A stretch of DNA of 64,000 nucleotides from contig ONGA01000002.1 of the NCBI GenBank assembly GCA_900317285.1, positions 114,627 through 178,626 of the forward strand, given 5' to 3'. The notes beneath the pieces were generated by a model. It was not told the origin of the DNA, did not search any database, and saw nothing but the letters and a program-made list of their open reading frames with translations. Below, one piece after another: positions 1-64,000 of the stretch; the stretch's first letter is position 1; the number at the start of each line of letters is the position of its first letter. A program made the translations under genes and the position numbers. This DNA is from an uncultured Bacteroidales bacterium. GTDB taxonomy: Bacteria; Bacteroidota; Bacteroidia; Bacteroidales; P3.

Positions 1-2
1 CA

Positions 3-1382
3 AACTACTTTGTCTCCTACAGCACCGAACGGCTGACCGTTACCGCCGGTAATTTCTATGAGCAGTTCGGTTCGGGCATGATTCTTCGCACCTATGAGGA
101 CCGCTTCCTCGGACTCGACAATTCCCTCTTCGGCTTCAACGCCACGTTCCGCCCCATCAACGGCATCACCTTTAAAGCCCTGATTGGACGACAGCGGTAT
201 TACTGGGATTATGCCGAGAGCCTCGTGCGCGGAATCGACGGCGAAGTGAATCTCAACAGCATCATCCATCCCATGCAGGGCAGCAAGCTCCATGTCACTC
301 TCGGAGCCGGTTTTGTCAGCAAATACGAGGATGACGAGACCATCCCCTCTTCTCTGAATCCGGAATACCGTCTCAACCTGCCTCTCAATGTAGGCGCCGC
401 ATCCTTCAGGATGGATCTCGCCTACGGCAACTGGAGCCTACAGACCGAATATGCCCACAAAGGACAGGACCCCTGGGCCGACAACAAGTACATTTTCCGC
501 GAAGGCAACGCATTCCTACTCGACCTCAACTACTCCCAGCATGGATTCAGCGCCGGTATCCAAGCCAAACGAATCGACAACATGGGATTCAAGTCCGTCC
601 GCAGCCAAAGCGGTCAGATGCTCTTCATCAACTACCTCCCACCCATCACCGAAAACCACACCTATGCCTTCCTCGCCATGTATCCTTATGCCACCCAAGT
701 CAACGGTGAGCAAGGAATTCAGGGCGACATCATGTACAAATTCAAGAAAGGGACTCTCGTCGGTGGCAAATACGGCACCGACATTCACCTTAACTCTTCC
801 GTGGTCATGGGCCTCGACACTGTTGTTATGGGCTACGCCGGTACCGACGGCTATACTCTCGACAAATTCCTCGGAGACACCTACTACGGCGACCTCTCTG
901 TCGAGGTTTCAAAAAAACTCTCAAAAACCGTCAAACTCATCGCCACCTATGCCTATCAGGTATTCAATCCCGTCGTGGAAGGCGAAAGTGGTTCCCTGAT
1001 CCATAACAATATTCTAATTGCCGACCTCTCTTGGAAAATCAACAAAGTCCACTCTCTCCGGTTTGAAGCCGAATGGCTCGGCAGCGACAGCTACTACAAC
1101 GCCGATGAGGAGAACCATCGCGACCGTCGCGGCGGCGACTGGATCATGGGACTTGCAGAATGGAACATCGGCACCCACTGGTTCGTCTCCGCTTCCGACC
1201 AATACGCCTATAACAACGGCATCGGCAACTACTACAACCTCTCCGTCGGATACACCCATGGAGCCACCCGTTTCCAGCTTGGATATGGAAAACAGCGTGA
1301 GGGGCTCCTCTGCATTGGCGGTGTCTGCCGACGGGTTCCGGCCTCCAACGGTCTCACTTTCAGTCTAACCACCAGTTTCTAA
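3..1382 (+). CDS. DUF6029 family outer-membrane-type protein, 5' partial
   Basis: The reading frame is open from base 3, so the gene begins upstream of the window; the first ATG inside it (78) is internal. The visible part has alternating aromatic and polar residues typical of a beta-barrel (for example GTHWFVSASDQYAYNN) and ends in a terminal Phe (TTSF), as many outer-membrane strands do. The motif GNFYEQFGSGMILRTYEDR resembles the Bacteroidota family DUF6029, whose function is unknown. The Omp28-like gene starts 6 bases after the stop, so the two are probably co-transcribed. The family call is from memory and the barrel is inferred from composition. Confidence 0.72.
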   Translation, partial: NYFVSYSTERLTVTAGNFYEQFGSGMILRTYEDRFLGLDNSLFGFNATFRPINGITFKALIGRQRYYWDYAESLVRGIDGEVNLNSIIHPMQGSKLHVTLGAGFVSKYEDDETIPSSLNPEYRLNLPLNVGAASFRMDLAYGNWSLQTEYAHKGQDPWADNKYIFREGNAFLLDLNYSQHGFSAGIQAKRIDNMGFKSVRSQSGQMLFINYLPPITENHTYAFLAMYPYATQVNGEQGIQGDIMYKFKKGTLVGGKYGTDIHLNSSVVMGLDTVVMGYAGTDGYTLDKFLGDTYYGDLSVEVSKKLSKTVKLIATYAYQVFNPVVEGESGSLIHNNILIADLSWKINKVHSLRFEAEWLGSDSYYNADEENHRDRRGGDWIMGLAEWNIGTHWFVSASDQYAYNNGIGNYYNLSVGYTHGATRFQLGYGKQREGLLCIGGVCRRVPASNGLTFSLTTSF

Positions 1383-1388
1383 TCCCCC

Positions 1389-2231
1389 ATGAAAAACATC
1401 ATGCATCATTCTAAATTCATAATCGCAGCCACCGCACTTCTCTTTGCTGCCTGCGATAAAATCCAGCCCGAGGACTACACCGTCTACGATGGCGCCTCCA
1501 TCAGTTGGACCGCGTCAAACCTCACTCTCGACACCGTCCAGCGTGCCTATGTCGAGAAATACACCGGCCCCAACTGCTCCAATTGTCCCGATGCCGATGC
1601 CACACTCAACACCGCACATCATCAGTTCGGCGACAGTCTCATCATTGTCACCATCAACCACCGCTCAGGTTCTCAAAGCGAACCTTATCCCGGAGATGAA
1701 GACATGCGCACTGACGGAGGAAATGCTTGGGATGAACACTACGGCATCAACGCCATACCGGCGGCCTTCATCAACCGTAACACTGACAAGCACTACCTCG
1801 GAGCCATGCCCAGCATCATCACCGACATCAACACTCTCCTTCAACAAAAGCCCTCTGTCGCCATTCAGGTGTCAGCCATCCACCACACCAGTGTAGATAT
1901 CACTGTCGACGTCAACCTCTTGCAGAATTTCTCATCGAAACTGACACTAACAGCCCTCATCACCGAAGACTCCCTTGTCTATAAACAAAACAACCACAAC
2001 GTCACTGTCGACGACTACGTGCACAACCACATGCTGCGCAAGGTCATCACTGGCTTCTGGGGTCGTGAGATAGATTGTGCCGGCATCGCTGGCGAAAAAC
2101 TCCGTGGCACCCTCTCCTTCTCCCCCTCTCCTTCCATCAAACTTGCCAACAGCCATATCGTGGTCTTTGTCAGCGACAAAAACACCCGGCGAGTACTCAA
2201 TGCCGCCTCCTGCCGCATCACCAACCCGTAA
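1389..2231 (+). CDS. Omp28-related lipoprotein with thioredoxin-like CxxC
   Basis: A 280-aa protein with a lipoprotein signal: hydrophobic stretch then LLFAAC, with Cys22 the probable lipidation site. After about 40 residues comes YTGPNCSNCP, a CxxC pair (Cys63, Cys66) in the position expected for a thioredoxin-like domain, followed by a Pro in GINAIPAAFINRN that would be the cis-Pro. This matches the Omp28-related family of Bacteroidota. The natural substrate is unknown; a role in envelope thiol redox is inferred from the CxxC only. It lies between the DUF6029 gene and the MATE gene with short gaps, suggesting one operon. Confidence 0.8.
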   Translation: MKNIMHHSKFIIAATALLFAACDKIQPEDYTVYDGASISWTASNLTLDTVQRAYVEKYTGPNCSNCPDADATLNTAHHQFGDSLIIVTINHRSGSQSEPYPGDEDMRTDGGNAWDEHYGINAIPAAFINRNTDKHYLGAMPSIITDINTLLQQKPSVAIQVSAIHHTSVDITVDVNLLQNFSSKLTLTALITEDSLVYKQNNHNVTVDDYVHNHMLRKVITGFWGREIDCAGIAGEKLRGTLSFSPSPSIKLANSHIVVFVSDKNTRRVLNAASCRITNP

Positions 2232-2243
2232 CACCATATAATC

Positions 2244-3584
2244 ATGAACCGTCGCATCCTGGGGCTTGCGCTACCCAACATCGTCACCAACATCACCGTG
2301 CCTCTGCTCGGCATGGTGGACATGGCCATTGTGGGTCACCTCTCGGGCGACCATATCGGTGCCATCGCCATTGGCACCCAGATTTTCAACCTCATCTATT
2401 GGAACTTCGGATTCCTGCGAATGGGAACCAGCGGTTTCACCGCTCAGGCATTCGGTGCCGAACGATGGGACGAGTCCATCAAGATTCTCATCCGTGCCTG
2501 CGCCATCGCATTGGGAATCGCGCTGACACTCATCATTCTGCAGTGGCCCATATCGCTGGCTGTACCACATATCTTTGAAGGTAGCAACCATGTAATGAGC
2601 CTTGCGCTGACCTACTTCTTCGTACGCATCTGGTCCGCACCGGCCACCCTCGGACTTTATGCCATCAAGGGGTGGTTCATCGGCATGCAAGACTCCAAGA
2701 CCCCCATGTGGATAGCCATCGCCCTCAACTGCGTCAACATCGTCGCCTCCCTGCTATTCGTCATCGTCCTCCATTGGGACATCTTCGGCGTAGCCCTCGG
2801 CACCGTCATCGCCAATTACACAGGTCTCCTCTTGGGCATCATCTTCCTCCGCCGCAAGATAAGAAAAGACAAGAACTTCTCATTTTTCACTCTTCACGTT
2901 TCACTTCTTAAAGAGGCTCTCCATTGGACTGAGATGCGCCGCTTCTTCAAAGTCAATTCCGACATCTTCCTCCGCACGCTCTGCCTCTCGGGTGTCTTCA
3001 CTTTCATCACCGCAGCGTCGTCGCACATCAGCGACCAGATTCTTGCCGTTGATGCTCTACTTCTTCAGTTCTTCACACTCTTCAGCTACATCATGGATGG
3101 TTTCGCCTATGCCGGCGAAAGCCTGGTGGGTCGTCACATTGGTGCCCGCCAGCTGCGCCACCTCAAACTGGCCATGCGCTTGCTTATCCTTTGGGGACTG
3201 GCGTTGACAGTGGTCTTCACAGGTCTCTATGCTGCTTTCGGCAACCAGTTCCTGCACATCTTCACCGACAAACCCGATGTTATCGCCGCGGCAGGCGACT
3301 ACATGACATGGGTGCTCGCCATCCCTGTCTGTGGCTTCGCAGCCTTCCTCTTCGACGGCATCTTCATCGGCGCCACAGCTACCCGCACCATGCGCGATGC
3401 CATGTTCATCGCCACCGCAGCCTTCTTCGCCATCTACTACGGCTTGAAATATCATTTCGGCACCGCCGACGAACATGTGTGGAACAACATCCTCTGGACC
3501 GCCTTCATGGTCTTCCTCACCCTGCGCGGCCTGCTACAATGGATGAGACTCCGGAAAGACATATATGGGAAAATTAAGAATTAA
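2244..3584 (+). CDS. MATE family efflux transporter
   Basis: A 446-aa polytopic membrane protein. The N-terminal LALPNIVTNITVPLLGMVD with AIVGHL and the internal repeat of hydrophobic segments are typical of the MATE/DinF exporters, which use Na+ or H+ gradients to expel drugs or metabolites; the substrate cannot be read from sequence. Two oddities are visible. Around codons 212-222 the reading runs through a 7-base repeat (2877-2910) giving SFFTLHVSLL in a cytoplasmic loop. The stop codon lies inside a second 7-base repeat beginning at 3571, so the C-terminal KIKN and stop are repeat-derived. Length is normal for the family (about 440-450 aa). Confidence 0.9.
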   Translation: MNRRILGLALPNIVTNITVPLLGMVDMAIVGHLSGDHIGAIAIGTQIFNLIYWNFGFLRMGTSGFTAQAFGAERWDESIKILIRACAIALGIALTLIILQWPISLAVPHIFEGSNHVMSLALTYFFVRIWSAPATLGLYAIKGWFIGMQDSKTPMWIAIALNCVNIVASLLFVIVLHWDIFGVALGTVIANYTGLLLGIIFLRRKIRKDKNFSFFTLHVSLLKEALHWTEMRRFFKVNSDIFLRTLCLSGVFTFITAASSHISDQILAVDALLLQFFTLFSYIMDGFAYAGESLVGRHIGARQLRHLKLAMRLLILWGLALTVVFTGLYAAFGNQFLHIFTDKPDVIAAAGDYMTWVLAIPVCGFAAFLFDGIFIGATATRTMRDAMFIATAAFFAIYYGLKYHFGTADEHVWNNILWTAFMVFLTLRGLLQWMRLRKDIYGKIKN

Positions 3585-3600
3585 AAAATAAGAATTAGGA

Positions 3601-4542
3601 ATGAAAGTTGTCTGTGGTAGGTGGTCAGTGGTCAGCAGGCTGTGTAAAATGGCTTGCGTGAGTTTACTTATCAATTTTTTCACTTCAGTCCAGGCGCAGA
3701 ACGACAGCACTCAGCTTGACTATATGAACGAGCGGTTGCGAGAAGCCGCCACTCCCGAAACCCGCGCCGAGATCTACTACCAAGACTTCGTCTACGCTCA
3801 CGGAGGCTACTATAGTCCCTACGACCCTTTTTACAATCTGGCCGACACCCATCGCACCCAGATCTACCCATACAGTGCCGATAGTGCGCTAGCCATCCTT
3901 TCCCGTCTTTATTGGCAGGACGGCAAGGAGCACCTCTACTACCCCATCGTCCAACTCGAACACTTCCTCGGCCGTCGCCACGATGACGCCATCATTCCTC
4001 CCGACACCTCGGAATATTACATGCCGCTGCAAAGCGGCACCTACGACGACCTCGGTCCCGGTTGGGAGACCAACTATGGTCAGTACCTCTTTCCCCATGT
4101 CCAATGGGCTCTCCTGCACTGTCAGAACTACACAGAGCTCTTCAGTACTTTCGGCGAACCCGACCTGTGGCACTCCAATGACGGCACAGCCATCCGCATG
4201 GTCGTCCACTACCTGCCAGGTACAGGTTTCAACCTCATACGCGTCTGCATGTTCAACGGGCAGCCCACTGCCTTCCTCCGCACAGGCTACCAAATCTACA
4301 GGGAAAAGGAATGGTCCTACGTCGCAAATAAAACCAAAGAGCTCAAACTCTCGCTATCGCAGTGGCAGGAAATAATAAGCCTGGCCACCGCCATCGACAC
4401 CCTCCCCTGGGAGACCAAGGGAACCGACATCGACGGCAACCGCTACAGCTTCGAATACCGTCACGGAAGCTCCTACCACAGCCACTATACCTGCTACGAC
4501 CACACCGGCCTCTCTGAATACCTCTTAAAACTTTTCCACTAA
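3601..4542 (+). CDS. secreted hypothetical protein
   Basis: A 313-aa protein with no family I recognise. From the ATG at 3601 the first residues are encoded by a 7-base repeat array (GTGGTAG-GTGGTCA-GTGGTCA). An in-frame ATG at 3649 gives a neater signal peptide, MACVSLLINFFTSVQAQ, so the real start may be 3649. The mature part is rich in Tyr, His and Asp (YYSPYDPFYNLADTHRTQ), has no further membrane segments and is probably periplasmic or secreted. It sits 16 bases after the MATE gene and 10 bases before the patatin gene on the same strand. Function unknown. Confidence 0.7.
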   Translation: MKVVCGRWSVVSRLCKMACVSLLINFFTSVQAQNDSTQLDYMNERLREAATPETRAEIYYQDFVYAHGGYYSPYDPFYNLADTHRTQIYPYSADSALAILSRLYWQDGKEHLYYPIVQLEHFLGRRHDDAIIPPDTSEYYMPLQSGTYDDLGPGWETNYGQYLFPHVQWALLHCQNYTELFSTFGEPDLWHSNDGTAIRMVVHYLPGTGFNLIRVCMFNGQPTAFLRTGYQIYREKEWSYVANKTKELKLSLSQWQEIISLATAIDTLPWETKGTDIDGNRYSFEYRHGSSYHSHYTCYDHTGLSEYLLKLFH

Positions 4543-4552
4543 ACAACAGAAG

Positions 4553-6628
4553 ATGATGATGAATTTTCGGACTAGACATATGATTCTGAGGATTGGCATC
4601 AGTCTTATTATTATCTTACTCCTTGCTCCATGCTCTTTGCAGGCGCAGAAGGGACGCCCGAAAGTGGCTGTTGTCCTCTCTGGCGGCGGAGCCAAAGGTG
4701 TGGCTCACATCAGTGCTCTCCGTGCCATCGAGCAGGCAGGCATCCCCATCGACATCATCACCGGCACCTCCATGGGATCTCTCATCGGCGGTCTCTATGC
4801 CGTGGGGTGGAGTTGCGACGAACTCGATTCCTTGGTCCGGAATCAGGAGTGGTCTTTCCTCCTCACCGACCGGGCACGTCCGGAAGCACTCGACATCGAC
4901 ACCCGGCGACTCCAAAGCATCTACCCCCTCTGGCATTCCTTCGTGCTCAACGGCACTAAAAACGAGGGAGCAGGCGTCATCCGGGGCATCAACCTCGACA
5001 GGCTCTTCGACAGGCTTCTTGACGGCTATCTCGACTCCATCTCTTTCGATTCCCTGCCCATTCCCTTCGCCTGCGTCGCCACCGATGTGGTCACCAACAC
5101 CGAAATCGACTTCCGCTCCGGTTATCTCAAGCAGGCCATGCGTGCCTCCATGTCCATTCCGGGCGTCTTCTCCCCCGTCCGCATCGGCAACCGGTTGCTG
5201 GTCGACGGCGGCCTCCGCAACAACTACCCAGCAGATATCGCCCGTCAGATGGGAGCCGACATCATCATCGGCGTCACTGTCCAGGGCGACACCCTTACCG
5301 CCGACGACATCACAGGTCCCCTCGGCCTCTTCATGCAGATTATTGACATCAACTGCAAAAACAAATACAACGACAACATCGCCCTGTCCGACCTCGTGAT
5401 GAGTGTCGACGTCTCCGGCTATTCCGCCGCCTCGTTCACCAATGCTGCCATCGACACCCTCCTTCGCCGCGGTGCCGAGGAGGCTGCCCGTCACCGCGAT
5501 GCACTCCTCGACCTGCGCCGCCGCAACGGCATCGACAGCGTCATCTACGCTCATCCCCAGGTGAGCGAGGAGAACAAAGCAAGCAACTCCGGGAATCCCA
5601 ACGCCCTCACTCCCGCCACCTACCCCCTTCTCACCAACCCCTTGGCAGGCGTCACTTTCCGCTTCGATAACGAAGAGACCGGTGCCCTCCAAATCGGTGC
5701 CCAGATGCCTTTCTCATGGCACGTCCCCATGGAACTTGCCGCACGCCTGCGCCTCGGCAAACGCCTGCAGTTCAACATCGAACACCGTTTCTATCCACGC
5801 AGCATCACCTCCCCCTCTCTTTCCTACACCTTCCTGCTCAACGACATCGACATCTACTACAAGGGAGTTCGTACCTACAACACAAAATACAGCCAGCACA
5901 TCATCAACCTCACCCCCATCAACTCGCGTTTCCGCCAATACAAGATACGTGCCGGCCTGCGTTTCGACTACTACGACTACTACGATCCCATCCTCTCCGC
6001 CAACGCCAACACCATTGAGTTCTCCAACCATCGCTACCTCTCCTACTTCTTCCAGTCTCTTCTCAACAACGAGAACGACTACTACTTCCCCACCTCCGGC
6101 ATCAACTTCCTCATCAACTTCTCCTACCACACCGACAACCTCGTCACCCTTGACGACGAGCCCGGCATACCCGACCTCTCACTCCTCTGGCGCGTCAACC
6201 TCTCCCCTTCCGACAACTTCACTTTCCAGCCCTCCCTGTTCTCCCGCATGCTTTTCAGCAACAAGATTCCTCTGGCATACAGCAACGTGCTCGGTTCAAG
6301 ACAGCAGATTGTCGAGCAGCAACTCGAATTCCCGGGTGTCCACAGCCTTGTGCAAGCACATCGTTACATCGTCGGCATCCAGCTGTCCACCCAGCATCAG
6401 GTGGCCCGCAACCACTACATCCTCGGCAGTATCGCCGCCGCACGCCATGTCGATGAACTCACCTCCTTCTTCGACTCTGGAATCGACCTCGCAGGGTCGG
6501 GTTTCATCTACGGCGTCTCCCTCGGCTACGCCTACAGGTCCTTCCTCGGTCCCATCTCCGCCCAGCTCGGCTACTCCACTCTTGCCCCCGGTCTCAACCT
6601 CTACATTAACATCGGTCACAATTTCTAA
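4553..6628 (+). CDS. patatin-like phospholipase fused to a C-terminal beta-barrel
   Basis: A 691-aa protein with a signal peptide ending SLQAQ. Residues about 37-260 are a patatin domain: oxyanion loop SGGGAKG (43-49), nucleophile motif GTSMGS (Ser73) and the catalytic Asp in DGG (Asp218), so the Ser-Asp dyad is complete. The rest is rich in Tyr/Phe strands (YYDYYDPILSA, SYTFLLNDIDIYYKGV) and ends in Phe (NIGHNF), consistent with a BamA/FhaC-type outer-membrane barrel. This is the layout of PlpD-like (type Vd) lipases in which the barrel anchors or exports the lipase. Whether the passenger is cleaved cannot be told. The start could be one of three consecutive ATGs at 4553-4561. Confidence 0.9.
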   Translation: MMMNFRTRHMILRIGISLIIILLLAPCSLQAQKGRPKVAVVLSGGGAKGVAHISALRAIEQAGIPIDIITGTSMGSLIGGLYAVGWSCDELDSLVRNQEWSFLLTDRARPEALDIDTRRLQSIYPLWHSFVLNGTKNEGAGVIRGINLDRLFDRLLDGYLDSISFDSLPIPFACVATDVVTNTEIDFRSGYLKQAMRASMSIPGVFSPVRIGNRLLVDGGLRNNYPADIARQMGADIIIGVTVQGDTLTADDITGPLGLFMQIIDINCKNKYNDNIALSDLVMSVDVSGYSAASFTNAAIDTLLRRGAEEAARHRDALLDLRRRNGIDSVIYAHPQVSEENKASNSGNPNALTPATYPLLTNPLAGVTFRFDNEETGALQIGAQMPFSWHVPMELAARLRLGKRLQFNIEHRFYPRSITSPSLSYTFLLNDIDIYYKGVRTYNTKYSQHIINLTPINSRFRQYKIRAGLRFDYYDYYDPILSANANTIEFSNHRYLSYFFQSLLNNENDYYFPTSGINFLINFSYHTDNLVTLDDEPGIPDLSLLWRVNLSPSDNFTFQPSLFSRMLFSNKIPLAYSNVLGSRQQIVEQQLEFPGVHSLVQAHRYIVGIQLSTQHQVARNHYILGSIAAARHVDELTSFFDSGIDLAGSGFIYGVSLGYAYRSFLGPISAQLGYSTLAPGLNLYINIGHNF

Positions 6629-6657
6629 AATCATCTTTCAATTTCCCAATTTATTCG

Positions 6658-6665
6658 TATATTTG
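6658..6665 (+). promoter_or_regulatory. TATATTTG -7 element close to the DUF4254 start
   Basis: Matches the Bacteroidota -7 consensus TAnnTTTG. The ATG at 6670 is only 4 bases downstream, so a transcript starting at the usual distance would have essentially no leader or would begin after that ATG. In-frame ATGs at 6679 and 6685 are alternatives. Confidence 0.6.
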
Positions 6666-6669
6666 CACC

Positions 6670-7263
6670 ATGAAAGCAATGGACATGTACGCCCTCTTCG
6701 AGAGGCAAATTATTGAATATCACAAGACCGACAACGTCGACGCACCACAGAACTGCCCCTTCCAAGAGGGCACTTTCGAAGCCATTCTTTGGGAAAAATC
6801 GTGGGTCGACACCGTGCAATGGCACCTCGAGGACCTCATCCGCCCCGACGACGTCGACCCCGTCTATGCCCTCCAGCTGAAACGCCGCATCGACCGCTCC
6901 AACCAGCACCGCACTGACCTCGTCGAACGCATCGACGACCACTACATGATGCTGTTCAAGGATGTCGCCCTTCTCCCCGACGCCGTCCTCAACACCGAGA
7001 CTCCCGCCTGGGCTGTCGACCGCCTCTCCATCCTGGCACTCAAAATCTACCACTTCAGCATCGAAGCCAACCGCGGCGACAGTGAGCACCGCGCCAAATG
7101 CCAGACCAAGCTCGACACCCTCCTCACCCAGCGCGAGGACCTCTCCTCGGCCATCGACCAGCTTCTCGCCGACCTCGCCGCAGGCCGCAGACGCATGAAG
7201 CTCTACCGCCAGATGAAAATGTACAACGACCCGTCGCTCAACCCATCCCTCTACAAGAAGTAA
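6670..7263 (+). CDS. DUF4254 domain protein
   Basis: A 197-aa, largely helical soluble protein without signal peptide. The segment FEAILWEKSWVDTVQWHLEDLIR and the later RSNQHRTDLVERIDD match DUF4254, a Bacteroidota family usually found next to glycosyltransferase family 9 genes, as here (TTG start 11 bases after the stop). Its biochemical role is unknown; the constant linkage suggests cell-envelope glycan assembly, which is inference. The start is uncertain because the putative -7 promoter element lies only 4 bases upstream; residues 4 or 6 (both Met) could be the true initiator. Confidence 0.88.
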   Translation: MKAMDMYALFERQIIEYHKTDNVDAPQNCPFQEGTFEAILWEKSWVDTVQWHLEDLIRPDDVDPVYALQLKRRIDRSNQHRTDLVERIDDHYMMLFKDVALLPDAVLNTETPAWAVDRLSILALKIYHFSIEANRGDSEHRAKCQTKLDTLLTQREDLSSAIDQLLADLAAGRRRMKLYRQMKMYNDPSLNPSLYKK

Positions 7264-7274
7264 CCCATCTCAAG

Positions 7275-8258
7275 TTGAAACACGTTCTGGTCATACGTCT
7301 CTCCGCCCTGGGCGATGTCGCTCTCATGGCTCCCCTGGTGCACGACTATGCCACCAACAACCCCGGCATCCGCTTCACCGTCGCCGGTCCTCCCCTGCTC
7401 GCCCCTCTCTTCGTCGGCATGGAGAATGTCGAATACTTGGGGCTCAAAAAGAAACAAAGTTTCATCAAGATTTATAAGGCGCTCCTCGCCGTCGGTGCCG
7501 ACACCGTCGTCGACCTCCACCGCGTCAACCGCGTAGGCTACGCTCTCACCCTCCTCCAGCTCCGCCAACTCTTCAATCCCCATTTCCGCCTCCGCGCCCT
7601 CCGCAAGGGCAAATTCACTCGCTGGCTCTACCTCCACCACCTCTATCACCACCCCCGCAAACCCCAGTACCAGCGCTACGACGAAGTCTTCAAGAGAGCA
7701 GGATTAAGGCTCACCCCCTGTCCCGCCTCGGCATCCACTCCCCTCTCCCCTGAAAAAAAGGTTGGAGCCGAGACCACCATCGGCATCGCCCCCTTCTCCC
7801 AGCAGCAAGGCAAGATTTGGCCCTGGGAAAACATTTGCCGCCTCGTCAACATGCTCTCTGCCAGCGGCTTCCGCATCCTTCTCTTCGGCAGCAAGGAAGA
7901 AGCACCGCAGCTCGAAACTCTCGCCTCAGCAAACGTCACCTCCCTCGCGGGGAAACAATCCTTCGCGGAAGAGTTGGAAATAATCAAAAGCCTGAGTCTC
8001 ATGGTCTCCATGGACTCCTCCAACATGCACTTTGCCAGCATCCTCGGAGTCCCCGTGGTCAGCATCTGGGGCGCCACGCATCCCGATTTCGGCTTCTACC
8101 CCCAGCAGCAGAACCGCGACAACGCCCTCGTCGCCAACCTCCCCTGCCAGCCTTGCTCGGCATTCGGCAGCAAGCCATGCCGCTACGGCGACTACCGCTG
8201 TCTGGCGGCAATCACCCCCGAGATGGTCTTCGACAAAATCAAGTCAGTTCTTCAGTAA
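7275..8258 (+). CDS. glycosyltransferase family 9 (heptosyltransferase-like)
   Basis: The N-terminus KHVLVIRLSALGDVALMAPL is the hallmark of GT9 enzymes, which transfer heptose or related sugars from nucleotide donors to lipopolysaccharide core on the cytoplasmic face. Later motifs fit: IGIAPFSQQQGKIWP, SMDSSNMHFASILGVPVVSIWG (donor-site region) and CQPCSAFGSKPCRYGDYRC near the end. The frame stays open upstream into the DUF4254 gene, but homologous sequence begins at KHVLV; I chose the TTG at 7275 just before it, giving 327 aa. Its last 15 bases overlap the convergent DUF4105 gene. Acceptor unknown. Confidence 0.88.
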   Translation: MKHVLVIRLSALGDVALMAPLVHDYATNNPGIRFTVAGPPLLAPLFVGMENVEYLGLKKKQSFIKIYKALLAVGADTVVDLHRVNRVGYALTLLQLRQLFNPHFRLRALRKGKFTRWLYLHHLYHHPRKPQYQRYDEVFKRAGLRLTPCPASASTPLSPEKKVGAETTIGIAPFSQQQGKIWPWENICRLVNMLSASGFRILLFGSKEEAPQLETLASANVTSLAGKQSFAEELEIIKSLSLMVSMDSSNMHFASILGVPVVSIWGATHPDFGFYPQQQNRDNALVANLPCQPCSAFGSKPCRYGDYRCLAAITPEMVFDKIKSVLQ

Positions 8259-9398
8259 CACGCCCACACGCAACGCCAGCGTGAGCATCAGCGGCAGCAG
8301 TGCCATGCTCAGTCCGCACCACACCACCCACACCGCCGCCACGGCGAAGCAGCCTTCCTGCAGCCATAAAGCCCATTTCGGACTGCGCTCCAGACGTATG
8401 GCGATGAGTATCAGCAGCGGCGACGCCCACAGGATGTTCAGGTTCCACTCCGTGCAGTAATGGTCGGTGCCGAACCACATGAACAGCAGGGCCAAGCCCA
8501 ACAGTCCGGCCAGAATAAACAAGGTCCTGTCGGCCCAACGCGGCATCTTCTGCTTCCATGTCAACAGCGCAACAGCCACAAACACAAGTGCAAACACCAC
8601 CACTGGCGGGAAACTGCGCGACAGCGGGGCGCGCTTTTCGGGCAGGAGCTGCACGGACTCGTCGACAATGGGGCCGTCCGTGCCTTTGGGGTAAGTGCCT
8701 GCATAGATGTCGTGCATGACGATGGGGAGGAACATGCTCTCGACGTCGGTGCAACGGTGGTCGGCCGGGAGGCCAAAGAGGAGGTCGATGCCGAGTCGCC
8801 ACCACTCGAGGGTGCCCTCGAGTTCGTGGGTAACCCAGCGGCGATAGGTCCTCACGGGGCCCTCATAGTCAGCAATAAGCGTATCAGTATGTCCCAGCGA
8901 CAAGCGCACCATGTCGCGGATGCGGGTGGCACAGTTGTCGCGGAAGAAATCGTAGCGGTAGTATCGGTTCTCGGGCTGGTAGTTCCATTCGAGCATAAGA
9001 TAGAGGTTGTTGACCTCCTGTGGGGAGAGGTGCAGCCGCTGTTCCCATACGGCGCGGCCGTAATAGATATACTCCTCCATGAAGCCATTGAACGACGACC
9101 GCCCCAGCATGTAGTCGAGCTGTCCGCGCATGAACTTCCAGTAGAAATGCGGAGTGTCGAAGTCGAACGTGCCGTAGTTGTACACCAGATCGATTCCCTG
9201 GGCGGTGTCGCAGATACGTATAGCGCTGTGTCCGAAGGTAGTATAGAAATCATTGCCCGGTCCGCAGGTCAGCACACTCGCCACAGCCGTCTGGCTCAAC
9301 GGCATCTCCTGCGCCTGAACGGAATTGAAAATTGAAAATTGAAAATTGAAAATTAGGCCGACGCAGGCCAATAATACAATTTTTGCGTTACGTTTCAT
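8244..9398 (-). CDS. DUF4105 / Lnb-like membrane protein
   Basis: From the ATG at 9398 the protein has 384 aa: signal peptide (hydrophobic core partly encoded by a 7-base repeat, giving IFNFQFSIFN, then SVQAQ), a periplasmic DUF4105 domain with TTFGHSAIRI and RYDFFRDNCATRIRDM, and four or five membrane segments at the C-terminus. DUF4105 corresponds to the periplasmic domain of Lnb, a lipoprotein N-acyltransferase described in Bacteroides; the conserved His (FGHS) and Cys (DNCATR) would suit thiol acyl chemistry. That function is transferred by memory of the family. The longer open frame to 9626 passes through palindromic repeats and is not credible as protein. Confidence 0.78.
   Translation of the reverse strand: MKRNAKIVLLACVGLIFNFQFSIFNSVQAQEMPLSQTAVASVLTCGPGNDFYTTFGHSAIRICDTAQGIDLVYNYGTFDFDTPHFYWKFMRGQLDYMLGRSSFNGFMEEYIYYGRAVWEQRLHLSPQEVNNLYLMLEWNYQPENRYYRYDFFRDNCATRIRDMVRLSLGHTDTLIADYEGPVRTYRRWVTHELEGTLEWWRLGIDLLFGLPADHRCTDVESMFLPIVMHDIYAGTYPKGTDGPIVDESVQLLPEKRAPLSRSFPPVVVFALVFVAVALLTWKQKMPRWADRTLFILAGLLGLALLFMWFGTDHYCTEWNLNILWASPLLILIAIRLERSPKWALWLQEGCFAVAAVWVVWCGLSMALLPLMLTLALRVGVLLKN
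9322..9355. repeat. 7-base tandem array (AAAATTG) inside the Lnb-like gene
   Basis: Four to five copies of AAAATTG on the + strand; on the coding (-) strand it reads CAATTTT and encodes part of the signal-peptide core. Confidence 0.9.
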
Positions 9399-9423
9399 GT
9401 TGTCAATAACTTTCAATTTCACT

Positions 9424-9485
9424 GGGTACGCAGGCGTCTCGCCTGCATTTCCATCACCGGGTGCGCAGGCGTCTCGCCTGCATTT
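9424..9485. repeat. two copies of a palindromic 27-bp repeat
   Basis: Copies at 9424-9450 and 9459-9485 (35-base spacing) differ at one base. Each holds a perfect inverted repeat GCAGGCG-TCT-CGCCTGC. They lie between the MscS gene and the Lnb-like gene on the - strand and may fold in the transcript. Confidence 0.85.
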
Positions 9486-9495
9486 AAATTTCATA

Positions 9496-10578
9496 TCAAT
9501 TCCCTGTTCCAATCCTCTCACCCTCAACACTTTCCGGACGATCCACCGCCGTGCGGTGCTCCATGTGGATGGGCTCGCCATCTTTGCTCTGGTGCACAGT
9601 AACCTGCGGGAACGGTATCTCCACACCCGCGTTATTGAAGGCTATGTAGATGTCCTCGCGGATATGTTTCCACACCTCCCAGTAGTCCTCCACCGTCACC
9701 CACAGCCACACACTCAGGTCCACCGACGACGTGTTCAGCTCGCTCACCGCTATCACCGGCGGCTTCGGATCCCATTTCACCAGCGGCTCGGCCTTGATCA
9801 CCTCCCACAGCACCTCCTTCACCTTCGCCAGGTCGCTACCGTACGCCACACTCGCCACCACATCCAGTCTTATCTGCGGCTCCTTCGTGTGGTTGATGAG
9901 GCTTTTGGTTGCCAACTCACTGTTCGGAATGATAATCGTCCTCCCGTTGAACGGGCGCATAAACGTGTGGAAAATCCTGATTTCCTTGATGTAACCCTTA
10001 TACTGGCCGCACTCGATATAGTCGTCCACCTTGAACGGCTTCATCAGCAGGATGATCACGCCGCCGGCGAAATTCTGCAGCGTCCCCTGCAATGCCATAC
10101 CGATGGCGAGACCCATGGCACCCAGCAGCGCGATAAACGACGTCGCCTTGATGCCCACCACATCCATCGCCATAATCACTATCATCGCCTTCAGCAGCAC
10201 GTCCACCAGGCTCCCCAGGAACGTCTTCAGCGACCCTTCGGCGCCACGCTTATCCAATGCCTTGATAATGATACGCTTAAGCATCTTCGCCAGCTTCATG
10301 CCCACCCACAGTATCACTATCGCCACCAGCAACTTCGGGACGAACTGCACCGTGAGCTCCGTGAGGGCCCTGACACCGTCGTGGACAATAGTGTTCTCGC
10401 CGGTAATCACATCCTTGATGTCGGTGAGATTCATATTCTTAAGGCTGTCGGTCACCGTGCGGTGGATACTGTCGGCTGCCTTCGCCGTCTGCGCGAACTC
10501 GTCGTTGGGAACGGCACCCGTGGGCTTCGCCGCGGCGGCGGCGAGCAAGGCGGGAGTGTTGTCATCTAAAAGAAACAT
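9496..10578 (-). CDS. MscS-family mechanosensitive channel
   Basis: A 360-aa protein. After an N-terminal periplasmic stretch come three hydrophobic segments; the last, SFIALLGAMGLAIGMALQG, is the Gly/Ala-rich pore helix typical of MscS, followed by NFAGGVIILLMKPFKVDDYIE and the beta domain (GRTIIIPNSELATKSLINHT). It would open under membrane tension and release solutes during hypo-osmotic shock. Length is ordinary for small-conductance channels with an N-terminal extension. A TATTTTTG element at 10600-10607 sits upstream on the same strand. The Lnb-like gene follows after about 100 bases. Confidence 0.93.
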   Translation of the reverse strand: MFLLDDNTPALLAAAAAKPTGAVPNDEFAQTAKAADSIHRTVTDSLKNMNLTDIKDVITGENTIVHDGVRALTELTVQFVPKLLVAIVILWVGMKLAKMLKRIIIKALDKRGAEGSLKTFLGSLVDVLLKAMIVIMAMDVVGIKATSFIALLGAMGLAIGMALQGTLQNFAGGVIILLMKPFKVDDYIECGQYKGYIKEIRIFHTFMRPFNGRTIIIPNSELATKSLINHTKEPQIRLDVVASVAYGSDLAKVKEVLWEVIKAEPLVKWDPKPPVIAVSELNTSSVDLSVWLWVTVEDYWEVWKHIREDIYIAFNNAGVEIPFPQVTVHQSKDGEPIHMEHRTAVDRPESVEGERIGTGN

Positions 10579-10599
10579 ATCGATTCAAATTTGGGACTG

Positions 10600-10607
10600 C
10601 AAAAATA
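10600..10607 (-). promoter_or_regulatory. -7 element TATTTTTG for the MscS gene
   Basis: Read on the - strand, TATTTTTG is followed by CAGTCCC; the MscS start is about 20 bases downstream. Fits the Bacteroidota TAnnTTTG consensus; no convincing -33 box. Confidence 0.6.
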
Positions 10608-10650
10608 CAAAAAATTCACGACACCGCAAAATTTTCCTCCTCCACCCCCG

Positions 10651-10738
10651 ACATAGGAGCATCTAAGAAGCAACTAAGAAGCGGTATAGGAGAAGCAAAG
10701 GAGAACCATAGGAAAATGGTAGTACAAGCATAGGAGGC
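10651..10738. repeat. 11-base degenerate tandem array, 8 units
   Basis: Splits exactly into 8 units of 11 bases, for example ACATAGGAGCA, TCTAAGAAGCA, GTATAGGAGAA, CCATAGGAAAA, TGGTAGTACAA. The same unit types occur in inverted orientation at 51470-51601. Confidence 0.85.
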
Positions 10739-10849
10739 GTTTTTTCGGCATTTCGTCCCACTTTCTCCTATCCTTCGTCCCACACCTGGCACCTAACCCC
10801 CTCAAAACGAAAACATTTTGCAAATTTCAAAAAAAATTGTATCTTTGCA

Positions 10850-10857
10850 CCCGAAAA
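10850..10857 (+). promoter_or_regulatory. -7 element TATCTTTG for the lipase-like gene
   Basis: TATCTTTG followed by CACCCG, 16 bases upstream of the ATG at 10874. Fits TAnnTTTG. Confidence 0.65.
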
Positions 10858-10873
10858 CAAACAAAAAACGCCC

Positions 10874-12061
10874 ATGTCCAACACCAAAAGAATCATTCCC
10901 GGCATACTCCTGGCCACCCTCCTGGCCCTCGTCGGATGCGCCAAAGACGACGACACCACCCTCAGCAGCTTCGACCCCTATGTGATTACCGAGGCCTACA
11001 TCACCGACTCAACCTATTACTCGGACCAACACTTCACTGCCTACAACTTCGTCTACCCCTCGAAGGACCCCTACGGCAACCCCGTAATGCTCTCCGGCAC
11101 CATCACCGTCGGCAACGAGGTGAAAGACAGCGCCTACGCCCAGGGACTGCTGCTCTACAACCACTACACAGTCTACCGTGCCGACCAATGTCCGTCGAAG
11201 GGGAACCTGTCGGAGCAGAGATACTTCTCGCTGCTGAGTCTCATCACCATTTCGCCCGACTACTATGGCTTCGGCGCCACAGAGTCGAAAAACCAAGGCT
11301 ACTGCATCTCGCAGGCCAACGCCCAGGCTGCTGTCGATGCCCTGCTCGCCGCCAAGCAAATCATGGCCGCCAAGGGCTACTCCTGGGGTGACCGGCTGTT
11401 CAACCTCGGCTACTCGCAGGGTGGGCAGACCGCCATGGGCGTGGTGCGCCTGGTGGCAGAAAGGTATCCCGACATCGACATCACCTACACCTTCGCCGGT
11501 GCAGGTGTCTACGACCTCCCCGAGACCTACCGCCAGTTCATCTCCGCCACCATCGCGGGCGCACCCAGCACTGTCGTCAGCGTGATGCTCGCCTACAACC
11601 AGTTCAAAAACCTCGGCATCGCACGCGAGGCCATGTTCACCGAGCCCGTACTCAGCCACATCGACGACTGGATTCTCAGCAAAAACTATACCCGCGAGGA
11701 AATTGACCAAAAGATTGGCCCGCTCTCCGTCGAACAGTACACCACCGAAACCATGCACGATACCACCAGCAGCCTCTCCCATGCCATGATGGCGGCCCTC
11801 GACCTCGACAACCTCTGCAATGGCTGGACGCCCCGCGGCAACGAGAAAATCATGCTCTTCCACAGCAGCCTGGACGACATCGTGCCTGTGGTCAACACCG
11901 AGAACATGTACAACTTCCTCATCGAAAAAGGCCTACCCTCCGCCAATATCGACAAGGACATCGAGGCCATCGGCCCCGCCGGCGACACCCCCGCCCACAA
12001 GAACGCTGGTACCACCTTCGGACTGAAGGCCTTGGCTAAAATAATAGATTTACTGAAATAA
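10874..12061 (+). CDS. alpha/beta-hydrolase lipoprotein, secretory-lipase-like
   Basis: A 395-aa protein with a lipobox (LVGC, Cys22), so probably anchored in the envelope. The nucleophile motif GYSQGG (Ser181), an Asp in SSLDDIVPV and a His in PAHKNAG supply a plausible Ser-Asp-His triad in the right order. The oxyanion-side region TISPDYYGFGATES resembles secretory lipases and related esterases. Substrate unknown. It is followed 11 bases later by the bcp gene and then the TonB-like gene, but a functional link is not evident. Start chosen at the ATG that gives the lipoprotein signal, 16 bases downstream of a -7 box. Confidence 0.82.
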   Translation: MSNTKRIIPGILLATLLALVGCAKDDDTTLSSFDPYVITEAYITDSTYYSDQHFTAYNFVYPSKDPYGNPVMLSGTITVGNEVKDSAYAQGLLLYNHYTVYRADQCPSKGNLSEQRYFSLLSLITISPDYYGFGATESKNQGYCISQANAQAAVDALLAAKQIMAAKGYSWGDRLFNLGYSQGGQTAMGVVRLVAERYPDIDITYTFAGAGVYDLPETYRQFISATIAGAPSTVVSVMLAYNQFKNLGIAREAMFTEPVLSHIDDWILSKNYTREEIDQKIGPLSVEQYTTETMHDTTSSLSHAMMAALDLDNLCNGWTPRGNEKIMLFHSSLDDIVPVVNTENMYNFLIEKGLPSANIDKDIEAIGPAGDTPAHKNAGTTFGLKALAKIIDLLK

Positions 12062-12072
12062 AAGGATAAAGC

Positions 12073-12516
12073 ATGCTACAGATAGGCACCAAAGCCCCAC
12101 ATTTCGAGGGCGTCATTGAGACGGGCGAGCGCGTGTCGCTGGCCGACTACAAGGGCAAGAAACTGGTTTTGTATTTCTACCCCAAGGACAGCACCCCCGG
12201 CTGCACCGCCGAGGCCTGCGACCTCCGCGACAACTACGAGCGGTTCCTCGCCCTAGGCTACAACGTGCTGGGCGTGAGCAAGGACAGCGCCGCCAGCCAC
12301 CAGCGGTTCATCGAGAAATACCAGCTGCCGTTCCACCTCATCGCCGACACCGACCTCACCATCCTCAAAGCCTACGAAGCCTGGGGCGAGAAGAAAAACT
12401 ACGGTAAGGTGACCATGGGCACCCTCCGCACCACCTACGTCATCGACGAAAATGGCATCATCGTCGACGCCATCGGCAAAGTGAACACCAAGGACCACAC
12501 CTCGCAGATACTGTAG
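12073..12516 (+). CDS. bcp: thioredoxin-dependent thiol peroxidase (Bcp/PrxQ)
   Basis: A 147-aa cytosolic peroxiredoxin. The active site PKDSTPGCTAEACDLR has the peroxidatic Cys44 with Thr41 and the resolving Cys49 five residues on, as in alpha-helical PrxQ enzymes, which reduce H2O2 and organic peroxides using thioredoxin. The N-terminal GTKAPHF and the later GTLRTTYVIDENG are also typical. Length is normal (about 150 aa). It starts 11 bases after the lipase-like gene, and the next gene starts 3 bases after its stop, so translation of the three is probably coupled. Confidence 0.95.
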   Translation: MLQIGTKAPHFEGVIETGERVSLADYKGKKLVLYFYPKDSTPGCTAEACDLRDNYERFLALGYNVLGVSKDSAASHQRFIEKYQLPFHLIADTDLTILKAYEAWGEKKNYGKVTMGTLRTTYVIDENGIIVDAIGKVNTKDHTSQIL

Positions 12517-12519
12517 ACT

Positions 12520-13320
12520 ATGCAACGGGGAAAATACAAATGCAAGCAGTTGAAAGCGGTACGCAAACGCATTGCCGACGAGAACGGTATACCGCTGGAA
12601 CAGAAGGAATGCACCTATGACGGCCCCTGCCGCGGTACCTGTCCGCACTGCGAGGCCGAGATGAAATACATCGAGAAAGCTTTAACAGAGCGTATCCGTC
12701 TGGGACGCGTCGCCACCGTGGCGGGCCTCAGCCTCGGCCTCGCCGCCTGCGGCGGGCAAGACAGAAGCACCGACACAATTCTCACCACCGACAGCAGCCT
12801 TGCTGCCGACACCCTTCCTGTTGCCGATACCGCCTCTCCCGATGAGGATACTGTGTATCCTGAGGTAACAACCACAGGCCTAATATTACTGACTCCTGAC
12901 TCTTTAGAGATTCCACCACCTCCACCACCCGATGATTCTTTGCCCATATCAATCTGTCCTGTTCAATTGGGTGAAGTGGACGATGAGGAAATTGAAGGCG
13001 AATCAACAATCTTCGTCGTAGTGGAGCAAGAGCCCTCCTTCCCTGGCGGTATGGATTCAATGTATGCCTTCATTCAGCGAAACCTGCACTATCCCACCCA
13101 AGCCATAGACAATGATGTTTCGGGCAAAGTATACGTCACCTTCGTCGTCGAGAAAGATGGCAGCATCGGCAACCCAAAACTGCTGCGCGACATCGGCTTC
13201 GGCTGTGGTGCCGAGGCTATCCGCGTCGTGAAAGCCATGCCCAAATGGAATCCCGGCAAACAGCGCGGCAAACCCGTCCGTGTGCAGTTCAATCTGCCTA
13301 TATCTTTCTCACTGAGATAA
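12520..13320 (+). CDS. TonB-like energy transducer with Cys-rich N-terminus
   Basis: A 266-aa protein. Residues about 180-262 are a TonB C-terminal domain (LHYPTQAIDNDVSGKVYVTF, then PKWNPGKQRGKPVRVQFNLP), which normally contacts outer-membrane receptors. Before it is an Asp/Thr/Pro-rich linker with PPPPPP. The N-terminus is unusual: KCKQLKAVRKRIADENGIP followed by CTYDGPCRGTCPHCEAE, four closely spaced Cys that could bind metal, and then a short hydrophobic segment (VATVAGLSLGLAAC) that may be the membrane anchor or a lipobox. The Cys-rich head recurs in Bacteroidales proteins I have seen. It starts 3 bases after bcp. Confidence 0.82.
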   Translation: MQRGKYKCKQLKAVRKRIADENGIPLEQKECTYDGPCRGTCPHCEAEMKYIEKALTERIRLGRVATVAGLSLGLAACGGQDRSTDTILTTDSSLAADTLPVADTASPDEDTVYPEVTTTGLILLTPDSLEIPPPPPPDDSLPISICPVQLGEVDDEEIEGESTIFVVVEQEPSFPGGMDSMYAFIQRNLHYPTQAIDNDVSGKVYVTFVVEKDGSIGNPKLLRDIGFGCGAEAIRVVKAMPKWNPGKQRGKPVRVQFNLPISFSLR

Positions 13321-13344
13321 TCAGAAGAACATCACAATCCAATT

Positions 13345-14274
13345 ATGAAAAGAACACTTTTGATACTGGCCACAGTGCTGCTGCTTTCGGCTTGCGGCGA
13401 CAGCGAGAAGCAACTGATGGAACGCGCTGCGGAGCTGTGCAAGTATATCCCCGACCACGAGCTGCTGGAGCAGTCGCGCGACTACATGACGGAGGATTTT
13501 TACAATGTGCTCGACACGATGTTCAACCACCTGCCCAACCACGAGGCGATGGACCACGAGTGGCTCTACTACTTCGTCACCGGCAACGGAGGAGCGATAG
13601 CCGATTTCGAGGTGACCGGCGTTGAACAACAAGACAATACCCACGCCGTGGCCACCATCAGCGTGCGCCAGGAATGGGAAGACGGTTCGTTCGACCCCTC
13701 CTCCGATATCGAGGAACACCGTCTCTACATGGAGAAGGTGGATGGGCGGTGGCTGATATCCGACTTCGACGAGCACAAGGCCGACTGTATCCGCCATATC
13801 GCCATCAACCGTTGGGAACAAAAGCTGCGCGCTGGCATAACCTCTTTCCTGATTGAAGAGTTCGGGACAAAATACACGCAGGGCGACCTATGCATACCCG
13901 TCTTGATGATAGTGGCTGAAGAAGATTGCGAAACCGAGATTGCATGGGTGTGGGGCGACTTCTGGGTGTTCAACTACAAAATTGCTGGCGACACACTCAA
14001 GACCATTTCCGGAGGTAACCATCCGTGCCGCCTGCAGATAAGCGAATTTGCCGACTCCCTATACGTTATGGGATACGACCCCGTGGAAGACGGTGCAGGC
14101 AACGACAAGAGCGCCCGCGAGATATTCGGCAAACACTACGTTTACCAGAACATGCACTCCAACGAGCAGGTGCGCGAGGCCGTCCGCAAGGAGCAGTTGC
14201 GGGAGTATGTGAAACAAAACAATCTCAAGGTCAGCTGCTATCAAGATTACGGCTGGCCCGCGGTGGAGTTGTAG
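13345..14274 (+). CDS. hypothetical lipoprotein
   Basis: A 309-aa protein with a clear lipobox (LLLSAC, Cys17). Residues 20-150 look like a periplasmic ligand-type domain: RDYMTEDFYNVLDTM, then HAVATISVRQEWEDG and VDGRWLISDFDE, a pattern seen in NTF2-like or DUF3828-type lipoproteins, though I cannot place it firmly. The second half (EFGTKYTQGDLCIP to the end) I do not recognise. The last 28 bases overlap the convergent tRNA-dihydrouridine synthase gene, so the two transcripts are complementary at their ends. Confidence 0.75.
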   Translation: MKRTLLILATVLLLSACGDSEKQLMERAAELCKYIPDHELLEQSRDYMTEDFYNVLDTMFNHLPNHEAMDHEWLYYFVTGNGGAIADFEVTGVEQQDNTHAVATISVRQEWEDGSFDPSSDIEEHRLYMEKVDGRWLISDFDEHKADCIRHIAINRWEQKLRAGITSFLIEEFGTKYTQGDLCIPVLMIVAEEDCETEIAWVWGDFWVFNYKIAGDTLKTISGGNHPCRLQISEFADSLYVMGYDPVEDGAGNDKSAREIFGKHYVYQNMHSNEQVREAVRKEQLREYVKQNNLKVSCYQDYGWPAVEL

Positions 14275-15179
14275 ACAGCCACCGCCTCGCGGTAGCGTGG
14301 CAACGTGGTAGCCTTCATGATGGCTTTCTTCTGCTTGTGCGGGATGTCGAGGTATTCCCAGAAGGCATGCAGCCGCGACAGAATCTGGCTGTCGCCGCAA
14401 AGGGTCTCCGTAGCGTGACGGTAGACGATGGCGTGCATCCCCTTGATAACCTCGTGCGGCTCTTTGTCGCTGAGCATCCACGGCCGCGCAAGCAATCCCC
14501 GTCCAATCATCACACCCTTTAGTTTTGTGGACTCAACCGAGTCAGCCCCAATTCTCAATTCTCCATTCTCAATTCTCAATTCCAAAACGTCTCCATTGTA
14601 CACCATCGGGTGCCGACACACCTCCGCGAACCGCAGGAACGCCTCCTTGTCGGCCACGCCTTTGTACTGCTGCCGCCCCAATCGCGGGTGCAGCGTGACA
14701 TGAATGAGAGGCATCTCATTGACAATCGGCATCACCCTCATCCCCTCTTCCTCGCTCTCCTGTCCCAGCCGCATCTTGACGGAGGAAACCACCTCCGGTC
14801 GCCTTTGCATCTCTTTGAAAATCTCCTCCACACGTTCGGGATGTTGCAGCAGTCCGCTTCCGCGTCCGGCCTTCACCTGCATGGGGAACGGGCAGCCCAT
14901 GTTGAGGTCTATCCTCTCCCACCCCTGCCCCTGCAGCGCATCGCACAGGCGTGCGAACTCGTCGCCGTCGCGGGCAATCACCTGCGGCACCGTGGGCACC
15001 CCAGCATTGCGTTCAGGGTCGGTATCCCTTAGACCCTTCCGTCGCACCTCCCCCTTCTCAATCCTCACAAACGGCGTATAATACTCGTCCACCCCGCCGA
15101 CACACTCCCAGTGTGCCCGCCGGTACACCGCATCAGTATACCCCTGCAACGGCGCAAAAGCAATGTACGTGCTGTCCAT
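14247..15179 (-). CDS. tRNA-dihydrouridine synthase family protein
   Basis: From the ATG at 15179 the protein has 310 aa. APLQGYTDAVYRRAH at the N-terminus (FMN site), IDLNMGCPFPMQVKAGRGSG (active-site region), VKMRLG and VMIGRGLLARPWM are Dus-family motifs; these flavoenzymes reduce uridine in tRNA with NADPH. A 7-base repeat (14551-14583) inserts LELRIENGELRIG after the NGDV motif; one unit is altered so that no in-frame stop arises. The ATG overlaps the stop of the SMR gene upstream (TAATG), so translation is coupled. The open frame beyond 15179 is a shadow of that gene. Confidence 0.92.
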   Translation of the reverse strand: MDSTYIAFAPLQGYTDAVYRRAHWECVGGVDEYYTPFVRIEKGEVRRKGLRDTDPERNAGVPTVPQVIARDGDEFARLCDALQGQGWERIDLNMGCPFPMQVKAGRGSGLLQHPERVEEIFKEMQRRPEVVSSVKMRLGQESEEEGMRVMPIVNEMPLIHVTLHPRLGRQQYKGVADKEAFLRFAEVCRHPMVYNGDVLELRIENGELRIGADSVESTKLKGVMIGRGLLARPWMLSDKEPHEVIKGMHAIVYRHATETLCGDSQILSRLHAFWEYLDIPHKQKKAIMKATTLPRYREAVAVYNSTAGQP

Positions 15180-15505
15180 TACTCTCCCACGATTTTCAGA
15201 CCTACGATGGAGAGGATCAGGGTGCTGAGGAAGAGGAGGCGCCAGAAGGTGGCGGGCTCGTGGAAGACGAAGATGCCCAGCAGCACCGCGCCGACGGCGC
15301 CGATGCCCGTCCACACGGGATAGGCGATGCCGATGGGGATGGTCTGTGTGGCTTTCGCCAAAAGCACGGCGCTCAGCACGTAGAAGAAGGCAAAGCCCGC
15401 TATCCACCACCACCATTCCGTGCCCACCGCCGGCTTGGCTTTCCCCAGACAGAAGGCGAAGCCCGTCTCACAAAGGCCCGCTATGACAAGGATTATCCAG
15501 TTCAT
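15179..15505 (-). CDS. SMR-family transporter (SugE/Gdx-like)
   Basis: A 108-aa protein with four hydrophobic segments. Glu13 in AGLCETG sits where the essential proton-coupling Glu of SMR proteins lies, and GIAYPVWTGIGAVGAVLLGI is close to the Gdx/SugE signature. Such proteins export guanidinium or quaternary ammonium ions as dual-topology dimers. Length is exactly family-sized. It is co-directional with and 4 bases from the flavodoxin lipoprotein gene and overlaps the Dus gene. Confidence 0.92.
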   Translation of the reverse strand: MNWIILVIAGLCETGFAFCLGKAKPAVGTEWWWWIAGFAFFYVLSAVLLAKATQTIPIGIAYPVWTGIGAVGAVLLGIFVFHEPATFWRLLFLSTLILSIVGLKIVGE

Positions 15506-15509
15506 CCCG

Positions 15510-16025
15510 TTAGTTCATCAGTCGTTTCTCGCCCCAGGTGTACTGCGGGTACGTTTTCTTCAGGTCGTTGTAGGAGCCGTCGACGGTGCTGCCGCCGCTG
15601 GTGGCAAAGACATTGAGCACCTTGCCGCCGAGGTCGTGGGCCTCGATGAAGGTGTTGACGATGGTGGGGGCGGTGTACCACCACACGGGGAAGCCAATCC
15701 AGACGGTGTCATAGTCGGCGATATTCTCGCAGCGGCCCTTGATGGTGGGACGCGAGCTCTTGTCTTTCATTTCCAGCGTCGAGCGTGAGGTTTTGTCGCG
15801 CCAGTCAAGGTCGGCGGCAGTGTACGCCTGCTCGGGGACGATTTCGTAGAGGTCGGCATTGTGCTCTTTGGCGAGACTCTGCGCTGCAGCCTTGGTGGTG
15901 CCCGTGGCCGAGAAGTAAACTACTAAAGTCTTTTTCATTTCTTTGTTCTCCTTTCCTTTTGGATTTTGTGCGCAAGCGCCCAGCATTAGGCAGCAAGCGG
16001 CAATGATTAATGTTATTTTCTTCAT
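15510..16025 (-). CDS. flavodoxin-like lipoprotein
   Basis: A 171-aa protein. The first 18 residues (MKKITLIIAACCLMLGAC) form a lipoprotein signal, which is unusual for a flavodoxin and puts it in the periplasm or outer membrane. The domain follows: LVVYFSATGTTKAAAQ is the FMN phosphate loop, and VWIGFPVWWYTAPTIVNTFIE with NVFATSGGS are the isoalloxazine loops. Similar flavodoxins in Bacteroidota carry the same export signal. It lies 9 bases after the split flavodoxin-like gene and may form a redox pair with it. Confidence 0.88.
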   Translation of the reverse strand: MKKITLIIAACCLMLGACAQNPKGKENKEMKKTLVVYFSATGTTKAAAQSLAKEHNADLYEIVPEQAYTAADLDWRDKTSRSTLEMKDKSSRPTIKGRCENIADYDTVWIGFPVWWYTAPTIVNTFIEAHDLGGKVLNVFATSGGSTVDGSYNDLKKTYPQYTWGEKRLMN

Positions 16026-16034
16026 GATTAATGG

Positions 16035-16562
16035 TTATTTGATTTTATCCACGATTGGCTGCAACGAGCTAAAGTCCACGAAATCCACCTGCTTGCCGTA
16101 GGTATCAAGCATGGCCCTTGTTTCGGCGTTCTGCTGTTCCTCGGACAACTTGGCGACTTTCTTGGCGAGCAACGACATCATCAGGCGGTACTTGAGGTTG
16201 AGCTTTGTGTAGTCGATGGCACCGCGGAGATGGAAGAGCCTGCTTTCATCGTAGAAATGCGCCGGAATCTAGCCCTTGATGGACTGCCTGATGTGGGCAA
16301 CATTGGCGGCGTCCGTGGGGTCGGCCAAGCCGACAGTCGCCACAATAAGTTCCTGCTGCGGGGACATCTTGCCGACGGTCTGTTTAAGCCCCGTGACACC
16401 ACCGGCATAGAGGCTGCCGAGATAGACAATCCTGTCGTAATCGCCCAGGTCTTTCACCGCTTTGTATTCGACGGCCTCAAGGCCCGTCATCTCCGCCAGC
16501 CGCTCGGCATAACGCCTCGCCGAGCCATACCGGCTACCGTATATGATAAGTTGCTTTTTCAT
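16035..16562 (-). pseudogene. flavodoxin-domain protein split by an in-frame amber codon
   Basis: From 16562 the frame encodes MKKQLIIYGSRYGSARRYAE (flavodoxin FMN loop) for 97 codons, then TAG at 16271-16269, and then continues in the same frame with IPAHFYDESRLFHLRGAIDY to a TAA at 16037-16035. The joined 175-residue product resembles flavodoxin/MioC-HemG-like domains of about 170 aa, so the second part is a real C-terminal half. A single CAG to TAG change would explain it. Either it is a fresh pseudogene, a sequencing error, or the stop is read through. It lies within an intact operon 3 bases from the cupin gene. Confidence 0.82.
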
Positions 16563-16565
16563 TTT

Positions 16566-16952
16566 TTACCCTATTGGTATTTCGGGATGTGGCACGGACA
16601 AAGGTTGTCCTTGCTGCGAGAGGTAGAACATATAGAGGACGACGGGCTTGGTGCCGCGGTTTTCGCCGTGATGGACGGTGCCGACCATCTCGACGACGGC
16701 TTCGCCCTCGTGGACGACTTTCTCGGTACCGTCGATAGCGACGATGGTCAGCTCGCCCTGCACCAGCACGCCGTGGTTCATGGCGTCGTGGTGGTGCCAG
16801 CCGAGCTTGCTTCCCTGCGGAATCTCATATTTCACCGCCACCAGCTCGGGGCGTCCCTGCGGGTAGTCGGGCAGCTCCGCCCCGTCCCAGCTTTGAGATG
16901 TGCGGAAAAGCTCTGTGGTCTCTACTTGCTTCATTGTTTTTTGTTCTTCCAT
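16566..16952 (-). CDS. small cupin-domain protein
   Basis: A 128-aa cytosolic single-cupin protein. The first cupin motif is GWHHHDAMNHGVLVQGE, with three His and a Glu well placed for metal binding, and the second is GTVHHGENRGTKP. Substrate unknown; such proteins are often isomerases, dioxygenases or sensors. It may start at residue 1 or at Met7 (MKQVETTEL). The gene stands 18 bases after the YdeI-like gene and 3 bases before the split flavodoxin gene. Confidence 0.87.
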   Translation of the reverse strand: MEEQKTMKQVETTELFRTSQSWDGAELPDYPQGRPELVAVKYEIPQGSKLGWHHHDAMNHGVLVQGELTIVAIDGTEKVVHEGEAVVEMVGTVHHGENRGTKPVVLYMFYLSQQGQPLSVPHPEIPIG

Positions 16953-16970
16953 AGTGTCCTCTGTTTTTAT

Positions 16971-17552
16971 CTATCCAAGCCGTCCAAAATCGCTCCAGCC
17001 GGATTGCATCTTACCGTTGTGGCAGTCTTCAATGAACTTCCGCAGGGTCTTGAAGGCATAATCTTCGCGTTGTGTGTGGTAGTAATGCTGTATGCGATCG
17101 ACCTTGATGCGGCGGTAGTTCTCGGGGAAGGAGCGATAATGCTTCCAGGCCTGCCTGTCGGCCTTGATGGCGGTGATGACCCAATCCTCGTAGACGAAAT
17201 GCGACGGGGCTATATCGGGGATTACCGCAAGTCCTGCAGGCATCATCTCGCCCGTCTCGACGAGGCGGCGGCAACGCACGAGATTCTGCTCGCACCAGTT
17301 GCTTCCCTTGCGGCGCGGCGTGAAGCGCTGTATGGGCTTTCCGTCGTCGATGCGCTTCATGGTGCTGTCAATCCACCCGAAGCAGAGCGCCACCTCGACA
17401 GCATCGACATAGCGCACCACCCCCTCACAGTCGGCTTTCGCGCGGTTGATGCGCAGCCAGAAGTCGGCGGCCTTGTCGTGGTTATCCTGATACCAGCGGT
17501 AAAGCTCCTCACGGGAGTGAACGTCAAGCAGATTGGTGATTTCCATTGTCAT
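16971..17552 (-). CDS. YdeI/OmdA-like protein
   Basis: A 193-aa soluble protein. DAVEVALCFGWIDSTMKRID and FTPRRKGSNWCEQNLVR are the signature of the YdeI/OmpD-associated family (bacteriocin-protection YdeI/OmdA), whose molecular function is not established. There is no signal peptide or membrane segment. It is the first gene of a run of six closely spaced - strand genes ending with the Dus gene. The start may be residue 1 or 3 (both Met). Confidence 0.88.
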   Translation of the reverse strand: MTMEITNLLDVHSREELYRWYQDNHDKAADFWLRINRAKADCEGVVRYVDAVEVALCFGWIDSTMKRIDDGKPIQRFTPRRKGSNWCEQNLVRCRRLVETGEMMPAGLAVIPDIAPSHFVYEDWVITAIKADRQAWKHYRSFPENYRRIKVDRIQHYYHTQREDYAFKTLRKFIEDCHNGKMQSGWSDFGRLG

Positions 17553-17601
17553 TTTGCTATTTGATATCCAGCGGCGACAAGCAGGAGGCCTAAGATAATA
17601 G

Positions 17602-18861
17602 TTACACCTTTTTCAATCTTTTTTCTTTTCTGCCGATAAAGTTAAATATGGCTGCAGCAATGATAATGCCGCCAGCGATGGCGATAGTGACCTTGATAGC
17701 GGTGAAGCCGGTGGTGGCGGCAAGCCGCAAATGATTGGCCACAAGATGATAAGTCGTCCAAAAGATGCCACCTCCGGGCACAAGAGGTATGATGCCGCAT
17801 ATAAGGAACACCGTCGTGGGACACTTGCGCCATACGGCCAGCAGCGTACTGGTCAGCGCCACCGCCAGCGCCCCGAAGAAAGCCGCACCGGCAAGTGAGA
17901 ATTGAGAGTTGAGCATGATGTACACCGCCCAGCCGACCATCCCCGTGAGGCCACAGGTGAGATAGTAGCGGCGCGGCGTTCCGAAAAGCACAGCAAAGCC
18001 CATCGTGCCGATGAAAGCCGCCGGGAGCTGCACATACCAGTGCTGCGTGACGGCATCGGCCACAGGTACTCCCAATTGCACCATACCTCCGGCGAACATA
18101 CCGTCGGCGAGCAACGACACCACCACACCGAGGGCAATGCAGAGGAATGCCAGGAAAGCGTCGAGCAATCGGGTGGTGCCTGCGAGGTAATGCTCGTTGG
18201 CAAGGTCGCGCATGCCGTTGGTGAACGGCACTCCTGGGACAAGGGCGATGATGGTGCCGATAATCATATTGGGCAGATGAAGGTTGAATTGAAAATTGAA
18301 AATTGAAAATTGAGATAAGCGGACACACATTATGCACAACAGACCTCCTACGAGGCCGCCCAGAAGGTTGCTGAAGATGCGGCTCAGACGACTTCCGACA
18401 AAGGTCATGAAGAGGCCAAGCAACAGGCCTGCCGCGAAGGTGGCTCCCGCATCGACGAGGCTACCTCCGAACAAGATGCTGAACGACGACACCCCAAGTG
18501 CAATGCCCACCACCAGCTCCCACCACGGCTTGGATGGACTCTGACGGATGGACCGCAACCTGCGTTCAAGCTCATTGAGCGGCATCGGTGCGGCAGCATC
18601 TATCTCGCGCGAGAGCTGGTTCACCTCCACCACACGGCTCAGCTGGGTACCCCTGATGGGGATAAACTCGGCACGGGCAAAATGTTCGCCAGTAGAGATG
18701 ATGCCATTGCTGAGCACATAAAAGCTCTCGCCCTCGATGCCGTAGGCCGACGCGATGTGCTGCATGGTGTCCTCCACGCGGTTAATCTCGGCTCCGTTCT
18801 CGAGCAGTATGTGGCCAGCATCGGTGGCCAGTTGCAGCGCTTTCTCCTGTTGTATATCCAT
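17602..18861 (-). CDS. threonine/serine exporter ThrE-family protein
   Basis: A 419-aa protein uniting both ThrE parts. Residues about 1-115 form the cytoplasmic lead-in (GHILLENGAEINRVEDTM, SFYVLSNGI), then come about ten hydrophobic segments, including PGVPFTNGMRDLANEHYLAG in the first half and GIIPLVPGGGIFWTTYH in the second. ThrE proteins export threonine and serine by proton antiport. A 7-base repeat (18285-18314) encodes QFSIFNFQFN in a loop between membrane segments. Start at the ATG before DIQQEKALQL. Confidence 0.92.
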   Translation of the reverse strand: MDIQQEKALQLATDAGHILLENGAEINRVEDTMQHIASAYGIEGESFYVLSNGIISTGEHFARAEFIPIRGTQLSRVVEVNQLSREIDAAAPMPLNELERRLRSIRQSPSKPWWELVVGIALGVSSFSILFGGSLVDAGATFAAGLLLGLFMTFVGSRLSRIFSNLLGGLVGGLLCIMCVRLSQFSIFNFQFNLHLPNMIIGTIIALVPGVPFTNGMRDLANEHYLAGTTRLLDAFLAFLCIALGVVVSLLADGMFAGGMVQLGVPVADAVTQHWYVQLPAAFIGTMGFAVLFGTPRRYYLTCGLTGMVGWAVYIMLNSQFSLAGAAFFGALAVALTSTLLAVWRKCPTTVFLICGIIPLVPGGGIFWTTYHLVANHLRLAATTGFTAIKVTIAIAGGIIIAAAIFNFIGRKEKRLKKV

Positions 18862-18905
18862 TGTCGTTGTCTGTTTCTTTCAAAAAAGGTCACATGCCCT
18901 CTTCA

Positions 18906-19154
18906 TTATTTATTCAGTATCTCGCAGACGGGATCTTCGCGGAGAATCTTGGGGGCCGACTTGCCGGCCAGCACCAATATTTTTTTCCCGTCACGGTAGA
19001 TATGCAGCTGGCGTGAGCGCACCACGGCGGTCAGCTCCGGGTCGTCCTGCAGGGCCAGCCATATCTTATGATATTCGCCGTTTGCGTCGAAGAGTTTCCG
19101 CTGCAGGTGCGAACACATATTGGTTGTATCGATAGTTGTCATCTTGTCGCTCAT
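18906..19154 (-). CDS. small hypothetical protein, 82 aa
   Basis: Begins at the ATG overlapping the stop of the EFR1 gene (ATGA at 19151-19154), which supports this start over the longer open frame, itself a shadow of that gene. The product (MSDKMTTIDTTNMCSHLQRK...) has no signal or membrane segment. YHKIWLALQDDPELTAVVRSR and LHIYRDGKKILVLAGKS look like a small alpha/beta fold. I do not recognise the family. Coupling with the EFR1 gene suggests a related role. Confidence 0.62.
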   Translation of the reverse strand: MSDKMTTIDTTNMCSHLQRKLFDANGEYHKIWLALQDDPELTAVVRSRQLHIYRDGKKILVLAGKSAPKILREDPVCEILNK

Positions 19155-20059
19155 AAAGACAATTTGTTTTGAGATTCCGTCCGAATCTGCCTGGATTGTA
19201 CCGTTTCCGAGCAGAAGAACTCTGGCTTTTTTGGAGCGGCGAAGGTGCGCTCTATCATGGCCACATGGGAGAGGTATTCGTGGTCGGTGAAGGCGATGGC
19301 TCCTGTCGGGCAACGGCGGCGACAGGCCTGGCACTTGATGCAGATGCCGTCGAAGGCCGGTATTCCATCATTAGCGCCAATGCTTCCCATCGGGCAGATC
19401 TCCAAACACTTACCGCATTGCGTGCAGCGGTCGGGGTTGCACGAGGGTTTCGCCTTCAGGAAGCCCGCAGGGGCGTTGTTGGTCTTCAGCGGAGTGTAGA
19501 ATTTCTCTGGGTGAGCCTCGCCGGGAACTTTTAAAATTGAGAGTTGAGAATTGAAAATTGAGAGTTTTGCGGACAGCTGCTCGGCGAAGCGGTCGAGGGC
19601 GGCGAGGTCTTCCTCGTTGGGGCGCCCCGCACCGAGGGTGTCGCTGAACGAATGGCGAGTCACCATCGCAGCGGCACCCACGGGCTTCATGCCGCCCTCC
19701 TCCATCAGGCCCACCAACTCGGCCAGCGCATTGTCGTAGGCGCGGTTGCCGAAAGTCACAAGGGCGATGCTTTTAATGCCTGATGGCTTGAGTGCCTGAT
19801 GGCTTGAGTGGGTGATGGCGGCACGGACATAGTTGAGTGTCTTATTGGGAATTCTTCCCGCATAGACGGGTGTGGCCCAGAGGACGATATCATCGGCATC
19901 GAATACCGGCAGCGCCTCACGCTCGCGCGGCAAAGTGTAGGAATGGTATTCCACCTCGGCGTGCAGCAGAGCGCCCAGCCTTTCTGCAAGATGCTGCGCC
20001 ACCTGCCGTGTGCCACCCGTAGGGCTGAAATAGTATGTCTTAATCCTTGCCATATCCAT
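19151..20059 (-). CDS. EFR1-family flavodoxin-ferredoxin fusion
   Basis: A 302-aa protein. The N-terminal YYFSPTGGTRQVAQ is a flavodoxin FMN loop; near residue 210 come two ferredoxin motifs, CNPDRCTQCGKCLEICP and CIKCQACRRRCP, for two [4Fe-4S] clusters. This is the EFR1 layout, an electron-transfer protein of anaerobes. Two repeat insertions are visible: a 7-base array (19533-19567) encoding KLSIFNSQLSIL between the domains and an 8-base array (19774-19813) encoding HSSHQALKPSGIK. Both keep the frame. The stop overlaps the next gene and the start overlaps the PhzF stop by one base. Confidence 0.88.
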   Translation of the reverse strand: MDMARIKTYYFSPTGGTRQVAQHLAERLGALLHAEVEYHSYTLPREREALPVFDADDIVLWATPVYAGRIPNKTLNYVRAAITHSSHQALKPSGIKSIALVTFGNRAYDNALAELVGLMEEGGMKPVGAAAMVTRHSFSDTLGAGRPNEEDLAALDRFAEQLSAKLSIFNSQLSILKVPGEAHPEKFYTPLKTNNAPAGFLKAKPSCNPDRCTQCGKCLEICPMGSIGANDGIPAFDGICIKCQACRRRCPTGAIAFTDHEYLSHVAMIERTFAAPKKPEFFCSETVQSRQIRTESQNKLSL

Positions 20060-20919
20060 TAGCAGTTAATTTCTCCTTTTGCAACGATTGCGGCGGTGCC
20101 ACCCACATAGATTGTGCCGTCGGCAGAGATACGTGTGGCCACCGACGAAGGCCTTCCCATCGCCTCACCCTGCATATATGAGAAGTCACCCATTGCGGGA
20201 ATCACGCCGAGGGTTGACAGATAATGTGTCAGGGCTGCATTGGCTGTGCCGGTGGCCGATTCCTCCGGTATGCCATACGAGGGGGCGAAGTCGCGCACAT
20301 GGGCTGTAATTGTTTGATTGCCTGATTGCTTAAATGTTTGAGTGGGGAGGGCAAAACAATGGAAACTGACGGCCTTGTGCTTCTCCGTCAGCGCAGCGAC
20401 AGCCTCCATATCGGGATGCAAAGCATTGAGTGCTTCAACATCTTGAATGGGTATCATGATATCCTCCAAACCGGTGTAGGCCACTTGAACGGGCAACGAG
20501 GGGATGTAGCCATTGATGCCGAGCGCTCTGTAGATTGGAGCAATGTCGGCAATAGTCTTAACAATGCGAGGCGCAGACATCTGCATCAGCACCTTCTCGC
20601 CCACCTCAATACAGAGGTCTCCCGCCAAAGTTCGACACCGGCATTCACCTTCCGCTATCCCAAGACTGTGTAACAACGAGAATGTGGCGATGGTAGCGTG
20701 GCCGCACAGCTCCACCTCAGCCTTCGGCGTGAAGTAGCGCAGATGGTATTCCGTTGCCGACAACCTTTGCACGAAAGCCGTCTCGGAATAGCGCAGCTCC
20801 GCCGCAACCTTTATCATCAGACTTTCATCGGGGAAGGCCTCCTCACCCAGAAGCACAACTCCGGCGGGATTCCCCCCAAAGGGACGGTCCGTGAAAGCAT
20901 CGACTATATAGTAACGCAT
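20059..20919 (-). CDS. PhzF-family isomerase-like protein
   Basis: From the ATG at 20919 the protein has 286 aa, normal for the family. VDAFTDRPFGGNPAGVVLL with the conserved Glu in RYSETAFV, then RYFTPKAEVELCGHATIA and EESATGTANAALTHYL, are PhzF motifs; members isomerise or epimerise small metabolites, and this substrate is unknown. An 8-base repeat (20309-20347) encodes QTFKQSGNQTI in a loop. The frame remains open to 20967 but MRYYIVDAFT is the homologous start. Confidence 0.9.
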   Translation of the reverse strand: MRYYIVDAFTDRPFGGNPAGVVLLGEEAFPDESLMIKVAAELRYSETAFVQRLSATEYHLRYFTPKAEVELCGHATIATFSLLHSLGIAEGECRCRTLAGDLCIEVGEKVLMQMSAPRIVKTIADIAPIYRALGINGYIPSLPVQVAYTGLEDIMIPIQDVEALNALHPDMEAVAALTEKHKAVSFHCFALPTQTFKQSGNQTITAHVRDFAPSYGIPEESATGTANAALTHYLSTLGVIPAMGDFSYMQGEAMGRPSSVATRISADGTIYVGGTAAIVAKGEINC

Positions 20920-20927
20920 GAATAGTT

Positions 20928-21593
20928 TTATTCTTGTGGTGAAAATGGGCATTTTTTGCCGATGCATTGCTCGTTGATTTGGCTACGCGTGCAGTGTACC
21001 TCGGGCTTCACCATCTCCACACCGAGGTTTTCTTTGACGAAGTCGATGGCCGTCAGCACCGAGAGGTAGGAGTCGCGCTTGCAGCAGCGGGGGCCGCCGT
21101 TCTCCGCCACCTGTTCCAGCGCGCGGGCAGTCATCAGGTTGCAGAGGCGCCAGGTGTCGGTCGAGAAGGGGGTGTTGCGGGTGACGATGGAGAGGAAGAT
21201 GCCGGTGCTGATGCTCGCGCCGCAGGCGCCCATATATCCGCAGGCGCCGCCGGGCACCTGCTCGCCGCGCTCCCGCATCTCGGCAAGGGCCTCTTCGAGG
21301 TCAAGTTTGCTGCTGTCGGGCAGACAGTTGTTGTAAGCCGTCAGCAGCGCGGCTCCGACCAGCACATGGTGTTCAGGGCCGTGCATGTGGCACTCCGGCT
21401 GCGACATCAGTCGCTCCAGTATCTCTATCGGGTTGCGCGATGTGTCCTCCAAGCATAATGATACCAGAGGGTTTGTCTCCTCCAGCGCTGTCTCTGGGAC
21501 GGTGTCGTTACGATCCTGATTGCCGTTACCGCAGCCGGTCATCATGACCAGCAGCAATGTGGATGCGAATAATGTGTGTAGTATCTTTCTCAT
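20928..21593 (-). CDS. DUF5714 domain lipoprotein
   Basis: A 221-aa protein with lipobox MMTGC (Cys21). CHMHGPEHHVLVGAALLTAY, GGACGYMGACGASISTGIF and GGPRCCKRDSYLS are the conserved Cys/His-rich blocks of DUF5714, and QCIGKKCPFSP closes the protein. The density of Cys and His suggests metal or Fe-S binding, but the function is unknown. The lipoprotein signal is noteworthy since I associate the domain mainly with cytoplasmic proteins. The stop lies 8 bases before the PhzF start, and its own ATG overlaps the stop of the sugar kinase (ATGA). Confidence 0.8.
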   Translation of the reverse strand: MRKILHTLFASTLLLVMMTGCGNGNQDRNDTVPETALEETNPLVSLCLEDTSRNPIEILERLMSQPECHMHGPEHHVLVGAALLTAYNNCLPDSSKLDLEEALAEMRERGEQVPGGACGYMGACGASISTGIFLSIVTRNTPFSTDTWRLCNLMTARALEQVAENGGPRCCKRDSYLSVLTAIDFVKENLGVEMVKPEVHCTRSQINEQCIGKKCPFSPQE

Positions 21594-22498
21594 CTTATGT
21601 ATATTTTCAAAAGTTCAGCCAGCTCGTCGCTGATGTTGTTGCCGAGTTGGCGGCAGACATCCTGGCTCCAGCGCTGGGCCATCTCTATTAGGTGAGAGGT
21701 GAAAGGTGAAAGGTGAGAGGTAAGTTTGGCGTAGATGTAGCCAGCGTTGAAGTTGTCGCCGGCACCTACGGTGCTGTCGGTCTCGATGGGCTCCACCGGG
21801 TAGCTCTCGCAGCCCTCGGGCGTATATAGGCGTATCGGACGCGCGCCGTCGGTCAGGATAAGCGTCGGGCAATAGCGGCGCACCCGCTCGTAGATGGCAT
21901 CGCCGTCGTGCAGGTCGTAGAGGAAACCGAAATCCTCCGTCGAGCCACGCACCACGTCGGCCAGCCGCATATTCTCCTCGACATTGGGCATCACCTCCGG
22001 CAGCTCAGCGATATGGTTCTTGCGGAAGTTGACATCATAGTAGAGCCATACACCGGCCTCGCGGGCCTCACGAAGCAAGCGTCCCACCACAGGGCGTATC
22101 ACAGGGTTGATGGCGAAGAAGGAACCGAAGAGCACAACGTCGTCCTTACCGAAGGTCGGCAGCGGCCCGTCCAATGATACCGAAGCGTGGTCTTTATAAA
22201 AGATATACTGCGCGTCGTTATGCTCGTCGAGGAACGCCAGCGAGATATGCGACTTGACGTTCTCGTGGCGGCAGACATATTCGTCCGACACACCGTTCTC
22301 CTGCAGATAGCGGCAGATGATGTCGCCGATGTGGTCGCCACCCACTTCCGTCACCATAGCGCACGGCACGCCTGCCCGTCCGAGCGACACGATGCTGTTG
22401 AACGTCGACCCTCCCGGCACAGCCTTCTGCGGCTGGTCCTCCTTGAAGAGAATGTCAAGGACCGTTTCTCCGATACCTATCACACGATGGTTATTCAT
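21590..22498 (-). CDS. PfkB-family carbohydrate kinase (fructokinase-like)
   Basis: From the ATG at 22498 the protein has 302 aa. GIGETVLDILFKEDQPQ and PGGSTFNSIVSLGRAGVP form the sugar site, and TVGAGDNFNAGYI holds the anion hole and catalytic Asp of PfkB kinases, which phosphorylate sugars or nucleosides with ATP. Overall it looks most like fructokinase. A 7-base repeat (21690-21724) encodes KLTSHLSPFTSHL just after the GAGD motif, in frame. The longer open frame (from 22528) would begin inside the BRO-N remnant; I reject it. Confidence 0.9.
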   Translation of the reverse strand: MNNHRVIGIGETVLDILFKEDQPQKAVPGGSTFNSIVSLGRAGVPCAMVTEVGGDHIGDIICRYLQENGVSDEYVCRHENVKSHISLAFLDEHNDAQYIFYKDHASVSLDGPLPTFGKDDVVLFGSFFAINPVIRPVVGRLLREAREAGVWLYYDVNFRKNHIAELPEVMPNVEENMRLADVVRGSTEDFGFLYDLHDGDAIYERVRRYCPTLILTDGARPIRLYTPEGCESYPVEPIETDSTVGAGDNFNAGYIYAKLTSHLSPFTSHLIEMAQRWSQDVCRQLGNNISDELAELLKIYIR

Positions 22499-22725
22499 CC
22501 CAATATTGCCTTCAGTTGGGTAGTGCAACCCACCACCTCATTTTGTTCTTTCTTTAATTTAGCCTTAAGGTATTTCCTGTAGTTGCGTTTCTTCTCATGG
22601 TCATCTTATTCGTTGATGGCACCCACCACATCGAGAACCGAAAACCACCATTGGTTTTGTTTTTCGTCCAAGATGGCGCGGACCTTATGGTCTTTATAGA
22701 ATCGTATAGAAACCTTATTGCTCAT
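22495..22725 (-). pseudogene. remnant of a BRO-N/DinD-like gene with internal stop
   Basis: On the - strand from the ATG at 22725: MSNKVSIRFYKDHKVRAILD, then QWWFSVLDVVGAINE, a TAA at 22608-22606 (codon 40), then DDHEKKRNYRKYLKAKLKKE and NEVVGCTTQLK, ending at a TGA (22497-22495) that overlaps the kinase ATG. Intact relatives read INE-Q-DDY-KNRNYWKYLK and continue for hundreds of residues with a DNA-binding BRO-N-like domain. So this is a 5' fragment with one nonsense change, cut off at the kinase start. It may mark an old mobile-element boundary beside the defence island. Confidence 0.78.
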
Positions 22726-22801
22726 TTGCCGTTATATTTATTCGCGAATCCTGACATTAAAATTTTTACGGTTACTCACACATTAGCACATTCTTTTATT
22801 C

Positions 22802-22903
22802 AGTTACACGTTGGTTCCACGTGTTTTAGTTACACGTTGGCTCCACATGGTTTAGTTACACGTTGGCTCCACATGGTTTAGTTACACGTTGGCTCCACAT
22901 GGT
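22802..22903. repeat. tandem repeat, about 4 copies of 26 bp
   Basis: Copies start at 22802, 22828, 22854 and 22880; unit AGTTACACGTTGGCTCCACA plus TGGTTT. The first copy is diverged (CCACGTG instead of CCACATGG). There are no spacers, so this is not a CRISPR array. It lies between the BRO-N remnant and the 3' end of the defence operon. Confidence 0.9.
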
Positions 22904-22985
22904 CGCCGACCTCAGTTTAAGCAATCAATTGTTCAATACTTACACATTATTTTATATGAGCAAATGAGTCTGCTCTCTTTTGTGT

Positions 22986-23480
22986 TTAAATCATAGAAAG
23001 CAACAAAGACATAATGCGGTCTCTCGTTATTTCGCTTGTTATGAGTTCAAACAATTCCTCATCAATGATTGCGTATTCGTAATCGGTTTTCAATGCCGCT
23101 ACCGACCAGGACGTCCGCTGCTTCCATTCTTTAGACTTTTTGAGCGTCCAGAATGGTTCCCCGGAAAGATGATAGAACGGATTGGCGATATTGCATTTAA
23201 AGGGATAGGCTTTCTTTTCGCCTCCAAACAACTCCTCCGCCACACGGTCGTGAGGCATCTCCTCGTCGCTGTCGACATACTCCTTCCAAAGCGTTTTGAA
23301 CTTTTCTACAAGATCTGCATTCAGAAAAACCTTGTTCTCCGTGATTTTGCCTTCCTCCACCATCTCGCATATAGCCATCAGCAGCACCAACTTGTGAGGA
23401 GCCCGATAGCCCTTCACAACAGCCCTATTCATACCCGACAGCAACTCTGCATAATGCTCGAAGGTGGCTTCTGCATCCAT
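22986..23480 (-). CDS. SBD-like DNA-binding protein (RAPHK motif)
   Basis: A 164-aa protein, last gene of the 12-gene operon, 4 bases after the HerA-type gene. GYRAPHKLVLLMAICEMVEEGKI (RAPHK at 26-30), then NIANPFYHLSGEPFWTLKK, match the head domain of McrA-type enzymes that bind phosphorothioated DNA (sulfur-binding domain) and of related HNH proteins. No HNH or other nuclease motif follows, so it would be a stand-alone reader or adaptor. Whether it recognises a modification is unknown; the hydrophobic pocket residues cannot be judged by eye. Base composition matches the GC-richer core genes. Confidence 0.65.
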   Translation of the reverse strand: MDAEATFEHYAELLSGMNRAVVKGYRAPHKLVLLMAICEMVEEGKITENKVFLNADLVEKFKTLWKEYVDSDEEMPHDRVAEELFGGEKKAYPFKCNIANPFYHLSGEPFWTLKKSKEWKQRTSWSVAALKTDYEYAIIDEELFELITSEITRDRIMSLLLSMI

Positions 23481-23484
23481 ATCC

Positions 23485-25095
23485 TCAAATCAAATGGGTT
23501 ACCTTGATTTTCTTCCAGCTGGGACCTAAACCTAATTCGGCAAGCGAGCTGTCGCGGGTGATAAGTTCGCCTTTTTGCAACCCGGTGATTGCCTGTTTGA
23601 GGTCTTGCAACTGGCTTCCACTTACACCGAAGAGGTCTTTCAGTACCGAATCGTTCTGCTGTTGCTGCTTCATGATAAGCGGATACTGCGCATTGGCGTA
23701 GAAGTCGATGCTCTTGCTCTTGAAGTCTTCCATATTCTGTGTGGCCAGAATGATACTCATGCCCTTGTTGCGTCCCACAGCTATGAGGTTCTGAAGGGGT
23801 TTATTCTCAAAACCGAGCATATAGTGAGCCTCATCGATAATGGTGAAGTGGCGTATCTCCACCCGCTCATCATTCATCGCCTGTTTGGGCAGCTGCTCGT
23901 AGATGTTATTCAACTTTGAGATGACGAAATAGACGATAGCTTTAGCAATGATACCGTTCTTCTCGAAACGTCCCAGATTGATGATATTGCAGGTGTGCAC
24001 CAAGTCAATCTTGTCCTCGTCGGCGAAGATGTTATTGTTCACCAGCTGGTTGAGTACCGACTTCACGCTGTCCATATCGCCCTGTTTCTTTTCGGGCAGC
24101 AGACGGTTGTAGTGCTCGAATATCATCTTGAAGTTGACGGGCTTCATCTGGTTGGCCTTGTAGGCGTTCACGATGGCCTCGCTGAGCCGGTTGTCCATAT
24201 TGGCGCTGATTTTCGCCCCTGAGCTGATGGCCAGCAACGCTGTCGCCATCGTGGTGGAATAGAGGTTCAGTTCGTTAACGGGCTTTCCTGTAAAGTCTTT
24301 AAAGGGTGTGAACGGAAGTGGACGCTCCATAGGGTTGAGAATGGCTGTACTGTCGGTATCGAACAGCGAGAGCCAGGCAGCATTGGCGGGGTCGGAGAAC
24401 TCGCCTTTGTAGTCGAAGAGCAGGAAGTTGACCGGATAGTGGGTGTCGCTCGATGCAGAGCGCATCTGTTGCAGCAACACCGCCAGCAGGTTGCTCTTGC
24501 CGCTACCTGTGGTACCGGCCACCAGTATCTGGGTGTTCGCAATCGCCCTACTATTGATGTCAAGTGTAGCAGGCATATCGTCTCCGTAACTGCCGATGCA
24601 TAGATTCAGCACGGGAATGTCGTTGGCACTTGCACCTCCACGCAGAGGCGAGAAGCGCAGCCAATCGTCGATACCGCCTTCTTTCATCAAGATGTCGCGT
24701 CCACGAAGAATCTCGTGGGCAATCACACGACTCACAACAGCAGGTGTTTTCCAGTCGGCATCCACATCGTGGTAGCGCATCTTAAGCAGAGCCTCTACAT
24801 ATTGGCCAATATTGTATTTCGTGAAGAAGGTGCTGGAATAAGGACTGCTGGTAAGCGACAGGTTGATATTGGCCACTTCGTCACTTGTACGAGGTGTTTT
24901 ATCGGCCAATCCAGCCAACAGACACATCCTCATCACCACACTCTGAGAGATGACCACAGGGCGGTCGTTAGGATACTCCTTAAGGTTCATCCTTTGTTCG
25001 AGGGCTGCCTTCACGTCGGCTGTCATCTCGTTCATTCCCTCGAAAGACTTGATGGTATTGTTGATTACCAAATTATCTACTGTCATATCTCTCAA
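23485..25095 (-). CDS. DndE-like domain fused to HerA/FtsK-type ATPase
   Basis: A 536-aa protein. Residues about 45-140 (VMRMCLLAGL, YNIGQYVEALLKMRYHDVD, AHEILRGRDIL) follow the DndE (DUF1832) pattern, a DNA-binding protein of phosphorothioation systems. Then comes an ATPase: Walker A VAGTTGSGKSNLLAVLL (192-208), FLLFDYKGEFSD as in HerA, Walker B FTIIDEAHYMLGF and GRNKGMSIILATQNMEDF. HerA-type ATPases form hexameric DNA pumps or translocases. Its ATG overlaps the DndD-like stop (ATGA), arguing for a stoichiometric complex. The DndE assignment rests on pattern similarity only. Confidence 0.72.
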   Translation of the reverse strand: MRDMTVDNLVINNTIKSFEGMNEMTADVKAALEQRMNLKEYPNDRPVVISQSVVMRMCLLAGLADKTPRTSDEVANINLSLTSSPYSSTFFTKYNIGQYVEALLKMRYHDVDADWKTPAVVSRVIAHEILRGRDILMKEGGIDDWLRFSPLRGGASANDIPVLNLCIGSYGDDMPATLDINSRAIANTQILVAGTTGSGKSNLLAVLLQQMRSASSDTHYPVNFLLFDYKGEFSDPANAAWLSLFDTDSTAILNPMERPLPFTPFKDFTGKPVNELNLYSTTMATALLAISSGAKISANMDNRLSEAIVNAYKANQMKPVNFKMIFEHYNRLLPEKKQGDMDSVKSVLNQLVNNNIFADEDKIDLVHTCNIINLGRFEKNGIIAKAIVYFVISKLNNIYEQLPKQAMNDERVEIRHFTIIDEAHYMLGFENKPLQNLIAVGRNKGMSIILATQNMEDFKSKSIDFYANAQYPLIMKQQQQNDSVLKDLFGVSGSQLQDLKQAITGLQKGELITRDSSLAELGLGPSWKKIKVTHLI

Positions 25096-27104
25096 TCGTT
25101 AATGGTGATACCGAAATAGTCATTTGTGATATTGGTGCATTGCGCCTCTTTGTCTCGGTGCAGGGTGTAGGTCTTTGCCACAAAGGGGGCAATCTTCTTG
25201 AAGTCGCGCTCGGTGGTGATTTCCGTATCGGTGCTGAGCAGGATGGTTTGGTGAGCCAAATCGGGGAAGTAGTGCTCCAGTATCACCTCGCGGCTCTCTT
25301 TGTCGAGCACACCCATCACGGTGTCTATCATCACCGGCGGGTTGTAGTCACCCAGCTCGTAGAGCACCTTCAGCAGCACCTGCATCACCGTCTGCTTGGC
25401 ACCGGCATTCAACTGGCTCAGGTATATCTCGTTGCCGTTTTGGTGATAGATTTTGAAGGTCATCTCCTCGCCATTCTCTGCCGAAAGGTCAACCCTTCCT
25501 ATCACGCCGGCATACACTACCAGGTTCAGGTTCAGCTGTTCTTTCATCATCTGCTCGATGTTCCGACGCTTCGAAGCCAACAGTTTGGCTGCAAGGGTCT
25601 TGAAATATCCGGGCAGTTTGCACAGCATGTCGTATTGCGGGTCGGGAATCTGCGGTATGTCGTAGTCGAAGGTGGCGATTTTGTCTGTCAGTCGCTGTAT
25701 CTCACGTTCTGTCTCGCTTATCCTGCCGTTGAGTTCCTTCATGTTTTTCTCATTGTCCTCGTAGGTGGTGATGAGGTTGTAATCCAATCCGCTCAACTCA
25801 CGCTCGTAGTTCTGCAGCTGCTCACGTTTATGGGGCAACTCGGCCACATCCATATCTATGCTTTCGCGCTCGTTGTCGAGTTGCAGGAACTGATTGACGT
25901 AGGCATCGCTTATCAGTTTCTCCAGCACTTCCACGTTGGCATCGTTCAAATAGGGATATTTCTCGGCCAGCACATCGCCGTGTTTGCGTCCTTTCTGCAT
26001 GTGGCGCACCACGTCGTCCACCTTCACACCGGCAAGTTCTTTGTATTTCTCGGCCAGATAATCCACGATGTCGCGTGTGATTCTCGCCAGCTGCTCGTCG
26101 CTGATTTCTTCACCGCGTTCTTCGGCCAGCCGCTTGCGTTCGCTCACTATCATCTCCACCTCGGGACGTATGCGATGGGCTAATGCCGGGAAGAGCACAT
26201 TCAGCTCAAGGTCTTTGACCACCTTGTCCACGCTTTCGCGATACTCGCCAGCTTTGTTCTCCACCTGCTTGATGATTTCTTTCTGCTTGTTGATGCGGTC
26301 GCGCGTCACGTTGTCAGCGTTGCGCCCCTGCTTCAACTGTTCGTAGCGGTCACGGTTGTCGTTCGAATATTCCAGAGCTTTCTCATAATCCTCGCGCAGT
26401 TGTTTCAGTTCGGCCTCTTTGCCCTGTTTCTGATGTCCCAACTGCTCATACTCCTGACGCTGCTTCTCGTTCTCCAACTTGGCAGCCTTCTTTTCTGCCA
26501 ACAAGGTGTCGGCTGCCTCCTGCAGCTGGTAGTATTTGTTGAAACCCATCACCGAGTTGATGTTCTTCATGATGAGCTTGCTTATCTGCTCTTCTTTCAC
26601 CAGCTCGCTGGTCTTCATGGCATCGAAAAGGAAGTAGTTGCTCAGCTCCGACGGCAGGTTGGCGGCGATGATTTTGTTCACCATTTCCTCCTTGTCGGCT
26701 CGCTGTGCGGCCGGAGTGACAATACCATAAGTGAAACGGTTGCCGTTCATGTTCAATTCCACATTCCAGCGCACTTTGCCGTCGATGAGCTGATAGCTGC
26801 GTTTCAGCTTGTAGGGGGTCTCGTTACCCAACACTAGGCCGCTGAACGATATCTCCAGCACGATGCTCTTGTTGTCCACACCCTGTTCCAGTTTTACGCC
26901 CGCGTTGAAGTATTCGTCAAACTGGCGTGCAGTCTTTATCTCCAAGCCGTACAGCGCGTGGTAGATGGCATCGAAGAGGGTGGTCTTTCCGCAGCCGTTA
27001 CCGCCACCTATCAGGATGATGGGACGATCCTCGTCGGCGCTTAGGTCGAGGTCGAGCCGACGGTAGGTCTTGTAGTTCTCCGCGTAGATATGTGTTATCT
27101 TCAT
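25092..27104 (-). CDS. DndD-like SMC/Rad50-type ATPase
   Basis: A 670-aa protein of the size of DndD. Walker A GGGNGCGKTT (33-42) follows IYAENYKTYRRLDLDL; long charged coiled-coil segments lie at about 205-300 and 420-480; near the C-terminus come SQLNAGAKQ (ABC signature-like), VMIDTVMGVLDKESRE (Walker B and D-loop) and HQTILLSTDTEI. These endings are characteristic of DndD, the ATPase of DNA phosphorothioation systems, where it works with DndC and DndE. No DndC lies in this operon, so its partner here is probably the DndE-HerA fusion it overlaps by 4 bases. Action on DNA is inferred. Confidence 0.82.
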   Translation of the reverse strand: MKITHIYAENYKTYRRLDLDLSADEDRPIILIGGGNGCGKTTLFDAIYHALYGLEIKTARQFDEYFNAGVKLEQGVDNKSIVLEISFSGLVLGNETPYKLKRSYQLIDGKVRWNVELNMNGNRFTYGIVTPAAQRADKEEMVNKIIAANLPSELSNYFLFDAMKTSELVKEEQISKLIMKNINSVMGFNKYYQLQEAADTLLAEKKAAKLENEKQRQEYEQLGHQKQGKEAELKQLREDYEKALEYSNDNRDRYEQLKQGRNADNVTRDRINKQKEIIKQVENKAGEYRESVDKVVKDLELNVLFPALAHRIRPEVEMIVSERKRLAEERGEEISDEQLARITRDIVDYLAEKYKELAGVKVDDVVRHMQKGRKHGDVLAEKYPYLNDANVEVLEKLISDAYVNQFLQLDNERESIDMDVAELPHKREQLQNYERELSGLDYNLITTYEDNEKNMKELNGRISETEREIQRLTDKIATFDYDIPQIPDPQYDMLCKLPGYFKTLAAKLLASKRRNIEQMMKEQLNLNLVVYAGVIGRVDLSAENGEEMTFKIYHQNGNEIYLSQLNAGAKQTVMQVLLKVLYELGDYNPPVMIDTVMGVLDKESREVILEHYFPDLAHQTILLSTDTEITTERDFKKIAPFVAKTYTLHRDKEAQCTNITNDYFGITIND

Positions 27105-27382
27105 GCCTGTACCTCCTTTAACGCTTTATTAAGGATTTTGCGAAGTTTCTTCTCATCGATGGCCTCCTCGTTGCGCGCCTCATTGTAGGGTTTCAGGATA
27201 TTTTCCTTCAGCCAGTCGGGGTCGATGTCGGCTCCTCGGGCGGCATCTTCGATGATGTTCATGTCCTCCTGCCTGATGCCATAGTGCAGGAATGTGCGGT
27301 CAAGTCCTTTCTTCATATCTTTCTTATCTCCATAGCTGTAGAACGCGAGGTTCTCCAACATTCGTTTACGTTTGTTTTTCAT
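27101..27382 (-). CDS. small protein associated with the DndD-like ATPase
   Basis: A 93-aa basic, helical protein: KRKRMLENLAFYSYGDKKDM at the start and DIDPDWLKENILKPYNEARN in the middle. I have seen similar small proteins annotated as partners of DNA-modification ATPases, but I cannot name the family with confidence. Its ATG overlaps the stop of the DUF262 gene (TAATG at 27384-27380) and its stop overlaps the DndD-like start (27101-27104), so translation is tightly coupled. It probably binds the ATPase; no catalytic motif is visible. Confidence 0.7.
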   Translation of the reverse strand: MKNKRKRMLENLAFYSYGDKKDMKKGLDRTFLHYGIRQEDMNIIEDAARGADIDPDWLKENILKPYNEARNEEAIDEKKLRKILNKALKEVQA

Positions 27383-28995
27383 TATTCCTCATCAAGAATA
27401 ACACCCAACTCTCGAATAAATTTTATCTCTTCTTCTAACATCTTTTTTCCTCTTTCATTAAAATCGTCTACGTTATTTACATTGAAAAAAGACGCAGATA
27501 GTATTTTTTTATCCGTCTCAATATTGTAGGAGATTTGATACGGGAATAATGATTTGTTCTCTTGATAATATACCATGCTGTTCCCCTTTATCCTATTAAA
27601 CGCTTTAGTCTCTACATCCGTAAATAATGTACAACAAGGGGCGTGGCTCGGTTCGCATGGAGAAGTGAAAGTTTGACGGAAAATGGCATCCTGCATACAC
27701 TCAGGACAATTCTTAAAAATGTTATTAATAACGAACAAAGCCAATGCACAAGACCTTACTCCTCTTATATTGAATTCGTATGGGAGAGACCACTGTTTCA
27801 AGAAAATATAATGAGCAAAAGGTCTAGAAAAGTCTTTGTTATTTATCGACGTAATAAAATGTTGAAATTCCTTTCGTTGATCTGCTAATGAGTTGTTTGT
27901 AAAGAAACTGGAATAAGTAGTTAACCAGAACCACTCCTTCATCCAGTCTTTTTGTTCTGCAGAGGGTTCTTTAATCCGGCGGAAGAACTCCATGCAAAAA
28001 ATCAATTGGCTATTATACGGTAGAAGTTTTCTATCGATTACATGTAAATCCTCATATAGGAACTGTACTGCGTTTTTAATTGCAGGAACAGACTCATCCA
28101 CAATAACTTTTCTAAAATTATCTTTTCTTGCTAATCTTTCAATTTTATCTTGGTCAAAATATATTTTATCATCAAAAGAACTTTGGAAACAACGGAAGAT
28201 GGCATTTCTACTAAGATCTTCAAAATGGTATTTTTGTAATGAATTAAGTAATTCGTCTGTTGTTTGTGCCAAATTGAAGCCACTTTCTTTGTCATAAGAA
28301 AGTGCATGAATCATCCAGTCGATTGTAACCTTTGTTCCCTCTTTATTAATTCTGGAAAAAATGTCGGCAGCTTGGTTAATGTCAGCATTTTCTATTTCAG
28401 TACACAAAATATTGTAATCAAGAAGGCGGCTACAGAAACCATCTGCTTGATCAAGAATTCTTTCTTTTTCTTCCTCGTCTTTACATTCAATTTCCAAATG
28501 CTCTCTATAGTACTTTCTAAAATCACTCGCCACCAGCATGACATTTAATGGAAATTGCCAATATTTGGGTTCTGTCTTTCTGCTGATATATACAAATTCG
28601 TTAGAATTTGCATCATAATACAAAGAGAAGAATTTCCCCAACATATCACTATCACAGGATATACTATCTGTATCTCCATTATAGAGGCAGCTGAACAAAG
28701 ATGACAACCTTTGATAACCATCTAAAACATAATAATCTTGTTGTCCTTCTCTTGGTATTGTATAAGCCCCAAGTTTAGATTGCGTTAGATTGTCGGATTT
28801 ATCAGAAGGCTTCCATAAAAAAACTGTTCCGACAGGATAGCCTTTATTGATGCTATCAAACAAGTTTTTCACATTATCTCTTTCCCAGATAAAACCACGT
28901 TGAAACTGGGGAACTTGTATACTCCCTTGCTTGATGTATTGCAACAGGCTAGTCAAAGTTCTGTTGCTGGTTCGAATAGAAAGTCTTTGCGCCAT
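27382..28995 (-). CDS. DUF262 (GmrS-like) protein, first of two
   Basis: A 537-aa protein. QVPQFQRGFIWERDNVKNLF (28-47) and YYVLDGYQRLSSLF (88-101) are the DUF262 ParB-like motifs; the family motif DGQQR is DGYQR here (92-96). DUF262 is the NTP-hydrolysing half of type IV restriction enzymes such as GmrSD and of other defence proteins. No C-terminal HNH (DUF1524) motif is visible, so the nuclease half may be another gene. The sequence is AT-rich (28141-28200 has 15 G/C of 60) unlike the neighbouring res gene, marking it as part of an inserted cassette with the next two upstream genes. Confidence 0.82.
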   Translation of the reverse strand: MAQRLSIRTSNRTLTSLLQYIKQGSIQVPQFQRGFIWERDNVKNLFDSINKGYPVGTVFLWKPSDKSDNLTQSKLGAYTIPREGQQDYYVLDGYQRLSSLFSCLYNGDTDSISCDSDMLGKFFSLYYDANSNEFVYISRKTEPKYWQFPLNVMLVASDFRKYYREHLEIECKDEEEKERILDQADGFCSRLLDYNILCTEIENADINQAADIFSRINKEGTKVTIDWMIHALSYDKESGFNLAQTTDELLNSLQKYHFEDLSRNAIFRCFQSSFDDKIYFDQDKIERLARKDNFRKVIVDESVPAIKNAVQFLYEDLHVIDRKLLPYNSQLIFCMEFFRRIKEPSAEQKDWMKEWFWLTTYSSFFTNNSLADQRKEFQHFITSINNKDFSRPFAHYIFLKQWSLPYEFNIRGVRSCALALFVINNIFKNCPECMQDAIFRQTFTSPCEPSHAPCCTLFTDVETKAFNRIKGNSMVYYQENKSLFPYQISYNIETDKKILSASFFNVNNVDDFNERGKKMLEEEIKFIRELGVILDEE

Positions 28996-28996
28996 A

Positions 28997-30043
28997 TTAT
29001 AATAATTGTCTTATTTCTTCTACTATATGCATCAATTCGTCTGGATCTGCTGACTCTGGATGATTCACACGATTATTTAGTGCTTCCTTACAAATATGTG
29101 GGTCATTAAAGAATTTTGGAAACTCCGATTTAAAACTACCGTGTAGATTTGGACCATGTAACAGGTGTTGATAATTCCCAGAAGAAATGCCATTGAATAA
29201 ATCCTTTATACCTTGTGGTAGTTTGTCAAACTCAAGTTGCTTGTTCTGTTTATTCGTTTTAGGTATGTCTTTGTAAAATCCTTCGGCAATACAATAATAG
29301 TCTTTTTGGGGGGCTGATAGTCTTAAATAGGCATTTACCCATTCTTCCCCAAATTTATCTCGATTTGAATCGAAAACTTCATCTGGTAGGTAATTTTCCT
29401 GCGCTCGTTTATTTAGTACATAGTATTGAACACCTCTTTCATTAAAAAAAATTCTCTCGTTATTCTGTTTGTCATAATTTTCGTATTCTGTGTCATTAGG
29501 ATAACGTCTGTCTCCGTCCACGATAACAAGACAACGTAGAAACTTGGGCTTGCCGTGATGATTTCTAATAAATTCTTCCACTCTACGTTTTGCTCCAGAT
29601 CCTCCTGCATTATCAATTATTACGATGTCTTTTGATACAAGCCGTTCAAAATCTATGTCTTCGTCAAAATACTTTTCGACAACTTTAATAAAAAAGCCAT
29701 CGTTTGTTGCATCTTCCAACACAATTCGAGCTCCAAATGACACATATTCGCATATTTCCGATAGACTAAATAGCCTTTCAGTTAGTTCGCTTTCTCCATT
29801 CAAGGTTACAATACAGTCACTTTTATGGGAAGTATGAGGACTATTGTTGCATTTGTTTAGTAGTTCCAAAAAACGAATTTTATCCAAATGGTTCAATCTT
29901 GTCAAATCTTTAGAATCAATGGATTGGGATGTGAAGATAATACATCTATAGGGTATGAGGCCCAACAATTCGTTGAAGTCGTCACTACTGGATTGAGCGG
30001 ATCCAAGATCCAACAGAACCTCTTTGTCAATGGATATATTCAT
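28997..30043 (-). CDS. TOPRIM-like partner of AAA ATPase
   Basis: A 348-aa AT-rich gene whose ATG overlaps the stop of the upstream ATPase gene (30040-30043), a strong sign of a two-protein unit. I do not recognise the family, but the order of acidic motifs fits a TOPRIM fold: Glu110 in ARIVLEDATNDGFF, Gly-rich IDNAGGSGAKRRV (147-150) and DGD in CLVIVDGDRRYPND (176-178). ATPase plus TOPRIM nuclease pairs occur in OLD, Gabija and PARIS-type defence. The nuclease role is therefore an inference from motif spacing and context, and the C-terminal third is unassigned. Confidence 0.6.
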   Translation of the reverse strand: MNISIDKEVLLDLGSAQSSSDDFNELLGLIPYRCIIFTSQSIDSKDLTRLNHLDKIRFLELLNKCNNSPHTSHKSDCIVTLNGESELTERLFSLSEICEYVSFGARIVLEDATNDGFFIKVVEKYFDEDIDFERLVSKDIVIIDNAGGSGAKRRVEEFIRNHHGKPKFLRCLVIVDGDRRYPNDTEYENYDKQNNERIFFNERGVQYYVLNKRAQENYLPDEVFDSNRDKFGEEWVNAYLRLSAPQKDYYCIAEGFYKDIPKTNKQNKQLEFDKLPQGIKDLFNGISSGNYQHLLHGPNLHGSFKSEFPKFFNDPHICKEALNNRVNHPESADPDELMHIVEEIRQLL

Positions 30044-31089
30044 TTTCTTTCGCGAATTCTTTGGTTATTAATGGCAAGAATCTCTTCCATTTCCTCTTCA
30101 AACAATCCTTCTGGCCACTGAGGAATTCTACCATCCTCTTTCGTCTCAATTCTATTTAGAGAGCTGCTTTTTTCATCTTCATCATATTTCACATAATATA
30201 GAGCAACATCATTGACATTGATTCTCCCCTCTGCTAGCAATCTCTGCAATCTCAGAATAAAAGTGTGCGAGTGCGTCTCTATCAAATATCTTTTATTCTC
30301 ATCTTCTATTGTTGAATCGACAATTAGTTGGCACAATTCTGCATGGGCTGCCGGATTGAGATGAGACTCTGGCTCCTCTAGAACAACAAGGGTGGGTTCT
30401 TCCGCTTTTTGACATGCACGGATAACTATTGGCAACGACTGAATGATACCTGTTCCACAATCCTGAAGAGGTACAGCAAATCCATTGTTTTTCATTTCAA
30501 CATGAAACACAGGGTCTTGGTCAACATTTACTTCAACTGACCATCCTTCAAAATTATCATGATACCATTTTGAAACTTTACCACACAAAAAACGAGTTGG
30601 TGTTTTTGCATCTCTCAATAATGTTTGGTATAAATTAATCCCATCTACTCCTGACACTTTTGGCGTTTGTGTATCTATTCGTAAATCTAAATTCGGTTGC
30701 CATCTGAATGGACCAATATAATCTATTCGAGTGGAACGGCCTTTGGTTTCAATCCTATCCTCGTATAAATCGAAAACGGGTTTATCAATATCTACATGAA
30801 ATTTGATTTCCTTTTCGTTTACACCATTCGAATACTTAATATACACAGCACTTGAACCTTTTCTATACACCAGGTCAAGATAGTCTTCACAAAGTTTTAC
30901 TCCATTATATGAATTGAAAAAGTACATTGGTTCTTCCGAATGATGAATGGATAAAGCTAACATGGGCAATTTCAACACCGCGCTCTTACCTGCATTGTTT
31001 TTGCCGAAGAGTATGGTTATCGGTTTGATGTCAAGAGCCTGTCGCTTCTTGAAAATACGATAATTTTCAAATTCTATATGTGTAAGCAT
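30040..31089 (-). CDS. AAA/ABC-type ATPase (RecF/OLD-like)
   Basis: A 349-aa protein: ITILFGKNNAGKSAVLKLP (Walker A 29-36), LVVLEEPESHLNPAAHAEL (Walker B with signature-like acidic residues) and YLIETHSHTFILRL (switch His). These are the features of AAA15/21 ATPases found in OLD-type and DUF3696 proteins. It lacks coiled coils. It overlaps the TOPRIM-like gene and begins 4 bases after res. AT-rich composition sets it apart from res. It probably gates the activity of the downstream TOPRIM-like protein. Confidence 0.85.
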   Translation of the reverse strand: MLTHIEFENYRIFKKRQALDIKPITILFGKNNAGKSAVLKLPMLALSIHHSEEPMYFFNSYNGVKLCEDYLDLVYRKGSSAVYIKYSNGVNEKEIKFHVDIDKPVFDLYEDRIETKGRSTRIDYIGPFRWQPNLDLRIDTQTPKVSGVDGINLYQTLLRDAKTPTRFLCGKVSKWYHDNFEGWSVEVNVDQDPVFHVEMKNNGFAVPLQDCGTGIIQSLPIVIRACQKAEEPTLVVLEEPESHLNPAAHAELCQLIVDSTIEDENKRYLIETHSHTFILRLQRLLAEGRINVNDVALYYVKYDEDEKSSSLNRIETKEDGRIPQWPEGLFEEEMEEILAINNQRIRERK

Positions 31090-31093
31090 AATC

Positions 31094-33472
31094 TTATAGG
31101 TTTTTCAAATCTAATAATGTCCACCCGTCGGTGGTTTTGTCGTCCTCAATGATGCCGCTGGGATAGTACCAGTTCTCACTTTTTTGCACCAGAATGCCGC
31201 CAGTGACTTTAAGGTAGCCACGAGTAGGCTGTCCGTCGGTGTTGAGCTGCGGGGATTCTCCGTTTCTCTCCTGACAATACTCCCACAGAGCGTTGTTCTT
31301 TTCAGGCGAGTCCTCGTCGCTGCCGGGGGTCTTGGTGTCGAAGAGGCAGAGTGTACCGCTCTTCAGGCGGATGATGAAGTCGACGTAGAAACAACGCTTC
31401 CGTCCGCCGCTGTCGGTATAGGGAACGGCGAAGTGCTGCTTGCCCTCGTCGCCGTTCTTGTACCACCAATCCACCTGTTCCGTCTGCTTGTCTATCCAGC
31501 GGGCAAAGTTTCGTTCGGGGGTTGAGGCATTTAACTGCTCGAAGTAGGGCCTCAAGGCGTGGTTGTAGATGTCGTCGACGGGAGCCACCACAGCCGAGTT
31601 GTAGATTCTCGTGGCCGGTATCTCGAACCGCCCAACGCTGTAGTCGCGCATGGCGGCAGGTTTCGCCTTCAGGGTGTTGCCGTATCGCAACAGGGCACTC
31701 CGTATCAGCTCCTCCACAAAGCCTCGGTTACCGCTGTAGAGCAGCACCTTGATGGCTTCTGTCTCGAAGTGTCCGAAGTAGGCTTCCATCATGTCCAGCA
31801 GCGCTCCCCGCAATACGGGCGTACTGTCGTAACGGGCGTAACTGCCCACATGGCTGCGGCAGAAGAGGGTGAACAGCGATTCCAACTCCGAGGCGTTCCT
31901 CGCTATGCGGGCTTTCTTCACCACCACCACTTCGCCGTCGGCGCCGGTGAGTTGCGTGTCCTGCGGTATCTCGATGAAGATTCGCGCCACATCGAGGGTC
32001 AGGCCTCCATTGCGGGCTTTCTCGCGGTTCTGCGCCCTCTCGTTGTCCAGGAGGCTCGTCTGCTGTCCCTCCTCCTGTTCGCTGTCCAACGCCAGCGGGT
32101 CGAACAACTGCGCCTGCTGTAGTTTCAGTTTGTTTTCCAGCACGTCGCACAGCACCTTGCGGAAGCCGCTTCCCAGACGGTTGCGCTGCTCGTTGCGATC
32201 CATATATACGCTGCGCAGTTCTATGTTGGTCAGCCCTTCTCGTCTGTTGGCATACACCGAGCTGATGTAGTTCATATCGTCGCCCACCACGCTGATGATG
32301 TCGGCCGAGAGGTTGGTATAGACGTAGCCGTAGTTGAGGTTGTCGTCGTTGTAAAAATGCTGTTGGGGCATACGTAGTATACGTCCCACCGTCTGGGTGG
32401 TGAAGGTCATACTCTTCAACTCGCGGAAGATGAGCAGCACCGCCGCCCTCGGGCAATCCCACCCCAAGGCTATGGCCTGTTTGAAGAGCAGCACTTTGGT
32501 GGTGTCGTCGTTGTGGACGATATTGGCCAGATTGGGACTCTTCTCTTTCGAAAGCCATACGGCCAATCCGCCGTTGTCCTCTGTGATATCGATGCCGGGA
32601 GTGGCCAGATATTGCTTCACCTCGTCGGCTATGGTCGTTTCCTCACGGCTGAGGCTCTCGCTACTGTCGTTGGGCAGCTGCACCAGCAGCAGGGGGTTGA
32701 TGCCGTATTCTTTCAGCTCTTTGGCAAGGTCGTCGCATTTCTGAAGGGCTCGTTTCAGCAGCCGCTGGTTCACCGTCAGGTCGCTCTGCTCGCGGTCGCT
32801 CTTCACGTCGGGGTTCAGCTGCACGCCTTTCTTGATCATTTCCTCGTCGACCACCTCCTGGCGTTGCACCACCACGGTGTCGCACCCGCCGGTGATAGGG
32901 GTGGCCGATACGCGCAGCTCGATGTCGGGGTTGATATTGGCCAGCACCTTCTCGCTCTTCACGGCGTTGCGCCCGCCGAACATGTGCTCTTCGTCGATAA
33001 TCACCACCACGGGGATGCCGTTTTCTATCCTTGTGCGGCGCAACAGCTCGTAGAGGGTGCGGTTCTGCTCGTTGTCGCGTATCAGCACGGCATTGTCCTT
33101 GTTGATGCTCTCCCAGTTGAGGAACAGCACCTCGCCGTCGCGCAGCCCTTCCAGATGTTCGCACTCGTCGAACATCACGGGACGCAGGCTTCGTGTCTCG
33201 CTGAAGAAGTTGCGCATCGAGCGGTAGCTCTGCTGGTGCAGTTTGTTGGGCGCTATCCACACCCACGCCACGCGGGTGTACTTGCATTCGCCGCTCTCCT
33301 TCAGCTCGCGCTGTAACTCGTCCATCATGGCGCTCACCATCACCGTCTTGCCGCTCCCCGTGGGCGCTTTGAACACCATCTTGTTCCGCTGTCCGCCGAA
33401 GTTCAGCAGCCTCACCACGCGCTCCTTCAGCTCGTGTACTGCCGTCCGCTGGTAGTTTTTCAGTTCAATCAT
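31094..33472 (-). CDS. res: type III restriction Res-like helicase-nuclease
   Basis: A 792-aa SF2 protein. Walker A FKAPTGSGKTVM (36-43), motif II IIDEEHMFGG (160-163, DEEH), and the C-terminal helicase motif FTTQTVGRILRMPQ. Near the C-terminus FYVDFIIRLKSGTLCLFDTKT fits a PD-(D/E)xK nuclease as in type III Res subunits, with DTK as the catalytic core. Type III Res works with Mod to cut unmethylated DNA. Here mod lies 3 kb upstream in the same operon, separated by an AT-rich cassette. GC content is like that of the host (31861-31920 has 33 G/C of 60). Confidence 0.88.
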   Translation of the reverse strand: MIELKNYQRTAVHELKERVVRLLNFGGQRNKMVFKAPTGSGKTVMVSAMMDELQRELKESGECKYTRVAWVWIAPNKLHQQSYRSMRNFFSETRSLRPVMFDECEHLEGLRDGEVLFLNWESINKDNAVLIRDNEQNRTLYELLRRTRIENGIPVVVIIDEEHMFGGRNAVKSEKVLANINPDIELRVSATPITGGCDTVVVQRQEVVDEEMIKKGVQLNPDVKSDREQSDLTVNQRLLKRALQKCDDLAKELKEYGINPLLLVQLPNDSSESLSREETTIADEVKQYLATPGIDITEDNGGLAVWLSKEKSPNLANIVHNDDTTKVLLFKQAIALGWDCPRAAVLLIFRELKSMTFTTQTVGRILRMPQQHFYNDDNLNYGYVYTNLSADIISVVGDDMNYISSVYANRREGLTNIELRSVYMDRNEQRNRLGSGFRKVLCDVLENKLKLQQAQLFDPLALDSEQEEGQQTSLLDNERAQNREKARNGGLTLDVARIFIEIPQDTQLTGADGEVVVVKKARIARNASELESLFTLFCRSHVGSYARYDSTPVLRGALLDMMEAYFGHFETEAIKVLLYSGNRGFVEELIRSALLRYGNTLKAKPAAMRDYSVGRFEIPATRIYNSAVVAPVDDIYNHALRPYFEQLNASTPERNFARWIDKQTEQVDWWYKNGDEGKQHFAVPYTDSGGRKRCFYVDFIIRLKSGTLCLFDTKTPGSDEDSPEKNNALWEYCQERNGESPQLNTDGQPTRGYLKVTGGILVQKSENWYYPSGIIEDDKTTDGWTLLDLKNL

Positions 33473-33476
33473 CTGG

Positions 33477-34163
33477 CTATTTTATTGGCAATTTATCAGG
33501 GTCAGCTTTAGTTGGGTTAGGAGTACCTGTCGCTCGATCAGCTTCTCCCCAATGAGTCATACCCGTTCCGTCAAATATCTCGAAATGATCTTTGTGCAAG
33601 GTATCCAAATACCACAATCTCCCTGTAGTATTCTCTTTATAAACTTGGGCACCACGAGTGTGCTTGTATTTGTCGGAGGATGGTGTAAATAACGGATTTC
33701 CGCTTAATTTATAAATCGGAGCCTCTATTTTGTCACAATAGGCGATTAAGTCATTTTTGTTGTTAAAACAAGGATAGCAATGCCAATCATCAGGTAGATG
33801 AAACTTGTGTGGGGCATCTTGGAAAATGTGCATTGCTTTCTTGGGATAGACCCGTTCTGTTAATATAGCCCAATCATATACATCTACGCTCGACTGCTCC
33901 ACACAGTAGTTATACATAGAGTCAATAGGTTGTATTGGCTGTGCAAGAGAATTTCTATAATCCCATTCAAAACAACAAACACTCATGTCTGGATGAACGC
34001 CTTTTTCCAATTTCCTAATATCCAAAGCTGTTTTAAGGGCTTTGTCATTTTCAAGGACTGCACAAGGCATGCATAAACGCATATTTCTACGACGCTCCAT
34101 TCTCAATTCTTTAACAATAGAACGTATTGTTGGGGTTAGCTCTGGGACAAAAACAATAACCAT
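33477..34163 (-). CDS. hypothetical protein of defence cassette
   Basis: A 228-aa protein I do not recognise. It has a Cys-containing N-terminal half (RLCMPCAVLENDK, DMSVCCFEWDYRN), HCYPCFNNKNDLIAYCDK in the middle and a C-terminal GRLWYLDTLHKDHFEIFD with Trp/His-rich GMTHWGEADRATG. No known nuclease or hydrolase motif is evident, although the C-terminal part has the flavour of a toxin or nuclease. It lies 4 bases after the DUF3696-like ATPase and 4 before res, both on the same strand, and is AT-rich, so it is probably the effector or partner of that ATPase. Confidence 0.65.
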   Translation of the reverse strand: MVIVFVPELTPTIRSIVKELRMERRRNMRLCMPCAVLENDKALKTALDIRKLEKGVHPDMSVCCFEWDYRNSLAQPIQPIDSMYNYCVEQSSVDVYDWAILTERVYPKKAMHIFQDAPHKFHLPDDWHCYPCFNNKNDLIAYCDKIEAPIYKLSGNPLFTPSSDKYKHTRGAQVYKENTTGRLWYLDTLHKDHFEIFDGTGMTHWGEADRATGTPNPTKADPDKLPIK

Positions 34164-34167
34164 GGAC

Positions 34168-35328
34168 TTAGCCTCCTATCAGATATTCTCTATCAGCTTC
34201 AATTCTGTCAAAGAAGCCCTTAGGCTGATATTCTATTTCTCCTTCGGATAATAATTTGATTTCTTTGTAAATCACTGCATGATTCTCGTCCTGACCACCG
34301 AAATAGTATATGGAGACATTCTTACGGTCAATTCCACAACCTTCTTTTTCAAAACGCTTGCAATTCACTAATACGCCGTTGATGATATGGTCGCTGTGAG
34401 TTTCCGCCACCACCTGTATACCTCTTTGGGCAACCAGACACATCAGTTCTGCCAATTTTGCCTGACCTTCAGGATGCAAATGTGCCTCGGGGTTCTCTAC
34501 CATTATCAATGCTCCAGGTTTGGCAGAGAGTAGCGCGGTTACAACTGACAAGGAATAACTGACGCCAAATCCTACGTTTTCAGCACGAAGATTTTCAATT
34601 GATTTTTTCCCTTCTACACCTTTGGAACCATAGATGATTCTATATCCGGTCTTGTCTGGTTTTTGTTGTACATCAATGGTTATTCCCGTGCTAATCTGCT
34701 GCTCCCAATAAATGACCTGTTCGATTAGCGAGATCGGATTATCTTCTGATTTGATGTAGTTAAACGTGGGTTCAGCGCGATATGCATAAAGGAAGTTGCC
34801 AAGTAGTTCGCCTTGTCCGTTTTCCAAAGAAATCTGGCGTTCTGTATTAACCTCGTACGATGCAATGGGGAAGTCGCTTACTCCTGCCCAACGCGAGGCA
34901 CTGAGATATTGGAAATCAGCGCCAAAAAGAGAATTTGACAACGATAATGCCTGCTCGTTTGGAGAATCTTCAATGGGTAAAAGCGATTCTTCGAATAATG
35001 GGAGAAAAGATGCATCCAAAGCATTCTCATCAACACGGTACGTAAACATGTGTTTGGCATTTCCCGAGGTTATTTCAAACGATAAGTAAGGTTCATCTGC
35101 CAGTCTGTATAATGCATCATTTCCAACTCCAATGGAAACTAGTGGCTTATTCAAATCAAGGCCTTTGTTCAGTATGCCTTTTTTAAAGGTTTGTCTAAGT
35201 AAAAGCAGCGACTGAAGCACACTTGATTTCCCAATGTTGTTTACGCCGGAAATCAGTGTTAATGGCCTCATGTTGAGTATTGTTTGCCGATGTGATTTGA
35301 AATTATTCAGCTTCAATTTTGTTATCAT
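34168..35328 (-). CDS. AAA ATPase, DUF3696-like
   Basis: A 386-aa ATPase: LTLISGVNNIGKSSVLQSLL (Walker A 28-35), ALIMVENPEAHLHPEGQAKL (Walker B), VVAETHSDHIINGV (His switch). The C-terminal EIEYQPKGFFDRIEADREYL resembles DUF3696, which ends many stand-alone defence ATPases. It overlaps the DUF262 gene upstream by 26 bases and is followed by the unknown gene after 4 bases. It and the other ATPase in the operon share fold but little sequence outside the motifs. AT-rich. Confidence 0.85.
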   Translation of the reverse strand: MITKLKLNNFKSHRQTILNMRPLTLISGVNNIGKSSVLQSLLLLRQTFKKGILNKGLDLNKPLVSIGVGNDALYRLADEPYLSFEITSGNAKHMFTYRVDENALDASFLPLFEESLLPIEDSPNEQALSLSNSLFGADFQYLSASRWAGVSDFPIASYEVNTERQISLENGQGELLGNFLYAYRAEPTFNYIKSEDNPISLIEQVIYWEQQISTGITIDVQQKPDKTGYRIIYGSKGVEGKKSIENLRAENVGFGVSYSLSVVTALLSAKPGALIMVENPEAHLHPEGQAKLAELMCLVAQRGIQVVAETHSDHIINGVLVNCKRFEKEGCGIDRKNVSIYYFGGQDENHAVIYKEIKLLSEGEIEYQPKGFFDRIEADREYLIGG

Positions 35329-36478
35329 AGATTTTTATTTTTTTATTTTGCAAAGTAAAATACACAATTCTTTCCATCCAGGAAAATCTTGTTCTAACCG
35401 ATGACGGATCACCAGTACCTCCAGAAAATGAATTAAAGTATGTTTTTGAGTATTTCATTGCAGTCATCATATTTTGCTCAAGCAAGCTGTTCTTTTCAAG
35501 AATGGACATCCTTTCATTCTCTTTCAGCTTTGCAAACGTAACACTGATAACTTCAAAGTATGCTTTGTTTAACGGGCCTCTCCTGTCTTTCTCAGATGTC
35601 ATTTTCCTAAATGCGCGCTTCCCAAACAAAGTCAGAGACATGGTCATGGCTTTCTTAAAGTCGTTCTGCATTTTATTTCTGTACGATTCGTCCGACTCGT
35701 TTTTCAGGTATTCCATCGCTTCGTTAATGAATCTATCCAAGTCAGGTTTATATGCTTCCCATCCCAAAATATAAAAAGCGGCAAATCTGGAAATGAAGTC
35801 CATATCTGTTTTTCGGGTTGTTTCGATGGAAGACAACGTCGCGTCCCGGAACTCTTTGCTTGTCGACATTGCATATATAGTATCAATCGCAATCCCAGAG
35901 AAAACAGCATTCCTAATTTCTTGTGGAGTGAGGGGAATGCCGCCAGTGTTCAGACGTTTGAATAGAATATACTTTACCATATCAGGTACACCCTTTTCCA
36001 ATAGATTCACCGTAATGGGGAGCATTCGAATGTCACGTTTGGTCGGAAAATCAAATTCGCTATATTTTTTTCCATTGAAGTGCTCTGCCAAAAATTCCAG
36101 ATCTGATAATGCGAGCGTTTCTTTCACACAAAAATTTCGAATGGCACAGCACCGTTGTAGACCGTCTATGATATTCCAACTCCGCTTGTTGACTTCCTCG
36201 AAATAAAAAGCAGGAAGTCTCAACCCAAGTAAAACGGATTCTATTAAACGGCTTTGTTGTTTAGGAGGCCATAAATCTTCTGAACGTTGGTAATCTGTAC
36301 CGAAATTAATCCACCCCTCATTAATCATGTCAATCAAATCCCCCAAATTCATTGGCGGTGTTGACAAAGAGATGTCTGATGGAGAAAAAGGTTGAGTGAT
36401 GACTTCTCCATCATATTCTAATTCTTCTTCGACAACAATTGCCTTTGATTGATTGTATTTGTCATAATCTTCGCTCAT
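35303..36478 (-). CDS. DUF262 (GmrS-like) protein, second of two
   Basis: A 391-aa protein: NFGTDYQRSEDLWPPKQQSR (58-77) and WNIIDGLQRCCAI (101-113, DGLQR for DGQQR) are DUF262 motifs, and NTGGIPLTPQEIRNAVF is the family's second conserved block. No HNH motif is visible. It begins 15 bases after the methyltransferase gene and overlaps the DUF3696-like ATPase gene by 26 bases. It opens the first AT-rich cassette. It is not a simple copy of the other DUF262 gene: length and sequence differ greatly. Confidence 0.82.
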   Translation of the reverse strand: MSEDYDKYNQSKAIVVEEELEYDGEVITQPFSPSDISLSTPPMNLGDLIDMINEGWINFGTDYQRSEDLWPPKQQSRLIESVLLGLRLPAFYFEEVNKRSWNIIDGLQRCCAIRNFCVKETLALSDLEFLAEHFNGKKYSEFDFPTKRDIRMLPITVNLLEKGVPDMVKYILFKRLNTGGIPLTPQEIRNAVFSGIAIDTIYAMSTSKEFRDATLSSIETTRKTDMDFISRFAAFYILGWEAYKPDLDRFINEAMEYLKNESDESYRNKMQNDFKKAMTMSLTLFGKRAFRKMTSEKDRRGPLNKAYFEVISVTFAKLKENERMSILEKNSLLEQNMMTAMKYSKTYFNSFSGGTGDPSSVRTRFSWMERIVYFTLQNKKIKIYDNKIEAE

Positions 36479-36493
36479 GACTTGGCTCTGTTT

Positions 36494-38275
36494 CTATTGG
36501 ATATTATTATTTATTTTGTCGGCATCCTTCGGCGATCCTTCGGCGGTCTCTCGGCGGACCCTCTTCTTCGGCAGCACGCTTTTGTAGGCTTGGTAGATAG
36601 CCTCGGGCAGGGCGCAGAGTTCCACTTTGTCAATCACGGGAGCGAAGTCATCGTCCCAAGCGTAGGCGCCAGGCGAGAAGACATACGTCTTCAGTTGAGA
36701 GTTAAGAGTTGAGAGTTGAGAGTTGGCTGGCGCGGTTTGCAGCCAGTCGACGATGTCGGGGATGGCCTCCTCGTTGTATATCACCATCATCGCCCGCTCC
36801 CCGTCCGAGAATAGACGTGCGTCGCGAGCCTGAAACTTGAAACCTGAACCCTGAAACTCATCGAAGATGTTCTCCTTTATGCACAGCAGGTCGGTGCTGG
36901 CAGCCACGAGGCGGCGCATATTGCGGTTGGTGCGCTCACGCGGCAGCAGGTGGGTGCGGTAGTAGCGCAGGTTGTTGTCGTGCAGGCCCTCCACCTGTGT
37001 GCCTTTGGGCGTGGTGTAGCCCTCAATCACACGCCGATTACGCTCGTAGGTAACCTCGCGGCAGATATTGTTCTCGTTGTTCGTCACCAGAATGCATTGT
37101 CGCTTGCCACCATCTTCCTTGTTCAGCTGCATAACGGCGTGCAACGTGGTACCGCTGCCAGCAAAGAAGTCAAGAATGGTTATATTCTTATCAGCAGAAG
37201 CAATTTGAATTATCTGCTTTAATAACCTCGTTGGTTTCGGTGAATCAAAAGGAGGATGTCCAAAAATATCTTTTAGTTCTTTTCTTGCTTCATCATTATG
37301 ACCACACTCATCGTAACTCCAATAAGTGGTTGGCACAACTCCTTGTTGCACTTCCGACAAATATCTTTTTAGTTGGGGTGCTCCCTTCCCATCCAATCCA
37401 AAATATACCCTCGTCTCTTTAATCCAATCTTCAACCCGTTCTTTATTTGTCATCCATGATCGTCCTTTGGGAGGATTATATTCTTTACCTGTATTAGGGT
37501 TCGTTATAGGATAATCATAATTTGCAGAATATGTTCTCACAGATAAATTATCAGGACGCCATCTACCTTTTCCGTCATTGGAATCATATTTGTATAGATG
37601 ATTTTGCTTCTCTGTTCTTGGCAGTAAATTTCGTAAAAACTTATCAGTCTTTCTATAAACCAACAAATAATCAAGGACACTAGAAAATGTTTTAGAATCG
37701 TTGGCAGATGCATAGTTTTTGTGCCACATTGCTTGCGCCACAAAATTCCTTTCCCCGAACACCTCATCACACAACAGTTTCAGATTAGCTTGTTCGTTGT
37801 CGTCTATGGAGATAAAGATAACCCCGCGGTCGGAGAGCAGACGCTTGGCTATGCGCAGACGTTTGCTCATAAAGGAGAGCCACTTGCTGTGGCGGTAGCT
37901 GTCCTCGCTCTCCACAAAGCTGTCGTTGTAGACGAAGTCCTTGTTGCCCGTGTTGTAGGGCGGGTCGATATAGATTACGTCCACCTTTCCCTCGTGGGTG
38001 TAGGAGAGCGTGGTCAACGCCTCCAGGTTGTCGCCCTCGATGAGGATGTGGTTCGGGGCATCCTTGCCGCCGTCAAGCAACGCCAAGTCTTTGTCCTCCA
38101 CCAGCACAGGAAGCTCCTTGCGCAGCCGCTCTTCGACAGCCTCCTCGCGTTCCTCCCACACAAGGCCGTAACGCTTCGTGGCTGCCAATTCCAGCAGTGC
38201 CGCCCGCTCCTCGTCGGTCAGCCCCTCCAGCGTCTGTATCCGCTGCCTCAACGCAGCCCTGTCTATCTTTCCCAT
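36494..38275 (-). CDS. mod: type III-like DNA methyltransferase (Mod), mosaic
   Basis: A 593-aa beta-class N6-adenine methyltransferase: DPPYNTGNKDFVYND (DPPY 104-107) precedes ILDFFAGSGTTLHAVMQL (FAGSGTT 371-377). The target recognition part between them (about residues 175-365, bases 37180-37750) is AT-rich (37621-37680: 18 G/C of 60), while both flanks are GC-rich (38041-38100: 35 of 60), indicating exchange of the recognition domain. Two 7-base arrays lie near the C-terminus: 36691-36726 (NSQLSTLNSQL) and 36828-36859 (FQGSGFKFQA). First gene of the operon, with a -7 box at 38326-38333. Confidence 0.92.
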   Translation of the reverse strand: MGKIDRAALRQRIQTLEGLTDEERAALLELAATKRYGLVWEEREEAVEERLRKELPVLVEDKDLALLDGGKDAPNHILIEGDNLEALTTLSYTHEGKVDVIYIDPPYNTGNKDFVYNDSFVESEDSYRHSKWLSFMSKRLRIAKRLLSDRGVIFISIDDNEQANLKLLCDEVFGERNFVAQAMWHKNYASANDSKTFSSVLDYLLVYRKTDKFLRNLLPRTEKQNHLYKYDSNDGKGRWRPDNLSVRTYSANYDYPITNPNTGKEYNPPKGRSWMTNKERVEDWIKETRVYFGLDGKGAPQLKRYLSEVQQGVVPTTYWSYDECGHNDEARKELKDIFGHPPFDSPKPTRLLKQIIQIASADKNITILDFFAGSGTTLHAVMQLNKEDGGKRQCILVTNNENNICREVTYERNRRVIEGYTTPKGTQVEGLHDNNLRYYRTHLLPRERTNRNMRRLVAASTDLLCIKENIFDEFQGSGFKFQARDARLFSDGERAMMVIYNEEAIPDIVDWLQTAPANSQLSTLNSQLKTYVFSPGAYAWDDDFAPVIDKVELCALPEAIYQAYKSVLPKKRVRRETAEGSPKDADKINNNIQ

Positions 38276-38325
38276 CGCGTGTATACTTTAAAATTCGCGT
38301 GTGTATAGTATATAATTAGCATTTG

Positions 38326-38333
38326 CAAAAATA
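38326..38333 (-). promoter_or_regulatory. -7 element TATTTTTG for the 12-gene defence operon
   Basis: On the - strand TATTTTTG lies 50 bases upstream of the mod start; TAnnTTTG consensus. It is the only good promoter I see for the whole run 38275-22986. Confidence 0.55.
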
Positions 38334-38362
38334 CGAACTTTTTCAGGAATGGACAAAAATAA

Positions 38363-38393
38363 TTTTCACACGGATGTGAAATCCGTGTGAAAA
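38363..38393. terminator. hairpin after the large helicase gene
   Basis: Perfect 13-bp stem (TTTTCACACGGAT / ATCCGTGTGAAAA) with a 5-base loop; read on the - strand it is followed by a T-rich stretch (ATTATTTTT). It separates the helicase transcript from the mod promoter and may act in both directions. Confidence 0.75.
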
Positions 38394-38413
38394 ACAAGGC
38401 TCAAATGCTGTCT

Positions 38414-41400
38414 TTATCTACTACAATGCACCGTCAATTCTGCATTACATACTTCATGGGCATAGTTTTGTACGACACCCAGCAAATGCAAAATATCTGC
38501 AGGTGCATCGGACTTTTTTAAACCAGGTTGGACTATATGCAGATGGAATTTGACCTTTTTTAAGACGGATGCATCTTGGTCGAATTGTCGCAACATTTCA
38601 ATATCGCCTTTCAGAATCCGGTTTATTCCTTTCTGAGTATTTGTGGCACGCGAAATAAGGTGCTTGAAAACATCCATATTGCCATTCCGCCACTTGAGAC
38701 TTTTCTCGGCTTGACCGCATACTTCATAGAAATTGTCGATGCGCCGAGAAGTACGTTTGTCGATGGCGAACTTCAGATGGTAAAGATTGACATAAATCGT
38801 ATCGACATCCTGCCGAACTCCTATCAAATCCGCGACCTCACCCCGTCCATCGTCATCGAACACAAACTCATAATCATCTTTTATCTGCTGCCAGATGTAA
38901 TACTGGATTGTATTGTGTTTATGTGGCCAATCCATGGACTCTTCATCAATATCAACGCCTTCCCAGCCATAGTCAATCAAATCATTGACACTATACGGAG
39001 TAATGACTTCGTCGCGTAGCTGCACAAGGTTGTTGGCATAAAGCATGGAACCATCAGCGAAGAAGAAAACGGGAGAACGTTTGTCTGTGTTGAAATAGTC
39101 CAAGATATCTCCAAACGATATGCTGCGGCGACGGAAACTTATCGTTGGACCTGCAATCTTTTCTATGAGATAACCATATTCTGTTTTGTCTCCGTTAACA
39201 GTGCTTGTATATGTAATTCGGTATTTCGTACAATAATCTTCAAATGATATTTGGAATAATATGTCGGAAGGAAGATTTGTCGTGTCAAACCTTCGAGGCG
39301 TCAACTCTATTGAAGCATCAAACAGGTACACCTCGTTGTCGCAACCGTCTATTTTTAACATCTGGTCATATCCTGCATTCTTGTAAATATCATCGTCCCA
39401 GTCAACAGCAATCGGGACAGCGTGAGGTGTTGTTGCAACGGGGTTAACTCGCAGGGTGTGTTTGAAAATCTCATTAGTGGATATTGTAGGGTCTTCCACC
39501 AAAGCCCCAATCCGATGACTCCATCGTTTAAAGGAAAGCAGGTTGCCTCGACGATAGCTCCAAATCTTACCACTTTTCGAACATCCATGCGTGGTTCGTT
39601 CACCTTGATAATAGCCCGAAGCGAAAATATTGTTTTGCGTCAGTTTGCCTTGTGAGAGTTGACTCAAACCATTTTCTACATCCCTGCCGACGTATGACTT
39701 GAATGACACATCGCCAGATATGGCCTTGCGTCCTCCGAAGATTTGAACCAGCAAACGGTTCATTCCATGGAATGACCTGAAAACCACATCGCCGTCAATC
39801 TTAGTCTGTTTGGTGCCAAACAATGCTTCAACAAGTTTGTCGAATGAAGGTTTCCCAAACGAAGAGTTGATGTATAAGTGCTTATAGTTTTCGGCATCAA
39901 ATTTATGCAAAAGAATCACATTCCATTTCCGGTCCTGTATCCCTTCAAAATTTGTCCAGTCAACACTCTCAATACTGCCCAGAATAATCACCATCATATC
40001 ACCTGATTCGTTTACACTTGCATAACGATAGTCAAAGTCTTTTTCTGTGTAAACGGTTTGCCAGTTTTCAGGAGTCCACTCAAAGTGGTCAAGACGGTAA
40101 ATGACTGTACTTAGCGCGGGATTGATACTTTGAAAAGGAATCTCGGATTCGTTCAAGTCGGGGAAATCGTTCAGAAGCTCTGCGAAGTCCTGCTGCTCTC
40201 TTGTTGTTCTGTCATTAAGACCAGGAATAATGGTATTCCAGTCGGCATCCTTAAGATACAGGTCACGAATTTCGTCGGCCATTGGAGGATAGGCCATATT
40301 GGTCACAAAACTGGCTTCTCCTATGCTGTCGTCAGCGGTGCGTGTAAAACGCCCGATGAACTGCAGCGTGACAGGAAGACTTTGCCGCTCATCGTGAATG
40401 GCCGCCACTTTCAATTGAGGCATATCAAATCCCTCACCCAACATATTCACACAGATAATAATCCGATGTTCACCCCGTTTGATTTCTTCAAGTATGGCAG
40501 ATTTACCAGGCATCCTGCTGTGAATCACCACAGGTTTATATTCCTCATATTCACTATAACAGGCCAATACCTGTTCGGCACGGTGAGTATCCCTGCAACG
40601 TGCCATCAAGATATGGTCCTTGTGCTTGACTTCAATGTCATCACGCAAAATAGCAACCGCCTGTTGCGCTATTGCTTTATCGGCTTTGTCCTTTTCAATC
40701 TCATATACGGGATTGAAATTAATTTTTTGGTAGTATCCTTGCTGCTGAGCAGAACGGAGAGAGAATGTATAGACAAAGTCACCTTTTAGTTTTTTGCCAT
40801 CGTTTCGAAAGGGAGTCGCTGTGAACTGAGTTATCTTTGTTCTCTCAAAACCGTCAAAGAATGTGCTCCATGTAGCAGCCTCAACATGATGAGCTTCGTC
40901 AACAAACACGTGAGATACAGAATTGGATAGCAGGCGTTTGACGTCATCATTCACTTTTACCAGCAAAGCCATCGTCGTAATAATCACGTTGGAATGTTCA
41001 ATAATTGTCCGCCATTCATTGAGACTTTCCATTCCGTTATTAATCACTGCCACATAAGGATTCTTGCAGTCTTGAGTCACTATGCCAAACTCGTGGAGTT
41101 TTCCAAGTGTCAGGAATTTATTGGATATCTGTTCGCGTAAAGCGTCGTGAGGAACCGTTACAAGGATTTTCCTGCATTGGGCTGCAATCATAATGCCAAG
41201 CATCGTTTCCGTCTTTCCTGTGCCTGTCGGCATCACAATAGTCGCACGATCTCTTCTCGTATGTTGGGTAGAAAGCCAAGCATGAATTGCTCCTGCTTGT
41301 GGTATTCTCAGGCCACCAGTATTTGTCTCCTTGTCCTCTTCGATATATGTAAACTTGCCTCGCCAAGTTTTTGCCACTTCATCGGGAGAGAGGGTGTCGT

Positions 41401-41698
41401 TTATGGCAGGGTGTTTCAACCACCATAAGAATTTCAATTCATTGTCTCTATATAATGGTGTTGTCGACTTTTTATTCACTAGAACAGCGTAAGCACAGTC
41501 TTCCGGTATTGCGTCTGTGGGATTGGACGTAAGTAGTACTCTTTTTCCATCTTGCTCAACAATGAAAGGATTACGAGATCTGATATTGGCGGTATTGCTA
41601 TTATCTAATACAATCTCATCTTGACCATAGCAACGCCGAACAATGTTTTTGCCTACATTGAAAGATTTCGTTGTAATGTTTTTGGGCAGAGTAATCAT
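38414..41698 (-). CDS. large DEAH-box helicase of defence type
   Basis: From the ATG at 41698 the protein has 1094 aa. An N-terminal unknown region (1-130) precedes an SF2 helicase: TIVMPTGTGKTETML (156-163 Walker A), VSHVFVDEAHHVEA (DEAH 267-270), LPVTLQFIGRFTRT (motif VI) and GEHRIIICVNMLGEGFD. The C-terminal half is unassigned and has no nuclease signature I can see. Such stand-alone helicases accompany restriction or antiphage islands. The open frame continues upstream to 42166, but only in a low-complexity shadow of the DUF6266 gene. It is separated from the mod operon by a terminator, so it is an independent unit. Confidence 0.85.
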   Translation of the reverse strand: MITLPKNITTKSFNVGKNIVRRCYGQDEIVLDNSNTANIRSRNPFIVEQDGKRVLLTSNPTDAIPEDCAYAVLVNKKSTTPLYRDNELKFLWWLKHPAINDTLSPDEVAKTWRGKFTYIEEDKETNTGGLRIPQAGAIHAWLSTQHTRRDRATIVMPTGTGKTETMLGIMIAAQCRKILVTVPHDALREQISNKFLTLGKLHEFGIVTQDCKNPYVAVINNGMESLNEWRTIIEHSNVIITTMALLVKVNDDVKRLLSNSVSHVFVDEAHHVEAATWSTFFDGFERTKITQFTATPFRNDGKKLKGDFVYTFSLRSAQQQGYYQKINFNPVYEIEKDKADKAIAQQAVAILRDDIEVKHKDHILMARCRDTHRAEQVLACYSEYEEYKPVVIHSRMPGKSAILEEIKRGEHRIIICVNMLGEGFDMPQLKVAAIHDERQSLPVTLQFIGRFTRTADDSIGEASFVTNMAYPPMADEIRDLYLKDADWNTIIPGLNDRTTREQQDFAELLNDFPDLNESEIPFQSINPALSTVIYRLDHFEWTPENWQTVYTEKDFDYRYASVNESGDMMVIILGSIESVDWTNFEGIQDRKWNVILLHKFDAENYKHLYINSSFGKPSFDKLVEALFGTKQTKIDGDVVFRSFHGMNRLLVQIFGGRKAISGDVSFKSYVGRDVENGLSQLSQGKLTQNNIFASGYYQGERTTHGCSKSGKIWSYRRGNLLSFKRWSHRIGALVEDPTISTNEIFKHTLRVNPVATTPHAVPIAVDWDDDIYKNAGYDQMLKIDGCDNEVYLFDASIELTPRRFDTTNLPSDILFQISFEDYCTKYRITYTSTVNGDKTEYGYLIEKIAGPTISFRRRSISFGDILDYFNTDKRSPVFFFADGSMLYANNLVQLRDEVITPYSVNDLIDYGWEGVDIDEESMDWPHKHNTIQYYIWQQIKDDYEFVFDDDGRGEVADLIGVRQDVDTIYVNLYHLKFAIDKRTSRRIDNFYEVCGQAEKSLKWRNGNMDVFKHLISRATNTQKGINRILKGDIEMLRQFDQDASVLKKVKFHLHIVQPGLKKSDAPADILHLLGVVQNYAHEVCNAELTVHCSR

Positions 41699-41714
41699 AA
41701 GGACTAATGTTTTA

Positions 41715-42359
41715 TTAGACGTGTAAGGATATATGTATGGTGTCGGAGGTGCGGCCGCGAGTGGAGCGGAGGAAGGAGTAGAGGTGGAGTGCATGGCTGT
41801 CTGATTGTGGGATTGCCTGAGTAGGTTCTGTGGGTTGGAGCCATTCTGGAGGGAGGATAGCGGTGACGAGGCCGGAGGAGCGGGGGACGGGGGTGGCGAG
41901 ACGGCCGGTGCAGAGGACGGGACAGTAAACGAAGAGGTAGAACTCGTCAGTGGTTTTGCCGCCATAGACACGGGTGTCGAACGTGACGGTGAGGGCACCG
42001 TTGTCGATGGTGGCCGAGGTGATTTCCACCTGCTCCACCGAACCGCGACTGACGATGACGCGCGGGAGGTTGATCTCGCCGTCCGGGGTGAAGCAGTCTT
42101 TGTTGAGGTTACGGAAAATGGCATAGGTGCTGTTGTGCTCCCTGATGGCGTGCCAATGAAGTCCAATGAGGTGGGCCTCTTTCATGTAGGACGAGAGTTT
42201 GGAGACCATCGCGAAGTTGCTGCGGTAGGCCTGCTGTGCTTCGGTTTGCGGATTGGCCACAGAGGTGGGCATGGAGCGCTCGCATTGCCGCCCATGCCAG
42301 GTGTAGTATATCTTGTTGCCGAGTTTCCCGCTCTCGGAATCGCCCTGTTTCCTTGCCAT
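41715..42359 (-). CDS. DUF6266 family protein
   Basis: A 214-aa protein: GKLGNKIYYTWHGRQCERSM at the start, PTSVANPQTEAQQAYRSNFA and LNKDCFTPDGEINLPRVIVSRG match DUF6266, a Bacteroidota family of unknown function often in several copies per genome. No signal peptide. An 8-base repeat near the 3' end (41795-41827) encodes part of QAIPQSDSH. The helicase ATG follows 16 bases downstream, so the two may be co-transcribed. High GC. Confidence 0.85.
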   Translation of the reverse strand: MARKQGDSESGKLGNKIYYTWHGRQCERSMPTSVANPQTEAQQAYRSNFAMVSKLSSYMKEAHLIGLHWHAIREHNSTYAIFRNLNKDCFTPDGEINLPRVIVSRGSVEQVEITSATIDNGALTVTFDTRVYGGKTTDEFYLFVYCPVLCTGRLATPVPRSSGLVTAILPPEWLQPTEPTQAIPQSDSHALHLYSFLRSTRGRTSDTIHISLHV

Positions 42360-42440
42360 AACTACTGTGTTTTAGGACAATAACGTCAGAAGAGCGGTTT
42401 TATTGTGCCACATCCATACTGCAGGCAGGCAGTAGCCAAG

Positions 42441-42616
42441 GAGCAGGCATACCCTAGGCATACCCAACGGGTAAGGGTAGAGCGAGGGATGGATATGCCT
42501 AGGGTATCGGAAGGACGAAGGAACACCGAAGGAACACTGGCGGTACACCGGAGGTACTCCCTTGTTACCATAGACTTGGTATAGAGATGGTATAGGCTTG
42601 GCATAGGGATGGTATG
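42441..42616. repeat. 11-base degenerate tandem array, 16 units
   Basis: Divides without gaps into 16 units of 11 bases, e.g. GAGCAGGCATA, CCCTAGGCATA, AAGGAACACCG, AAGGAACACTG, GACTTGGTATA, GAGATGGTATA, GGCTTGGCATA. Neighbouring units are most alike, as in arrays that grow by local duplication. Confidence 0.85.
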
Positions 42617-42645
42617 GTTTTGATAATATCCGCAACTTGTTGATT

Positions 42646-42673
42646 TATATATTCTTCTAAAGAAGAATATATA
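42646..42673. repeat. 13-bp AT-rich palindrome
   Basis: TATATATTCTTCT, two bases, then AGAAGAATATATA. Could be a regulator site or a cruciform; not a standard terminator since no T-run follows on either strand. Confidence 0.7.
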
Positions 42674-42711
42674 TTATAAAGGACAGCCAATGAAAAAGTA
42701 TGTGGTGTGTC

Positions 42712-42794
42712 GCCCCGAAGGGGCTCTATAGGAGGGGGCGTTTCTGATACCGTGGGCTTGCACCCACGGCTAAGGTCTGGCGCCCCTGACGGGG
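42712..42794. repeat. cluster of three REP-like GC palindromes
   Basis: GCCCC-GAA-GGGGC (42712-42724), CCGTGGG-CTTGCA-CCCACGG (42750-42769) and CTGGCGCCCCTGACGGGG (42777-42794). The last recurs identically at 53963-53980. Confidence 0.75.
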
Positions 42795-42818
42795 GCTGGG
42801 AATGAGTTAAAAAAGTAG

Positions 42819-42844
42819 AAAGGGCGCCCTTCCGGGCGCCCTTT
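42819..42844 (-). terminator. terminator of the hydrogenase operon
   Basis: Perfect 11-bp stem AAAGGGCGCCC with loop TTCC and GGGCGCCCTTT; on the - strand it is followed by CTACTTTTTT. It lies 24 bases after the hydC stop. Confidence 0.88.
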
Positions 42845-42867
42845 GCTGTTGTCAATCCTTGGTGGGA

Positions 42868-43344
42868 TTATTTGTACTCGGCGATGATGCCGGGGACCAT
42901 GTCGGGGGTGAGACGGCCGTAGACCTTGTCGCCGATCATGGCGACGGGGGCGAGACCGCAGGCACCGACGCAACGGAGGGTGTTCAGGGAGAACTTGCCG
43001 TCGGGGGTGCACTTGCCGACCTGGATGCCCAGGTTACGCTGGAAGGCATCGAGGACCTTCTCGGCGCCACGCACGTAGCAGGCGGTACCGAGGCAGATGT
43101 CGATGGGGTGCTCGCCCTTGGGCTCCATGGTGAAGAAGCTGTAGAAGGAGACGATGCCATAGACCTTAGCCACGGGGATGTTCAACTCGTGGGCGACGAC
43201 TTCCTGGACCTCTGCGGGGAGGTAGCCGAACTTACCCTGCACCTGGTGGAGGACGTTGATGACCTCACCGGCACGGTTACCAAAGCTCTTGCAGATGTCT
43301 TTGATAACGTTGATCTTTTCTTCGGATATTTTGATGTTTGCCAT
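42868..43344 (-). CDS. hydC: NuoE-like subunit of [FeFe]-hydrogenase (HydC type)
   Basis: A 158-aa thioredoxin-fold [2Fe-2S] protein. ICLGTACYVRGAE gives the first Cys pair and LRCVGACGLAP the second, as in NuoE and HydC. With HydA and HydB such subunits form an electron-bifurcating or NAD(P)-linked hydrogenase in anaerobes, coupling NADH and ferredoxin to H2. Length is normal (about 160 aa). Last gene of the operon, 87 bases after hydA, with a hairpin in the gap. Confidence 0.93.
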   Translation of the reverse strand: MANIKISEEKINVIKDICKSFGNRAGEVINVLHQVQGKFGYLPAEVQEVVAHELNIPVAKVYGIVSFYSFFTMEPKGEHPIDICLGTACYVRGAEKVLDAFQRNLGIQVGKCTPDGKFSLNTLRCVGACGLAPVAMIGDKVYGRLTPDMVPGIIAEYK

Positions 43345-43360
43345 TGTTCTTGGTTTTATA

Positions 43361-43420
43361 GATTGGATAGAGGCGATAGATACGATAGATTTCTATAGGT
43401 TCTATTGCTTCTATCCAATC
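43361..43420. repeat. intercistronic hairpin between hydA and hydC
   Basis: GATTGGATAGAGGC (43361-43374) pairs with GCTTCTATCCAATC (43407-43420), one mismatch (G-T). The spacer has 10-base periodic GATAG/CTATC words. It might set the ratio of the two proteins by RNA processing. Confidence 0.65.
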
Positions 43421-43431
43421 CTATTGTTACT

Positions 43432-45225
43432 TTATTTCGTTGCCTCGATTTTGTCGCTCTTGTCGAAGTAGTGGGTGTGGAGCTGCTCGTGGCTGAGGTG
43501 GCCGCAGGGTTCACCGTAGTACTCCTTGTAGATGGCGATGATGTCGGGGTTCTCGTGGCTCTTGCGGATGGGCTTGCCAGCGTCCTCGCGGTAGATGGCG
43601 TCCATACGGCGCTTGATGATGTCGCTCTTGCCGTGGTGGTAGGGCTGACCAGCACCGCCGATGCAGCCACCCGGGCAGGCCATCACCTCGATGAAGTGGT
43701 AGCCGTTGGGGTTGCCTTCGCGGACTTCTTCCATGAGTTTGCGGGCGTTGCTGAGACCGTAGCAGATGGCGATCTTGACGGGCAGACCAGCGAAGTCGAC
43801 GGTGGCCTCGCGGATGCTCTCGCCGAAGATGCCACGGCACTCCTCGAAGTCAATCTTCGGGAGGGTCTTGCCGGTGTGCACCTCGTAGGCGGTACGGAGG
43901 GCAGCCTCCATAACGCCGCCGGTAGCGCCGAAGATGACGGCGGCACCAGTGGACTGGCCGAGCGGGCTGTCGAAGTCCTCCTCGGGCATGCTGTTGAGGT
44001 CGATGTTGCTCTGCTTGAGCATGTGGGCGAGCTCACGGGTGGTGAGGCTGAAGTTGACATCCTGGTCGGTACCGTTGCCGAGTTCGGGACGGGCGCACTC
44101 GCTCTTCTTGGCCAGGCAGGGCATAATGGAGACGCAGACGACATCCTCGCGCTTCACGCCAATCTTCGGGGCGAAGTAGTTCTTGGTGACAGCGCCGAAC
44201 ATACCCTGGGGCGACTTGGCGGTCGAGGGATGACCGAGCAGGTCGGGGAAGTTCTTCTCATAGAAGGTGACCCAAGCGGGGCAGCAGCTGGTGAACATGG
44301 GCATCTTGACGTCCTTATCGCCAGCGAGGAGCTTCTTCACGCGGCCGAGAAGCTCGGTGCCTTCTTCCATGATGGTGAGGTCAGCGCTCCAGTCGGTGTC
44401 GAAGACATAGTCGAAACCGAGGCGGCGGAGTGCAGCGGCCATCTTGCCGGTGACGATGGTGCCGGGTTCCATGCCGAACTCTTCGCCGAGGGCGACGCGG
44501 ACGGCGGGAGCGGTCTGGACGACGACTTTCTTGGTCGGGTCGGCGAGGGCTTTACGGACGTCGTTGATGTTGTCGACGAGGGTGAGGGCACCCACGGGGC
44601 AGACCTGGACGCACTGACCGCAGTTGACGCAGGAGCTGTCGCCGAGTTTCTGCTCGAAGGCGGGAGCCACCACCGAGGGGAAGCCGCGGTTGACGCCGGA
44701 GAGGGCGCCGACGCTCTGGAACTTGGTGCACATGGTCTCGCAGCGGCGGCAGTAGACGCATTTGTCCATGTCGCGGTAGACGCTGAGAGTGGTGTCTTTC
44801 TCATAGTGGCTCTGTTCGCCTTTGAAGGGGATCTCGCGGATGCCCATCTTGGCGGCGAGGGCCTGGAGTTCGCAGTCGCCGCTCTTCTCGCACTGGAGGC
44901 AGTCGTTCGGGTGGTCGCTGAGGATCAGCTCGAGGACAGTCTTGCGGGCGTTGAGGGCGCGGGGCGAAGCGGTGAGGACCTCCATGCCTTCCACGCAGTC
45001 GGTGGCGCAGGCAGGGGCCAGGTTGCGGCGGGGCTTGCCGTTGAAGTCCTTGGTGACCTCAACCATGCAGACGCGGCATCCGCCGGGTTTGTTTTCAAAT
45101 TTCATTCCGTCGAGCTCGAAGTAGCAGAGCGTCGGGATATCGATACCGGCCATGTGGGCAGCTTTCAGGATAGTGGTGCCTTCGGGGACCTGGATCGCTT
45201 TGTTATCTATAGTGACATTAATCAT
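43432..45225 (-). CDS. hydA: [FeFe]-hydrogenase catalytic subunit (group A, HydA)
   Basis: A 597-aa protein with the full modular set: N-terminal [2Fe-2S] ferredoxin (Cys34, 50, 53, 68 region), His-Cys3 cluster (HPNDCLQCEKSGDC, His105), two [4Fe-4S] motifs (CVYCRRCETMC and CVNCGQCVQVCP), then the H-cluster domain: FTSCCPAW (312-318), IMPCLAKKSE (368-376) and EVMACPGGCIGGAGQP (513-528). All catalytic residues, including the proton-relay Cys of TSCC, are present, so it should be active. It makes or consumes H2 in the cytoplasm. The maturases HydE, HydF and HydG are not in the window. It starts 20 bases after hydB. Confidence 0.96.
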   Translation of the reverse strand: MINVTIDNKAIQVPEGTTILKAAHMAGIDIPTLCYFELDGMKFENKPGGCRVCMVEVTKDFNGKPRRNLAPACATDCVEGMEVLTASPRALNARKTVLELILSDHPNDCLQCEKSGDCELQALAAKMGIREIPFKGEQSHYEKDTTLSVYRDMDKCVYCRRCETMCTKFQSVGALSGVNRGFPSVVAPAFEQKLGDSSCVNCGQCVQVCPVGALTLVDNINDVRKALADPTKKVVVQTAPAVRVALGEEFGMEPGTIVTGKMAAALRRLGFDYVFDTDWSADLTIMEEGTELLGRVKKLLAGDKDVKMPMFTSCCPAWVTFYEKNFPDLLGHPSTAKSPQGMFGAVTKNYFAPKIGVKREDVVCVSIMPCLAKKSECARPELGNGTDQDVNFSLTTRELAHMLKQSNIDLNSMPEEDFDSPLGQSTGAAVIFGATGGVMEAALRTAYEVHTGKTLPKIDFEECRGIFGESIREATVDFAGLPVKIAICYGLSNARKLMEEVREGNPNGYHFIEVMACPGGCIGGAGQPYHHGKSDIIKRRMDAIYREDAGKPIRKSHENPDIIAIYKEYYGEPCGHLSHEQLHTHYFDKSDKIEATK

Positions 45226-45245
45226 TTCTAATATTCTTTTAAAGA

Positions 45246-47060
45246 TTATTTAATCGAGATGGCACCAAACTTACAGTTCTGGTAGCAGGCACCGCACTTG
45301 ACGCACTTGGACTGTTCGATCACCATGGAGGCGAGCTTGTGGCCCGGGGCGATGTAGTCGGTGCGGGTGATGGTTTCGGCGGGGCAGTTCTTGGCGCACT
45401 TGCCGCAGCCGATGCACTTCTCGGGGTCGATGACGTACTGCATGAGTTTCTTGCAGACGCCGGCGCGGCACTTCTTGTCGACGACGTGCTCGACGTATTC
45501 GTCCCAGAAGTTGTCGAGGGTGCTGAGCACGGGGTTCGGCGAGGTCTGGCCGAGGCCGCAGAGGGCGCTGTCCTTGATGACGGCGGCCAGATTGCGGAGG
45601 GCGTAGAGGTCGTCCATCGTGCCGTTGCCATTGGTGATCTTCTCGAGGAGCTCGCAGAGGCGCTTGTTACCGATGCGGCAGGGGCTGCACTTACCGCAGC
45701 TCTCTTCGCAGGTGAACTCAAGATAGAACTTGGCGATAGCAGGCATGCAAGAGGTTTCGTCCATGACGACCATACCGCCGGAGCCCATCATCGAGCCAGC
45801 AGCCACGAGGCTGTCGTAGTCGATCTCGGTGTCGAGGTGCTTGGCAGTGAGGCAGCCGCCGGAAGGACCGCCGGTCTGAACGGCCTTGAACTCGCGGCCA
45901 TCCTTGATGCCACCACCAATCTCGTAGATAATCTCACGCAGGGTGATGCCCATGGGAACTTCGATCAGACCCACGTTGTTGATCTGGCCAGCGAGGGCGA
46001 ACACCTTGGTTCCGGGCGATTTCTCGGTACCGATGGTGCGGAACCAGTCGGCGCCCTTGGTGATGATGACGGGGATGTTGGCGAAGGTCTCGACGTTGTT
46101 GACGTTCGAGGGTTTGTCCATATAACCACGGACAGCGGGGAATGGGGGCTTCAGGGTGGGCTCGCCGCGCTGGCCTTCCATGGAGTGGATCAGAGCGGTC
46201 TCCTCGCCGCAGACGAAAGCGCCGGCGCCGTAACGGAGCTCGATATCGAAGTTGAAGCCGCTACCGAGGATGTCCTCACCGAGGAGGCCATACTCGCGAG
46301 CCTGCTCGATGGCGATTTTCAGGCGGTCGATAGCCAGGGGATACTCGGCACGGATGTAGACGAGACCCTTGGTGGCGCCGATGGCGTAGCCGCCGATGGC
46401 CATAGCTTCGACGATGCTGTTGGGGTCACCTTCGAGGATGGAACGATCCATGAAGGCACCGGGGTCACCCTCGTCGGCGTTGCAGATGATATACTTCTGG
46501 TCGGCCTGGTTCTTGGCGCAGAGACCCCACTTCACGCCGGTGGGGAAGCCAGCGCCGCCACGACCACGGAGTCCGGACTTGGTCACCTCGTCGATAACCT
46601 GCTGCGGGGTCATCTCGGTCAAGCACTTGGCCAGAGCCTCGTAACCGCCACGGGAGATGCTCTCCTCGATGTTCTCGGGATCCACAAAGCCGCAGTTGCG
46701 GAGGGCGATACGGATCTGCTTGCGATAGAAGTCCATGTGCTTCGAGTCGCTGACGTGCTCCTTGTTCTCGGGGTTGGTGTAGAGCAGCTCGGGGACCTTA
46801 CGACCCTTGATGATGTGCTCGTTGACGATACGCTCCACATCCTCGGGTTTCACCTGGGTGTAGAAGGTGTTGTCGGGCATGATCTTCACGATGGGGCCCT
46901 TCTCGCAGAAGCCGAAGCAACCGGTCTTGATGACCTGGACGTCGTCCTTCAGACCCTTCTCTTCGAGAATCTTGTGGAAATTGTCGATGATCTGGAGGCT
47001 GTTGCTGGATTTGCATCCGGTACCGCCGCAGATCAGAATATGCATTTTGTATTTTGCCAT
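45246..47060 (-). CDS. hydB: NuoF-like hydrogenase subunit (HydB type)
   Basis: A 604-aa protein. Residues 1-90 form a thioredoxin-like [2Fe-2S] domain (ILICGGTGCKSSNS, KTGCFGFCEKGP). The NuoF core follows: GLRGRGGAGFPTGVKWGLC and CNADEGDPGAFMDRS bind NADH and FMN; CEESCGKCSPCRIGNKRLCE holds a [4Fe-4S] cluster. Two ferredoxin motifs end the chain (CIGCGKCAKNCP, CVKCGACYQNC). This is the flavin-bearing subunit of trimeric bifurcating hydrogenases. Length is typical. Confidence 0.95.
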   Translation of the reverse strand: MAKYKMHILICGGTGCKSSNSLQIIDNFHKILEEKGLKDDVQVIKTGCFGFCEKGPIVKIMPDNTFYTQVKPEDVERIVNEHIIKGRKVPELLYTNPENKEHVSDSKHMDFYRKQIRIALRNCGFVDPENIEESISRGGYEALAKCLTEMTPQQVIDEVTKSGLRGRGGAGFPTGVKWGLCAKNQADQKYIICNADEGDPGAFMDRSILEGDPNSIVEAMAIGGYAIGATKGLVYIRAEYPLAIDRLKIAIEQAREYGLLGEDILGSGFNFDIELRYGAGAFVCGEETALIHSMEGQRGEPTLKPPFPAVRGYMDKPSNVNNVETFANIPVIITKGADWFRTIGTEKSPGTKVFALAGQINNVGLIEVPMGITLREIIYEIGGGIKDGREFKAVQTGGPSGGCLTAKHLDTEIDYDSLVAAGSMMGSGGMVVMDETSCMPAIAKFYLEFTCEESCGKCSPCRIGNKRLCELLEKITNGNGTMDDLYALRNLAAVIKDSALCGLGQTSPNPVLSTLDNFWDEYVEHVVDKKCRAGVCKKLMQYVIDPEKCIGCGKCAKNCPAETITRTDYIAPGHKLASMVIEQSKCVKCGACYQNCKFGAISIK

Positions 47061-47157
47061 ACTATCTTTTAGTTTAAGTTTTTAGTTTAAGTTTTTAGTT
47101 CTTGCGGCAGGGCTGGTCCCGACTGCTTAAACTGAAAACTAATAACTAAAACTGAAT
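47061..47157. repeat. short-period repeat between hndB and hydB
   Basis: AGTTTAAGTTTTT twice (13-base spacing) near 47071-47100 and a 7-base-periodic complement near 47128-47157 (AAAACTAATAACTAAAACTG), so the gap can fold into an imperfect hairpin. Confidence 0.6.
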
Positions 47158-47553
47158 TTACTTGTCAATGGTTTCGTAGTTCACGGGGATGATGCCCTCG
47201 ACGAGTTCGCCATTCTGGACGTACTTGGTGAGGATTTCATCAGCGCGGTTGTTGTCGACGTGGCCGAAGACGATGGGGTCTTTGCCGGGGACGCGCACCT
47301 CGAGGGTGGGCTCGGCGTGGCAGTAGCCCATGCAACCCGTCTGGGTGAACACGGCCTGGATGCCCAGTTCGTCAGCTTTCTGCATCATGTGTTCCATAAC
47401 CTGCTTGGCACCGGCGGCGATACCGCAAGTGGCCATAGCGACCTTGATCTGCACCAGGCTCTCGGGGTTCTCAGCCTTCTCACGGATGTCGAGATTGGAC
47501 TGGAGCTTCTCGCGCATGGCTTTCAGGTCAGCCAAAGATTTAACTTTTGTCAT
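47158..47553 (-). CDS. HndB-like [2Fe-2S] ferredoxin subunit
   Basis: A 131-aa protein with a thioredoxin-like [2Fe-2S] fold: VAMATCGIAAGAKQVM and VFTQTGCMGYCHAEPTLEV supply the four Cys (CxGxxxG then CxGxC). It matches HndB of the NADP-reducing hydrogenase (Hnd) type and the same domain at the start of HydB. It is the first gene of the hydrogenase operon, 97 bases before hydB, with a promoter upstream at 47637-47644. Confidence 0.9.
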   Translation of the reverse strand: MTKVKSLADLKAMREKLQSNLDIREKAENPESLVQIKVAMATCGIAAGAKQVMEHMMQKADELGIQAVFTQTGCMGYCHAEPTLEVRVPGKDPIVFGHVDNNRADEILTKYVQNGELVEGIIPVNYETIDK

Positions 47554-47761
47554 AGAGTGACTTTTTTAGGATTAATATTATATTATTTAACTAATTATCA
47601 ATACCATACACAAGCCAAGACTTATGTATGACGGGACAAATATACAAAATAAAAATGACATAATGGCACTTTTAACAAAAAAAACTCACCATTTCTGGTG
47701 AGGGGGAGTAATCTGTAAAAAAGGGGACGAGACAGCCCCCGTCGGGAGGCATTCACGGGGC
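47554..47761. other. intergenic region with hydrogenase promoter
   Basis: Contains the -7 element TATATTTG (47637-47644, - strand) about 85 bases from the hndB start and an A+T-rich leader. No gene is seen. Confidence 0.7.
47637..47644 (-). promoter_or_regulatory. -7 element TATATTTG of hydrogenase operon
   Basis: TATATTTG on the - strand fits TAnnTTTG; the predicted leader is about 80 bases, long enough for regulation. Confidence 0.6.
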
Positions 47762-49129
47762 CTAGTGCCTGCGCTTGGCCGCATACTCGGCACGGGCGCG
47801 GTCGAGGAGTGCCCGGAACTCGGGGTCATTGTTCAGGCGCACGAGGGTGTAGGATGCCACCAGGCGGCCTGCCAGCACGTCGGAGGCCCAGTGGTAGCCG
47901 GCGATGACGCGGCTCTGTCCAATCTCGAATCCACGCTGCAGAACGGCATTCATGCTGTCGGGGGTGAGCTCCACCATAGCCAGTGCCATGCCCCACCCCA
48001 GGGTGGAATGGGTCGAGGGGTATGAGGTGGTGGCGAAATGGGAGGCTTCCTCTTCGGCGATGAGCGTGCGCTCGCCCAGTTGCTCGTAGGGGCGGCGGCG
48101 GAAACCTGTGCTTTTCAGACGGGTGGATTCCTTTTTAAGGGTTGTTCTGACATAGGTCAGGTAGGCCGTGATGTGGGGTGTGTTGACAGAGTCGATCTGC
48201 ATGTTGAGGATGGTGGAGAACTGGGCGAGGAAGTCGCTGACTTTGTATCTGGCATCAATCACAGCCTGCGCGCCACGGGGGGTGGTGCGGTCGGCCTTTG
48301 CCGCCCAGTGGGCAGCCACGTCGCCCTGATAGCGGCGGTCGGCGGTGTCGATGGGGGGCGGCAGGATGCGACGGCCGTCGGGATAGCCCACACTCTGCGG
48401 CACGGCACCATGCCAAAGCAGGAATTCCTCGCGGGCGGCAGCCAGGTCGGAGAGGTATTCCGGACTTGCCTGCAGGCGTGCCACTGCGGTGGAGGCAGCC
48501 AGACGGGCGGCATCGACATCGCTCTGCCAGTGGGCACCCACAATGACGCGGCTCTCGCCGTACTCCCATCCGCGGCGGAGGATGGTGTCCTGCAGCTCGG
48601 GGGCCATCTGTGCCAGGATGAGGGCGGTGGTCCAACCCAGGGAGGTGTGTCCCGAGGGATAGGAGCCATTGCCACGCAGGAACTCTTCGTCGTCGAAGGC
48701 ACCGAACACATGCTCGTTCATCCTGGCGAAGGGGCGTTTGCGCATGTAGCGCACCTTGGCGCGGTCGACAGCCTGTTCGGCCGTCCTCTGGCCGCGCGAG
48801 ATGAGACGGTAGATGGCGGGCGTAAATTCCTTGCTGACAGTGAATCCCAATGCCTGGCTATAGATTTCGCACATGCGTCCCTCGCTGTAGAGCGACTCCC
48901 AGCTGGCGCGCTGGCCACGGGGGGTGTTGCGCATGCTCTTGCCCCAGAGCCACTGCGAGAAGTCGTCGATGAAGAGCTGACTGCAGGTGTCGGGGGGCGG
49001 AGGCAGGAAGAGGCCCGCATCGGGCATCTCGTCGTCGCTGAAATAGGGGACGGTATCCAAGTTCTGCGCGACGGCGGCGAAGCCGAGGCAGAACAAAACA
49101 AAATGGAGAAGGAATTTCTTCATGTTCAA
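47762..49129 (-). CDS. exported phosphatase with two tandem PAP2 domains
   Basis: A 455-aa protein with a signal peptide (LGFAAVAQ). It holds two complete PAP2/class A acid phosphatase motif sets. First: KVRYMRKRP, SYPSGHTSLGW, SRVIVGAHWQSD. Second: KSTGFRRRP, SYPSTHSTLGW, SRVIAGYHWASD. Each has the KX6RP, PS[GT]H and SRxxxGxHxxxD residues needed for catalysis. Ordinary members have one domain of about 230 aa, so this arose by internal duplication. No membrane segments other than the signal, so it is a soluble periplasmic enzyme rather than a lipid phosphatase. The start may be residue 1 or 3. Confidence 0.9.
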   Translation of the reverse strand: MNMKKFLLHFVLFCLGFAAVAQNLDTVPYFSDDEMPDAGLFLPPPPDTCSQLFIDDFSQWLWGKSMRNTPRGQRASWESLYSEGRMCEIYSQALGFTVSKEFTPAIYRLISRGQRTAEQAVDRAKVRYMRKRPFARMNEHVFGAFDDEEFLRGNGSYPSGHTSLGWTTALILAQMAPELQDTILRRGWEYGESRVIVGAHWQSDVDAARLAASTAVARLQASPEYLSDLAAAREEFLLWHGAVPQSVGYPDGRRILPPPIDTADRRYQGDVAAHWAAKADRTTPRGAQAVIDARYKVSDFLAQFSTILNMQIDSVNTPHITAYLTYVRTTLKKESTRLKSTGFRRRPYEQLGERTLIAEEEASHFATTSYPSTHSTLGWGMALAMVELTPDSMNAVLQRGFEIGQSRVIAGYHWASDVLAGRLVASYTLVRLNNDPEFRALLDRARAEYAAKRRH

Positions 49130-49148
49130 CTTATTAAATGATTATTTC

Positions 49149-51245
49149 TTACTGTTTTACCGCCACCACTTTGAGGGCGGGACGGGTGCCGGCGCAGAGG
49201 ATGTAGACTCCGGGGGCCGGGACGCTGAATGAGGTATGAGCGGCGCTGGATGCCGAGAGGCAGCGACCGGTGATGTCGTAGAGGCGGAGCGTTTCACCTC
49301 CGGGGTTCTCCACCCTGAGGTTGAGACCTTCGAAATAGCAGGTAAGGGGCGAGGAACTCGCGGCGACGGGGATGATGCCGACGGGCTCGCCGGCAGAGGA
49401 GGTGACGCAGCGGATATACCAGGAGACATTGGGATTGCTGAGGAAGAAGGTGGGGTCATAGTCGGTCAGATGCCCCCAGGTGGTGCCTCCATCGTTGGAG
49501 TACCAGTTGGCATCGGGGACATGGATTCCGAGGGCTCCGTAAATGATGCTGCGTTCCAAGATTTGGACCGTGATCCACAGATTGCTGTCGCGAGGGATGT
49601 ACAATGCCGAGTCGAGGACGATACGGAACCAGTTGAACTCGTCGGCGCTGCCGGCGTAGAACTGCTGGACATGAGCGACGGGACCCGGTGCATCGTTGCC
49701 ACCGAAATGGACATTCACGACCACCGTGCCGCCACGCAAGGCAAGGTCGACAGCCTTGAGGGTATCGTGTCCACGCAGGTCGGCGGCGGGAATCCTGATG
49801 CCGTAGCGGTCGCTTGTTGCGATGGAATAGAAATCACGATTATCCATCGACGGACCTGTGTAGGAGAGGGTATCGTTGTTCTCGACCAGTACCGGGACGA
49901 AGAGGGCCTCGAGGGTGGCGTCGTGGGCCAGCATCGGGTAGGGGTTGAAGGTGGAGCCGTTGCTCCAGCGATAGAAGCGGTAGCGTTCGGCGGGAGTGGC
50001 GGCGAGGGTGACGGTGTCGCGGTAGGCATAGGTGCCACCGCCGGAGACGGAGCCCCTGTCGGGGTCGGAGCTGACGGCGGTCACAGTGCAGAGCCCTGCA
50101 GAGCCGAAGAGGGTGTCGGGTTCGATGCCGAAGATGGCGGCCTGGTCGCTGTTGAAGTTTCCCGCATCCTCGATGGTCAAATCGGCGAGGCTGAAGAAGC
50201 CGTCGTAGAGGCCATCGTAGCCCCAGTTGAAGTGGAAGAAGCCGTTGGTGTCGTAGCCGTCGCAGACGAACTCGTGCCCGCCCAGCAACTGGCTTGCGCC
50301 GCCATAGAGGACGGGACGGCGGTGGTCCATCTCGTTTTTCATGAGGGCGGTCCACTCGTCGTCGGTGGTGGTTTCCCTCCATACTCCGAACAGTGCGGGA
50401 GAGTATTTGAAGTAGGTGCGGAGCGCATTTTCGGCGCAGGGCAGGTCGAGGTCCCCGTCGACGGTCACATCGTAGGCGGAGCTTTCGGATCCGTAGTACA
50501 TGTCGACGGAGACGCCGCAATGGTAGAGCAGGGTGGCGACGGCGGCGACCTGGGCGCTGTCGCTGAGGGCGGTGAGTGCATCGGGCATGTTCTGCCAGTC
50601 GTAGACGGTGTTTTCAAAATTGGCGCTCTGACTGCCGGTCTGCGGGCAGGTGTACTGGTGGCTGCCCACTCCGGAGGCGGGCCAGTTCCAATACTTCATC
50701 ACCTGTCCCATGGCGGTGGCGACGCAGCCGGTGACTGTTTGTTCACCGGACCCCGGGAGGTTGGGACAGAGGTCGTTGTAGTAGGGGAACTGCCCCCAGG
50801 TGGTGGTCATGAGGGGTCCGACGGCGGTGTTGTAGACGGCCTTGGGCGCCGAACCTGCCAGGAGCAGCGCCCACTGCGGGTGGGGCGGCAACGATTCGTC
50901 GGCGGTAACAGCCTGTATATGTGCGTCGTAGCCATCGAGCCAATGGCGCATGTTTTCAGGTATCGGGGTGTCGGCATCCTTGAGGGGAGCGTTCAGGGAG
51001 TAGCCCAGGACTGGCAGCACACGGTCGTCGGCAGCGGCAATGGCGAAGCCACGGCCGTCGACGGCGAAGAGGTGGAGAGTGGACCAGGGGGAGTGGAGCG
51101 GGGTCAAAGCGCCCTCGTCGACATGGAGGAAGACGGCGACGGCGCGCCGTGCGTCGTTCGTGGAGACGGGCTTGGCGGTGGCGACCGGGGAGAGGAGGGC
51201 GCCAGCCACCAGGGCGAGGGCGAAGAGGAGGATGCGTCGTTTCAT
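49149..51245 (-). CDS. C10 family cysteine protease (streptopain-like), T9SS-type tail
   Basis: From the ATG at 51245 the protein has 698 aa. Signal peptide (LALVAGALLSPVATA), an inhibitory pro-region as in SpeB (FAIAAADDRVLPVLGYS), then the catalytic domain with Cys174 in TVTGCVATAMGQVMKYWNWP and His324 in GGHEFVCDGYD. After about 400 come repeat-type modules (SSDPDRGSVSGGGTYAYRD is like a divergent InlB/Listeria-type beta repeat) and a C-terminal domain ending LRLYDITGRC and PGVYILCAG, which resembles a type IX secretion sorting domain. So the protease is probably exported to the surface. The start is fixed by the -7 box at 51273-51280. Confidence 0.9.
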   Translation of the reverse strand: MKRRILLFALALVAGALLSPVATAKPVSTNDARRAVAVFLHVDEGALTPLHSPWSTLHLFAVDGRGFAIAAADDRVLPVLGYSLNAPLKDADTPIPENMRHWLDGYDAHIQAVTADESLPPHPQWALLLAGSAPKAVYNTAVGPLMTTTWGQFPYYNDLCPNLPGSGEQTVTGCVATAMGQVMKYWNWPASGVGSHQYTCPQTGSQSANFENTVYDWQNMPDALTALSDSAQVAAVATLLYHCGVSVDMYYGSESSAYDVTVDGDLDLPCAENALRTYFKYSPALFGVWRETTTDDEWTALMKNEMDHRRPVLYGGASQLLGGHEFVCDGYDTNGFFHFNWGYDGLYDGFFSLADLTIEDAGNFNSDQAAIFGIEPDTLFGSAGLCTVTAVSSDPDRGSVSGGGTYAYRDTVTLAATPAERYRFYRWSNGSTFNPYPMLAHDATLEALFVPVLVENNDTLSYTGPSMDNRDFYSIATSDRYGIRIPAADLRGHDTLKAVDLALRGGTVVVNVHFGGNDAPGPVAHVQQFYAGSADEFNWFRIVLDSALYIPRDSNLWITVQILERSIIYGALGIHVPDANWYSNDGGTTWGHLTDYDPTFFLSNPNVSWYIRCVTSSAGEPVGIIPVAASSSPLTCYFEGLNLRVENPGGETLRLYDITGRCLSASSAAHTSFSVPAPGVYILCAGTRPALKVVAVKQ

Positions 51246-51272
51246 AAATCGTAGGGTTTGTGAAAAGCGGTG

Positions 51273-51280
51273 CAAAAGTA
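51273..51280 (-). promoter_or_regulatory. -7 element TACTTTTG for the C10 protease gene
   Basis: TACTTTTG on the - strand, 28 bases upstream of the ATG at 51245; the alternative ATG at 51275 would lie within it. Confidence 0.65.
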
Positions 51281-51469
51281 CGAATAAAAAATAATGTATC
51301 TATTTTTTTAACATTTCGGGACGGGGTGCCGCGGCGAAGGGAACCAAGAGGGGGTGAGATAGGAGAAGATAGGAGAAAGATAGGAGAAAACGCGGGACGG
51401 GTGGGACGAAATGCGGAGGGGTGGGATAAGTGGGATTTTAACAATTTTTAAGACGTATGGGCGAAAAAT

Positions 51470-51601
51470 CCTCCTATGTCGGGGTGGAAAATGTCCTATG
51501 GTTGTACTACCGTTTTACTACCTTTCTATATCGGTTGTCCTATGGTTGTACTATCATTCTCCTATGATGCGTATATGATGCGTATATGTTGCTCCTATGT
51601 A
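51470..51601. repeat. 11-base degenerate tandem array, 12 units
   Basis: Exactly 12 units of 11 bases: TGTCCTATGGT and TGTACTATCAT types alternate with GCGTATATGAT and GCTCCTATGTA. Same family as 10651-10738 in inverse orientation; GTGGGACGAAATGC is also shared between the two loci (51398 region). Confidence 0.85.
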
Positions 51602-51670
51602 GGGGGTGAAAAAGGAGCCGCCTCCCCCACCCTGCGGGCGGAGGAGGCGGAGAGTGTTAAAAAGGGGTCT

Positions 51671-52978
51671 TTATTCGGCGACGTATTTGCACTGGAAGCG
51701 GCGCTCGTATTCCTCAATGAGCATGGGACGGAAGTCGGGGTGTGCGATGCGGATGAGGTCTTCGGCGCGGTGCTGGAGAGTGCGGCCCTTGAGGCGGGCG
51801 ATGCCGTACTCGGTGACGAGGTAGTTGACGTCGTTGCGGGTGGTGGAGACGGCGGAACCCGGGGTGAGGAAGGGCTTGATGCGGGAGATGGTGCCCTTGG
51901 CGGCGGTGGAGGGCATGGCGATGATGCTCTTGCCTTCGCGAGACATGGAGGCGCCGCGGATGAAGTCGATCTGGCCGCCGATGCCGCTGTACTGGCGCAT
52001 GCCGATGGTTTCGGAGGCCACCTGGCCCATGAGGTCGACCTCGAGGCAGGAGTTGATGGAGACCATGCGGTATTGGCGTGCGATGACGATGGGGTCGTTG
52101 GTATAGTCGACGGGGTAGAGCTCGATGTCCTCGTTGCCGTCGACAAAGTCGTAGAGGTCGCGGGTGCCCATGATGAAGGTGGTGACGACTTTGCCTTTGT
52201 GCATGGACTTCTTGCGACCGTTGATGATGCCTTTTTTCATGAGGTCGGCGACGCCGTCGGAGAACATCTCGGAGTGGATGCCGAGGTCGTTTTTGTCGCC
52301 GAGTTCGGCGAGGACGGCGTTGGGGATGCCGCCGATGCCGAGCTGGAGGGTGGAACCGTCGACGACGAGGGAGGCGCAGTAGCGGCCGATGGCTTTCTCG
52401 ACGTCGGAGGAAGCTTCGCTATGGAGTTCGGGAAGGGGATAGGCGCAGGGGATGATGTGGTCGATCTGCGAGACGTGGATCATGGTGTTGCCGTAGGTGA
52501 AGGGCATCATTTCGTTGGTCTCGATGATGACGCTCTTGGCGCAACGGATGGCGGCGAGGGCATAGTCGCAGCTGACGCCGAGGGAGCAGTAGCCGTCCTC
52601 GTTGGGGGGCGTGGCCTGGAAGACGGCGACATCGCAGGGAATTTCGTCGCCAATCATCTCGGGAACGTCATGGAAGTAGGCGGGGAAGAAGTCGCCGTTG
52701 AGGTGGTTGACGGCCTCGCGGGAGTTGCCGCTGAGGAAGTTGGAGACATGACGGAAGTGGCCGAAGCAGCGGGGATGCAGCAGGGGGTTGTCGCCAAGGG
52801 TGGTCATGTGGAAGATGAGGACGTCGTTATAGTCGTCGCAATGGTCGGCCATGACCTGAGGGATGATTTTAGGTACGGCGGCAGCGTGGCCGAGGACGAC
52901 ACAGTCGCCGTCGTGGATGTCGCGGATGGCAACTTCGGGTTTCGAAACTTTGCGCTTATATTCTTCTTTCCAGTTCAT
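51671..52978 (-). CDS. acetyl-CoA hydrolase/4-hydroxybutyrate CoA-transferase family
   Basis: A 435-aa cytosolic class I CoA-transferase. The active-site Glu237 lies in LGIHSEMFSDG, and SGIGGQIDFIRGA is the CoA-binding G-rich motif; LGIGGIPNAVLAEL is also conserved. The closest functional types are 4-hydroxybutyrate, butyryl or succinyl CoA:acetate transferases of anaerobes. Which acids it uses cannot be told, but together with the hydrogenase it fits fermentation to short-chain acids. It starts 32 bases after a TATTTTTG box. Confidence 0.9.
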   Translation of the reverse strand: MNWKEEYKRKVSKPEVAIRDIHDGDCVVLGHAAAVPKIIPQVMADHCDDYNDVLIFHMTTLGDNPLLHPRCFGHFRHVSNFLSGNSREAVNHLNGDFFPAYFHDVPEMIGDEIPCDVAVFQATPPNEDGYCSLGVSCDYALAAIRCAKSVIIETNEMMPFTYGNTMIHVSQIDHIIPCAYPLPELHSEASSDVEKAIGRYCASLVVDGSTLQLGIGGIPNAVLAELGDKNDLGIHSEMFSDGVADLMKKGIINGRKKSMHKGKVVTTFIMGTRDLYDFVDGNEDIELYPVDYTNDPIVIARQYRMVSINSCLEVDLMGQVASETIGMRQYSGIGGQIDFIRGASMSREGKSIIAMPSTAAKGTISRIKPFLTPGSAVSTTRNDVNYLVTEYGIARLKGRTLQHRAEDLIRIAHPDFRPMLIEEYERRFQCKYVAE

Positions 52979-53009
52979 TAGGCTAGTATTTTATCTTGAT
53001 TTCCGGGTG

Positions 53010-53017
53010 CAAAAATA
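53010..53017 (-). promoter_or_regulatory. -7 element TATTTTTG for the CoA-transferase gene
   Basis: TATTTTTG followed by CACCCGGAA on the - strand; TAnnTTTG consensus. Confidence 0.6.
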
Positions 53018-53046
53018 TGAAAAAAAAATTACATGTGAGGGAAAAG

Positions 53047-53859
53047 TCATTTTTCGAGGAGGTCGAGGCAGCACTCGATGGGTATTCCGAGGCAGAGGTC
53101 TTGCTGGTCGAGGTTGCGCTCGATGAGGCGGCTGACGACGTTCATGGCGGTGCGGGTGCTGTCCTGGAGCCCGCGGCCGTTCATGAGGTGGCCGATGAGG
53201 ACGGCGGAGAAGATGTCGCCGGTGCCGTGGAACGCCTTGGGGATTTCCTCGTAGTCGAAGCGGAAGTAGTCGCCGTCCTTGACGCCCACCACACAGTGGG
53301 AGTCGTCGACGCGGGCGCTGGTAATCACGGCGCTGCGCGCACCGAGGGCGACGATGGCGTCGAGCATGCGGCAGGCGTCGTCCCAGGACATGCCGTCGGG
53401 GCGGAAGGGGGTGGCGGTAAGGTAGCAGGCCTCGGTGTAGTTGGGGAAGGTGAGGTCGGCGACGCTGACCATGTCGCGCATGAGCTCGACCTGGCGGTCG
53501 GAGATGCCGTTGTAGAGGCGTCCGCCGTCACCCATGATGGGGTCGACGAAGACGGTGGTGCCCTCGGCACGGAGGGAGCGGCAATAGTCGGAGACCAGGC
53601 GCGCCTGCTCCTCGCTGAACATCAGGCCGGTGCATACAGCGTCGAAGCGGAAACCGAGCTTCTTCCATACGGGGAGGGTGCCGCGCATGTAGTCGGTGGT
53701 TTCCATGACGTTGAAGTGCCCGTAGTCGAGGGTGTTGGAGACAAGGGCGGTGGGGAGGTTGTAGACGGGGTGGCCGAGGTAGGTGAGAATGGGGAGCATG
53801 GCAACCATGCCGACATGGCTGTACCCGACGACGTCGTTGACCAGTAGAATTTGTTTCAT
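53047..53859 (-). CDS. pyridoxal/pyridoxamine kinase (PdxY/PdxK family)
   Basis: From the ATG at 53859 the protein has 270 aa. VNDVVGYSHVGMVAMLPIL begins the ribokinase-like fold, VDPIMGDGGRLYN and LTFPNYTEACYLT are typical of vitamin B6 kinases, and FHGTGDIFSAVLIGHL has the catalytic Asp. It phosphorylates pyridoxal, pyridoxine or pyridoxamine with ATP. The longer frame from 53913 would start inside the promoter (53911-53918), so 53859 is preferred. Lies near, but not clearly in operon with, the CoA-transferase. Confidence 0.9.
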   Translation of the reverse strand: MKQILLVNDVVGYSHVGMVAMLPILTYLGHPVYNLPTALVSNTLDYGHFNVMETTDYMRGTLPVWKKLGFRFDAVCTGLMFSEEQARLVSDYCRSLRAEGTTVFVDPIMGDGGRLYNGISDRQVELMRDMVSVADLTFPNYTEACYLTATPFRPDGMSWDDACRMLDAIVALGARSAVITSARVDDSHCVVGVKDGDYFRFDYEEIPKAFHGTGDIFSAVLIGHLMNGRGLQDSTRTAMNVVSRLIERNLDQQDLCLGIPIECCLDLLEK

Positions 53860-53910
53860 CTTATTGTTATTCAGCCTACTAATACCTTTTGGGAATATTT
53901 TTTCCGGGTG

Positions 53911-53918
53911 CAAATATA
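53911..53918 (-). promoter_or_regulatory. -7 element TATATTTG for the B6 kinase gene
   Basis: TATATTTG followed by CACCCGGAA, about 52 bases upstream of the start. Same initial transcribed word as for the CoA-transferase. Confidence 0.6.
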
Positions 53919-53962
53919 CTAAATAAAATTTAATCAGTATTTAAGAGGGCAAAAAACGGGGA

Positions 53963-53980
53963 CTGGCGCCCCTGACGGGG
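53963..53980. repeat. REP-like palindrome copy
   Basis: CTGGCGCCCCTGACGGGG, identical to 42777-42794; GCCCC-TGAC-GGGGC hairpin. Lies between the esterase 3' end and the B6 kinase. Confidence 0.7.
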
Positions 53981-54024
53981 CTTTCACTGTGGCTTTTAAC
54001 AGGGGTCGTTGGGGAGGATGGACA

Positions 54025-55005
54025 TCACCTTACCCGCAGGCGCTGGCCGGGCTGGAGTTTGGCTGAGGCCTTGATGCCGTTGAGACGGCAGAGTTTCTTG
54101 ACCGTCGTGTGGTTTTTGCGGGCGATGGCGCTGAGCGTGTCGCCCCTCTTGACGGTGTGGAATTCTTCCGCTCCCTTTGCCACGTCCTCTTGTGTTCCCG
54201 TGGCGCCATGCATTCTCACCACCTTGTTGCCGCCGCTGCGCACGGCGCGGTAGACATCCTTGCCCGAGAGGTCGTCCATGGTGATGTCGAAGTCGCGGCA
54301 AAGGGTGCGCGAGGAGTCGGCGAGGGAGTGAGCGAAGAGCCAGTCATAGGTCTGGGGGAGGTAGAAGATGCGTGCCAGGCGACCGTGGCTAGCGCCCTTA
54401 AGGGGTGTCCAGAGGAGGCGGCTGGCGGTGTCGCAGCTGCGCATGGCGTCGACCACACGCTGGGAGGCACTGATGCCGACGGCGCGGTCGGCGGTGCCAT
54501 GGAGTATCCAGAGGGGCAAGCGGTTGAGTCCGCAATGCTCCTTGAGGGTGCTGCCCCCGCAGAGGGCCATGGCGGCGGCGAAACGGTCGGGGTAGGTGCC
54601 CGCGACATCAAGGGTGCCGTAGCCGCCGAGGCTCATGCCGATAAGGTAGATGCGGTTGGTGTCGACGGCATAATGCTCTCTCGCCCAGTCCACCAGGCGC
54701 ACCACCCTGTCGGGGTTCCAGCTGCCGGCAGCCTGGGGCGACATGACGAAGGCGTCGATGACCATACCCTTCTCGAGGGCGTCGATGGGACCATAGCGGA
54801 GCACGCGGTTGAGGTTGTTTCCGCAAAGGCTGCGGCCATGGAGGAAGACGATGAGGGGCTTGGCGGCGGCGAGGGTATCGGCCGGGGGCTCGTAGAACCA
54901 GAAGTTGTAGGCGTTGGGCACCTCGCCGCGGTGGGGGGTAAGGCGCTGCGCCTGGGAAACGGCAACAGTCGATATTATAGTCAGTAAGAGAAAAAACTTC
55001 TTCAT
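54025..55005 (-). CDS. secreted esterase with C-terminal LysM domain
   Basis: From the ATG at 55005 the protein has 326 aa: signal peptide (ISTVAVSQAQ), an alpha/beta hydrolase of the PHB depolymerase/feruloyl-esterase type with PLIVFLHGRSLCG (oxyanion) and LIGMSLGGYG (Ser125), a His in KGASHGR, and a C-terminal LysM domain (FHTVKRGDTLSAIARKN, LNGIKASAKLQPGQRLRV). LysM binds N-acetylglucosamine polymers, so the esterase is probably held on peptidoglycan or targets a glycan. This pairing is uncommon. A -7 box at 55028-55035 precedes it. Confidence 0.85.
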   Translation of the reverse strand: MKKFFLLLTIISTVAVSQAQRLTPHRGEVPNAYNFWFYEPPADTLAAAKPLIVFLHGRSLCGNNLNRVLRYGPIDALEKGMVIDAFVMSPQAAGSWNPDRVVRLVDWAREHYAVDTNRIYLIGMSLGGYGTLDVAGTYPDRFAAAMALCGGSTLKEHCGLNRLPLWILHGTADRAVGISASQRVVDAMRSCDTASRLLWTPLKGASHGRLARIFYLPQTYDWLFAHSLADSSRTLCRDFDITMDDLSGKDVYRAVRSGGNKVVRMHGATGTQEDVAKGAEEFHTVKRGDTLSAIARKNHTTVKKLCRLNGIKASAKLQPGQRLRVR

Positions 55006-55020
55006 CGGAGCATCAGGTTT

Positions 55021-55069
55021 GGGACTGCAAAGATACAAAAAATATTTTTTTTCGTACTTTTGCAGTCCG
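55021..55069. promoter_or_regulatory. divergent promoters within an inverted repeat
   Basis: TATCTTTG on the - strand (55028-55035) for the esterase and TACTTTTG on the + strand (55055-55062) for the helicase. GGACTGCAAAG and CTTTTGCAGTCC on either side form an 11-bp inverted repeat that covers both -7 boxes. Confidence 0.7.
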
Positions 55070-55085
55070 AAAAAAACAACATCAC

Positions 55086-57017
55086 GTGGTGAACACCGGC
55101 ACATACTTCAGCCATTTGCGCGAACTGGTGGCGCTGGAGCTCCGCGAGGAGCAGCAGGCCTACCAACGGAGCCTTGCCGCCAAAGGCGCTTCGCTGACGG
55201 GCAGCATCCATGAGCCTGCCTGCCGCTACCCCGTGCGTCTCGGCAACACCGCCTACAACCCCCTGGGGCAGCTCACCCTCGAGCTGCGCTATGAGGTGGA
55301 GGAAGACGAGGTGGAGCTCGACTTCGAGCCCGGCAAGCCGGTGACGCTGTTCCACCTGGCGGGGGACACTGCCAAAGAGCTGCCGCACCAATGCTATGTC
55401 GAGGCTGTGGGCGACGGCGTGATGAGCGTCAGCCTGCCCTCGAAAGCCGCCCTGCAAAGCCTCAAGGACCTGTCGCAACGCCACCTCATCGGCGTGCAGC
55501 TGGGAGTGGACAACACCAGCTACCGCGTCATGCAGGAGGCCCTCGTCGAAGCCGAAAGGAAAGAGGACGAGCGCTTCGTGCGACTGCGCAATGTGCTGAC
55601 AGGCAATACACAACCCACATTCCGATCCCTCCCACCCCTCTCCTTCCCCTGGCTCAACCGCAGCCAGCAGGACGCCATCCAGCGGGTCGTCGAGGCACAG
55701 GAAGTCGCCATTGTCCACGGCCCTCCGGGAACCGGCAAGACCACCACGCTGGTGGAAGCCATCATCGAGACCCTTGAGCGCGAGACTCAAGTGCTGGTCT
55801 GCGCCCCCTCGAATGCCGCCGTCGACTGGATCAGCGAGCAACTCATGCGGCGCAGCGTCAACGTTCTCCGCATCGGCAACCCGCTGAGGATGAGCGACGA
55901 GATGCTCGACTGCAGCTACGAGCGCCGCTACTCGGCGCACCCCGACTACCACGAGTTGTGGAACATCAGGAAAGAGTTGCGGGGAGACAAAGGGGAGGTC
56001 AAAGGAGAACGGAAACACAAGCTCCAGCAGCGTGCCATGGAGCTGGAAATCAAGATTAACGGCGACCTTTTCGAGCAGGCACGCGTAGTCAGCTGCACCC
56101 TCATCGGCAGTGCCTACCGACTCATGGAACGCCGCCACTTCTCCACGCTCTTCATCGACGAGGCCGCCCAAGCTCTCGAGCCCGCCTGCTGGGCAGCCAT
56201 ACTCAAGGCCGACCGCGTGGTGATGGGCGGCGACCACCAGCAGCTGCCACCCACGGTGAAAAGCCTCGATGCCGCAAAAGGAGGGCTGGCGGAGACGCTG
56301 ATGCAGAAAGTGGTGAAGCTGCATCCCCGATGCGTCACGCTGCTCACCACACAATACCGCATGAACGAGGAGATTATGGCGTTCCCCTCGCGCTGGTTCT
56401 ACCACAGCCGCCTGCAGGCCGCACCCGAAGCCGCCCACCGGCAGGTGAGCCCGCTCGACACCCCGCTGACATGGATAGACACTTCGGAAAAATCGGAATT
56501 CGGAATTCAGAATTCAGAATTATCCGAGTGCGGCAGCAAACTCCGAATTCCGAATTCCGAACTCCGAACTAAATCCGGCTCCATCACCAACGCCCAGGAG
56601 GCCCGCATCGTCATACACGCCCTGCGCGACTACATCGAGATGATTTCGCCTCAGAAAATCGAAAGCGAGCGCATCGACTTCGGCATCATCACCCCCTACC
56701 GCGGACAGGCTCGCCTGCTGCGGCGGCTGCTCAAGATGCAGCACTATTTCAGGAAGTTGAAACGCCACATCGCTGTCGGCACCGTCGACGGTTTCCAAGG
56801 TCAGGAACGCGACGTTATCGTCATCAGCCTCGTGCGCGACAATGCCGACGGCGCCATCGGCTTCCTGCGCGACCTGCGGCGCATGAATGTCGCCATGACA
56901 CGCGCCCGCATGAAACTCATCATCGTCGGCAACGCCGAAACCCTCGCACGCCACCCCTTCTATCGCCAACTCATCGAGCATTTCCGCCACCACGGCGAGT
57001 TTATCGGGGCCTGTTAA
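55086..57017 (+). CDS. Upf1/IGHMBP2-like SF1 DNA/RNA helicase
   Basis: A 643-aa protein. Walker A VHGPPGTGKTTTLVEAI, motif II FIDEAAQALEPACWAAIL, VVMGGDHQQLPPTV, motif V IGIITPYRGQARL-like (FGIITPYRGQ) and GTVDGFQGQERDVIV to RRMNVAMTRARMKLIIV are SF1B Upf1-type signatures. Such helicases unwind nucleic acid 5' to 3'; the role in bacteria is unclear. Two 7-base arrays (56485-56523, 56539-56575) encode KSEFGIQNSELSE and KLRIPNSELRTKS between motifs IV and V. It starts with GTG (55086 or 55089); the leader is short. Confidence 0.88.
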   Translation: MVNTGTYFSHLRELVALELREEQQAYQRSLAAKGASLTGSIHEPACRYPVRLGNTAYNPLGQLTLELRYEVEEDEVELDFEPGKPVTLFHLAGDTAKELPHQCYVEAVGDGVMSVSLPSKAALQSLKDLSQRHLIGVQLGVDNTSYRVMQEALVEAERKEDERFVRLRNVLTGNTQPTFRSLPPLSFPWLNRSQQDAIQRVVEAQEVAIVHGPPGTGKTTTLVEAIIETLERETQVLVCAPSNAAVDWISEQLMRRSVNVLRIGNPLRMSDEMLDCSYERRYSAHPDYHELWNIRKELRGDKGEVKGERKHKLQQRAMELEIKINGDLFEQARVVSCTLIGSAYRLMERRHFSTLFIDEAAQALEPACWAAILKADRVVMGGDHQQLPPTVKSLDAAKGGLAETLMQKVVKLHPRCVTLLTTQYRMNEEIMAFPSRWFYHSRLQAAPEAAHRQVSPLDTPLTWIDTSEKSEFGIQNSELSECGSKLRIPNSELRTKSGSITNAQEARIVIHALRDYIEMISPQKIESERIDFGIITPYRGQARLLRRLLKMQHYFRKLKRHIAVGTVDGFQGQERDVIVISLVRDNADGAIGFLRDLRRMNVAMTRARMKLIIVGNAETLARHPFYRQLIEHFRHHGEFIGAC

Positions 57018-57026
57018 TAAAAAAAT

Positions 57027-57058
57027 TTGCATCTTATTATTATTATGTGTACCTTTGC
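57027..57058 (+). promoter_or_regulatory. full promoter: TTTG and TACCTTTG
   Basis: -33 box TTTG (57027-57030), 20-base spacer, -7 box TACCTTTG (57051-57058). Predicted leader of about 45 bases before the DUF5020 start. Confidence 0.75.
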
Positions 57059-57109
57059 ACTTGTGTAAATTTATTTAATTTTTGTTAACCCATTAAATAC
57101 CAAAACATC

Positions 57110-57832
57110 ATGAAGAAAATCCTATTCGTTGCAGCCATGCTGCTTGGTACCGTTTCCTATGTGAACGCCCAGACCAACATCCAGGAGATGTACGACTTCC
57201 AGCGCGGCCATCTCACCACCACCATCGAAGGCTTCTACGCCGACGACTGGGGCTCCACCTTCTTCTTCAACGACATCTACCATCCCACCGACGGCGGCGC
57301 AATCGCCCCCACCGGCTACTACACCGAAATCGCCCGTGCACTCAACTTCTGGAAAAACACCAGCTTGGCCGACTTCAGCCTCCATGTGGAATGGAACGGC
57401 GGCGAGTTTGCCAACAACGCCTGGCTCTTCGGTGTCGAGTATTTCCTGCACAGCGCCGACTTCCGCAACACCTTCACCTTCGAGCTGATGTACAAAAACA
57501 TCCAGAAGGCTGAGGACAATGTCCCCCTGCAGTTCACCTTTGTGTGGGGCATGAAGGATATCTTCAATGTCAAAGGCCTCTCCTTCAGCGGCTTCCTGGA
57601 TATCTGGGGTGAGAAGACCAACTGGGGCTCCGAGACCACCGACTGGGTCATCCTCAGCGAGCCGCAGATTTGGTACAACATCGGCCAGCACTTTGGCTGC
57701 CCCAACCTCAACGTCGGTGGCGAGATCGAATTGTCCTACGGCTTTGCCGGTGGCTGGCACAGTGGTGCCGACTTCCCCAAAAACAAGGACTTCAGCGTCG
57801 CTCCCTGCCTGGGCATCAAGTGGGTTTTCTAA
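57110..57832 (+). CDS. DUF5020 family outer-membrane protein
   Basis: A 240-aa protein with signal peptide (GTVSYVNAQ). Tyr/Trp/Phe-rich strands (DWGSTFFFNDIYHP, LFGVEYFLHSADFRN) and a terminal Phe (GIKWVF) indicate a small beta-barrel; this is DUF5020. The fold resembles nucleoside channels of the Tsx type. The purine permease follows after 27 bases, so a role in purine or nucleoside passage through the outer membrane is a fair inference. Confidence 0.85.
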   Translation: MKKILFVAAMLLGTVSYVNAQTNIQEMYDFQRGHLTTTIEGFYADDWGSTFFFNDIYHPTDGGAIAPTGYYTEIARALNFWKNTSLADFSLHVEWNGGEFANNAWLFGVEYFLHSADFRNTFTFELMYKNIQKAEDNVPLQFTFVWGMKDIFNVKGLSFSGFLDIWGEKTNWGSETTDWVILSEPQIWYNIGQHFGCPNLNVGGEIELSYGFAGGWHSGADFPKNKDFSVAPCLGIKWVF

Positions 57833-57833
57833 T

Positions 57834-57860
57834 TAGTTAAGAGTTAAAAGTCAAGAGTTA
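57834..57860. repeat. 7-base tandem array as the leader of the NCS2 gene
   Basis: GTTAAGA-GTTAAAA-GTCAAGA-GTTATG: the array runs from the DUF5020 stop to the NCS2 ATG, so the ribosome-binding region of the permease is repeat DNA. Confidence 0.75.
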
Positions 57861-59170
57861 TGTTACAGAAACTTTTCGGGTTCGACCCCGCACAAAATAA
57901 GGTGCGCACGGAGATCGTGGCCGGTATCACCACCTTCCTCACCATGGCCTACATCCTGGCCGTGAACCCCAGCATCTTCGCTCCCTTGGCGGGTCAGGGC
58001 ATGCCCACAGACGCCGTCTTCACCGCCACAGCCCTCGCTGCCATCATTGGCACCCTGGTGATGGCTTTCTATGCCAAGAAACCCTTCGGCCTTGCCCCCG
58101 GCATGGGTCTCAATGCCTTCTTCGTCTTCACCGTCTGCCTCGGCATGGGCTACACCTGGCAGTTCGCCCTGACAGCCGTCTTCCTCGAAGGTATCATCTT
58201 CATCCTGCTCACCATCTTCAAAATCCGTGAACTGATTGTCGATGCCATCCCCACCGGCCTCAAGACAGCTATCAGCGCCGGTATCGGTCTCTTCATCGCT
58301 TTCATCGGATTCAAGAACTGCGGCATTGTCGTCGACGACCCGGCCACCCTCGTGGCTCTCGGCAACTTCAGCGACCGCGCCACCCTGCTCGCCATCATCG
58401 GCATCATCATCACTGGTGTTCTCATCATCCAGAAAGTCCGTGGCGGCATCCTCTGGGGCATCCTCGCCACCACCGTCATCGGCATCCCCATGGGCATCAC
58501 CCACTTCGACGGCATCCTCTCCACTCCTCCCAGCGTGGCCCCCATCTTCATCCAGTTCGAGTGGCACAACATCTTCACCTGGGACATGCTCATCGTCGTC
58601 TTCACCTTCCTTTTCATCGATATGTTCGACACCATCGGCACCGTGGTCGGTGTCTCGATGAAAGCCTACGATGTTAAAGAGGACGGCAAGATCGAGGGTA
58701 TTGGCAAAGTGCTCATGGCCGACGCAGTGGCCACCACCGCCGGCGCCTGCCTCGGCACCTCCACCACCACCACCTACGTCGAAAGCGCCGCTGGCGTGGG
58801 CGAGGGCGGCCGCACTGGCCTCACTGCCTTCACCATCGCCATCTGCTTCGCACTCGCACTCTTCTTCGCGCCGCTCTTCCTTTCCATCCCCACCCAGGCC
58901 ACCGGTCCCGCCCTCATTCTCGTGGGTGTTATGATGTGCTCTGGTGTGAGCAAGATTGAGTGGGACAACTTCAGCGAGTCCATCCCGGCCTTTGTCACCA
59001 TGCTCCTCATGCCTCTGTGCTACAGCATCAGCGACGGCATCATGCTCGGCATCGTCACCTATGTGGTGCTCAACGCTTGCACCGGCAAGGCCAACCTGAA
59101 GAAAATCAGCGTCACCATGTGGGTGCTCGCCATCCTGTTTGTGCTGCGCTATGTTCTGAAATGCCTATAA
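57860..59170 (+). CDS. NCS2 purine permease (AzgA/PbuG-like)
   Basis: A 436-aa protein with about 13 hydrophobic segments. GITTFLTMAYILAVNPSI at the N-terminus and GLAPGMGLNAFFVFTVC are the AzgA/PbuG signature; FLFIDMFDTIGTVVGVS and LGTSTTTTYVESAAGVGEGG line the substrate site. It should import guanine, hypoxanthine or adenine by proton symport. Operon with DUF5020; the strong terminator at 59202-59229 closes the transcript. Confidence 0.94.
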   Translation: MLQKLFGFDPAQNKVRTEIVAGITTFLTMAYILAVNPSIFAPLAGQGMPTDAVFTATALAAIIGTLVMAFYAKKPFGLAPGMGLNAFFVFTVCLGMGYTWQFALTAVFLEGIIFILLTIFKIRELIVDAIPTGLKTAISAGIGLFIAFIGFKNCGIVVDDPATLVALGNFSDRATLLAIIGIIITGVLIIQKVRGGILWGILATTVIGIPMGITHFDGILSTPPSVAPIFIQFEWHNIFTWDMLIVVFTFLFIDMFDTIGTVVGVSMKAYDVKEDGKIEGIGKVLMADAVATTAGACLGTSTTTTYVESAAGVGEGGRTGLTAFTIAICFALALFFAPLFLSIPTQATGPALILVGVMMCSGVSKIEWDNFSESIPAFVTMLLMPLCYSISDGIMLGIVTYVVLNACTGKANLKKISVTMWVLAILFVLRYVLKCL

Positions 59171-59201
59171 TTTCCCTTCCGGGAAACCTGCCAGCAATAA
59201 T

Positions 59202-59229
59202 GAGGGCCGCCCGTCAACGGGCGGCCCTC
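59202..59229 (+). terminator. terminator after the NCS2 gene
   Basis: Perfect 13-bp stem GAGGGCCGCCCGT, 2-base loop CA, ACGGGCGGCCCTC, followed by CTCTTTTTCCTGTTTTTTT. Very strong rho-independent terminator; may serve the convergent gene as well. Confidence 0.92.
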
Positions 59230-59251
59230 CTCTTTTTCCTGTTTTTTTTCT

Positions 59252-60616
59252 TCAACCCTCTATCTCGCCGTCGATGCGGTCGTCGCCCCACACCGAGTAC
59301 ATCTTGGAGCGCCCTTCGTCGAGGGTCATCTTCCCCTGAGCCTCGAGATGCAGGCGATAGAACACACACTGCTGCAGGGCAGCCCTCTCGCACACCACAT
59401 CGGTGGCGAAGGCCTCGCATGTCGGCGCTCCGCACAGACCGCAGTCTATCTGCGGCAGGTGCGTCTTCATCCGCTCTATCTTCTCCATCTTCTCCAGCGC
59501 CTTCGAGATATCGTTGTCGAGCACCATCATCGAGCGGGGCTGCACCTCGTCAAGCGTCGCGTTGTCAATCAGAAAGTCCTTGTACTCGTCCATCTCGCGG
59601 TCGCGCGGCATCTCGCCGTTGCGCTCGCGGTCGGCGGCGCGGCGGGCACGGGCATACATCCTCTCGCCACACAGGAAACGGTTGTCGCAACTCAGCAGCG
59701 CTCCCGCGCAACTCTGGTCGCAGGCCCTCAGCTCAAGGAACTCCACGCCCTCCACTTCGTCATTCTCCAGCTTGTCGAGGAAATCCATCACATTCTGTAT
59801 GCCGTCGATGGCATAGCTACGCTTCGCCGTGCACAGGCGCCGCTCGCCGTTGGTAAGCGTCGAGAGCACGGCGTCGGCACTCAGGCGGTGACGCGTGACG
59901 GGCGGATACTGGTGGTTCTTGCCCATACTCTTGATATGCTTGTACACACCGTTGTAGAGCATATTCATATTAATCACGCCGTCGATAATCGACTTCTCCT
60001 CGCCCACCGGGGCCTTCACGGCCGCCACCTTGGCGGCACAGGGGGTGATATAGAACAGGCCTATCTGCTCGCGCGGCACACCGCGGCGCTGCAACTCCTC
60101 AAGGGCATACATGGCGCTCAGGTCGAGCGGCACCTTGATGGGCATCACGTTCTCGGCCAGCGACGGATACTTGATCTGTATTAACCGCACAATGGCGGGA
60201 CAGAACGACGAAATCAACGGCCGTATGTCGGGATGCTCGCGGGCATACTTCTCCTTCGCCTCCTTGTAGATGATGGCGGCGCTCTCCACCTCCATCACAT
60301 GTGCGAACCCCAGCTCATAGAGGGCGGCATACACCTTCGACACACTGATATCATCGGGGAACTGACCCAGAAACACCGACGGCAGCAGGGCCACCGAATG
60401 GGGATACTTCCTGAACATCCCGAAATCGTCGTCCTTGATGCTGATGGCCTGCGCGGGGCACACCTCATAGCACCTCCCGCAGTCGATGCAGCGGTGCTCC
60501 TGGATGGCAGCCTTGCCGCCACCGATGCGGATAGCCTCCGTGGGGCATATCTTCATGCACCGCGAGCACCCTATGCAGCGCGGTTCATCAACCTGGAGAG
60601 CGTGGTAAAAAGCCAT
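59252..60616 (-). CDS. [FeFe]-hydrogenase-like Fe-S protein (probable sensor)
   Basis: A 454-aa protein. Two N-terminal [4Fe-4S] motifs (CIGCSRCMKICP, CIDCGRCYEVCP) precede a hydrogenase large-subunit domain with altered H-cluster motifs: SSFCPAI (136-142) for TSCCPxW, so the proton-relay Cys is Phe while the H-cluster Cys stays; TPCAAKVAAV for MPCxxKK; LRACDQSCAGALL for ACxxGC. A C-terminal Cys-rich domain (IDCGLCGAPTCEAFATD) may bind another cluster. Such changes mark sensory group C/D enzymes rather than H2-producing ones. It lies beside HATPase and DRTGG genes, a grouping known from clostridial hydrogenase loci. Sensing is inferred. Confidence 0.82.
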   Translation of the reverse strand: MAFYHALQVDEPRCIGCSRCMKICPTEAIRIGGGKAAIQEHRCIDCGRCYEVCPAQAISIKDDDFGMFRKYPHSVALLPSVFLGQFPDDISVSKVYAALYELGFAHVMEVESAAIIYKEAKEKYAREHPDIRPLISSFCPAIVRLIQIKYPSLAENVMPIKVPLDLSAMYALEELQRRGVPREQIGLFYITPCAAKVAAVKAPVGEEKSIIDGVINMNMLYNGVYKHIKSMGKNHQYPPVTRHRLSADAVLSTLTNGERRLCTAKRSYAIDGIQNVMDFLDKLENDEVEGVEFLELRACDQSCAGALLSCDNRFLCGERMYARARRAADRERNGEMPRDREMDEYKDFLIDNATLDEVQPRSMMVLDNDISKALEKMEKIERMKTHLPQIDCGLCGAPTCEAFATDVVCERAALQQCVFYRLHLEAQGKMTLDEGRSKMYSVWGDDRIDGEIEG

Positions 60617-60621
60617 TTCTT

Positions 60622-60731
60622 TTGGTTTAAGGTTAAAAGTTTAAGGTTTTTTGTTTAATGTTTTGGTTTTAAGGTCCCTGGTTTTAGAACTGCGTAGCAT
60701 CCCTTAAACCGTAAACATTAAACCGTAAACC
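60622..60731. repeat. 7-base arrays between the HATPase and sensor genes
   Basis: GGTTTAA-GGTTAAA-AGTTTAA-GGTTTTT and a second, complementary set (CCCTTAAACCGTAAACATTAAACC) near 60701-60730, so the transcript could fold back on itself. Confidence 0.7.
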
Positions 60732-61154
60732 TTACTGAAAATTCACTTCCATCTCCACCGTCGTGCCGACGCCCACCTCACTCGTGACATTCATCTTGTC
60801 CACATTCTTCTGCATATTCGGCAAACCCATGCCGGCACCGAAGCCCATGTCGCGCACCTCAGGCCGCGCCGTCGAGTAGCCCTCCTGCATCGCCAACGCG
60901 ATGTCGGGAATTCCGGGCCCCTTGTCGGCCACAACCATCTTGATCTTCTCCGGCTCGATATCCACCAGCACCTTGCCGCCGTAGGCATGCGCTATTGCGT
61001 TCACCTCCGCCTCATACAACGCCACCACGACGCGCTTCACCACCTGCGGGTTCACATTCAACTGCTTCAGCGTCTTCTTCACCGAACTCGACGCCTTCCC
61101 GGCATTCACAAAATCGCCTTCAACTACTGTATATTCCTGATGCATAATTCTCAA
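60732..61154 (-). CDS. HATPase (anti-sigma/RsbT-like) protein
   Basis: A 140-aa single GHKL ATPase domain: N-box ALYEAEVNAIAHAYGG, G1 VADKGPGIPDI and G2 GFGAGMGLPNMQ are all present, so it should bind ATP. No receiver or HisKA domain. Relatives are anti-sigma factors or RsbT-type switch kinases. With the DRTGG gene 1 base upstream and the hydrogenase-like gene downstream it probably relays a redox or H2 signal. The start may be residue 1 or Met4 (MHQEYTVV). Confidence 0.87.
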   Translation of the reverse strand: MRIMHQEYTVVEGDFVNAGKASSSVKKTLKQLNVNPQVVKRVVVALYEAEVNAIAHAYGGKVLVDIEPEKIKMVVADKGPGIPDIALAMQEGYSTARPEVRDMGFGAGMGLPNMQKNVDKMNVTSEVGVGTTVEMEVNFQ

Positions 61155-61155
61155 T

Positions 61156-61497
61156 TTAATAGAGCGGTTTCATTCCGAGATCCCACAGCAGGCCGCAGGT
61201 CTTGAACATCGAATACGTGCTGCAAATCAGCACCATGTCGTTATCCTCGGCCAACTCGATCATGTCCTCCGTCGGCTTCTTGTTCCTCACAAACACCACG
61301 GCCTCCAGGTTCGCCATGTCGCACGTGCGGATAGTCTGCACATTACACAGACCCGTCACCAGCAACGGCGTATCCTTCAGCGTCAGCACATCACTCATGA
61401 GGTCCGACGCAAAAGCGTGCTCCACCTCCATGTCCAGACGGTCCTCGCCGAGAGCCACCGTGGCATCCAGTTTCCTTACTATATCTTGAAGAGTCAT
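61156..61497 (-). CDS. DRTGG-domain protein
   Basis: A 113-aa protein, essentially a single DRTGG-type domain (VGEDRL-like ALGEDRLDMEVEHAFASDLMSD at the start, VVFVRNKKPTEDMIELAEDND later). The domain occurs in phosphotransacetylase and in small proteins of hydrogenase loci; its ligand is unknown. First gene of the three-gene sensor operon, with a good promoter at 61545-61576. Confidence 0.85.
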   Translation of the reverse strand: MTLQDIVRKLDATVALGEDRLDMEVEHAFASDLMSDVLTLKDTPLLVTGLCNVQTIRTCDMANLEAVVFVRNKKPTEDMIELAEDNDMVLICSTYSMFKTCGLLWDLGMKPLY

Positions 61498-61544
61498 AAC
61501 AAAAACTTAAAAAACATTAATTATTCATAGCTCAATTGTCGCTG

Positions 61545-61576
61545 CAAAGTTACAACTTTTTTTTCATCCCACCAAA
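61545..61576 (-). promoter_or_regulatory. full promoter: TTTG and TAACTTTG for DRTGG operon
   Basis: On the - strand TTTG (61576-61573), 20-base spacer and TAACTTTG (61552-61545), the best-matched promoter of the window together with 57027-57058. Confidence 0.75.
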
Positions 61577-61603
61577 TTTATTTTCTCCAACCCCCAAACA
61601 GCC

Positions 61604-61675
61604 ACAATAATTCCCCTCCCCCTCCGTTATTTAAAGACACCGAAGCGATACAGGGCTTCAGTAACACATCAGCAA
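61604..61675. repeat. 72-bp direct repeat, copy 1
   Basis: Aligns without gaps to 63864-63935; about 55 of 72 bases agree, with GGCTTCAGTAA and ACATCAG near the right end identical. The two copies flank the orphan RHS tip field. Confidence 0.75.
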
Positions 61676-61725
61676 CCCGGAGCCAGGGATTGTCCCCTGC
61701 CTGATCATATCCTAAACAATAAAGC

Positions 61726-61923
61726 ATGAAATACATATCTAATACAAAAGAATTGAGTTTGGTAATCGAAGAGGATTTGCCAGATGTTGGTGCTTACTTA
61801 TATGTGTATAACTCCCAGGGAGACTGTATCGCCGATTATTTACAAGATGATGTGGATTCTTGCAAAAGGCAGGCCGGCGAAACCTTCGGAGTTGCACATA
61901 ATAATTGGAGAAAAGACAGTTAG
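61726..61923 (+). CDS. small hypothetical, possible immunity protein
   Basis: A 65-aa acidic protein (MKYISNTKELSLVIEEDLPDV, AYLYVYNSQGDCIADYLQDD). Proteins of this kind (acidic, AYLYVY...DYLQD) are found near polymorphic toxins and may act as immunity factors, but I cannot assign a named family. It sits just before an orphan RHS toxin tip. AT-rich, unlike the 60-kb flank. Confidence 0.6.
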   Translation: MKYISNTKELSLVIEEDLPDVGAYLYVYNSQGDCIADYLQDDVDSCKRQAGETFGVAHNNWRKDS

Positions 61924-61958
61924 TAATCCGTAACCTATTCTTTTCTTGAATAAGTTTT

Positions 61959-62798
61959 ATGAACACCATAACAATTGATGGGGTAACCCGTACTCAAACT
62001 ATGCTGTTTTACCCCATTCCTTTCACCGGGAAAGAAAGGGATGAAGAAACAGGCTACGGCTACTTTGGAGCTAGGTATATGGATTATACTTTGATGACGT
62101 CGTTTATCTCCGTCGACAGATATGCATCCAAATATCCCTTCATATCTCCGTATGCATACTGCGCGTGGAATCCGATCAAGTTAACGGATCCTAATGGAGA
62201 TACCATTGTAATTAAAGGCTCATTGGCAGATGATTGTGTCGAACGATTACGCTCAAAACACATTAATCTCAGCCGTGACCCTCAAACTGGCGTTCTATCA
62301 GCATCATTAAAAGAGGGCTATTCCGAAAAAGACTTGTTTGAACACGAGGCACTTTTGTATGAAGCTATCTGTGGAGAATCTAGCAGGACCTGCCATGTAG
62401 AAATAACAGCAGAACGGACTTTTAAAAATACCCCCGGACAGGATTGTTTTTATTTTGATGGAAATATTCAGGCAACACTACTAGGTGGTTCGGCCATGGG
62501 TACAAAGTATGATGCGACAACAAAATCCGCCTTGTCAAGATCATTTGTTGACCCAATACTGATTGAACAAAATGGGTATGATCAAGGTGTGGCTCATGAG
62601 GTTATAGAGGCGTTTATCCTGGCATTTATATCTACTGAATTAAAGATTGACTTCGAACCTGCATACCAACAAGAAGGCAAGAAGGGCAAAGACCCATTAA
62701 TTAGAGTGGCATGTAGTATGTCTGTGCACGAGAGAGTTGGTCCAGCAGAGCTTCATGAATTTGGTCCCCAATCAGGAATGATAGAACACTTAAAATAG
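61959..62798 (+). CDS. orphan RHS tip with C-terminal toxin-like domain
   Basis: A 279-aa protein. Residues 20-80 are the end of an RHS core: FTGKERDEETGYGYFGARY, then SVDRYASKYPFISPYAYCAW and KLTDPNG. The long YD-repeat shell and the export region are missing, so it is a displaced tip. The variable C-terminal domain (from about 85) has HEVIEAF, an HExxE pattern that could bind zinc, but I do not know the activity. The 5' end (first 20 codons) reads through RHS-like DNA that is also present, decayed, at 63567-63630. Orphan tips serve as a store for exchange of toxin ends. Confidence 0.78.
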   Translation: MNTITIDGVTRTQTMLFYPIPFTGKERDEETGYGYFGARYMDYTLMTSFISVDRYASKYPFISPYAYCAWNPIKLTDPNGDTIVIKGSLADDCVERLRSKHINLSRDPQTGVLSASLKEGYSEKDLFEHEALLYEAICGESSRTCHVEITAERTFKNTPGQDCFYFDGNIQATLLGGSAMGTKYDATTKSALSRSFVDPILIEQNGYDQGVAHEVIEAFILAFISTELKIDFEPAYQQEGKKGKDPLIRVACSMSVHERVGPAELHEFGPQSGMIEHLK

Positions 62799-62827
62799 TT
62801 TTTTATTTATACAAATAGCATTTTATT

Positions 62828-63403
62828 ATGAAGAGGAAAGTCAAATATTGGTTTATTATTGCAGTCGGAAGTTGTATTTTTCTGACTCCCAAGTGTTTTT
62901 CTCAAAACAATTCACCATCTTCACCTGTTGATGTGAATAACAAATTGGAGTGCGTCAAATCAAAACCGTATACAGGAAGATTCAAAGTAGATAGCATTTA
63001 TACCGTGGATGAGTTTATTTTATATTATGTTTACTGTATAGATACGATTGATTTAAAATGGGGTGGAATATTTTGGATTAAAAAAAATTATTATGGCATT
63101 CCATTAACTATAGTAACTGTTGACGACCCCACAGCCAGTGGGACTCTAATAAAAATTGGTGACATTTTTGACCTAGATTTAACTCCATATTATGGAGCTT
63201 GGTTGCTTCGAGAACATCACAATTATAATTATAATAGAGAGATACAGTATGATACTCTTTACAAGAGAGATGGCAGTTTCATAACAATACCCAGGGACAG
63301 CATTTGGAACCAACTGATGACTTCTCCCCAAATTAGGGGGAGATGCTATTATCCGAAAGAAACAATAGACTATAGTGCAAGTCCGGAGGAAAAGACCAGA
63401 TGA
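62828..63403 (+). CDS. exported hypothetical protein
   Basis: A 191-aa protein with a signal peptide or N-terminal anchor (YWFIIAVGSCIFLTPKCFSQ). The mature part is Tyr/Asp-rich (SIYTVDEFILYYVYCIDTIDL). No family is recognised. Its position right after the RHS tip suggests an immunity or accessory protein, but this is a guess. Strongly AT-rich. Confidence 0.65.
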   Translation: MKRKVKYWFIIAVGSCIFLTPKCFSQNNSPSSPVDVNNKLECVKSKPYTGRFKVDSIYTVDEFILYYVYCIDTIDLKWGGIFWIKKNYYGIPLTIVTVDDPTASGTLIKIGDIFDLDLTPYYGAWLLREHHNYNYNREIQYDTLYKRDGSFITIPRDSIWNQLMTSPQIRGRCYYPKETIDYSASPEEKTR

Positions 63404-63420
63404 AAACAACAACTAATTGA

Positions 63421-63669
63421 CTCCTCTTGCACATAAAACGGACATCCTATACCATACGGGGCAGCGCACGCTGAAGATGACGGGCAACGCCTCGACGGTC
63501 GACGTGAACGCATGGGAACAGCACACCTACGGCTGAAATGACAATGTCATAGCATAAAACCGAAGGGGTAAACCGCACGAAAAGGGTGTGGTTTTACCCC
63601 TTTGTTTCACCGTGAAAAGAACGCGACGAATTAACGAGGTATGGATATTTCGGTTGGAACAGGGGATGA
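63421..63669 (+). pseudogene. decayed RHS core fragment
   Basis: Between 63450 and 63536 the frame reads YHTGQRTLKMTGNASTVDVN, AWEQHTYG and a stop, as in Bacteroidota RHS proteins. At 63616-63669 another frame reads KERDELTRYGYFGWNRG and a stop, matching the RHS tip motif GKERDEETGYGYFGA. In an intact gene these are over 100 codons apart; here about 30. So it is a deletion-scarred, frameshifted RHS copy. Around 63567-63630 it is homologous to the start of the orphan tip gene at 61959. Confidence 0.75.
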
Positions 63670-63822
63670 AGTGAACCCTCTGTCCCATTTCTACTAGATT
63701 TATAGGATCTCTGCCTGCAGGGCAATGAATTCTTTTGCGACAGCCCAGCTCAGTGCGTGTTGCACTGAGCCCGTTGTCCGCGTTGTCTCTGTTGTCGTTA
63801 AAAAAAACACATCCCGTTGTCT

Positions 63823-63853
63823 TCTCAATTTTCAATTCTCAATTCTCAATTTT
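63823..63853. repeat. 7-base tandem array (CTCAATT)
   Basis: CTCAATT-TTCAATT-CTCAATT-CTCAATT just before copy 2 of the 72-bp repeat; non-coding here. Confidence 0.85.
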
Positions 63854-63863
63854 CTATTCATGA

Positions 63864-63935
63864 ACAATAATTCCCCGACCCTGCCGTTATCCATACATAT
63901 AGAAGCGAGGTAAGGCTTCAGTAATACATCAGTAA
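63864..63935. repeat. 72-bp direct repeat, copy 2
   Basis: Second copy of 61604-61675, same orientation, 2.2 kb away. Confidence 0.75.
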
Positions 63936-63978
63936 GAGTTGATACCCGTAATTGAATAAAAATTAAACACATACCGTC

Positions 63979-64000
63979 ATGGCAAAACTCCATCAAGGCA
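63979..64000 (+). CDS. start of a gene cut by the window edge
   Basis: ATG at 63979 opens MAKLHQG and runs off the end. The beginning resembles that of DUF6266 proteins, but seven residues do not allow a call. Confidence 0.35.

Follow-up and report, generated by a model that had tools for sequence, protein, structure and literature searches.

A conserved unit of five genes in fixed order, encoding a type III Mod, a type III Res, a small protein, a DndD-like ATPase, and a DndE-HerA protein, forms the core of an operon from an uncultured Bacteroidales bacterium, analyzed here within a window of 64,000 nucleotides. We propose, with a probability of about 0.6, that these genes constitute a defense system in which Mod marks self, the small protein, DndD, and DndE/HerA together scan and move unmarked DNA, and Res supplies the nuclease. 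The branch occurs mostly in Bacteroidota and combines its DndD/DndE pair with a type III methylase; in the window's genome, no sulfur enzyme was detected. Here the role of the motor, which remains constant while the putative target-recognition region varies, can be separated from sulfur chemistry for testing.

The five-gene unit and its proteins

Twelve open reading frames occupy positions 22986 to 38275, all on the minus strand (Table 1). The tight junctions reported in the initial annotation, with gaps or overlaps of 15 bases or less, were seen at all places but one: gaps measure 1 to 15 bases and overlaps 1 to 4 bases, the exception being a 26-base overlap between NsnA and NsnB. For DndE-HerA, alignment with relatives suggests a start at the ATG at 25086 rather than at the TTG. 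A scan limited to the sigma-70 consensus did not confirm a promoter, giving 43 sites compared with 30.3 in shuffles. The upstream helicase gene (38414-42166) was rejected as a member of the operon, as it accompanies the unit in 0 of 80 loci and a terminator-like hairpin intervenes.

Table 1. Features of the operon, with the evidence for each
Feature	Position	Strand	Evidence
Core 1 (A): type III Mod, 593 aa	36494..38275	-	DPPY before FAGSGTT; PADLOC MTase_III 2.1e-111; Pfam N6_N4_Mtase 1.5e-39; PDB 6k0w 4.6e-64
Mod hypervariable region, ~residues 181-365	37180..37740	-	Entropy; homology gap in L056, L057
Slot 1 cargo (B): NsnA, GmrSD_N protein, 391 aa	35303..36478	-	PADLOC NsnA 6.2e-112
Slot 1 cargo (C): NsnB, AAA_15 ATPase, 386 aa	34168..35328	-	PADLOC NsnB 5.2e-91
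Slot 1 cargo (D): NsnC-like, 228 aa	33477..34163	-	PADLOC NsnC 1.3e-12
Core 2 (E): type III Res, 792 aa, SF2 helicase + C-terminal PD-(D/E)xK-type motif	31094..33472	-	Pfam ResIII 4.9e-17; PADLOC REase_III 8.4e-18
Slot 2 cargo (F): PDC-M55A, AAA_15 ATPase, 349 aa	30040..31089	-	PADLOC PDC-M55A 3.6e-71
Slot 2 cargo (G): PDC-M55B, 348 aa	28997..30043	-	PADLOC PDC-M55B 1.7e-18
Slot 2 cargo (H): PDC-M55C, GmrSD_N protein, 537 aa	27382..28995	-	PADLOC PDC-M55C 2.5e-75
Core 3 (I): small protein, 93 aa, FLHYGIR-like motif	27101..27382	-	In 54/56 loci reaching 8 kb or more upstream; alignment
Core 4 (J): DndD-like ABC ATPase, coiled-coil insert, 670 aa, no CxC	25092..27104	-	PADLOC DndD 2.4e-69
Core 5 (K): DndE-like domain (~residues 15-140) fused to HerA/FtsK ATPase, 536 aa from TTG	23485..25095	-	Fold; Walker A, DEAH
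Optional downstream gene (L): sulfur-binding-domain (SBD) family protein, 164 aa	22986..23480	-	Profile vs 8h0l; 8/80 loci
Terminator-like hairpin, between upstream helicase gene and operon	38363..38393	-	13-pair stem, then T-rich tail; consensus match only

Co-occurrence of the core genes in other genomes had been set beforehand as the refutation test. Relatives were the best 80 of 184 loci found with a DndE-HerA profile, and the count covers the 56 that extend at least 8 kb upstream, leaving 24 shorter loci outside it. These 56 contain DndD-like genes in 56, Res in 55, Mod in 55, and the small protein in 54, numbers that include fragments (Mod in L112; Res in L065 and L128; DndD-like in L100, L128, and L134) and one exact duplicate (L132/L133). 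Gene order and strand are fixed in 55 of the 56, and the coupling of type III Mod/Res to DndD-like and DndE-HerA proteins noticed in the window recurs in 55 of them; the exception, L134, retains a 92-aa DndD-like remnant and neither Mod nor Res. As a background rate, 35 of the order's 295 genomes have any Res match at all. Together with the clade formed by linked Res proteins (see below), these frequencies led us to hold chance linkage of the core genes unlikely.

Assignment of the first gene as a type III Mod was upheld by the PADLOC match and by its nearest solved structures, which are type III Mods: 6k0w (named adenine specific) and EcoP15I (4zcf, E 5.4e-42). Of 57 relatives, 55 have DPPY, 53 have the motif I pattern, and 51 have both in that order; in the two sequences missing DPPY, the called reading frame starts downstream of the motif, at a distance of 91 or 115 bases from where the fetched DNA ends. 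Entropy reaches 2.2 to 2.9 bits across residues 181 to 360, against 0.5 to 1.4 bits across residues 21 to 180 and 361 to 440, and the C-terminal part from residue 441 is likewise variable (1.3 to 3.4). In alignments of L056 and L057 with the window, the hypervariable region appears as a homology gap between conserved flanks, and we take residues ~181 to 365 to be the putative target-recognition region.

The type III Res identity also stood, with both helicase and PD-(D/E)xK-type motifs kept: all 53 aligned sequences have D698, D712, T713, and K714 of the nuclease motif unchanged, and relatives carry the Walker A pattern (56/60) and DExH (60/60). Searches with Res gave no match to PDB structures at E 0.001 and no HKD/PLD Pfam domain at E 1.

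The small protein, 93 aa here, is mostly 69 to 75 aa in relatives. It had no match in PADLOC, only matches under the cut-off in Pfam and NCBIfam, and nothing below E 0.01 in the PDB. The DndD-like ATPase, in addition to its PADLOC match, scored 197 bits against the NCBI DndD model, under that model's cut-off of 245.85. Walker A is present in all 69 full-length relatives, and C-x(1-2)-C within residues 201 to 520 in none of the 69.

For the proposed fusion of DndE to HerA, the DndE part is backed by fold rather than by sequence models, which returned no DndE family match; profile similarity to DndE is weak (E 0.12 and 0.0046). The domain was modeled as a strand-helix-helix unit occurring twice, with a pLDDT of 91. 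Its six best Foldseek matches in the PDB are all DndE chains (E 0.057 to 0.33, nearest 4lrv), the five best having probabilities of 0.97 to 0.99 at E 0.057 to 0.16, and none reaching E 0.001. The model of the whole protein is nearest the DndH C-domain (7es4, E 7.5e-18), and Walker A and DEAH are present in 80 of 80 relatives.

Proposed mechanism and competing explanations

In the reading we prefer, Mod would methylate adenine in a short site picked by its variable region, creating the self mark, and the small protein, DndD, and DndE-HerA may form a DNA-scanning, translocating complex that engages incoming unmarked DNA. This complex could either deliver such DNA to Res for cleavage or directly stall its replication, the latter being modeled on a proposal for PbeABCD. 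Res sits where PbeA does in that system. A more general version, which we offer tentatively, is that small protein-DndD-DndE/HerA acts as a mark-agnostic DNA clamp and motor that reads the output of whichever marking enzyme it is paired with rather than one fixed modification, be it backbone sulfur via a DndC-type enzyme or type III adenine methylation, and that the operon also acts as a docking platform whose two internal slots gather unrelated defense cassettes.

Distance tests covered the 52 of 80 loci with full-length Mod, Res, DndD-like, and DndE-HerA proteins. DndD-like and DndE-HerA proteins are tightly co-inherited, with a Mantel r of 0.946, and their genes lie within 60 bases of each other in 76 of 79 cases. 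Mod and Res follow loosely: r was 0.569 for the catalytic part of Mod versus the helicase part of Res and 0.446 for the latter versus DndD-like, both of these and the 0.946 lying above all permutations. Values for Res versus DndD-like ranged from 0.44 to 0.48, the catalytic part of Mod versus DndD-like gave 0.29, and whole Mod versus DndD-like (0.170) was not above permutations, whose maximum was 0.196.

Such tight pairing, set against 0.17 to 0.55 for either protein with Mod or Res, would also be expected if the small protein, DndD-like, and DndE-HerA proteins were the effector itself, an SMC-like clamp and pump that works on DNA that is unmarked or invading, with Mod-Res as an exchangeable front end for marking and cleavage. 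This explanation overlaps ours without excluding it, and we regard it as possible but less likely. Distant DndD-like/DndE-HerA pairs adjoin a PAPS-reductase gene, placing the same pair together with sulfur chemistry, and in L018 and L019 they adjoin an HTH-bearing protein and a 60- to 64-aa open reading frame. (A 734-aa gene in L018 was considered as a PbeA helicase and dropped, Pfam finding helicase-associated and HTH-type domains only.) Two genomes, G283 and G275, retain both DndD-like and DndE-HerA, at unlinked places; neither has a Res match, and a Mod match is missing from G275 and is a distant one elsewhere in G283. However, the small protein was not detected beside the unlinked DndD-like copies, and the Mod-Res front end is nearly constant in the long loci (55/56).

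The same loose agreement of the Mod and Res trees with those of DndD-like and DndE-HerA, with whole Mod versus DndD-like within permutations, would suit an ordinary type III restriction-modification pair lying by coincidence beside an independent DndD/DndE-HerA system in a defense island. Parts also occur separately: DndD-like and DndE-HerA occur without a Res match, and a close Mod-Res pair (L172) has no small protein, DndD-like, or DndE-HerA gene within the 19 kb fetched, although the full set is elsewhere in that genome (L051); three more distant pairs (L213-L215) also have none of these genes nearby, within 17 to 18 kb fetched. We nevertheless consider simple adjacency unlikely, given that 55 of the 56 long loci share one gene order and strand. 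A quick tree was built from 34 of the 69 linked Res, the window's Res, and 7 others, with one Res split into two reading frames (L210) omitted. In it, linked Res proteins fall in one 37-row clade (SH-aLRT 99) with two others inside, one of which (L209) comes from a contig of 4.2 kb with no sequence beyond Res. In addition, unlinked DndD-like copies nest inside the linked family in a quick tree and therefore look derived.

The initial annotation had treated all twelve genes as one system, and single-strand organization with tight junctions is what a twelve-gene machine would look like, but this claim did not survive comparison, and we now rate it very improbable. Six of the twelve genes belong to two cassettes modeled in PADLOC as separate systems, NsnABC (36478-33477) and PDC-M55ABC (31089-27382), each with all three genes present and NsnC the weakest. 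Each of the six genes has 0 to 3 matches across the 80 fetched loci, and L056, L057, and L058 lack both cassettes but keep the five core genes. Homology of L056 and L057 to the window breaks off close to where Mod or Res ends, and it starts again exactly with the first base of the Res or small-protein gene. Near relatives thus lack the cassettes or have them replaced, with the changes falling at gene borders, and we interpret both cassettes as cargo. They would be passenger defense cassettes in the same operon, exchanged independently, and the two internal slots offer a place to seek new accessory defense genes. Among the papers listed in literature searches by name for NsnABC and PDC, none treats either as a system. 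The last gene, also optional (8/80 loci), was correctly described as SBD-like, its family profile matching SBDHga1 (8h0l, E 5.8e-21).

That the system makes phosphorothioate with housekeeping sulfur enzymes is scarcely credible: the DndD-like and DndE-like parts and the SBD-family protein at the operon end would fit, but the 95.95% complete genome contains no PAPS-reductase domain (PF01507; the control was positive in 14/14), no match to the DndC model (although the control for that model exceeded the cut-off in 0/14), and no detectable DndB, as the initial annotation had anticipated for DndC and DndB.

Relation to described systems

The five-gene set with type III Mod/Res was absent from the papers that could be searched, though supplements or further papers may list it. 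The earlier claim that no named system has this set holds for those papers, but they already describe both the pairing of DndE-HerA with DndD and relatives linked to a methylase (PMC10853773, PMC6459918). The former (Rakesh 2024) traces the DndE-HerA fusion to Krishnan 2020 (its reference 24) and raises the question of whether DndD and DndE require phosphorothioate at all.

The closest parallel, as far as the accessible text of Xiong 2019 (PMC6459918) and Rakesh 2024 describes it, is PbeABCD/CxC ABC ATPase-DndE. Both share the sequence of nuclease-helicase, small protein, ABC ATPase, and DndE; in gene order our unit resembles PbeABCD placed behind a methylase, and a methylase is often near those loci (155 of 320 solitary pbeAC). 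Genetically, pbeB, pbeC, and pbeD are required and pbeA partly so (PMC6459918). In contrast to the HKD nuclease fused to an SF2 helicase there, Res here is of type III with a PD-(D/E)xK-type motif, the ATPase has no CxC in its coiled coil, DndE is fused to HerA, and methylation falls to a type III Mod. Against four CxC/Pbe-type small proteins, ours gave an hhalign E of 0.12, with no detectable profile similarity, so the parallel with PbeB is one of position and size.

Dnd-type systems with a DndE-HerA fusion (clade-3 HerA in the available part of Rakesh 2024; here L052, L053, L055, L020, and L017) likewise place a DndD-related ATPase next to DndE-HerA, but Mod, Res, and the small protein stand here in place of the PAPS-reductase (DndC-like) gene. 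Type III restriction-modification as in EcoP15I shares Mod and Res with their motifs, whereas our unit has three more conserved genes and its Res clade is largely confined to such operons. DndFGH shares the HerA domain, nearest that of DndH, but here it belongs to a short DndE-HerA protein, and DndF, DndG, and full-length DndH are missing among the operon's proteins. MADS and BREX-related HerA systems (PMC12839542) also combine a HerA motor with a methylase. PglZ and BrxC are not among the best matches of the operon's proteins, and weak matches to MADS models (mad8 1e-17 for DndE-HerA, mad2 5e-8 for Mod, and MAD3 5e-4 for DndD-like) are surpassed by those to type III, DndD, and DndH models.

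The core of the operon

All twelve open reading frames of the initial annotation were recovered; they are lettered as transcribed, A first (table). The product of gene I, a small protein of 93 aa, had no family match above cut-off in the model scans.

Features of the operon and its surroundings, in window coordinates
Feature	Coordinates	Strand	Assignment	Source
Operon, genes A to L	38275-22986	-	twelve open reading frames	
A (Mod)		-	type III methyltransferase	PADLOC + Pfam
B, C, D		-	NsnA, NsnB, NsnC	PADLOC/Pfam
E (Res)		-	type III restriction enzyme	PADLOC + Pfam
F, G, H		-	PDC-M55A, PDC-M55B, PDC-M55C	PADLOC/Pfam
J		-	DndD-like	PADLOC/Pfam
K		-	HerA ATPase, relative of DndH	PADLOC/Pfam
Hairpin	38393-38363		terminator-like, separates U from the operon	
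U	38414-42166	-	SF2 helicase (ResIII, Helicase_C)	
Peptidase gene outside the operon	49149-51275	-	C10 family, with inhibitor domain	

The proposal that the twelve genes act as one system was not supported by comparison with other genomes. A profile search of genome_contigs with K returned 184 relatives, and all locus counts here are drawn from the best 80 of those 184. By record title, with genera assigned to their phylum, 77 of the 80 belong to Bacteroidota; the exceptions are labeled Alphaproteobacteria (L104), Ignavibacteriales (L123), and simply bacterium (L127). Upstream of K, J was found in 79/80 loci, Res in 69/80, and Mod in 60/80, many loci being truncated. Among the 56 that extend 8 kb or more upstream, the totals were 56/56 for J and 55/56 each for Res and Mod, counting fragments of Mod in L112, of Res in L065 and L128, and of J in L100, L128, and L134. 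As background, any Res match occurred anywhere in 35/295 genomes of the order. A frame-wise search placed the small protein in 54 of the 56 long loci (43 from called reading frames alone) and missed it in L060 and L134. In L060 the J call is 131 residues too long, and the small-protein DNA of the window aligns there; L134, the sole long locus lacking Res and Mod, retains a J remnant of 92 aa. Over the 80 loci, B, D, and the upstream helicase gene U had no matches, C, F, and G one each, and H three. Given the linkage of Mod, Res, the small protein, and J to K, and the scarcity of B to D, F to H, and U, the core of the operon is A-E-I-J-K.

The initial annotation knew of no named system with this content, which agrees with the open-access papers searched, where no description unites Mod and Res with the small protein, DndD, and DndE-HerA in one system. 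The main text of PMC10853773 mentions "type III restriction-modification" a single time, within the title of a cited work.

Two of the loci, L132 and L133, lie about 74 kb apart on one Pontibacter arcticus contig (NZ_QMDV01000006.1) and are identical across all 21,581 bases fetched, system included, reflecting either a recent duplication or an assembly artifact. At L212 (G560:C97; also L178, a shorter fetch), a 525-aa reading frame comes after a distant Mod-Res pair; in L178 the frame behind Res matches the J model weakly (22 bits).

Exchange and inheritance of the parts

The DPPY and FAGSGTT motifs reported for Mod are both present, in that order. Its relatives among solved structures are type III Mods, and the closest of them is annotated as adenine specific. 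Mod is hypervariable over residues 181-360 (2.2-2.9 bits, versus 0.5-1.4 bits for residues 21-180 and 361-440), a stretch that forms a homology gap between close relatives; the protein is likewise variable from residue 441 on (1.3-3.4 bits). Such a gap is what exchange of a target-recognition region would produce. In Res, D698 and D712-T-K714 are invariant in 53/53 aligned sequences; J has Walker A in 69/69, and K has both Walker A and DEAH in 80/80 (the best 80 of 184). A C-x(1-2)-C motif was found within J residues 201-520 in 0/69.

Cargo occupies two slots, one separating Mod from Res and the other separating Res from the small protein or J. Within the best 80 loci, genes of at least 100 aa were called in slot 1 of 16/60 Mod-bearing loci and in slot 2 of 7/69 Res-bearing loci, gap length put occupancy at 18 and 10, and Mod-Res spacing was at most 60 bases in 40/60. 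Of 28 slot reading frames, ten were run through PADLOC. Six matched strongly (AbiD, PDC-S05, PDC-S02, PtuA and PtuB of Septu, and HEC-06), one matched weakly (L103, with a Schlafen AlbA_2 domain in Pfam), and three had no PADLOC match, one of which (L100) has antitoxin-type domains in Pfam. PDC-M55ABC sits in slot 2 of L059, as in the window. Against L056 and L057, whose K proteins are 99% and 91% identical to that of the window, DNA homology stops at 36525 (near the end of Mod) and restarts at 33472 (first base of Res), then stops at 31120 (near the end of Res) and restarts at 27382 (first base of the small protein). By these alignments, cargo exchange occurs at gene borders. L050 (G422:C217), which has the small protein, J, and K on a contig that stops before any Res, carries an apparent toxin-antitoxin pair at the slot 2 position, judged by eye.

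Distances were compared across 52 complete loci (from the best 80 of 184) plus the window. J and K correlated at 0.946. For Res the values with J or K were 0.44-0.55, and for the catalytic part of Mod they were 0.57 with the Res helicase part and 0.29 with J. Whole Mod against J gave 0.170, no higher than permutations, and the Mod variable region correlated with none of the other parts. A quick tree was built from 34 linked Res, the Res of the window, and 7 others; in it, linked Res formed one clade (SH-aLRT 99) that also held L209, whose 4.2-kb contig ends behind Res, and L172, whose genome carries a full copy elsewhere. On the strength of these correlations and this tree, we read Mod-Res as probably swapped between members while the motor pair J-K stays together. 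Genomes G283 and G275 (L015, L016, L169, and L170) keep both J and K, unlinked. Res had no match in either with a query that matched 35/295 genomes, a distant Mod lies elsewhere in G283 and none matched in G275, and no small protein was found near the unlinked J. A quick tree placed these J proteins within the linked J family, tentatively, because long branches were flagged.

The DndE-like domain and sulfur chemistry

Sequence models found no DndE in K, and profile comparison was weak but collinear, at E 0.12 against four canonical DndE proteins and 0.0046 with fused relatives added. The N-terminal 149 residues were modeled at pLDDT 91 as strand-helix-helix, twice over. All six top PDB matches were DndE chains (probability 0.69-0.99, E 0.057-0.33; TM at most 0.53 by query and 0.70 by target). 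No match reached E 0.001, and non-DndE matches had probabilities of at most 0.08 among the 50 listed. The E-values are insufficient alone, but since DndE chains are the only credible fold matches, the model makes a convincing case for a DndE-like domain. With the DndH C-domain as best match of the whole K model (E 7.5e-18), predicted fold thus supports the DndE-HerA fusion first annotated. A profile of eight distant relatives (L052, L053, L055, L020, L017, L018, L019, and L054) hit DndE clearly (E 1.5e-9).

The reported absence of a DndC-type sulfur-transfer enzyme was upheld genome-wide: PF01507 had no match in the window's genome (95.95% complete), with the control found in 14/14 genomes. 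The DndC model also had no match, a negative that adds little because its control exceeded cut-off in 0/14. DndB, likewise reported absent, had no match there (control, 2/14). In five loci of other genomes (L052, L053, L055, L020, and L017), a PAPS-reductase gene adjoins distant J-K pairs; we take it to be a putative DndC. Gene L of the window belongs to the sulfur-binding-domain family (profile versus SBDHga1, 8h0l, E 5.8e-21), and such proteins occur in 8 of the best 80 loci. As speculation, they could read sulfur-marked incoming DNA.

Near-identical 284-aa genes lie downstream of K in L059 and L062 (11616-12470 in each), with topoisomerase C-terminal repeats by Pfam in L059. These and relatives of L fall in one single-linkage set, possibly chained, of 45 proteins from 26 loci, 44 of them downstream of K.

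Working model and parallel with PbeABCD

In Xiong 2019 (PMC6459918), pbeB, pbeC, and pbeD are each reported as required for defense and pbeA partly, there is no sign of viral DNA cleavage, and methyltransferases lie near 155/320 solitary pbeAC. Compared with PbeABCD as described there, Res stands at the position of PbeA, the small protein at that of PbeB, J at that of PbeC, and K at that of PbeD with a HerA motor added, the whole set behind a methylase. We infer a working model in which Mod would mark self, I-J-K would scan, clamp, and move unmarked DNA, and Res would serve I-J-K as nuclease.

Upstream of the operon, U resembles the helicase parts of PbeA and of a Dnd-associated restriction enzyme.
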